31,874 nucleotides of DNA from Heterotrichella gracilis (taxonomy: Eukaryota > Sar > Xanthophyceae > Tribonematales > Xanthonemataceae): assembly GCA_032358255.1 (NCBI GenBank), contig JAULBX010028061.1, positions 1 through 31,874 on the forward strand. The letters are read 5' to 3'. Position 1 is the first letter of the stretch. Every line of letters starts with the position of its first letter. The notes under the pieces are model-generated. The model ran no database searches. It saw nothing but the letters and a program-made list of their open reading frames with translations, and was not told the DNA's origin. Below are positions 1-31,874 of the stretch, in pieces. Position numbers and translations under genes: made by a program.

Positions 1-3000
1 TATGGGGGCTGGGCGCGCGTGGCGGCAGCGGTTGCCTCCGAAAGGGCAAACGTGGCGGTGAATGGGCCAGACGTGCTCCTGTTGGATGCAGGTATTTTTT
101 ACTTATTGTACTTAATTTAGTTGTACAATCCGCATTCTATGTACGAGGGTGATAATGGATGCCAGACGTCCTCCTGTAGGATGCAGGTGGATTGTTTATT
201 TATTATTATTTTTTGTTCCTTTTTCATCGATATGTATGTCAACATATCCCTGTTGGTTGCAGGTAACAAGGCCCTGCATGCTCACACGTGCACCCATGTT
301 CAACCCTACCAGTCTGAGACCAGTGCTGAAACCTTAACACCCTACACCTGACAACCTGTGTACACCGTACACACAACCTGCAGTGAAGCTCAACGCAGGC
401 ACGCCCTGCTGTTGCGTGACGAGCCGCCGCGACGCCATACAATGGCCGGCAATATATGTACAGACATGCACCACTGGCACTACCATGGGTACCTAACATT
501 GGGGTTCATATTATGTTCCCCAGGTGACGTCGGCATCGGAGCCCTGAACCCTAAACCCTAGGTACCTGACGTTAGGTTCACGTGTTGTTCCCCAGGTGAC
601 GTCAGCATTGGAACCCTGTGGGACTTCCTGTACAAGGTGTCCCAGGAGCCATGGTACCAAACCACCTTCGGATTCCAGGCAATGGTAAGCATTCAAATAT
701 GCCAGTGATTTCTCGTGATTTCAGGTTGCCAGTGATTTCCCGTACATGGTTCCGAACCCTTGTTGGGCTTGCAGGCAATGGTGAGGTTGGAAAATTCAAA
801 TTGCTCCCCGTACGTGGTGCCAAACCACATTTGGCCGCCGCAAGTTGCAGGCAATGGTGGGTTTACACGCATGTCGGTGTCATTAAGGGACAGGGTGTTC
901 ACAACAGGAGTGGGCGCTGGCCTCATTTCCTGTTGTGTAGCAGATGTATGGCTTGAATAACAAAATGCAGCGTACCCATTGCAGCGCAACTTCAGCTAAA
1001 GCTTCAACTGTAAGCGTGCAGACGCTGGGAAGCCACCTGCCTATCTACACCATGAAACCCTAAACCTTAAGTACCCTACATACCCTACGCATGAAACCCT
1101 AAACCTCTCATCCCTGTGCGCGCAGACGCTGGGCAACCACGAATTAGACAGCGGGCCAGCACACCTTGCCAAATACGCTCTGAGACCGTAAATGCCCTGC
1201 TCGTGAAACCCTAAACCCCTCACCCCTGTGCGTGCAGACGCTGGGCAGCCACAACTGTGACATAGGGTCGGGACACCCAGCCGATTAAATCATCAATATT
1301 ATTAAACCCCAAATCCTAAACCCTAACTTTGCATGTGCAGACGCTGGGCAACCACGAGTTTGACGGCGGCCCAGCACACCTTGCCAACTACATCAAGCAG
1401 GTGGGCAAGCTGGCAGGCGCAAACTACGACGGCAACCCCAACGGCACCTACCCCCTCCCCCTGCCCTCCCTGGAACCCGATGCGGGGGCGCCACCTGTCA
1501 AGATCCTGGCTGCCAACATCATCACCACCGATCCAGCGTTCACCCAGGACCTGATCGCGCCTTACATCATCATCCCACTCAGCAACGGCATCAAGGTAGG
1601 GTTTGAAACCCGTGGCACACATCTCACCGGGATCCCCAGAATCATAATTCTTGCAGTGTTTGTGATGTGAAAATTGCATAGTTTTTACTATCTAAAATCT
1701 CGAAGTGTTCAAAATCCTACTTCAATGGTGTTTATAACCTTAAACCTCGAAGTTTTTAATAATCATACACTCCAACAGTGTGCTGTACGCCAAAGCGAAA
1801 CTCTAAACAGCCCTCTATCCTAACCCATCAATGCCTTGACAGCTCTTAAGGCTAGCTCTCCATGTGTACAAGTGGGTTGGTTTCCCCTACATGTGGATTT
1901 GTTCCATGTGGTCGAGACCCTAAACCACAACTCCACAAACTGGAAAACCTTTGTCCACAACTGGTTTGGTTTTCCCTGCAGGTGGGTGTGTTTGGCCTGG
2001 TCACCACCGAGACCCCAGGGATCTCCTCTCCCGGACCCTTTGTCACATTCATGGACCCCATCGCAACAGCCCAGGCCACTGTCGCCAACCTGACTGCCAT
2101 GGGCATCAAGCACATCATTGCGCTCACCCACCTGGGTACGAACACAAACCCTTGATCAGAACCCTAAACCCTAAATGACTAATCAAATGACTAAACAGAT
2201 GATTAAATTACTAAATGGTTACAAATGGAAACAAATACAGGCCAGGATGCTGCTTGTCAAGTGTGCAGCCAGTGGGCCGACGCCTTTCAAAGCAGCCAAA
2301 CACGGCAGGCGAGTATACTCACTTGCCAACCAACCCTCTCATGAGATAGCTTGCATCACGGCTGCACCAACGGGTGTCAGCAACGCAGGTTATTCAGGCC
2401 ACACAGGGTCACTGCCTTGCGGCGCAACAGTTGCTGTTGACAGCCGTCCGCGTGTGCGCAAAAGTTGCTGCCCCCGGGCTCTGGAGGATGGCACCTTCGC
2501 CAGGGAATGCATGCCAGTGTTTAGGGTAATAACTGCTGATGCGGCCTTACCGCCGGGACGCGTGTATTACACTGCGTCGATGACTCATCATTTGATTGGC
2601 CATGTCTCCATGTGTTTCGATCTAATCACTTCAATGCCCCTCGTTCTCTTGCAGGCATGGACGATGACGTGAAGCTGGCCCAGGCAGTGGATGGCATCGA
2701 CCTCATCATCGGCGGCCACTCACACACATTCATCGCAAACGCACCAGTGGTGCTCAACGTAAGGCTTGCAGCTGGTGCATCCCCTTTTTTCATTTTGTTC
2801 ATGCTATTGCATCCCAGTGGTGCTCAACGTAGGGCTCCTGGCAGGTCGTGCTTCCCATTTTAAAATACATTGTGTATTCTTTTCTTTGCTGTTGCATATA
2901 CTCAGAGCACCTGCCTTAGGGTCTGTTTACAGGGTGTTGGGGTTCAGGGGAACCCTAGAAGCTTATATGCGCCTGCACGCACTGGCTAGAGCCGGGTCAG

Positions 3001-6000
3001 AGGGTTTAGGGTTTAAGGTGACCCTGGTCCCTGCACCCAATGACTGGAGCCGCGTGCGCAATCCTCCAAATGTGCCATCAGGTTATTGGTTGTCACCCAC
3101 TGCATTAGCCTTTGGTCCCCATGTTGATCTGTGACTTATATATGCATGCGTGTGTGTGTTAGTTAGTTAGTTACATGCATTCCAGCAATACAGCCAGATT
3201 AGCAATCGGTCTTGCATATGCGGCGCCACGCAGCTCTTTCCTGGCACTGTTTGAAAACACAGATTCAAATATTGATGTGTACAATCATATTCACCACTGC
3301 ATTAGCCTTTGGTCCCCATGTTGATTTGTGACTTACAAATGTATATGACATTGTGTTCAATCATGTCCGTGCAGACTGTTGGTCCCACTGTGACACGTGA
3401 CTCATTCAAGCATGCATGCATTGTTTATAGTTATTTTGATTTTACCGTAAGTTTCTTTTTTAAACTGCTGGTTCCATTGTGACACGTGACTTATTCAAGC
3501 ATTCATTGCTTATTCCTCCTCTTTGTATAAAATCTCCTCTATTTTTCCATTTTCAGACCGCTGGCTCCACTGTGAAACGTGACTTCTTTCAAGCATGCAC
3601 TCATTGTTTACTCCTTCTCTTTTTAAAATCTCTCCCCAATCTTTTCATTTTCACGCTGTTGGCTCCACTGTAACCCATGACTTCTGCAAACATGCATTCA
3701 TTGTTTATTATTTCCCCTTAATTTTTTTCCTTTGTTAGATATTCACTACTATTTTCCACTTTCAGACCGTTGGCTCCAGTGTGACCCGCGACTTCCCCTT
3801 CACCGTCACGGGTACCACCACCCAAACCTACAGCTACCCCTACGTGGTCAACAACACAGCCACAGGCAAGGGAGTACCCATCGTGACAGCATACTGCTAC
3901 TCCAGGTGGGTCATGCAAGGGTTGGTTGCAGGGTTTAGGGTATTAATTTTAGGGTGATTAGGGTATTTGGGTGCCCATCATCACTGCATATTGCTACTCC
4001 GGGTGGGTCATGCAAGCAGGGAGGTGTTGCTAACAGTGGATAAGACGTTCTTGCAAGTCATTGCATGCAGCTAAAAAGATGCAAGGAAGGAAACAAACGG
4101 GCGCAGTGCACTGCCGGTGCTAACATGTAGTATGTGAACGTAAGTACCTGCGCGGTGGCGGTGCTGTGCTGCATTGCGACACGCTGTGGCTGAGTTGCCA
4201 GGCTCATTCGTAAATAGTATTATTAATTGAATGCATTGCTCGTGGATGGCTCATACGTACGTGACATGTTCTTCCAGCATCACAGTACAGCCACATGCAA
4301 AGCAAAAAGACAATAGCAAATTCATAAAGCACCACCACGAATATCAACGGATGACCTGCTGCCTTCTTGCAACTGAACATGCCCCGGGGCCCTACATGGA
4401 CCATGCAGGTACCTGGGCAAGCTCATGTCCACCTGGGATGCTGAGGGCAACCTGCTGAGCTGGGAGTCTGGAAGCAGAAAAAATAAGGGGGGGGGGGGAA
4501 ATTGCAAGCCAAAAACTGCAATGCAAATGGCAAAGGACGCGCTGCAACCCGCTGCAACCGCTGGGCCATTCCAGCTAACAATCAGGTAGTGGCAAATAAA
4601 TGTTGTATTCATCTGTCTGTGTACGCACCCTGCAGGTACCTGGGCAAGCTGATGTCCACCTGGGATGCTGATGGCAACCTGCTGAGCTGGGATTCTGGCA
4701 GCGGTCCCATCCTGCTTGGTGGCACCAACTCCTCCAACCCAGTGGCCAACGACCCCTCCATCAAGGCGCGGGTGGATGTGCAGTTCCAGCCCCTGGCGGC
4801 GCTCAGCGCGCAGACTGTCGGTGCGTTCCCAAGGGTCAGGGTTTAGGGTTTACCATGCTCTTGGGTGGAGGGTTTACAGCGGCCCCCAACAGCGCTCAGC
4901 ACGCAGACTGTTGGTGGGTTTCCGAGACCAAACTTAGATAACTTCTAGTTGACATAGGAGAGTTGAATTGGAAGACCTGCTGAATCGATCTGCGTGGCTG
5001 TATGTCTAATGGACAGTGCAAAGCAGTGTGTGTTGCGCTGCAGCTACTTTGCTTTCACGGTACACGCCAGTCATTCATTCATTTGCTTGTTGAGGATTTG
5101 TCCCCCACCATTGATGCCTGTCCCATGCGTTTCCGGATCTGCCCCCTGGCCCACTGCACGGCGCCGGAGGCTCTGCCGCTGTACTCTGTTGAGGGACATC
5201 TACATAAATACGTGTTGTTGAGAATATAATCAAACTAATTATTATGTGGTCCCCCCGCCAGGCGCCGCCGCTGTACTCTTAATGAGGGACTACTCCAACG
5301 AGTCCATATTAGGACTTCATCTCGCATAATATGTAGTTTGTTTACTAATATATTTTTTTGCCCCACCGCCAGGTGTTGCCGCTGTCCCCCTGGTGCGGGA
5401 CTACTCCAACGAGTCCAACATCGGCAACTCAATAGCAGACAGCATGGTGTGGCTCGCACAGAAGCGGTTGGCAGTTAACCTGTACCCAGCAAACATCCCC
5501 ATCATCGGCATGCAGAACTCGGGGGGCATCAGGGCCAACCTGGCGGCGGTGAGTGGAAACCCTAAACCCTAAACCAGCAAACATTCCCATCATCGGCATG
5601 CAGAACTCGGGTGGCATCCGCACCAACCTGCCAGCGGTGAGTGGGCACAGGAACCCTAAACCCTAAACCCTAGGCGCAAACTGGCACTGGTACCTTAAGC
5701 CCTTATGGTCACCAACCGTAGGCTCACACACGGCACAGAAACTCTACACCCCATGCTTGGACTGAGCACAGGAAGCCTGAAATCCCTAATTTCAAATGCC
5801 TGGCAGGAGTGAACCCTGCATTCACTCGCCCACAGGGAGCCAACCTGTCTTGCTCCACAGCTGTGCCTCCGTAACCCTAAACCCTAACCACAGCTGTGCC
5901 TCCGTAACCCTAAACCCTAAACCACAGCTGTGCCTTCATAACCGCATTGGTTGCCGTCATGCACCCACTGCATGGTACTGCTAGTACCCCTATGGCCCAT

Positions 6001-9000
6001 AAACCTTGAAGGGTTTCTGCACCAAACCCTACACCCGAGTCATGGTTGGCCCAACGGAGGCCTCCCCTGCAGGGCACCAACACCCATGGGTTGTCCTCAC
6101 CTTGGCTCCCAACCCAATATATATGTATTTGGCATTACTAACATACATCGTGATACGCATTAAAAGTACTATTCGTGCGTCAATTCTGCCCTTACCTTGG
6201 TGCAACCGTCACCTACGGGTCGGTGTGAGCGTGCTGTCCTTTGGAAACAAACCCTAAACCCTATTCAATAAACCCTAAACCATAGCTCCCCACCCTGCAG
6301 GGCACCATCACCTACGGGTCGGTGGTCAGCGTGCTGCCCTTTGAAATAAACACTTAAGCATAATCAATAAACCCTAAACCCTAGCTCCACTTCCCTGCAG
6401 GGCTCCATCACCTATGGGTCGGTGGTGAGCGTGCTTCCTTTTGGGAACACACTTGCGGTGGTCAATGTGAGTGGTGCAGCGATCAAGCCCGGGATGGAGT
6501 TTGTGGTGGGGGATACTAACGGCGCATCGCCCAAGTTTGCACAGGTAGGTTGATTCATTTTGAAACGTGTCAGCTGTCACTGGAGTGAGCATTAAACACT
6601 CATAGCGCCTAATTTGTGGCCCTGCAGCTCTTGTTGATGTGAAAAACTTGTAAATTGGAATCGTAATTGTAAAATGCAATAGGTCACTGTGGCCATTGCT
6701 GTTCCACATGTCCCTGCAGCTGTGATTGTAATTGTAATTGTAATTGTGTTGTAAAGGCAATGTAATAGGTCACTGTTGCTAATGCTGCTCCACTCCCCCC
6801 CGCAGCTGTCCAACATGCGCATCGGCTACAACCCCACCGCCCCCTCCGGCTCGCGCATCTCCAAGATCGAGGTCAAGAACCCCGTCACAGGACTGTATGC
6901 CCCCCTCGACCCCACCGCCTACTACCCCATTGCCACCAACAACTTCATGGGGATCAGCGGCGGGGATGGGTTTTCGTTCCTGTCAAAATCCCAGCTTTTG
7001 CTGAATGACCCCACCACCCAGGACAACATCTGGGCGCAGTACATTGAGCAGTTCACGCCTATCAATCCCCCCCTGGAGGGGCGCGTCATCAGATGCGATG
7101 CAGTGCCGGCCAACCCGCTGTGCGTGGTTCCCCCACCCTCACCCCCCCCAAGCCCACCCCCACTGGCCCCCTTCAAGGTCACCTTCCTGCACATGAACGA
7201 CATCCACGGCAGGGTGCAGCCCCAGTCCTCGTCCTTCTCCACCGGCAACGCCAAGGGGCAGTGCGGCGTGAACGACACAGCTGACGTGGCTTGCTATGGG
7301 GGCTGGGCGCGCGTGGCGGCGGCTGTTGCCACCGAAAGGGCAAACATGGCGGTGAATGGGCCAGACGTGCTCCTGCTGGATGCAGGTAATTTGTTTTACC
7401 TAATGTCCGATTTAAATTACTAATTTAAATGTGGATCTCAATTCTTTACTGATTGTACTTATTTGAATTAAGTAAACGTGGCGGTGAACGGGCCATGGCA
7501 GACTTGCTCCTGTTGGGTGCAGGTAATTGTACTGATTTGTAAAATGTAATTTATTGAAATTACTGTAAATTCGAATTTTATGTATTGTACCTACGTACCT
7601 GACATGTGGTTCACACGCTGTTGCCCAGGCGACGTCAGCATCGGCACGCTGAACCCTAAACCCTAGGTACCTGACATGTGGTTCACATGCTGTCCCCCAG
7701 GTGACGTCAGCATCGGCACCCTGTGGGACTTCATCTACAAGGTCTCACAGGAGCCATGGTACCAAACCACATTCGGATTCCAGGCAATGGTGAGCATGCA
7801 AATATTCCAGTGGTTTCCAGTGATTCCAAACTTCCCGTGATTTCCTGTACATGGTACCAAACCATTGTTGGGCTTCCAGGCAATGGTGAGTGTGCGAAAA
7901 TTCCAGTGGTTTCCTGTACATGGTAGCAAACCACGTTTGGATTTCAGGCAATAGTAAGTACATGGTATTCCAGTAGCCTCCCGCACACGGTTCCAGTGAT
8001 TTCCCTTCCAAAACCATTGTTGGGGTTAGTGTAAAAACCAAAAAATGTAGTGCACCCATTGCGGTGCAACTACAGCTAAAGCCTCGTCTCTAAGCGTGCA
8101 GACGCTGGGAAGCCACGAGTCTGTCGGCGGCCAGCACTCCCAGCCAACTACATCATGGAGCCCTAAATACCCTGCACGTGAAGCCCTAAATCCCTGTCCA
8201 TATGCGTGCATGCCGACGCATTATTAAACCCTAAACCCTGATCCTTTGTGTGCACAGACGCTGGGCAACCACGAGTTTGACGGCGGCCCAGCACACCTTG
8301 CCAACTACATCAAGCAGGTGGGCAAGCTCGCAGGCGCAAACTACGATGACAACCCCAACGGCACCTACCCCCTCCCCCTGCCCTCCCTGCAACCCGATGC
8401 GGGGGCGCTACCTGTCAAGATCCTGGCTGCCAACATTATCACCACCGACCCGGCGTTCACCCAGGACCTGATTGCTCCTTACATCCTCATCCCACTCAGC
8501 AACGGCATCAAGGTGGGGGAAAACAAAAAGTGACAAGCCCTTTGCTGGCCTGCAAAACCCTTTGGAAATCCTGACTGTGCAAAAGGGTGGGGGCCCAAAG
8601 GATGAGTGGCGCTCCCTTCATCGCGTCCCTCAGGGTCGAATACATGACTTAAAAACCATAATGACCATCATATTGACAGTGTTTTTCTCAATCGGATTTG
8701 TTTTGGCAATTGTTTGGATTTGAACAAACTGGTAGTTATTCGTACAACGCTCAAACCTTCACAGCCCTTTTTACTCCACGGTGGCAACTGGTTTCACCCT
8801 GTGCAGGTGGGCGTGCTGGGCCTGGTCACACCAGAGACCCTAAAACCCTAAACCCTAAAACTGGGACCCTGGGACCCTGGGACCCCATTGGCAACTGATT
8901 CAACCCCTGTGCAGGTGGGTGTGTTTGGCCTGGTCACCACCGAGACGCCCGGCATCTCTGCCCCCGGACCCTTTGTGACCTTCATGGACCCCATCGCAAC

Positions 9001-12000
9001 AGCCCAGGCCACTGTCGCCAACCTGACTGCCATGGGCATCAAGCACATCGTGGCGCTCACCCATCTGGGTAAGAACCTAATCCCAAACCCTAGACCTAGA
9101 CCCTAAATTTAGACCCCAAACTGTAAACCCTGACAGCCATGGGCATCAAACACATCATAGAACTCACCCATCTGGGTATGATTGATTGTTGGGGAGTGAT
9201 TGCGCAGGTTTCTGGGCACAGTGACTGTATTGCACCATCATTTCTAGACCAAGATGCAAAGAGGCTGCTGCTTTAAAAGCTACTGCCTGTTACTTATGTA
9301 ATGGCTGCTGACACTTGCGACAATGTGTCCCCTGAATGGATGAAAACTGTAACCACCATGACGAGGGCTTTGATGCTCGTGGCAACTGTGCATGCACACT
9401 GCAGTTTCCTCGCCTAGTCTGAACTAAAAGGCATTTCTGTGAACACCCAGAGGTTACTCGCAGAGATCTTGCCTCCAGTCCAGTTCAACTCCAGCTCATA
9501 TTTGCTCCAAATATGTATCCCAGGCATGGACGATGACGTGAAGCTTGCCTAGGCTCTGGGTGGCATCCATCATTGATCAAGCTTGCTGTGACTGATCTGG
9601 ACAAAATGGCATTTCTGTGACTACTAGTGGTCTTGCTCCACGCCTGGCTCAGGGGTTCAATGTTGGGTCATAACGTATGTTTTGTGTCCCAGGCATGGAC
9701 GATGACGTGAAGCTCGCCGAGGCAGTGGACGGCATCGACCTCATCATCGGTGGACACTCGCACACATTCATCGCCAACGCGCCAGTGGTGCTCAACGTAA
9801 GGCTCGCACCTGTGGCACTGACTGTAGCAACCAGCATGTCCCTACCAATGTACTCGATTGTAGCAAATCACATGTACAATGCAAGGGTACCTGCCAATGG
9901 ACAGGCCAAGCTTGCACCTGCGCCTGTGCAGTACAGGGTTGGGCGGGTAGGGGCCTTGGAACTCACATGCGCACATGCTTTGGTGGCTACCCCGCAATAA
10001 TATATCGATTTGCATCTTCTTTAAGTAACAATTTTCTGTTTATTTATTTGCAGACTGTCGGCTCCACTGTCACCCGCGACTTCCCATTCACCGTCACGGG
10101 TACCACCAACCAAACCTACACCTACCCATACTTGGTCAACAACACAGCCACAGGCAAGGCGGTGCCCATCGTCACAGCATACTGCTACTCCAGGTGGGTG
10201 GCGAGGGGATTCTAGGGTCAAGAGATTAGGGTAATAGGGTGCCCATCGTGACTGCCTGCTGCTACTCAAGGTGGGTGGTGAGGGGATTCCAGGGTTTCAA
10301 CTTGAGGGCCAAGAGTTTAGGGTTTTAAAGTGCCCATCGTCACAGCATACTGCTACTCAAGGTGGGTGATGTTGGCTTGGAAGCTTGCAGGCAGCAATCC
10401 TGCGTTCCTAAACAGCTGCACTTGTTTAACGTTTTACTACTACCATCATCCTCTATATATACTATTTATTTCATTGTGTTTTGTCTGCCCACACGCAATG
10501 CGGGTACTTGGGCATTGCCAAGCTCATGTCCACCTGGGATGCGGATGGCAACCTGCTGGAATGGGGCTCTGGGAAGTGGAGAAAAGAAGGAAAAGAGCTA
10601 AATTTCAAGCTAACAAAACGCTATACAAATGTAGAACGCATGCGACGTGACCCGCCGCAACCGCTGGGCCATTCCAGGGCCCATTATCACAATGGAAAAA
10701 AACGCTGGCCCCGCTCCATGCAGGTACCTGGGCATGCTCAAGTAATAGCCGGCATCATTGTCATTATCACCCAAGCTTACTATTATATTAAAAGTAATTG
10801 TTGTTTTCATTTTTGCCCTTACACCGTGCAGGTACCTGGGCAAGCTGATGTCCACCTGGGATGCTGATGGCAACCTGCTGAGCTGGGATTCTGGCAGCGG
10901 TCCCATCCTGCTTGGTGGCACCAACTCCTCCAACCCAGTGGCCAACGACCCCTCCATCAAGGCGCGAGTGGATGTGCAGTTCCAGCCCCTGGCGGCGCTC
11001 AGCGCGCAGACTGTCGGTACGTATGTCAGCTGTGGTGGTTGAAGTAAACCGCGACCATGGTTTATCATGCGACCATCCCACCTTAGGCGCTGTGGACTGC
11101 GCCTATGGGTAGGGTTTAGGGTGTGGATGTGTCCTTCCATCAAGGCGCCCATGGATGTGCACTTCCAGCCACTTGGCGCCCCTCAGCGCGCAGACTGTCG
11201 GTAGGTTACCAATGGTTAGGGTTTAGGGTGTACCAGTTCCAGCGGGCGGAAATAAGTGGATGAGTCAGCGCACTGCCTGTTGGTATGGGGGTTAATGCAC
11301 AGCAGTGTGGCTCTCAGCGCAAGACAGCTTGGACAGGTACAAGGGTATTCAATGTTGACAGTGCGGTGCCCGCGGCTGGACACATCGAATCACGTCCACC
11401 CATGGTTGGGGCTTTAATTAATTCATTTGTTTTGTGTCCCCACCGCCAGGCGCTGCCGCTGTCCCCCTGGTGCGGGACTACTACAACGAGTCCAACATCG
11501 GCAACTCCATCGCAGATAGCATGGTGTGGCTCGCACAGAAGCGCGTGGCAGCCAACCTGTACCCAGCAAGCATCCCGATCATCGGCATGCAGAACTCGGG
11601 TGGCATCCGGGCCAACCTGCCAGCGGTGAGTGGGCAGACCCTAAACCCTAAACCCTAGGTGTGAATTGGCACATATCCTCAAAACCCTAGGCACATAAAT
11701 GGCATGGGAACTTGGGAGGCATCCGGGCCAACCTGCCAGCGGTGAATGGAAACCCTACACCCTAAACCCTTTAGGCGCAAACTGGCACTGGTACCTTAAG
11801 CCCTTAGTACCATCAACCATAGGCACACAAACGGCCCAGAAACCCTAAACCCCACACAAATGACCCTAGGCGCACAAATTGCACACAAACCCTAAACCCC
11901 ATGCTTGGAATGAGCACAGGGAGCCTGAAAGCCCCAACCTGGAATGCCAACCTGGCAGAGGTGAGTGAGCTCAGTAACCCTAAACCCTAAAACATCCATT

Positions 12001-13112
12001 TGGCCACAAGAGGGCAACCTGGGTTGGTCCACAGCTGTGCCTCCATAACCCTAAACCCTAAACCACAGCTGTGCCTCCATAACCGCATTGAGTGCCGCCA
12101 TGCACCCACTGCATGGTATTGCTGATACCCCCATGGTTCATAAACCTTGAAGGGCTGCACCAAACCATACACCCGAGTCATGGTTGACCCCACTGAGGCC
12201 CCCCTGCAGGGCACCAACCCATGTGTTTGTCCTCACCTTGGCTTGAAACCCAACATACATGTATTGGCATGTTTAACATACATTATCATAAAGTGTTAAA
12301 AGTCCTATTGGCGCATCAATTTTGCCCTCACCTTGGCGCAGCTCCCCTGCAGGGCACCATCACCTACGGGTCGGTGGCCACCGTGTTGCTCTTTGGAAAC
12401 AAACCCTAAACCCTGGCTCCCCACCCTGCAGGGCACCATCACCTACGGGTCGGTGGTGAGCGTGCTGCCCTTTGGGAACACACTTGCCGTGGTCAATGTG
12501 AGCGGGGCGGCGATCAAGCCCGGGATGGAGTTTGTGGTGGGGGATACCAACGGCGCCTCGCCCAAGTTTGCACAGGTGGGTTTGCCAAAATCGGTTGATT
12601 TATTTACAATCGTTTCAGCTGCCACTTGAGTGAGCCTTAACCACTCATAGCACCTAATTTGTGGCCCTGCAGCTCTTGTAAATGTACTTACTTTCAAACG
12701 CTTATAAATTGTATTTGTATTTGCATTGTATTTGTAATTGCAAGAGGTCACTGTGGCTAATGCTGTTTCATGCGTGCCCCCGCAGCTGTCCAACATGCGC
12801 ATCGGCTACAACCCCACCGCACCCTCCGGCTCCCGCATCTCCAAGATCGAGGTCAAGAACCCCGTCACAGGGCTGTACACCCCCCTCGACCCCACCGCCT
12901 ACTACCCCATTGCCACCAACAACTTCATGGGGATCGGCGGTGGGGATGGGTTTTTGTTCCTGTCAAAGTCACAGCTCCTGCTGAATGACCCCACCACTCA
13001 AGATAATATTTGGGCGCAGTACATTGCGCTATACACCCCTATTAACCCCCCCTTGGAGGGGCGCATCACCAGATGCGATGCGGTGCCCGCCAACCCGTTG
13101 TGCAGCGCTTAG
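1..13112 (+). CDS. Tandem-fused double 5'-nucleotidase (metallophosphoesterase), 5' end outside window
   Basis: Probably a secreted enzyme that removes phosphate from nucleotides. Exons: 1-91, 596-684, 1341-1595, 1982-2135, 2655-2758, 3766-3905, 4636-4820, 5373-5548, 6401-6544, 6806-7385, 7701-7789, 8258-8512, 8915-9068, 9693-9796, 10054-10193, 10832-11016, 11450-11625, 12432-12575, 12786-13112 (TAG stop). All junctions keep frame, giving 1163 visible residues. Each domain has the metallophosphatase motifs LLDAGD, TLGNHEFD, THLG and GGHSHT, then the 5'-nucleotidase C-terminal motifs MQNSGGIRANL and GGDGF. The second domain also shows FLHMNDIHGR; the first domain's DxH block lies left of the window. 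Exon 6806-7385 ends domain 1, crosses a Pro-Ser linker and starts domain 2 without a stop, so this is one gene, not two. Domain 2 is 594 aa, normal for the family. Whether more domains or a signal peptide precede is not visible. The 5'-nucleotidase family call is firm; substrate and location are inferred. Confidence 0.93.
162..262 (+). repeat. Donor-side junction echoes of nucleotidase exon 1 (domain 1)
   Basis: Two decayed copies of the exon 3' end, including CTCCTGT-GGATGCAG followed by GT, lie downstream of the real donor at 92, with copies ending near 186 and 262. The first has acquired TAG. Domain 2 has a matching echo at about 7471-7522, downstream of its donor at 7386. Confidence 0.7.
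524..595 (+). repeat. 72-bp acceptor echo of exon 2, domain 1
   Basis: CAG|GTGACGTCGGCATCGGAG copies the start of the true exon at 596 (GTGACGTCAGCATTGGAA), then runs into AACCCTAAACCCTAGG and a second copy of the intron end. Read in frame it meets TAG inside the heptamer run. Confidence 0.85.
741..856 (+). repeat. Two donor echoes of exon 2, domain 1
   Basis: Copies of the exon 3' end (GTACATGGT...CAGGCAATG|GTGAGG at 741-780 and a more decayed one ending at 856) follow the real donor at 685. Domain 2 carries matching copies at 7846-7885 and 7913-7953 after its donor at 7790. Confidence 0.8.
1022..1340 (+). repeat. Three-step acceptor echo ladder before exon 3, domain 1
   Basis: Copies of GCAG|ACGCTGGG(C/A)A(A/G)CCAC begin at 1022, 1126 and 1238, ahead of the real exon at 1341 (steps 104, 112 and 103 bp). 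CCCTAAA motifs lie between them. The 1126 copy still resembles the exon for about 60 bp but has lost GNHEFD to GNHELD. All three end at TAA in frame. Confidence 0.88.
1890..1932 (+). repeat. Decayed acceptor echo of exon 4, domain 1
   Basis: Weak similarity to the true exon start at 1982 (GTGG-TTTGTTCCATGTGGTC-GAGACC), followed by CTAAACC. A clearer copy exists in domain 2 at 8817. Confidence 0.45.
2808..2836 (+). repeat. Donor echo of exon 5, domain 1
   Basis: GCATCCCAGTGGTGCTCAAC|GTAGGGCT repeats the exon end at 2758 (CCAGTGGTGCTCAAC|GTAAGGCT) about 70 bp downstream of the real donor. Confidence 0.8.
3098..3335. repeat. 42-bp direct repeats flanking a dispersed element
   Basis: CACTGCATTAGCCTTTGGTC plus a further 22 bp at 3098-3139 recurs with one main change at 3295-3335. 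The dispersed element 3159-3255 sits between the two copies, in intron 5 of domain 1. Confidence 0.85.
3159..3255. repeat. Dispersed repeat, copy 1
   Basis: About 85 bp (ACATGCATTCCAGCAATACA ... CTCTTTCCTGGCACTGTTTGAA) headed by (TTAG)n. It matches 31717-31821 with about four mismatches. In the minus direction it reads as a body with a (CTAA)n tail, as in some SINE/LINE 3' ends (inference). Confidence 0.88.
3375..3765 (+). repeat. Four-step acceptor echo ladder before exon 6, domain 1
   Basis: Copies of the exon start (AC-G-TGG-TCCA-TGTGAC-CGTGACT) begin at 3375, 3464, 3557 and 3653, ahead of the real exon at 3766. Steps are 89, 93, 96 and 113 bp. Each is followed by a shared TTCAAGCATGCA(T)TCATTG tail. 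The copies at 3375 and 3557 keep CAG; those at 3464 and 3653 have lost it. Confidence 0.9.
3971..4002 (+). repeat. Donor echo of exon 6, domain 1
   Basis: GTGCCCATCATCACTGCATA-TTGCTACTCCGG|GTGGGTCATGCAAG copies the exon end and donor at 3905. Domain 2 has two copies, at 10239-10270 and 10330-10361, after its donor at 10194. Confidence 0.88.
4409..4480 (+). repeat. Acceptor echo of exon 7, domain 1
   Basis: About 70 bp copying the true exon start at 4636 with few changes (GCAG|GTACCTGGGCAAGCT then STWDAEGNLLSWES in frame). It then breaks into an A-rich/G12 tract and stays open in frame until TAG near 4587. It is one of the best-preserved echoes and could be spliced. Confidence 0.88.
4881..4913 (+). 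repeat. Donor echo of exon 7, domain 1
   Basis: AGCGCTCAGCACGCAGACTG-TTG|GTGGG repeats the exon end and donor at 4820. A TTTAGGGTTT run separates it from the real donor. Domain 2 has a longer matching copy at 11131-11200. Confidence 0.8.
5161..5313 (+). repeat. Two acceptor echoes of exon 8, domain 1
   Basis: The copy at 5262 (GCCAG|GCGCCGCCGCTGTACTC) reads AAVLLMRDYSNES in frame before a TAA; a more decayed copy starts near 5161 and has lost its AG. The real exon starts at 5373. Confidence 0.82.
5574..5636 (+). repeat. Donor echo of exon 8, domain 1
   Basis: A 63-bp copy of the exon end, coding for ANIPIIGMQNSGGIRTNLPA in frame, ends at an intact GTGAGT donor 88 bp after the real one. It follows AAACCCTAAACCCTAAACC. 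A shorter domain 2 copy lies at 11708-11741. Confidence 0.88.
5850..5945 (+). repeat. Tandem CACAGCTGTGCCTCCGTAACCCTAAACC units
   Basis: Three head-to-tail copies of a roughly 35-40 bp unit made of CACAGCTGTGCCT-C-TAAC fused to CCCTAAA, inside the intron before exon 9. Domain 2 has two units at about 12029-12085. CAGCTG at the unit start is a small palindrome. Confidence 0.75.
6197..6400 (+). repeat. Acceptor echo ladder before exon 9, domain 1
   Basis: Copies of the exon start (GGC(A/T)CCATCACCTA(C/T)GGGTCG) occur near 6200 and at 6301, ahead of the real exon at 6401; a shorter trace follows CTGCAG at about 6072. The 6301 copy keeps CTGCAG and codes GTITYGSVVSVLPF before TAA. Confidence 0.87.
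6628..6805 (+). repeat. Acceptor echoes before exon 10, domain 1
   Basis: CTGCAG|CTGTGA at 6720 lies 86 bp before CGCAG|CTGTCC at 6806; the upstream context (AATAGGTCACTGT) is repeated too. An earlier CTGCAG|CTCTTG lies at 6628. Each hits an in-frame stop within five codons. Confidence 0.7.
6719..6757 (+). repeat. TGTAAT hexamer microsatellite
   Basis: (TGTAAT)n run with small interruptions. The matching intron of domain 2 (12705-12742) has a related TGTATT-rich tract. Confidence 0.75.
7124..7174 (+). other. Proline-serine linker between the two nucleotidase domains
   Basis: This stretch encodes VVPPPSPPPSPPPLAPF inside an uninterrupted exon, between NPLC at the end of domain 1 and KVTFLHMNDIHG at the start of domain 2. 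Short (PPSPPP) spacers are typical of hydroxyproline-rich extracellular and cell-wall proteins of green algae, which supports secretion of the enzyme (inference). Domain 2 ends with NPLCSA and a stop at the place where domain 1 continues into the linker. Confidence 0.9.
7629..7700 (+). repeat. 72-bp acceptor echo of exon 2, domain 2
   Basis: CAG|GCGACGTCAGCATCGGCA then CTGAACCCTAAACCCTAGG and a repeated intron end. It has the same unit length and layout as 524-595 in domain 1, so the echo was probably inherited from before the domain duplication. Confidence 0.87.
8102..8257 (+). repeat. Acceptor echo of exon 3, domain 2
   Basis: GCAG|ACGCTGGGAAGCCACGAG then GTCGGCGGCCAGCAC resembles the true exon at 8258, but with indels and later stops. 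CCCTAAA motifs follow. Confidence 0.82.
8817..8914 (+). repeat. 98-bp acceptor echo of exon 4, domain 2
   Basis: GTGCAG|GTGGGCGTGCTGGGCC keeps frame (VGVLGLVTPET) and then fuses into CCCTAAAACCCTAAACCC, where CCC-TAA stops it. The intron end is repeated before the real exon at 8915. Confidence 0.88.
9131..9175 (+). repeat. Donor echo of exon 4, domain 2
   Basis: A copy of the exon end (ACAGCCATGGGCATCAA then ATCTGG|GTATGA) lies about 107 bp after the real donor at 9069, beyond a run of decayed CCTAGACC heptamers. Confidence 0.85.
9524..9692 (+). repeat. Acceptor echo of exon 5, domain 2
   Basis: CCCAG|GCATGGACGATGACG copies the true exon start at 9693; codon 10 is TAG, and a frameshift follows. 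The intact CAG makes it a splice-competent decoy. Confidence 0.85.
10504..10741 (+). repeat. Two acceptor echoes of exon 7, domain 2
   Basis: A 70-bp copy at 10504 (YLGIAKLMSTWDADGNLLEW in frame, AG lost to GG) and an 18-bp copy at 10724 after CAG. The real exon starts at 10832. The first matches the domain 1 echo at 4409, including a lysine/arginine-rich breakdown after about 70 bp. Confidence 0.83.
12353..12431 (+). repeat. 79-bp acceptor echo of exon 9, domain 2
   Basis: CTGCAG|GGCACCATCACCTACGGG, frame kept through TVLLFGNK, then fused to CCCTAAACCC where CCC-TAA stops it. A further trace follows CTGCAG near 12210. The real exon starts at 12432. Confidence 0.88.
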
Positions 13113-14364
13113 GTGACTTTGAAAAAAATGATGAAAGGAAGGAACAAAATGCCCCCACACTGTGGCACAGCGGCAAACCGCAGCTGGGCCAGCAATGCTG
13201 TGATAGTGCTGCTGTTGGCGGGGAATTGCAGGCAGCCCATATTGGGCATGACCTCACACACTTGCCATGTATGACTGAACTTCCTAGTAGGGTTCAACCT
13301 AGTATACAAATAGGGAGTAGACTGTCACGCTGGTAGTTGCAACTCTCATGTAGGTCCAGGACTTCCCCAGCGCAAGCGCAAGTACAAAATTTGCGAATTG
13401 TGGGATCTGTGGTCCCATTGTTTTGTCGTTCAATAGCACTAGTACTAGCCGCAACGTTTGGCTCCCAGACTCTGAGGGCCTTGAGAATTTTCACCCCTTG
13501 TAGAGAAACAACTCGAGACCTTGGCCAGGCCAACTGGTGCACTGGTGCGTGTGCATTTCCTTGTTTAACAGTTGAATAGTTGTAGAGCAATTGCCCCTGC
13601 AGCGCACGCATGACATTGTGGCCACTGTGCCCTGGGGAATTAAATTGTACATGCATGCATGGGTTATAACTAATTGGGATGGGTGTGAAGCATTGTAACT
13701 ATTGAAGAGATACTTGCGGCAGGGCTTGCAGCGCATTGATCAGGCAGACATGGCATAACGTTTCTAGTTACATTGTTGCGTACCAAACATAGCAGGAGTA
13801 GCTTATGTGTCCAGGCCTGGCCGGATGGCATCAATTGATTATCCTTTATACTAGAAAAGGCGCGCCATACAATGCACACATGGACCCCTGGCCCCACCTC
13901 AATGCTTTGAGGGTTTTTAAAAAGCAACATCACGAAACCCCAGGCCCACACCCTTATATAACACTCAAAGCATTCCCTGGTATACGAGTGTCTGTAGTTG
14001 ACCACCCATGTTACAGTACCCTCCTCACATTCGCCATAACGTCGCACCCTTAGGGTTTATAAACCCTAACCCTAGGGTTATCATTCCTACAGCCCAAAGT
14101 CAGGCTGTGCAAGCTCCACCGTGCGGCCCCCACGCACACATCCCCGCCCCAATCACCTTCCAAGATAACAAACGCATGACAGAAGACCCGCAACCCAGCA
14201 GAGGCAAAAACCCATACAATGCAACGCCCTTTCGGCCACACGTGTACCAACCACCCCCTTCACCACCGCTGTCCTCCACCCCATCACCCCCCCACAACCA
14301 TCCAATACCCCCACCCCTTTGCCCTCCCCCCCGCCACCCCCTAGAGCGCAACCTGCAGCGATAA
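13113..14364. other. Intergenic region between convergent genes; no gene seen
   Basis: This holds the 3' ends of the nucleotidase gene (left) and the Spb1 gene (right). TGTAA, the usual green-algal polyadenylation signal, occurs on the plus strand at 13694-13698; its complement TTACA at 14011-14015 could serve the Spb1 transcript. Part of the right side (14260-14345) is a C-rich tract. Open frames here are short and resemble no family. Confidence 0.55.
14050..14080. repeat. Back-to-back telomere-heptamer palindromes
   Basis: TTAGGGTTTATAAACCCTAA (14050-14069) is a perfect 20-bp palindrome, and it overlaps TAACCCTAGGGTTA (14067-14080), a perfect 14-bp palindrome. Heptamers thus face outward and then inward within 31 bp, in the gap between convergent genes. 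Confidence 0.9.
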
Positions 14365-17300
14365 TCACCGCCTGCCGCCCCCCTTGCCCTTTGCCCCGCC
14401 GCCCCCCTTGCCCCCCTTCCGCTTTGCCTTCTTCTCCGCCTTCTTCTTCTGCTTGGAGTTGACCTGGCGCTTGTCTGCGCGCAGGCGGCCGTCCAGGGGG
14501 GGGCCCTTGCGGTTCTGCTTCTGCCACCTGGTCTCCTTGGTCTTGCCCTTGCCTGAAACAAGCAAATAAACCATTGTCAAAGGATGTGAAATACATAAGG
14601 AATATGCGTGCAGAGTACGTTTTTTGTGCTCTTTTTTGTGCTCTTGGTCGTGCCCTTGCCTGCAATAAACAGATAGATAAAGTAAATGGATACAGCGAAG
14701 AGCCATGCGCGTGGTCCAAAAACCCACCGCACCATGTTACCTCCCACCACCCGCCATGGCACCACTTCCAGACCCCACCAATGCACCCACCACCAGCCAA
14801 AGAACACCAGCACTGCCTCTCATGCACCAACCTAGCGAAACCCTACTTTGCTGTGTGCCTTTGCGTACACACAGAACCCTTAACCCTAAACCCTAGGGTG
14901 TTCCCTTACCTCCTTTGCCGCGCGCCTTTGCGTACACCTTCTCAATCTCCCGCTGCTTGCCCTTGGCTGATAGGTCGTCCTGCCCAGAGATGGCCTCTGC
15001 CTTGGCCTTGGCAGCGGTTAGGGAGGCCTGCAAGGAGGGGGTTTAGGGTTTAGGGTTTGGTCGTTAGGGGTTAGGGTTCTTAGTTTAGGGTTCCTTGGCA
15101 GACAGGTCGTCCTGCCCGGGGATGGCCTCTGCCTTGGCCTTGCAACGGTCAGGGATTTTTAACGTGAGGGTATAGAGTTTAGGGTCCTGCCTGGGCCTTG
15201 GCAGCGGTCAACAACGAATGCGGTGGGGGGCTGTTCAGATTTTAGGTTATAGGGTTCTGCCTTGGCCTTGGCAGCGGTCAGGGATGCCTGCCAGAGGTAG
15301 GAGGCGGGCGAGGGTGGGGACTTCAGTACATAAAGTTGTACAAGCATGGGCAGTGCATGGGCAGTGCTGGTCTTCAAATTACTTATATGTACGAGTAATG
15401 TAACGTGTACCTTGATACGGTACTGCAGTTACAGGCGCTTGCGCGCCTTTGTCCTCCACCACCAGGTAGGGTTATAGGGTAGGGATTTACAGCTTGTCAC
15501 CAAAGGTTAGGGTTTCTAGGGTTTCCCCCTCACCTGCAGGTGCTTGCGCTTGCGCGCCTTTGCCTCTACCACCAGATAGGGCTTACAGGCTAAGGTTTAC
15601 ACCTTTTTACCATAGGTTAGAGTTTCTAGGATTTCCCCCTCACCTGCAGGCGCTTGCGCTTGCGCTCCTTTACCTCCACCACCAGGTAGGGTTCACATGT
15701 TTTACAGCTTGATGCCACATATTAGGGTTTCTAGGGTTTCCAGGGTATTGGCCTCACCTGCAGGCGCTTGCGCTTGCGCGCCTTTGCCTCCACCACCTTC
15801 TTGATTGGTCGCGCATCGATGGCCTTGAGCTCAGCCTTCTCAGCTTCGACCTCCTCCTTGCTCACGATCTCGGGGGCCCTGCAGGGTTTTGGGTGCAACG
15901 ATTAGGGTTTAGGGTGCGGATCCTGCAGGGTTGGGCACCACACTGGTTCGTCCATGCTTTATTACGGCGTTATAATTAGGCCACGTTCACACAAGGGTAA
16001 TATTATAGTAATAGGCCCTATTATTAATAATTTATTGTCTTATTACCCTTGGCAGTACAGCCTCTTCAGAGCAGTCAGCCTTGCACACCCCATTATGCCG
16101 AGCCATTTTGGGTTAATTCAATTTGTAAAAGGGTTGGCGCGATGGCATTGGGCCTGGGGGTCAACGCGCACACACCGTTTGCCTCTTGCTTATATTCATA
16201 CACAATGCTAATTTGCTAAAGATTCGTGTAAGAATATTACTGGGACTACTGTAGGCCCGCGTGGCCAAAGCTGCTGCTCTGTTTGGGAGGCGTAAGCCTC
16301 TGTTGTCATCACAGGCATGCCGTGGATGGAGTGCATCCACCAGTGGCGGCCATAAGCTACACGCTCCCACAGGTTGCAATCCATACGCCACCGCCAATTG
16401 AGCCCCTTACCGCTCTGGGGTAATTAACCCAAACCCTAACGCCTAACAGGTGTGGTGCACTTAGTGGAGTGCTGCCCAAGTGGACCCCAACTTTGAACCC
16501 TAATCCTAAACCCTTGGCCTGCGGCACTGATGGCGGCCGCACTGCTGACATGCAGCCCAGCAAGGCGGACCGCACTGCTCCGGACTGCCTGTAGGGCCCC
16601 CTAAGGGTGTTAAGGCTTAACACCCTTTCATGTTAACCCCGGTACCTACTCTATGCACCCTCAGCCTGGCTGGTGACTGGCGTGTACCCCACGCTTCGGG
16701 TGCACAGGCAGCACAGCAGTGCCCTCAGCAACCATGATTTGAGCAGGGGTTTGGGCACCATGCATTTCCCGGGCGGCAGCCCAACCTCTCCTCTAGACTT
16801 GGTTCACACTTGAAATGCATGCCACCCTGCCCATTGGTCAGGTACCCTTTGCTGGCAGATACATTAATTTGGTTTTGTGGTGTTGATGGGCATTGTGCTT
16901 GTTTGTACTTTTGAGTTTGTTTGTTTTGTGGTTGGTTGGGTATGTTGGTGGGTTGTGGGGTGCCGAGGACGCGCAGTGCGCGAGCAACGGCCTACCAAAA
17001 ATTAAGCCGTGGGTCCGCCCACTTGGAGCGCCCCATCCGAAGCAGTCCGCAGGGTGCAAGGCGGACCGCAACGAACCGTCCACTGCCTACGGGATCGCAG
17101 TGAAACGCCGGCCAGGTAAGTATGATTATCCTCTGAGACTCCTTGGGCTATATACGGGGTGGGGGCTGGGGCCTCCCAGCCAAAGTTATGGGTGCCGAGT
17201 CACCCACACGAACGGCGGCACGGCGGTGCTGCGGAGACCCCGCCCCAAGTTGACTGGGCGTTTTGCTCGGCGATGACGCCTAAGACCTTGTCTAGTTGCA

Positions 17301-20300
17301 GATAAACGTGTTATTCTGCTACGGAGGAGTTGGATTGCGTACCTCATGTGCTTGTCTTCGTCATCCATGAACCACTTTGGGAGGTTGTCGTCATGGAAGG
17401 CAAACCTGTTGTAGGCATCGTCCACGATGTCCTGCTTGTCCTTGCGCTTGAGCATCCGCCGGGCCACCGCCAGGATCTCTGCCTTGGCGTTGTTGTCCAG
17501 GGTCTCGAAATCGGTGTCTGACTCGGACTCCGAGTCGGAATCGGAGTCCTTGTCGCTGTCCGACATGGGCACCACCTGTGACAGGAAAAGCATGCTGCAG
17601 TGAGCAGTGGATTTTGGAGGTGCAGGAGCACAACAGCTCATATGAAGTGTAACAAACTACTGAGAAGGTTAATGAACAGACGTACAGTACTGTAGGACAA
17701 ACGGTGTGCAGTACACAGCGCCATGCCACCCCATGCCACCCCATGCCATACTTGCCATGCCACGCACAGTGCGCACCCATAACCACTCCAACCTAGCTAG
17801 AAAAGAGTGTGTGCATTTACAGTGGCCAACGCAAGCACCCTCAAAATTCAGCACCACTGCCTGCAGACCCACTAGTTCTTGCACCGTCTAACAACAAACC
17901 CTAAACCCGAAACCCGTTCATGAAGCGCTTGCACCACCGCACGTCAAAGCCTAAACCCTACGCCTCGCGTGCGCCCCCTCACCTCAAACTCCGGCTCCAC
18001 CGGCCCCTTCTTGTTGCGAGCACCCAGGACAGCCTTGGCCCCAGAGGCACCCACACCACCGTCCTCCTCCTCATCCTCTGCAGCTGCTGGCTGCTTGCCA
18101 CCAACCTTGGGCTTCTTCAACGGCCTGCAGATGCAATTGCAAGGTCACGCAGTGAACGGCTGATATTGTAGCCAACACAGAACATATGATACATTTTAGC
18201 ACCCAGCACACACAGCCAGAAAATATCCAAAAAATGATGTACTATTCTTCTTATAAAATTTAGGAAGAATGGAAAGGTAACGCTCTCACTGAGAGTCTCA
18301 GCCAGCCACAACCTGGGTCCCCTGATCAGTGGCTCGTTAGCATAGGCTTACCCTCTGCACACCCTTCCCAACACTTTCTCCCCCACCCACCTGGCTGCGG
18401 CTTCCTCCCCATCCTCGTCCTCCAGCTCCGCACCCTGGAAGATGTCCTGGCTGAACCACTGCTGGGCCAGGGCCTCGCTGGTGGTGGGCCGGCCAACCCT
18501 CCTAGGGTCCAGATCCACAAGCAGGCCACCACCCTCCTCCTGCAAATGGAGGGAAAGTTTAACATTAGCGCAATGAACTGAACCCTGAAACCTGGGGATG
18601 TTATCGTTTAGGGCAATGGAATGCTGGAATACAGGTAGATAACTAGATAAGGGCAATAAAAAAAGCCGTGAACCCTAAGGGATGTTACAAGGTATGGGGC
18701 TGGCGCCTGGCAGCGGATTTTGAAAGACAGAGGCGCATTGGGGAGGGTTGAAATGCACCTGTGGTTATCAGCCTGGGAGCATTGCACAGGCCTTCGAAAC
18801 CAAACTGATACATCCAAAGCCTTGATGGTGATTTCATGGAGCCCTAAAATCCTGTGCACACCCTCCTCCCTACACCCTCAATTGTAGTTTCATCATTAGG
18901 ATATCATTTCATTTCATTTCACGGACCTGCAACCCTCCAAGGTGGTTTTACCAAGTCCCAAAACCCTTACCTCCTCCTCGCTGTCCGCCCGCTGCGCCTC
19001 CCCTGCCTCGCCTTCCTCCCCACTGCTCCCCTCCCCATCCTCGTCCTCCAGCTCCCCCCCCTTGCCCAGCCGTTTCCTGCGCTCCCTCTCCGCCTCCTCC
19101 CGCTGCCCCCGCCGCTTCTTGTAGTGGCTGTACAGGTCATCCAGGTTCTCCTCCATCTCACGGTTGTAACGCTCGTCGTCATCGTCTACAGGGAAAAAAA
19201 CACCGCATTTATTGGTATTGTTATCATTTGCACATCAGCAATCAGCCCTGCACAAGCTTGCGCCACCCAACCCTGTCCTGACATTGCTCGCATTTAGCCG
19301 TATTCCAATGCACACCATGCCGCAAAATGCTGGGATACAGCGCACAGTGCAATTTGCATCATTGCCTGGGTACACACCGCTGGTTGGGGCTGTAGGGCTG
19401 CTTGGCCCATAAATATGCTCTACTGCCATGCAACCTTTGTATAGCAGCATGACCACGGCTGCACATTACCATCATCAGACAACCCCCATGCACTCAAACC
19501 CTTTACCCCAACACACGTATTCTCCCTGCCCTGCCCTGCCCCCTGCTTCATCCCTACCTGAGCCGCTGTCCTCCTCTGACTGGGCCCCCACCAAGTCATT
19601 GTCGCTGTTCCGATCATACTCCTCAATCTCCTCGGCGGTAGGGGCATCCGCGTCGTTGATGTGGTCAGACGCGCCCTTGCCCTGCGGCAAAGCATGATGG
19701 GGCACTGTCGGGCACTGTTACAACCATGGTACCCTGATCGAGTACATGTATCATGCTACTTCCAATAATTGCCCACCCATAGTGAAACTAGTCCACAACA
19801 CAATGACAGTAGTCAACAGCACGCCCAGCCACAAACCCGAGCCCAACAGCACAGGCAACCCCGTGGAGTCCAGACCTTGTCAGCAACCCCACCACCAGTG
19901 GTTCAGCTGATGACAGCCGGAAATGCGTTTCTGTTTGTTTGTTTGTTTGTACCGCCAGTGCAAGCACACCACCACCCACCTTGAGCGACGACAGGGAGAA
20001 CAGCTGCTCATCATTGGGCGCATTCTCATCCTCGCCGATGCCCTCGGCCTCTGCCAGCTGGGCTGCTCTCACGCGTGCCCGCCCTTTGGCTTCACGCTTG
20101 GTCTTGCGCTCACGCTTGGCCTGGCGGGACAGGCGCTCCTGCAAGGGTTTGGGCAGGGTTTGTCTAGGGTTTATGTGGGGTTGACAAGGGTTTGAATTTG
20201 CATGTGCGTTTGCTCTGGCGCTCCTGTAAGGGTTTTGGACAGGGTTGACAGGGAGCTGTGTAGGGTATGACCAGGGTTTTGGGTAAGGCGTAGTGAAGGG

Positions 20301-23300
20301 TGAACAAGCGCGTGAGACTATTGTGGGATTTTATGATGTTGCTTGCCGAGCATCCCGTTTTTCAAGTAGACCAGCGATTCAAAAATGCACCATTGGAATC
20401 AAATAGATGATGTGCGTCCTCACAGCCACAGAAATTCTCTACTTTTATTACCGACATGCACAATGCCCCATTAGAATAAAGTAGATGATGGGCGTCCACA
20501 GCGACAGGAATTTCACAAGTCCCCATATATGTTATTATATAATAACAGAATAATGATGGAAAGCCCGCCGCAGTCCCTCTTTGGTTGATACAAGGGTGCA
20601 TGTTCCCTCCCCCCACCTTGATATCCTCCATCTCCTTGAGCAGCTGCTCCTCCTCGTCCACCTCCTCTTCCTCATCACCCCCCTTGGCCACATCCACACC
20701 GCCTGCCTCAGCCTTCTTCTTTTCCTTCTCGGCAAGATCAACTGCTGCGCGCACCTTGAGGCGCCTACAAGGGGGTGGCGATATGGAAAGTAAGAAGGAG
20801 GTAATGCCGCATGGCCAAAAGACACAAGGATCTTGAGCCCACTATAATAATTTCGTTTTCGTTTCACTTCTGCCCACATGCCGCCGATTGCAGCCACAGC
20901 TATTGCCCCAACCCCAGCCATCGCCACCGTCACCCACCACAACGATAGACACAACACACCCAGCTACCCTCACCATTGTATTCAGCTGCGCCCCAGCACC
21001 TGCAGGTCCCCGCACAACCACAGCCACAGCCACAGCCAAACACACCAAAATCCCATTAACAGCAGAACCACAACCGCCCCCTTTAGACCCCCCCTCCCCC
21101 CTCCCACACCATTTGATCAGCTGCTTGAACTCGCTGCGCCCCAGCACCTGCAGGTCCTCGCACAGCGCAGCAATCTCCTTGGTGGTGGTGGGGTGCGAGC
21201 GGATGAGGTCAATAACCTCAGCACCACCCAAACCCTCTTCATCATCCCCACCATCAGCCTCCACCTCGCCCTTCATGTCAATCCTGGACAAGGTGTAGGG
21301 TTTTAGGGTTTAGGGTTGGGGTGGTGCATGTGACTGGCCTGGCAGTGGGAGTGCACATGATGCCATGTCCATACCCTAACCAACACATCTACAACCGCAG
21401 CCTGCTCACATCCAATCCGCAGCATTATCACCCTGACGTGTCCGCACAACATGCACACCCCAATATCAGATCAGCGTCACATAATGCATGGCATGGGAAA
21501 TGCTTTCAACTCAACACAAACCCTACTACTCCCTTGCCAACCCCACCTTGTGAACCGCCCCACAAACCCTGAACTGTGAACCCTAAACCCTACAATTTCC
21601 TTGCCCGCCCCACCTTGTGAACTGGCCCACCAGCCCCACCAGGTTGGTCGCCATGATAAACCCTAAACCCCAAACCCTAAACCCTACAATTCCCTTGCCC
21701 GCCCCACCTTGTGAACTGGCCCAGCAGCTCCACTGGGTTGTTTGCCATGACAAACTCTAAACCCTAAACCCTAAACCCTACAATCCCTTTCCCGGCCCCA
21801 CCTTGTGAACTGCCCCAGCAGCTCCACCGGGTTGGTCGCCATGACAAACTTGGCCACCGGCAGCGCCTTGTGCGTGGTGCTCAGCCCCTCCTCGTACCCC
21901 TCCCTGTGCTTCTTCTGCTTCACCTTCATCTTGATCAGGGCGTCGGGGCCCATGATCTTGGGGGCATCAGCAACCTCCTGGACAGGGGGGTAAAAAGGAA
22001 TATTGTTCATTTCACCTGCACCTTGATGAGGGCACTTGGGCCTGTAATTTGGTGGCGTCGTCAACCTCCTCCCTAGTGGAAAATGGAACTAATATATTAC
22101 ATATCCTTCACTCCTCGGAATAAATTACTCCAAACACAACTAGCAAAATCCCTTCCAGCCCTAGCCAAAACAATAACCAAGGTATGCTCCCAGAACCCTC
22201 CCAAAACCCCAGCCCAAAACCCTAGCAAAAAACCCGTGCGACCGCACCTGGAACAGCACTTTTGTGTCCAGCAGGCGCGGGTCGATCTTGGCGGGCGCCT
22301 TGTATCCCATGCACACCACGAAGATCTCGGCGGACGCGTTACGCGAGGCGGTGGGCTTGGTGGCCTCCACCTTGCGGAAGAGCTGGTTAAAGCAGTACAG
22401 CAGCGCGTTGTAGTCCTTGGACCTGAGGGGTGGGGATGTTGGTACTTTTAACTACTTTATTAGCTACTTTAGTCGTTAGTTAGAGTGGTCTCTGCCTTTG
22501 TGGAACTGCGGGTTGAGGCAGTACAGCAGCGCGTTGTAGTCCAGGGACCTGGGGTGGGGAGTGGCAGTACATCAATTCATATAATAGTTAGTCAGATGTT
22601 AGTTGAGGTGGGGTGGGTGGGTGGGTGGGTGGGGAGTGGGAGGTGGGGCAATCACAGATCCCGTTGGGTGCCAGAAAACACCACCGCCAGGTTGAATACC
22701 TCCAGCACCAGCCAGGACTGGAAATATATTCAGTCATGATACCGTCACATGTTCGCCCCGTCGATTCTTAGACACATGAGTTCGTGGTTGGATACCCGAA
22801 GCCACAAGGGCATTTAGTCAAAATACAGGATCACACACGCACCTGAACACCTTGGTGACAAAGGTGCCGTTGGGCGCCAAAAACTCCACCGCCAGCTTGA
22901 GCGCCTCCAGCACCAGCCATGACTGGGAGTAGGCCTCCGAGGACCACACACCACCCACGTTTGGGGCACCATCATGGACCACCACATCCAGCATGTTGCC
23001 CGCCGCCTCCTTCTTGAGCGCCTGGCGGCACTTCTGGGTGGTGATGTCCCCGACGAGGGTCTTCACCCCCCGTATGGCCTTGATGGGCACCAGGTCCACC
23101 CCGATGATGAGGCTGCTCATGGGCATGGTCTTGGCCGCCACCTGGCACCAACCGCCTGCAGGGGCGGAGTATGTGTGTGTGTGGGTGTGGGTGGGTGGGT
23201 TTTGGGGGGGGGTGCACACACGCTCCGTGGCACTCCGCAGCGCCAGTGCGGTGCAGGTAGAGGTATTGAGTGTTGGTAGAGGTATTGAGCGTGCGCGGTT

Positions 23301-24011
23301 ACAACCTTGTGCCGGCGTGCATGGGAGGGTGCACCATTCGTTAAAAGCACCGCATTCAGCTGCGCATGGTACATCGCGCTGCCATTCACACAGTGCAGTG
23401 CTGCAGGCCCACGCACGGGTCCCTTGGGTGAAGCATGCCGCACAGATTTTCTTCGCCATACCTGGTGCCGCACATAGATCCAACAGGCTGCGCGACTTCT
23501 CCAGAAAGTTGTACTTGCGGTTCAGCTGGATGAGCTTGAAGGCGGCACGGGACCGGTACCTGCGGGGGGTGGCACAACCAGTGTGTGGCTGAACATATGC
23601 ATGGAGGTATGACGGTTTGGAGCTCCAGCCATCAATAATCCACTACTTTAGTAGTGTCAGGTTGAACGCAGGGGCATAGGTATTATGGCAGTAGGTTTGG
23701 GCTTGCTGTGACTTCATATGCATGCATATGCCAAACCTTGCGGTTTCCTTTGCAGGGAGGAAGGGTTTAGAGCGTACTCTTCACACTACTTAACACTACG
23801 CAGTAACGCAGTTGTCTGCAGCGTGCGGTGTGACGTTGCATACACGCAGAGGAGTGCGAAAGGTAAACTGTGCGGCGGCAGCCTACTGTACGGGAGTGAA
23901 GCTGACTGAACAAAGATGCTGCAGTGTTGTGTCGATAGGAACGTACCCTTGCTCCTTTGCCAAGTGGTAAAACTTGTCCAGCCGGTGCTTTCCCTTCGTT
24001 TTCTTCACCAT
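14365..24011 (-). CDS. SPB1: Spb1/FTSJ3-type pre-rRNA 2'-O-ribose methyltransferase
   Basis: Nucleolar enzyme that methylates ribose in the large-subunit rRNA A-loop and is needed for 60S assembly (family knowledge). Exons in transcript order: 24011-23947, 23559-23462, 23155-22843, 22422-22248, 21977-21802, 21283-21110, 20764-20617, 20138-19980, 19681-19558, 19185-18971, 18539-18391, 18124-17983, 17575-17343, 15878-15758, 15027-14910, 14552-14365. Frame holds throughout: 865 aa, close to family size. Seen: start [23 protein letters not shown] motif DLCAAPGGWCQVA (49-61); predicted catalytic tetrad K30, D116 (HDGAPNVGG), K156 (TFVTKVFR), E191; central acidic region; Spb1 C-terminal signatures [23 protein letters not shown] and [16 protein letters not shown]; Lys/Gly-rich tail ending GKGGGRR. 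The start has AAGATGG context. Introns carry junction echoes and heptamers like those of the nucleotidase gene. Confidence 0.95.
14640..14659 (-). repeat. Acceptor echo of the last Spb1 exon
   Basis: TTGCAG|GCAAGGGCACGACC copies the true start of the last exon (TTTCAG|GCAAGGGCAAGACC at 14552), 107 bp further upstream in the transcript. Confidence 0.75.
15104..15287 (-). repeat. Acceptor echoes of Spb1 exon 15
   Basis: Partial copies of the exon (GCTGCCAAGGCCAAGGC and CTGGGCAGGACGACCT) lie at about 15104-15160, 15184-15212 and 15254-15287, upstream in the transcript of the real acceptor at 15027. The 15287 copy keeps CAG and codes [11 protein letters not shown] before diverging. TTTAGGG motifs lie between copies. 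Confidence 0.85.
15431..15700 (-). repeat. Donor echo ladder of Spb1 exon 14
   Basis: Copies of the exon end CGCAAGCGC(C/A)(T/C)CTGCAG|GTGAGG end at 15644 and 15534, with a decayed one near 15431, after the real donor at 15758. Steps are 114, 110 and about 103 bp. The two nearer copies keep an intact CAG|GTGAGG. Each copy also contains the upstream GGTGGAGG(C/T)AAAGG exon text. Confidence 0.9.
15992..16051. repeat. Small nested inverted repeat
   Basis: CAAGGGTAATA (15992-16002) pairs with TATTACCCTTG (16041-16051). Inside it, TAATAGGCCCTATTA is a second near-perfect palindrome. AT-rich, 60 bp, with no clear target duplication. It could be a minute MITE remnant or just a hairpin. Confidence 0.6.
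16603..16627. repeat. Perfect 11-bp hairpin with 3-bp loop
   Basis: AAGGGTGTTAA, loop GGC, TTAACACCCTT. It lies within the large Spb1 intron. No function is evident. Confidence 0.85.
19924..19950. repeat. TTTG microsatellite
   Basis: A (TTTG)n-like run, TTTCTGTTTGTTTGTTTGTT, just outside Spb1 exon 8. Confidence 0.8.
20213..20223 (-). repeat. Short acceptor echo of Spb1 exon 8
   Basis: CCTTACAG|GAGCGCCAGAG repeats CCTTGCAG|GAGCGCCTGTC, 85 bp upstream in the transcript of the real acceptor at 20138. TTTAGGG-like text separates them. Confidence 0.6.
20987..21012 (-). repeat. Internal echo of Spb1 exon 6
   Basis: GACCTGCAGGTGCTGGGGCG, found inside the exon at 21137-21157, recurs in the intron downstream in the transcript at about 20990-21010 with one change. 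It is close to the other donor-side echoes in layout but lacks the exon end itself. Confidence 0.65.
21547..21756 (-). repeat. Three-step donor echo ladder of Spb1 exon 5
   Basis: Copies of the exon end (AACC-GGTGG-GCTG-TGGGCC... then GTTCACAAG|GTGGGG) end at 21708, 21614 and 21547, after the real donor at 21802. The first two steps are exactly 94 bp, the third 67 bp. CCCTAAACCC runs mark the far edge of each copy. Each keeps AG|GTGGGG. Confidence 0.92.
22497..22548 (-). repeat. Acceptor echo of Spb1 exon 4
   Basis: CCCCAG|GTCCCTGGACTACAAC, in frame [12 protein letters not shown], then stop TAA. It lies 126 bp upstream in the transcript of the real acceptor at 22422. Confidence 0.88.
22604..22650 (+). 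repeat. GGGT microsatellite, G-quadruplex candidate
   Basis: (GTGG)n/(GGGT)n run with more than four G-tracts on the plus strand, so C-rich in the Spb1 transcript. Similar G-rich text lies at 23170-23215. Confidence 0.75.
22660..22721 (-). repeat. Internal echo of Spb1 exon 3
   Basis: Text matching CAGTC(C/A)TGGCTGGTGCTGGAG and GGCACCCAACGG in the exon at 22868-22925 recurs here, about 200 bp downstream in the transcript. The donor itself is not retained. Confidence 0.75.
23715..23730. repeat. 16-bp perfect palindrome, copy 1
   Basis: CATATGCATGCATATG, inside the first Spb1 intron. The identical 16-mer recurs at 26369-26384. Confidence 0.95.
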
Positions 24012-25211
24012 CTTGCCGAGCTGCCCAAGTGGGCGGAGCCTGGTTTGTCAGCAGGCGACAAGCTGGGAGCCCGAAGGTCGGTGTCTTAAACTGGCGACGG
24101 TTTTTGTTTGATACAAAACGCGCTGCGTGTCTGGCACTGGTTGCGTGCTGCGTGCAAGGCACTAGTCACCGGTAAGCCGTCTGCAACATGCATGCATGCA
24201 CAATATGCAACACCAATTTGCACAGTCGCAGCGAGTGGTATGTTGAAACCAATTTCAAACACTAGAGATACCGTTTTGCAAGCTTTGACTGTTTGTGGGT
24301 TCTCACAACGTTGCGAGCCAACCCTCTTTCAGCCGCTGCGCGGGAAGAGGCGGCCGCGCGGCTGGCCCTTAATAAGGGTTTGGAAAGGGTTTTTCCGAAA
24401 CCCTTCGGAAGGGTTCCGAACGCCATGCTTGCTTTAATTGCCCGGCAAGCCACCTGTTAAGTGCCACCTGTTAAGTGCCACGGACACTTTGGTTGCATGA
24501 ATGCAGCATCCCTCATTGTGAATGTAATATTCGTACTCCAACGCTGGGGCATTTCCGTGCCTGACATTATGCCAACTGGTGGACTATCTCTTCGCTGATT
24601 CACCACCTCCAAAATGACCCAGCTCAGAGCAACATCGTGCTGTGCAGAAGCCACTGTGTGACTGTAAAACTTGCAAAATTCTACATGTACTGAGCGCTCA
24701 CCTAGCGGTATACCCATCAAAGCAGCTTTGAGGTCGACGGCCCTTGTGTCACATACCCTGGGTGGCCAGTGGCAGGGTACACAGCACTGTGAACAGCAGT
24801 ACTCCGTTGGCAAGGTCTACAAACATCCACTGTATTACAAGCCCTTACAAGTCGGGCACCATCCCCACAGGATCTCAACCTGCACAGACGCCCCCTTCTC
24901 TGCGTGCACGTGTGGTTGTTCAAGGGCATTATTTTCGTTGCAGATCCCCAGGCAATCCCAAAGCCCAAGTCATATGCGCATGTCAGCTCTTCTCTCATAC
25001 ACTCACACACCCCAGCCTGGTGCTGGTGTGTGGCAAAACCGATTGGTGTGTAGCAGCAGCAGCACCTTTGAAGCCCAACACTGCTCCAGTAAACGTTGCC
25101 CGAATCATGCAGGTATAGCTAGGTGCTGGTAAACTCACAGTTCCTGTCAAACTCCACATAGAAAAACTCCCAACCCCACGCCCGGGGTGGACATGGATAT
25201 ATGAGGAGTGC
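24012..25211. other. Spb1 upstream region and FTRV 3' flank; no gene seen
   Basis: Spb1 is transcribed leftward from here and the FTRV gene ends at 25212, so this holds the Spb1 promoter and the FTRV 3' UTR. TTACA at 24835-24839 and 24845-24849 (TGTAA on the minus strand) could be the FTRV poly(A) signal. Open frames on both strands look like no known protein. No heptamer runs occur. Confidence 0.55.
24374..24415. promoter_or_regulatory. Cluster of AAGGGTT/AACCCTT motifs upstream of Spb1
   Basis: AAGGGTTT at 24374, AAGGGTTTTT at 24385, and an inverted pair AACCCTT-CGG-AAGGGTT at 24399-24415, all within 42 bp and 360-400 bp upstream of the Spb1 start. They resemble but do not match the plant telo-box (AAACCCTAA) found in promoters of ribosome-biogenesis genes. 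A regulatory role is a guess from position. Confidence 0.3.
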
Positions 25212-25709
25212 TCAAACAACCTCAACCTCTTCTTCAGCCTGCAGGAACACATTAATATACAAAGTCACGCAGGACACTTGTAGGCAACCATCCATATTAA
25301 ATGAAGCACCCAAGAGGGACCCAGGGAACTGGTTATTGCAATAATGGGATTTGGGAAGGCAACCCCAGCGTACCAGGTGGGCGAAGAACTTCGTTGGCTT
25401 TGCAGTGTCGTTCTCCAACACGAACTGTACTTTGATTGGCAGGTTTGCTGACAGCTTCTGGCCCTTGAACTCGCTGACGTCTTGCACAACTGTGCCCTCC
25501 AGGCCTTCCAGGTTGAACCCATCCTTCTGCTTGGGTACAGTGTATATGGTCACTGGTGTCTTGACCCGTACTTTCGAGCCATCTGCGAACGCTGCAGTTG
25601 CATTCAGGCGCAAGCTGCGGGAGGAGCTTGGAACTCCCTTCCTCCTGAACGCCTGAGTGTTGCTTGTGAAGGCCATGCATTGCACACTGGGGGCTAGGTG
25701 GGCCATCAT
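25212..25709 (-). CDS. FTRV: Ferredoxin-thioredoxin reductase variable chain, chloroplast precursor
   Basis: Non-catalytic subunit that caps the Fe-S catalytic chain in the stromal enzyme passing electrons from ferredoxin to thioredoxins (family knowledge). Two exons: 25709-25374 (112 codons) and 25238-25212 (AEEEVEVV, TGA); intron 135 bp; 120 aa in all. The mature SH3-like barrel is visible from about residue 46: VRVKTPVTIYTVPKQ, LEGLEGTVV, KGQKLSANLPIKVQFV and the family-typical KPTKFFAHL. The first ~40 residues are rich in Ser, Arg and Ala with few acidic residues, as in a transit peptide. The start is Met-Met; the second ATG is also possible. The C-terminal exon is unusually tiny but phase-correct. 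It is divergent from the PHYHD1-like gene, 606 bp away. Confidence 0.92.
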   Translation of the reverse strand: MMAHLAPSVQCMAFTSNTQAFRRKGVPSSSRSLRLNATAAFADGSKVRVKTPVTIYTVPKQKDGFNLEGLEGTVVQDVSEFKGQKLSANLPIKVQFVLENDTAKPTKFFAHLVRWGCLPKSHYCNNQFPGSLLGASFNMDGCLQVSCVTLYINVFLQAEEEVEVV

Positions 25710-26315
25710 GGTAGGTTGTTGCTGTAAAGCGTGCTTTGACCTAGTGGTGAAACACCAACCACCTTGAACTCGCAAAGTTGGGCTTCTTAGCCTAAGGCCT
25801 AGTATGCCCGCAGTGACACGCACAATGTAGTACACGAGATGGTGAACTGGGCAGGTGGTGTGTGGATACAAGTTGCCACTGCCAGAGGGGAGAGCTTGCA
25901 GCACGTACGGTAGCAGTTGGCAATTGAGGCAGTGGAAGTGCAGGGAGCGTTCTGCGGCTTGCCAAAGCACTTCAGACGTTTATTGGCTTGTCAAAGTTGC
26001 AGCCAAGTGCGAGTGGATAAATTCCAGCCTGGCAAACCCAAAGGGGGAGTATCACGGAGGGGAAGTCGTTTCTACAACAATTGACTTTTAACGTCTGGAC
26101 AAAAGCCCAGGAATCCTGCGTGACAGTGTCAGAATGCGCAGTGCTCAGGCAAAAAAGGTCGCTTGTGTTTGACTTTGACAGATCCTAGGGCAGGTTGTCC
26201 GCTCTTGCTCGTGACACTGTTACGTCAACTGCATCGTAGCCCCTAGTGCTGGGCTCCCAGGAGCTACTTTTTCCCTCACGGCGAGTTCAATTAGAACCTA
26301 AGCAACTGGTTCTCG
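25710..26315. promoter_or_regulatory. Bidirectional intergenic promoter region
   Basis: 606 bp between two divergent starts (FTRV at 25709, dioxygenase at 26316), which must contain both promoters unless unseen 5' exons exist. I see no convincing TATA box. An in-frame TAG at 26292-26294 fixes the start of the right-hand gene. Confidence 0.6.
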
Positions 26316-28255
26316 ATGCTGACAAAGGAGCAGCGTGACGCGTTTGAGGCTGACGGTGCGACTTTCTCCATATGCATGCATATGCACACCGAACATGGCT
26401 GGCCCCACACAGCAACCACCCACGTCCCTTTGCACTAGTAATACTTGACGCCATGAAAGCTGACATTAGTGCCTTGGTTTGTAAAAGGCTTCCTGGTGCT
26501 GGAGAACTTTGCCAGTGGCGAGGAGATTGCCAGCTTGACGCAAGAAGCCGGGGTACTACTGGACCAGTTTGATCCAGAGCCCACCTCAATCTTTTCCACA
26601 AAGAACCAGGTAAATATCAGCCCATCAATATCAGCGTTTGGCCTGCAGTATCAGTGAAAGGTGACTTTGTCCCATGTACGGTGGTGAGTGGCGTGGCCTG
26701 CTTATTCCACGTGGACTGCTCATTATTATGCATATGTGCCTAGGGGTGTGCACCAATGGAACAGCACCTTTGCGCCAATGGGCCAGCATATATTTTATCT
26801 AGTGATTTACATGCATCCCATAGACTACTTTTGATGTTGCGGTTGTCATGCTCATGCCTTGCTCATAGTGTGGCCAACGTCGTTCTTGAATGTCCAGGCA
26901 AAGAAGACTGACACATATTTCCTGGACAGCGCAAACAACATCAGCTTTTTCTTTGAGGAGAATGCCTTTGACGACAATGGCAAATTGAAACAGCCTAAGA
27001 AGTTGTCCATTAACAAAATCGGCCATGGTGCGATCAAGATATAAAACTCTTTACCATACCATTTCCAGTGCTGTTCAATTCGTACTGCATGCGCCCCTGC
27101 GCCATAAGATTGCCTCACCTGGATGTTTTGGAGTGCAGCCCTGCACGACCTGGATCCTGCATTCCGTGCATGGTCTCGCTCACCCAAGATCGGCGCATTG
27201 ATGAAAGATCTTGGCTTCAAAAAGCCCACGCCAGTGCAATCCATGTACATTTTCAAGGTGGGTCTTTTTGCGCTTTGCACTGTAATCTACAGCAGTGTCA
27301 AGTTCCTGGGCGAATGTGCCATCTTGAGCAATGTGCATTCCTGACGGAGCTCCGAATTGTGCAGCAACCTGGCATTGGTGGCGAGGTAGTGCCGCACCAG
27401 GACAGCTCATTCTTGTACACTGATCCACCCTCTTGCATTGGGATTTGGCTGGCCTTGGAGGATGCCACGGTGGAGAATGGTTGCTTGTGGACATGGCGAG
27501 GTGCGTGCATCTCACATTCTCTGCCTGCATGGCCAAAGGCGTAATTGTCATCGGAAGTTGCACCTTGCTTGTGCCATACTGCTGCGTGCTGGTCTGATTC
27601 ATGGAGTCAGTGGGGAATTCTTGTCAAAAGCGTATTAATGTGGCGCTTGACATGCGATGCGAAATATAATGATTGTGATGTAATATAAATATGTTTACGC
27701 GGCAGGGAAGGATGCATCGCATGAGTACAGAAAGTGCGTACCTTGCCCAGCTGCGCACTTCCTGGGTGCAGGCATTCACAAGCAGGGTATCCAACGCCGC
27801 TTTCTGCGGACGGCAGATGACGCAGTCATGTTTGAGGGCGAGCTGCCTCCATATGACAAGGGGGAGTCGTTCCCGATTGAGGCCAAGGCAGGCACGCTGG
27901 TGGTGCTGCACGGGGCAAACCTGCACTACAGCAACGAGAACCGCTCCCCTTGCTCGCGACACGCCTACACCATGCACTGGATTGAAGGGGCACCGGGCTG
28001 CCAGTGGGCTGCAGACAATTGGTAAGTGACATGGCTGTGGTTACTGTTTTTTACCCAGCGTGCGTGTCTGTGTGGTGCCTGGGGTGCATGTGGGCCATCG
28101 CTGTACTGTGAACGCATAGATTGGTGACAATACGATATTTCAACCTTACCACATAACTAACCTGTGGGGGTTACTGGGTGGCATGATACAGGTTGCAGCG
28201 ACGCGCAGACTTGCCCTTTGAGCCACTGTCAACGCTGGAGTCATGCACAGCATGA
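26316..28255 (+). CDS. PHYHD1: Phytanoyl-CoA dioxygenase domain protein (PHYHD1 type)
   Basis: Non-haem Fe(II)/2-oxoglutarate dioxygenase; substrate unknown. Exons: 26316-26355, 26488-26609, 26898-27027, 27139-27257, 27365-27500, 27772-28021, 28192-28255. Frame is kept throughout: 286 aa, near the size of animal PHYHD1. Seen: DGFLVLENF at the N-terminus; [54 protein letters not shown]; iron ligands H148 and D150 (HQD) and H234 (NLHYS); R245 (SRHAYTMHW) for 2-oxoglutarate; C-terminal [14 protein letters not shown]. The exon 6 acceptor at 27772 was chosen because it gives [11 protein letters not shown] where the family has PGSH-x-x-G; an in-frame acceptor at 27706 would add 22 residues. The start is fixed by an upstream in-frame TAG. 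TGTAA at 28578-28582 may be the poly(A) signal. Introns lack echoes and heptamers. Confidence 0.92.
26369..26384. repeat. 16-bp perfect palindrome, copy 2
   Basis: CATATGCATGCATATG, 14 bp after the first donor of the PHYHD1-like gene; identical to 23715-23730. Confidence 0.95.
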
Positions 28256-29748
28256 GGAGCCTATCGATGGTAGTAAACGCGTAGCTTGCAGCCCTTGATG
28301 GCACAGATGCAGCCAATTGGCGTATACACAGCCAGGCTTTGGCAGCAGAAGCAGCAGCTGGAAGACCTATGCATCATTATGTACGCAGTCGGTTTAACGT
28401 GTGCGCGCATTGTACTCTATGTATGAAATATTGAATGCCAGGTTCTACCCTTATTTCTTTGAAGTTTGAGACACCTCCTACCCTTAGCATTAAGCATGTA
28501 CTTCGTCTACAATTGATTGTTTTTTAGATTTAGATAGTTGCAATCTGGACACAAGGCTGTGGAATACAAGAAGAAGCTGTAAAAATTGCACCACAGTACT
28601 TTTTCCCAAAACGAAGTACGCTAGCACGTTCAAGAGGCGAATTTCGAAGTGAGCCTCACCATCTTTCAAAAAAATACCAAGTACGATAGCTCAAGGTGTA
28701 ACACCATCCAGGAGTGATAACCATGAACAGAATACCAGAATAACAGAAATAATGATGCAAGTTCGCCGCATCGAAAGGGGCATACCAGGTGGTTATCATC
28801 AACCACTGCAGCATTAATTTCTCAGACGGTGACTTTCAGTAGGTCACCCACTTTTCTAGCAATATATGACGAACCCCTTGCTGACATGTCGACAAGTCGT
28901 TCAGACTGATACAAAACTGCCAAGCCCTTCACAGTCACTAGTTGGCACGGATACCTATTGTTACAAGAGCTTGTTGCGTTCATATGGCACAGCCGTCAAG
29001 TGTTCCACAAAGGCAACCGGCAGTGCCCACATGTGCAGAGCCCACGCTTTACATGGGGAGCACGTCAGCTGAAAATCAACACCGTGATTAAATTATTTTG
29101 TGAGGTAAACCCATAGAACAGGGCCTCTTGAGGAGTATGAGGCATCTTACGTTGGCCACATGCATGCATGCCACACCGTCCGGACCACCTTCGCGTCGTA
29201 TGGGCGATAGCAGGACGCGTAGCTTGAGTTGTTGGAAAAAGATGTAACTACCGTAATCGTACTGTCTGTCTTGTTTGCTGGCAATTTACATGGGTTGGAT
29301 GCTCAATATCCAAAAGAATGACCGGTTCGCAAATGGGCACTTTGACATTTTCAAGGCCTTCAGACAAGCAACCTATGTGCTCTGTAAACCTACACAACTT
29401 GCACAAAATTCAGAACAAACTGCGGCAGTGAAAACCTGAATTAGTGGGCAGTTCAACTCTTTCGTAGTGGAGTACCTTTTTTAGTACCATTCTTTCAGCA
29501 TGTCTGGTCTGAAACCAGGTAATTTGAAGCCAGGTGCTCCAGACCAGAAATGTTCATTGACAGGTTAACAGGCTGACAACTTTAGGTTTGGACAGCACTG
29601 TTTGTGTAGAACAACTGCAGTGGAGCAGGCATGTGTTTCATGGACATGAGCATTCTGGCATCAGGCCCACCAATATACTGTGCCCTGTTGTCCCCCTAAA
29701 CGTTATAGCAACCTCTGTATGAAGTGGTGCAGGCCACACAACTCCACC
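28256..29748. other. Intergenic region; no gene seen
   Basis: 3' flank of the dioxygenase gene and promoter of the next gene. An inverted repeat TCTGGTCTG (29503-29511) / CAGACCAGA (29540-29548) encloses a direct GAA(A/G)CCAGGT pair. ACATGCATGCATGCC occurs at 29160. Nothing else is recognisable. Confidence 0.5.
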
Positions 29749-31523
29749 ATGGCGATGAGGAGCATGCTGGGCTATGGGGCGGAGGCTTCCAGATTCGCCT
29801 ATATGCACAGATACCAGGATATGTCGTCTACAAAAGTTCCAAGGGTCCTGGGGCCCAACAATGCAGCAACATTCTTCATATATATGATGTTTGGTTTCAG
29901 CGGAACACTGACCTTCATTGTTGTTGTGCTGGCAGCGCTTTGGATTTTCAGGTAAGCAGTTCATTATTTTTACATACAATTTCAGTTAAGGACGATGGTA
30001 TATGCGGATACACACTTGTCTTGCACGGTGTATGTTCCTACCCAGTTATGCACTGATGGCGCCGGTGCAAACCCAACTTAGCTCCCAGCTGTCACACACA
30101 CGAGTTCCCGTCAGTGTGCCAGGATGTAGACCACCATGCTCATCTGTTTGATCATTGGTGGCATGCTTAACACTAGGGATTCATGATGCGTAATGCATAA
30201 TGCGCATGCGCAATGCGTAAATGCGTATAATTACGCATTTTTTTCTTCAGCATGCGTTAAGAATGCGTGAAAATGCGTTAGTTACATAACATGTCATTAA
30301 AAGTAAAAGACAAAAGCCACACCCAACTTCATGAAAGAGCCCACATCTTAACTCATATGGCAAGCCCTGCTTGTTTCACAGCTAAAAACAATTTAGAGAT
30401 CTTATTTCGATATATTTTAATTAAATTTGATTTAATATCTATTTAACGCGTTTTTCACGCAAAATGCGTACGCATTTCGAAAAAGGGCTAAAATGCGACG
30501 TATTACGCATTTTTTTTCGAAAATGCGACGCATTGTGAATCCCTACTTAATACCCATACCATTCTTCCCCTAGTGTTTGAGGGCACTGAGTTTCACAATG
30601 CTATCTTTCCATCTTTGTTGCAATTTAAGAACAGACTTCTAAGTCTAAAGCAGACTTGCCACTGTTAAGTCTTCAAATTTCCCATTGATATAATGCTATA
30701 TTGTAGGACATACGTGTCACCCAGAAGGCCATTAACGGTTCCAGGGCAGCCTGTGCCGCCATCGCAACCCAGCCACACTGCCAACAAACCAAAGGAATTG
30801 AGGGAGGTTTGCGTGATCGCCAATCCAGGTACGCGCAAGGCACACAGACCTGCTGCGCCCATGGACTATGACTTTTGCTGCAGTACTGCATAAATAGCTT
30901 GAGCCTGGTGCATCCAGTTCTCAGTGCCAGCGGCGGTGTGCCATAGACCATGCTCATGACACTCTATTATCAAACGTAAACAGCTGCAAATCTACAGATT
31001 GTAATGGTCATTACGCTAACCATACTGCCAGTTGAATGCTCATGCTGCTGCGACAGCGGTGATCAGCAGATGATCCATACTAAATCCATTCCAAAGAGAC
31101 CTTATCTGCTGTACTGAATAGCCCTTTGGTCCCCCAGGCGGTGTCGCTACGATTGGCTACAAGGAAGGCAGCGAAGACAAAAGAGAAACAATAGTACTGT
31201 ATGCCTCCAGTTTGCATGCAATGTGCAGCTTCACAGCTGCTTCTGAATATTCTCAAGTGCTACCCACTCAAGATGTTGAGTTGCAACAAACCTGTAGCTC
31301 ATGCAAAGGAAAACCAGCAATTGCGCATTGTCAAGGGGATAATGAGGTTCAGTTGCCAGAATCTCCTGGGAGGGTTCATTCAGTCAGCAATGTGGTAATT
31401 GCTGCGGAATTTGCACAAGAAATTGATCCTGGCAGCCAACTAGATGACGCCACCAACGTGACAGTATGCTGTATAGAGCGGCGAGAGCAAGACGAGGAGC
31501 AGCAAAGTCAGTCTTTAAGTTAG
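29749..31523 (+). CDS. Unrecognised single-pass membrane protein, 236 aa
   Basis: Not a family I recognise. Exons: 29749-29951, 30707-30828, 31138-31523 (TAG), in frame with GT-AG junctions (AG|GTAAGC, CAG|GTACGC). The start was chosen for its strong context CCACCATGGCG; an in-frame ATG at 29719 is an alternative. Residues 1-40 are polar (MAMRSMLGYGAEASRFAYMH); about 41-67 form one clear hydrophobic helix (FIYMMFGFSGTLTFIVVVLA); then a basic Arg-Arg-Pro patch, a Pro-rich stretch, and a soluble C-terminal half with the Cys cluster CSSCKGKPAIAHC and an acidic/Gln-rich end. That layout fits a membrane-anchored protein with a soluble tail. The first intron contains a MITE. Exon 3 is well supported by a long open frame; exon 2 is less certain. 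Confidence 0.5.
30174..30545. mobile_element. Non-autonomous hAT-like MITE, 372 bp
   Basis: The ends are the inverted repeats TAGGGATTCA and TGAATCCCTA. Flanks CTTAACAC (30166-30173) and CTTAATAC (30546-30553) match at 7 of 8 positions, an 8-bp target duplication as made by hAT transposases. Both sub-terminal parts are packed with AATGCG/CGCATT motifs in both orientations; the centre is AT-rich and has no coding frame. It lies in intron 1 of the membrane-protein gene. Confidence 0.85.
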
Positions 31524-31874
31524 ACGCAGCTGCAGCACAGAAATTTTTACTGGAATATTAATAGAACACATCCGCCTTCTTTCTTACACGTCCAGACTAA
31601 TAGTCATAGCCGTCAAAAGTGCTGGAAGCTTAGTTTTAGGCGCAGCCATTCAACTTGTTGTATGGCTTGTGTACAGCGTTCAATGATCCAGGCGTGGACT
31701 ATTGAGGTATGTGCCATTAGTTAGTTAGTTAGTTAGTTACATGCATTCCAGCAATACAGCAAGATTAGCAGTCGGTCTTGCGTATGCGGCGCCACGTAGC
31801 TCTTTCCTGGCACTGTTTGAACCATCTATTGATCCCACGCGACTTGAGGTCCTGCTGGAGTAAGTCAGCCCATG
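31524..31874. other. Right edge of window; no gene seen
   Basis: 3' flank of the membrane-protein gene plus the dispersed repeat. No coding signal is recognisable before the window ends. Confidence 0.5.
31717..31821. repeat. Dispersed repeat, copy 2
   Basis: Matches 3159-3255, with a longer (TTAG)n run at its left end. It lies downstream of the membrane-protein gene, 28 kb from copy 1. Confidence 0.88.

Follow-up and report, generated by a model that had tools for sequence, protein, structure and literature searches.

Neutral copies of exon edges beside their own exons in the alga Heterotrichella gracilis, probable scars of small tandem duplications

Exon edges in the genome of Heterotrichella gracilis are accompanied by degenerate direct copies of themselves (echoes), each lying beside its own exon, and these copies are confirmed as genuine and present genome-wide. 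They adjoin the original in direct orientation, carry its splice site or stop codon, and in part bear telomere-type repeats in the stretch between copy and original (the joint). They are scars, not an intron class, and probably stem from small tandem duplications (about 50-150 bp) produced where DNA breaks at the margins of coding sequence were repaired.

Introns were drawn from the window (the whole stretch of DNA analysed, 31,874 nt), from a 200 kb sample (C2:1-200000, hereafter C2) and from 50 kb picked via telomere-motif hits, 282 kb being compared overall, with ab initio gene models built on the sequence alone. A strict test, in which each intron was searched for the terminal 40 bp (last or first) of its flanking exons, succeeded in 14 of 36 usable introns of the window, 19 of 200 in C2 and 15 of 54 in the 50 kb set; the window is thus richer than the sample. 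The comparison with shuffled pairings, a check set beforehand, gave no copy in 2900 shuffled edge tests, nor in the 360 of the window, and reverse complements gave none in 580, nor in the 72 of the window. The original prediction had placed acceptor echoes only upstream and donor echoes only downstream of their exons, an arrangement upheld by the far exon ends ("wrong side" test), which yielded 0/470, and 0/63 in the window. A looser search, counting echoes that reach to within 12 bp of the splice site, returned 35 echoes in 18 of 38 window introns and found echoes in 24 of 208 C2 introns; gene 1 bears them in 13 of its 19 introns and gene 2 in 5 of its 17, so that the statement that most introns contain them applies to the first gene and fails for the second. 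Self-comparison of the window gave 35 close direct duplicates and no inverted ones, and C2 holds 45 direct local duplicates against 1 inverted (0 and 0 in shuffled sequence). To call the introns "built from" such copies was an overstatement, the stretches from echo to own edge covering 4069 of 80,953 intron bp in C2 and 3956 of 18,007 in the window.

The two genes of the window (Table 1) are, as had been claimed, unrelated and on opposite strands, one of 5'-nucleotidase type (+) and the other an SPB1/FTSJ3-type methyltransferase (-), and both give open frames when spliced at their outermost sites. Gene 1, for which Pfam, run on the second domain only, gives PF00149 and PF02872, comprises two repeats of ~7 kb (A and B) with nine homologous intron pairs. 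At its acceptor echo 4400..4475 the gene finder had called an exon (4409-4585), which was removed by hand from the model. Scored singly, most of the places originally listed are strong (acceptors 1126, 3557, 4409, 5262, 6301, 8817, 9524 and 12353; donors 5574-5636, 10330-10361, 15534, 15644, 21614 and 21708) or moderate (524, 3375, 3464, 3653, 10239-10280 and 21547). Three (1022, 1238 and 741-856) are weak alone, scoring under the largest null value, yet all three align with homologous places in the second repeat of gene 1; the null is itself inflated by the paralogous repeat, which brings the strong place 1126 close to it too.

Table 1. Genes and exon-edge copies in the window.
Positions	Strand	Feature	Remarks
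1..13112	+	Gene 1: two tandem 5'-nucleotidase domains, one open frame	ab initio model, two exons hand-corrected
154..204	+	Donor echo, exon ending at 91	
514..546	+	Acceptor echo, exon starting at 596	moderate (524); joint with CCCTAAACCCTA
741..856	+	Weak donor echoes, exon ending at 684	clearer in second repeat at 7850-7958
1016..1292	+	Three acceptor echoes (1022, 1126, 1238), exon starting at 1341	telomere-type sequence separates copies
2814..2837	+	Short weak donor echo, exon ending at 2758	matches repeat B exon end; below echo threshold
3372..3684	+	Four acceptor echoes, exon starting at 3766	joint without telomere-type sequence
3971..4016	+	Donor echo, exon ending at 3905	TTTAGGG-type joint
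4400..4475	+	Acceptor echo, exon starting at 4636	93% identity over 76 bp
4892..4923	+	Donor echo, exon ending at 4820	TTTAGGG-type joint
5251..5306	+	Acceptor echo, exon starting at 5373	strong (5262)
5574..5669	+	Donor echo, exon ending at 5548	CCCTAAA joint
6205..6343	+	Two acceptor echoes, exon starting at 6401	unit with CCCTAAA
7474..7528	+	Donor echo, exon ending at 7385	
7590..7651	+	Acceptor echo, exon starting at 7701	aligns with repeat A echo 514-546
7850..7958	+	Two donor echoes, exon ending at 7789	
8099..8155	+	Acceptor echo, exon starting at 8258	
8797..8838	+	Acceptor echo, exon starting at 8915	strong (8817); CCCTAAA joint; no counterpart found in same intron of repeat A
9129..9181	+	Donor echo, exon ending at 9068	no counterpart found in repeat A
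9514..9567	+	Acceptor echo, exon starting at 9693	strong (9524); no counterpart found in repeat A
10238..10371	+	Two donor echoes, exon ending at 10193	
10486..10743	+	Acceptor echoes, exon starting at 10832	
11133..11206	+	Donor echo, exon ending at 11016	
11701..11788	+	Donor echo, exon ending at 11625	telomere-type joint
11946..11991	+	Second, weaker donor echo, exon ending at 11625	
12345..12404	+	Acceptor echo, exon starting at 12432	strong (12353); CCCTAAACCCT joint
about 14365..24020	-	Gene 2: SPB1/FTSJ3-type rRNA methyltransferase	ab initio model, predicted exon 23335-23400 removed by hand; PF01728, PF07780, PF11861
15093..15294	-	Acceptor echoes, exon 14910-15027	telomere-type joints
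15423..15683	-	Donor echoes, exon 15758-15878	sites 15534, 15644 and partial third; spacing ~110 bp
21518..21756	-	Donor echoes, exon 21802-21977	sites near 21547, 21614, 21708; 94 bp unit, telomere-type joints
22485..22560	-	Acceptor echo, exon 22248-22422	
22653..22721	-	Copy of exon 22843-23155	begins 16 bp inside donor edge; excluded from the 89 edge echoes

In all, 108 echoes were collected, 89 of them within 12 bp of the exon edge and 19 farther off. Their exon part measures 17-95 bp and their intron part 0 to 60 bp (the search being limited to 60 bp), and the echoed site is shifted by a median of 118 bp (range 53-350); in the youngest 20 (exon mismatch <=6%) the two parts are equally long (medians 37 and 34 bp). 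Among the 89 edge echoes, mismatches at codon positions 1, 2 and 3 amount to 9.4, 9.8 and 18.2%, and 4 of 40 indels keep the frame (multiples of three), a pattern to be expected when an unconstrained copy is compared with an exon under constraint. The earlier reading of tandem duplication across the exon edge, with the outermost copy in use, is supported by the direct orientation, by the neutral decay of the echo and by the exon having stayed intact. The lengthening of introns foreseen with it is also seen, medians being 396 bp with echoes and 315 bp without in C2, and 451 and 280 bp in the other sets. Divergence of copy from original at codon positions 1 and 2 spreads smoothly from 0 to 30% (80 echoes); the echoes differ in age and do not go back to one burst.

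The original prediction had missed that joints hold telomere-type filler. Sequence of the CCCTAAA/TTTAGGG type reaches about ten times background between copy and original, and not beyond the copy: at 60 edges with a single echo, its coverage in successive 10 bp bins is 12.5, 14.3 and 10.3% on the joint side against 1.8, 1.3 and 3.3% on the far side, echo-free introns having 1.0%. Of the 89 edge echoes, 35 have a tract of 10 bp or more in their joint and 54 have none. Tract density in C2 introns is highest next to the splice site and declines away from it (1.92, 1.45, 0.77 and 0.40 per kb), as it does in echo-free introns (1.26, 0.99, 0.75 and 0.32), a measure independent of exon conservation. 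Moreover, tract load and echo load per gene are correlated (rho 0.54, p 0.011, in 21 C2 genes; rho 0.64, p 1e-4, in all 31 genes), and C2 introns hold 0.63 tracts per kb against 0.14 in intergenic DNA (4.4-fold). Tracts near acceptors are, in the sense direction, C-rich by 31 to 1, those near donors 15 to 19. Of 73 joints, 26 carry C-rich tracts only, 11 G-rich only and 1 the order C-G-C; the head-to-head order expected if telomerase had extended both broken ends occurs in none of them, and the placing of G- and C-tracts inside the joints points neither way. Beside gene ends no enrichment of tracts is visible, but the count, 1 within 80 bp of the gene end (4.0 kb of intergenic DNA in C2), is too small for a verdict.

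In the break-repair account, staggered breaks or paired nicks 50-100 bp apart would be filled in and rejoined so that the intervening stretch is doubled, and in some events telomerase, or an end handling of telomere-like kind, may first have added TTTAGGG to an end. Events confined to exons would mostly be lost because the protein is broken, and those spanning an exon edge or stop codon would be tolerated because the frame survives in the outer copy, the remainder being either removed by splicing or placed behind the stop. Introns would hence grow and gain decoy sites as a by-product, through copies without function.

Stop-codon edges also echo, 6 of 35 doing so at best tile positions (all sets), with four alignments spanning the stop, and since nothing is spliced there, the idea of an intron class or of a process bound to splice junctions is not supported. 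Copies peak at coding edges and are far commoner there than in the interiors of introns or intergenic DNA; in C2 they show no significant clustering by gene (p 0.35). The likeliest alternative, though itself rather unlikely, holds that small tandem duplications occur evenly and that only those at coding edges are both tolerated and recognisable, one copy being conserved, without any targeting. It accords with the neutrality of the copies, with the rarity of exon-only duplications (3 clusters in C2), as under selection, and with a gene-end rate per possible placement like that of splice edges (4 exon-plus-intergenic events in C2, about 2.7 expected at the splice-site rate). Yet detection bias, simulated with measured neutral rates, uniform ages and 0.1 indel per substitution, is merely 1.35. 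With 19,097 intron-only and 8041 exon-intron placements, the 26 exon-intron clusters of C2 predict about 46 intron-only ones, and still about 23 if neutral pairs vanish twice as fast, but C2 has 0; its one intron-intron pair among 45 belongs to an array reaching an exon. In the remaining sets, intron-only clusters number 3 and exon-intron clusters 45, and even placement predicts about 45 intergenic duplications in C2, where 1 is seen. With 23-46 intron-only events expected in 200 kb and none found as its own cluster, chance placement and detection bias are insufficient, and the gathering of telomere-type tracts near splice sites in echo-free introns also speaks against even occurrence.

Nor does uniform breakage predict that duplications lying wholly in introns or intergenic DNA should be all but missing, which to that extent weighs against the break-repair account itself. 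GC-rich coding DNA is the first candidate for a cause drawing breaks to coding edges, stop codons included. A more far-reaching form of break repair, which we put forward tentatively, would make coding edges repair hotspots whose broken ends are treated like chromosome ends, with TTTAGGG added, the gap filled and the ends joined; this would be a main route by which introns and 3' flanks lengthen, each event leaving behind a neutral duplicate, open to dating, of a splice site or stop codon.

That echoes are retained for a function, whether as decoy or auxiliary splice sites, as splicing enhancers or as alternative ends of exons, is improbable. Among echoes with an edge offset <=3 bp, GT survives in 31 of 39 and AG in 27 of 37, so that decoy sites do arise, as had been foreseen, but retention does not exceed neutral decay (about 81% for two bases at 10% divergence). 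Nor is there the frame or coding constraint of alternative or mutually exclusive exons: shift remainders of 1, 2 and 0 occur 33, 30 and 26 times, the few frame-keeping indels and the codon-position pattern are those of a neutral copy, the copied site would run into a stop in 75 of 89 echoes, and only 2 of 89 are both frame-keeping and stop-free. Echoes also stand after stop codons. The C-rich bias near acceptors indicates that selection or function may contribute at least to the tracts.

Classical intron gain, in which duplication of an exon piece with AG|GT turns what lies between the two copies into a new intron, is described in Drosophila (PMC2891723) and could fit a few short introns in tandem exon arrays (C2:121209-121332; C7b:1769-1863 and 2005-2102), cases which belong to the 19 echoes more than 12 bp from an edge. 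It is a very doubtful general explanation, since it needs the intron to begin with a copy of the downstream exon and to end with one of the upstream exon; apart from these few possible exceptions, copies of a donor lie after it and copies of an acceptor before it, mostly including the splice site itself. Still less credible is the insertion of a mobile element or an introner family next to splice sites: telomere-type sequence does recur at joints, but the copies are local (none in the 2900 shuffled tests) and no sequence family is shared across loci, only 4 of 73 joints with the telomere motif masked matching anything >3 kb away in the 282 kb compared, all 4 in the paralogous repeat of the same gene. 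An assembly or haplotype artefact, conceivable in a draft of 903 contigs, is next to negligible given the smooth spread of divergence, the codon-position pattern and the peak at coding edges.

Small duplications from break repair have precedents, among them a paired-nick result in plants reportedly due to Schiml in 2016. Fill-in by CST-Pol alpha-primase at staggered breaks is described as yielding small tandem duplications, and the same study notes that a model of this kind has been suggested to account for natural insertions in humans and plants (PMC8355091). The algal copies resemble these in being direct, head-to-tail, close, and tens to about 100 bp in unit, and differ from those described there in lying at coding edges, part of them with telomere-type joint filler, in 24 of 208 C2 introns. 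In mammals, telomerase is reported to insert telomeric repeats at double-strand breaks, with flank duplication at 6 of 130 rodent and 4 of 25 primate interstitial loci (PMC2246262); short tracts at repair joints, sometimes with a duplicated flank, are common to both, whereas in the alga a tract is found at part of the joints only (35 of 89), goes together with a duplication some tens of bp long and, within introns, is concentrated <=60 bp from splice sites. The telo boxes of Arabidopsis and rice also place telomere units within genes, but are reported as enriched in 5' UTRs, not introns, and ascribed to telomerase acting on 3' ends (PMC3022908), whereas the algal motif is longer and its tracts favour introns 4.4-fold over intergenic DNA. 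Direct repeats at intron borders have likewise been linked to break repair, but those described (PMC11782384) are 4-30 bp long and pair the two ends of one intron, whereas most of the algal ones span 50-150 bp and link a single border to a copy within the intron. Known coding tandem duplications tolerated via splicing share the premature stops in the duplicated part; the algal events lengthen an existing intron and, as far as tested, create no new intron position.

If the break-repair account is true, the genome would hold of the order of eleven thousand datable repair scars, a rough figure scaled from 32 echoes per 200 kb of one contig to 68.5 Mb; each scar joins a conserved original to a neutral copy, so that relative ages would be directly readable. 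Their concentration at coding edges, including stop codons, demands a mutational or selective cause. The scars would open two questions to test, the transposon-free growth of introns and the participation of telomerase, or of end handling of the telomere type, in ordinary break repair, and would constitute a natural source of decoy splice sites, graded in age.

Echoes, degenerate direct copies of a splice site and its exon edge inside the adjoining intron, were originally predicted from two genes on opposite strands of the window, with acceptor echoes upstream and donor echoes downstream of the exon; the geometry described is correct and the observation real. When the 40 bp at the end or start of the flanking exon were sought in the adjoining intron, an own exon-edge copy was found in 14 of the 36 introns of the window, in 19/200 of C2:1-200000 (the opening 200 kb of the contig on which telomere-motif hits were first listed, and not a random draw), and in 15/54 of 50 kb chosen for telomere-motif hits, a choice (further contigs C7 and C3) that biases the rates. 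Shuffled edge pairings matched in none of 2900 tests, reverse-complement edges in none of 580, and the opposite end of these exons in none of 470, so that the matches exceed shuffled pairings and the copies do not lie at random sides of exons. Self-comparison of the window returned 35 close direct duplicates and no inverted ones; the null for scoring the noted echo places one by one is inflated by the paralogous repeat.

Gene models came from a small gene finder built from and trained on the sequence itself, seeded with the window splice sites and with consensus donor motifs written in by hand, and ten internal exons shorter than 36 bp (all sets) were merged into introns. Hand corrections of the model errors (see table) entered the frame, domain, protein-match and repeat comparisons; the counts kept the original models. 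The draft genome holding the window comprises 68.5 Mb in 903 contigs, and the window contains two main genes, both readable as open frames if splicing takes the outermost sites and passes over the echoes, two predicted exons having been removed by hand. The best matches of the SPB1 protein, among those listed, are in chlorophyte green algae (Myrmecia, Coccomyxa, Micractinium, Chlamydomonas), the top one with 54% identity over 96% of the protein, and none of the matches listed is near-identical. The two repeats of gene 1 differ at 13.5% of exon third positions (eight exon pairs), whereas introns 3-5 are almost unalignable between them, hinting either at gene conversion of the exons or at very rapid turnover of the introns. 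A dispersed repeat with a (TTAG)n head, one copy of which sits in intron 5 of the first gene 1 repeat, contributes a 22-mer with 167 exact occurrences in the genome (92 and 75 by strand; reversed control 0).

Features of the window, including gene-model errors
Feature	Position	Strand	Description
Gene 1	1-13112	+	Two 5'-nucleotidase domains in tandem, connected by a proline-rich linker; coded by two ~7 kb repeats with intron positions common to both
Gene 2		-	SPB1/FTSJ3-type rRNA methyltransferase
Predicted gene	26350-28260 (predicted exons 27123-28025)	+	Ab initio prediction
Predicted exon	25374-25709	-	Ab initio prediction
AT-rich stretch	30186-30540		ATGCG/CGCAT words frequent in either orientation, in contrast to the remainder of the contig (by eye)
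Dispersed repeat	3160-3260 and 31715-31820		(TTAG)n head
Model error	4409-4585		Retained as exon in the models; read as echo and removed by hand
Model error	9693-9946		Exon overruns its likely end at 9796
Model error	23335-23400		Doubtful predicted exon, removed by hand

The duplications are focused on coding edges. Among 40 bp tiles stepped across the exon-intron borders of C2, a nearby direct copy is most frequent just inside the exon (25/408 at -10); the frequency drops to 4/383 at +40 and climbs once more between +60 and +100, the region occupied by the echoes. The corresponding values are 9/1474 for intergenic sequence, 16/594 for exon interiors and 30/1298 for intron interiors, the last including the echoes themselves, with a single control pairing at or above the threshold anywhere in the table. 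Event clusters in C2 comprise 26 exon-intron, 4 exon-intergenic, 3 exon-exon, 1 intergenic and no intron-only events, and those in the other sets 45 exon-intron and 3 intron-only events, under a clustering that assigns an intron-intron pair overlapping an exon pair to the exon class and so disfavours intron-only events. Counted by pairs, intron-intron cases are 1/45 in C2, where the sole pair belongs to an array reaching an exon, 4/35 in the window and 4/39 in the chosen sets. Since a duplicate can be recognised for longer when its partner is a conserved exon than when both copies are neutral, the detection bias was simulated from the measured rates, and amounts to 1.35-fold. Of the positions drawn at random in the same C2 gene models, 19097 were intron-only, 18714 were intergenic and 8041 were exon-intron, so that beside 26 exon-intron events some 46 intron-only and 45 intergenic ones are expected, or roughly half as many if loss of neutral pairs is also twice as rapid, against 0 and 1 seen. 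Survivorship and detection thus fall short of explaining the coding-edge focus.

Nor is the process tied to splicing, as the original prediction of junction copies implied. At predicted stop edges, tiles match in up to 6/35 (all sets); at predicted start edges they match in 1/33 at inner positions, a weak count, starts being poorly predicted and possibly wrong. Alignments run across a stop codon in four cases (C2:21348, C2:135710, C2:29168 and C7a:10142), and near 10142 in C7:1-20000 GGGTTTAGGGTTTGGG, a TTTAGGG-type sequence, comes immediately after the stop codon, with the whole unit repeated; three of the seven stop-edge alignments are self-matches only and uninformative, those three loci resting on other analyses. 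Gene ends in C2 show 4 exon-intergenic events where placements predict about 2.7, a ratio indicating that splicing is not required. Because echoes also occur at stop-codon edges, a splice-specific process, whether spliceosome, lariat or RNA copying, is rejected as the only cause.

As to what draws duplications to coding DNA, exon GC tracks echo load in the 21 C2 genes (rho 0.63, p 0.002) and in all 31 genes (rho 0.42, p 0.017), as one of five features tried and with p values uncorrected for the five tests; on this correlational evidence, GC-rich coding DNA is a candidate attractor of breaks. A difference in CpG or methylation between exon and intron is ruled out, the observed/expected CpG ratio being similar in exons (0.59), introns (0.50) and intergenic sequence (0.54) and not tracking echo load per gene.

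Once formed, the copies decay neutrally. Of 108 echoes found, 89 extend to within 12 bp of the border, and these mismatch the exon by 9.4, 9.8 and 18.2% at first, second and third codon positions, the pattern of divergence along one neutral branch at the first two positions and along two at the third. Only 4 of their 40 indels are multiples of three, and a stop would be met via the echo site in 75/89, which together with the codon-position pattern rules out translated echoes; 2/89 keep the frame and are stop-free, and the shifts at the echo site leave remainders of 1, 2 and 0 in 33, 30 and 26 cases. Splice dinucleotides survive in 31/39 (GT) and 27/37 (AG), about 81% being predicted from 10% divergence. 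The divergence of 80 echoes spreads smoothly from 0 to slightly above 0.2, so there was no single burst. Some echoes of the two gene 1 repeats align with each other and others were found in one repeat only (for example in introns 3, 4 and 5), which suggests that duplication events continued after the repeat arose. In C7:40001-50000, a tandem array at 1498-2258, with units of about 110-240 bp made of exon and intron pieces, contains several short predicted introns, which may have been made within the exon array.

Some of the joints, the sequences between copy and original, contain telomere-type tracts. AAACCCTAAACCCTA occurs 5293 times in the genome (reversed control 1), and tracts of at least 10 bp have densities in C2 of 0.63/kb in introns, 0.14 in intergenic sequence and 0.04 in exons. 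Such a tract lies in the joint of 35/89 echoes, more than half of the joints being without one. At 60 single-echo edges, tract coverage is 10-14% in the 30 bp that adjoin the echo towards the joint, compared with 1-3% beyond the echo and 1% in echo-free introns, so that telomere-type sequence marks the join of the two copies; in introns without a recognisable echo, tracts are also concentrated at distances of up to 60 bp from splice sites. Within 40 bp of acceptors (introns of C2, C3, C7 and the window), tracts are C-rich on the sense strand by 31 to 1, which we read as selection against G-rich inserts at the pyrimidine tract position because donors (15 to 19) are without such bias; the C-rich tracts near acceptors may act as the pyrimidine tract or the branch region. 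Over the 282 kb compared, the joints share no other sequence family, which rules out a mobile element as source there.

Tandem duplications, with or without filler at the joint, are a known product of repair in which staggered breaks or paired nicks undergo fill-in and rejoining. The machinery found for such fill-in duplication in mammalian cells is CST-Pol alpha-primase, also the telomere-end fill-in complex (PMC8355091), and mammalian telomerase inserts telomeric repeats where DNA has broken, in some cases with the flank duplicated as well (PMC2246262). If broken ends are handled like telomeres, that would explain both the duplication and the filler. In a literature covered by titles and the openings of abstracts, with most subscription papers outside that scope, no description of exon-edge copies with telomere-type joints was found; the component events are of known kinds, and their coupling and coding-edge concentration are without match there. 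Rather than defining a class of introns, the echoes of this genome form a large body of neutral scars of repair that lie at the edges of coding sequence, some of them joined to the original by telomere-type sequence.
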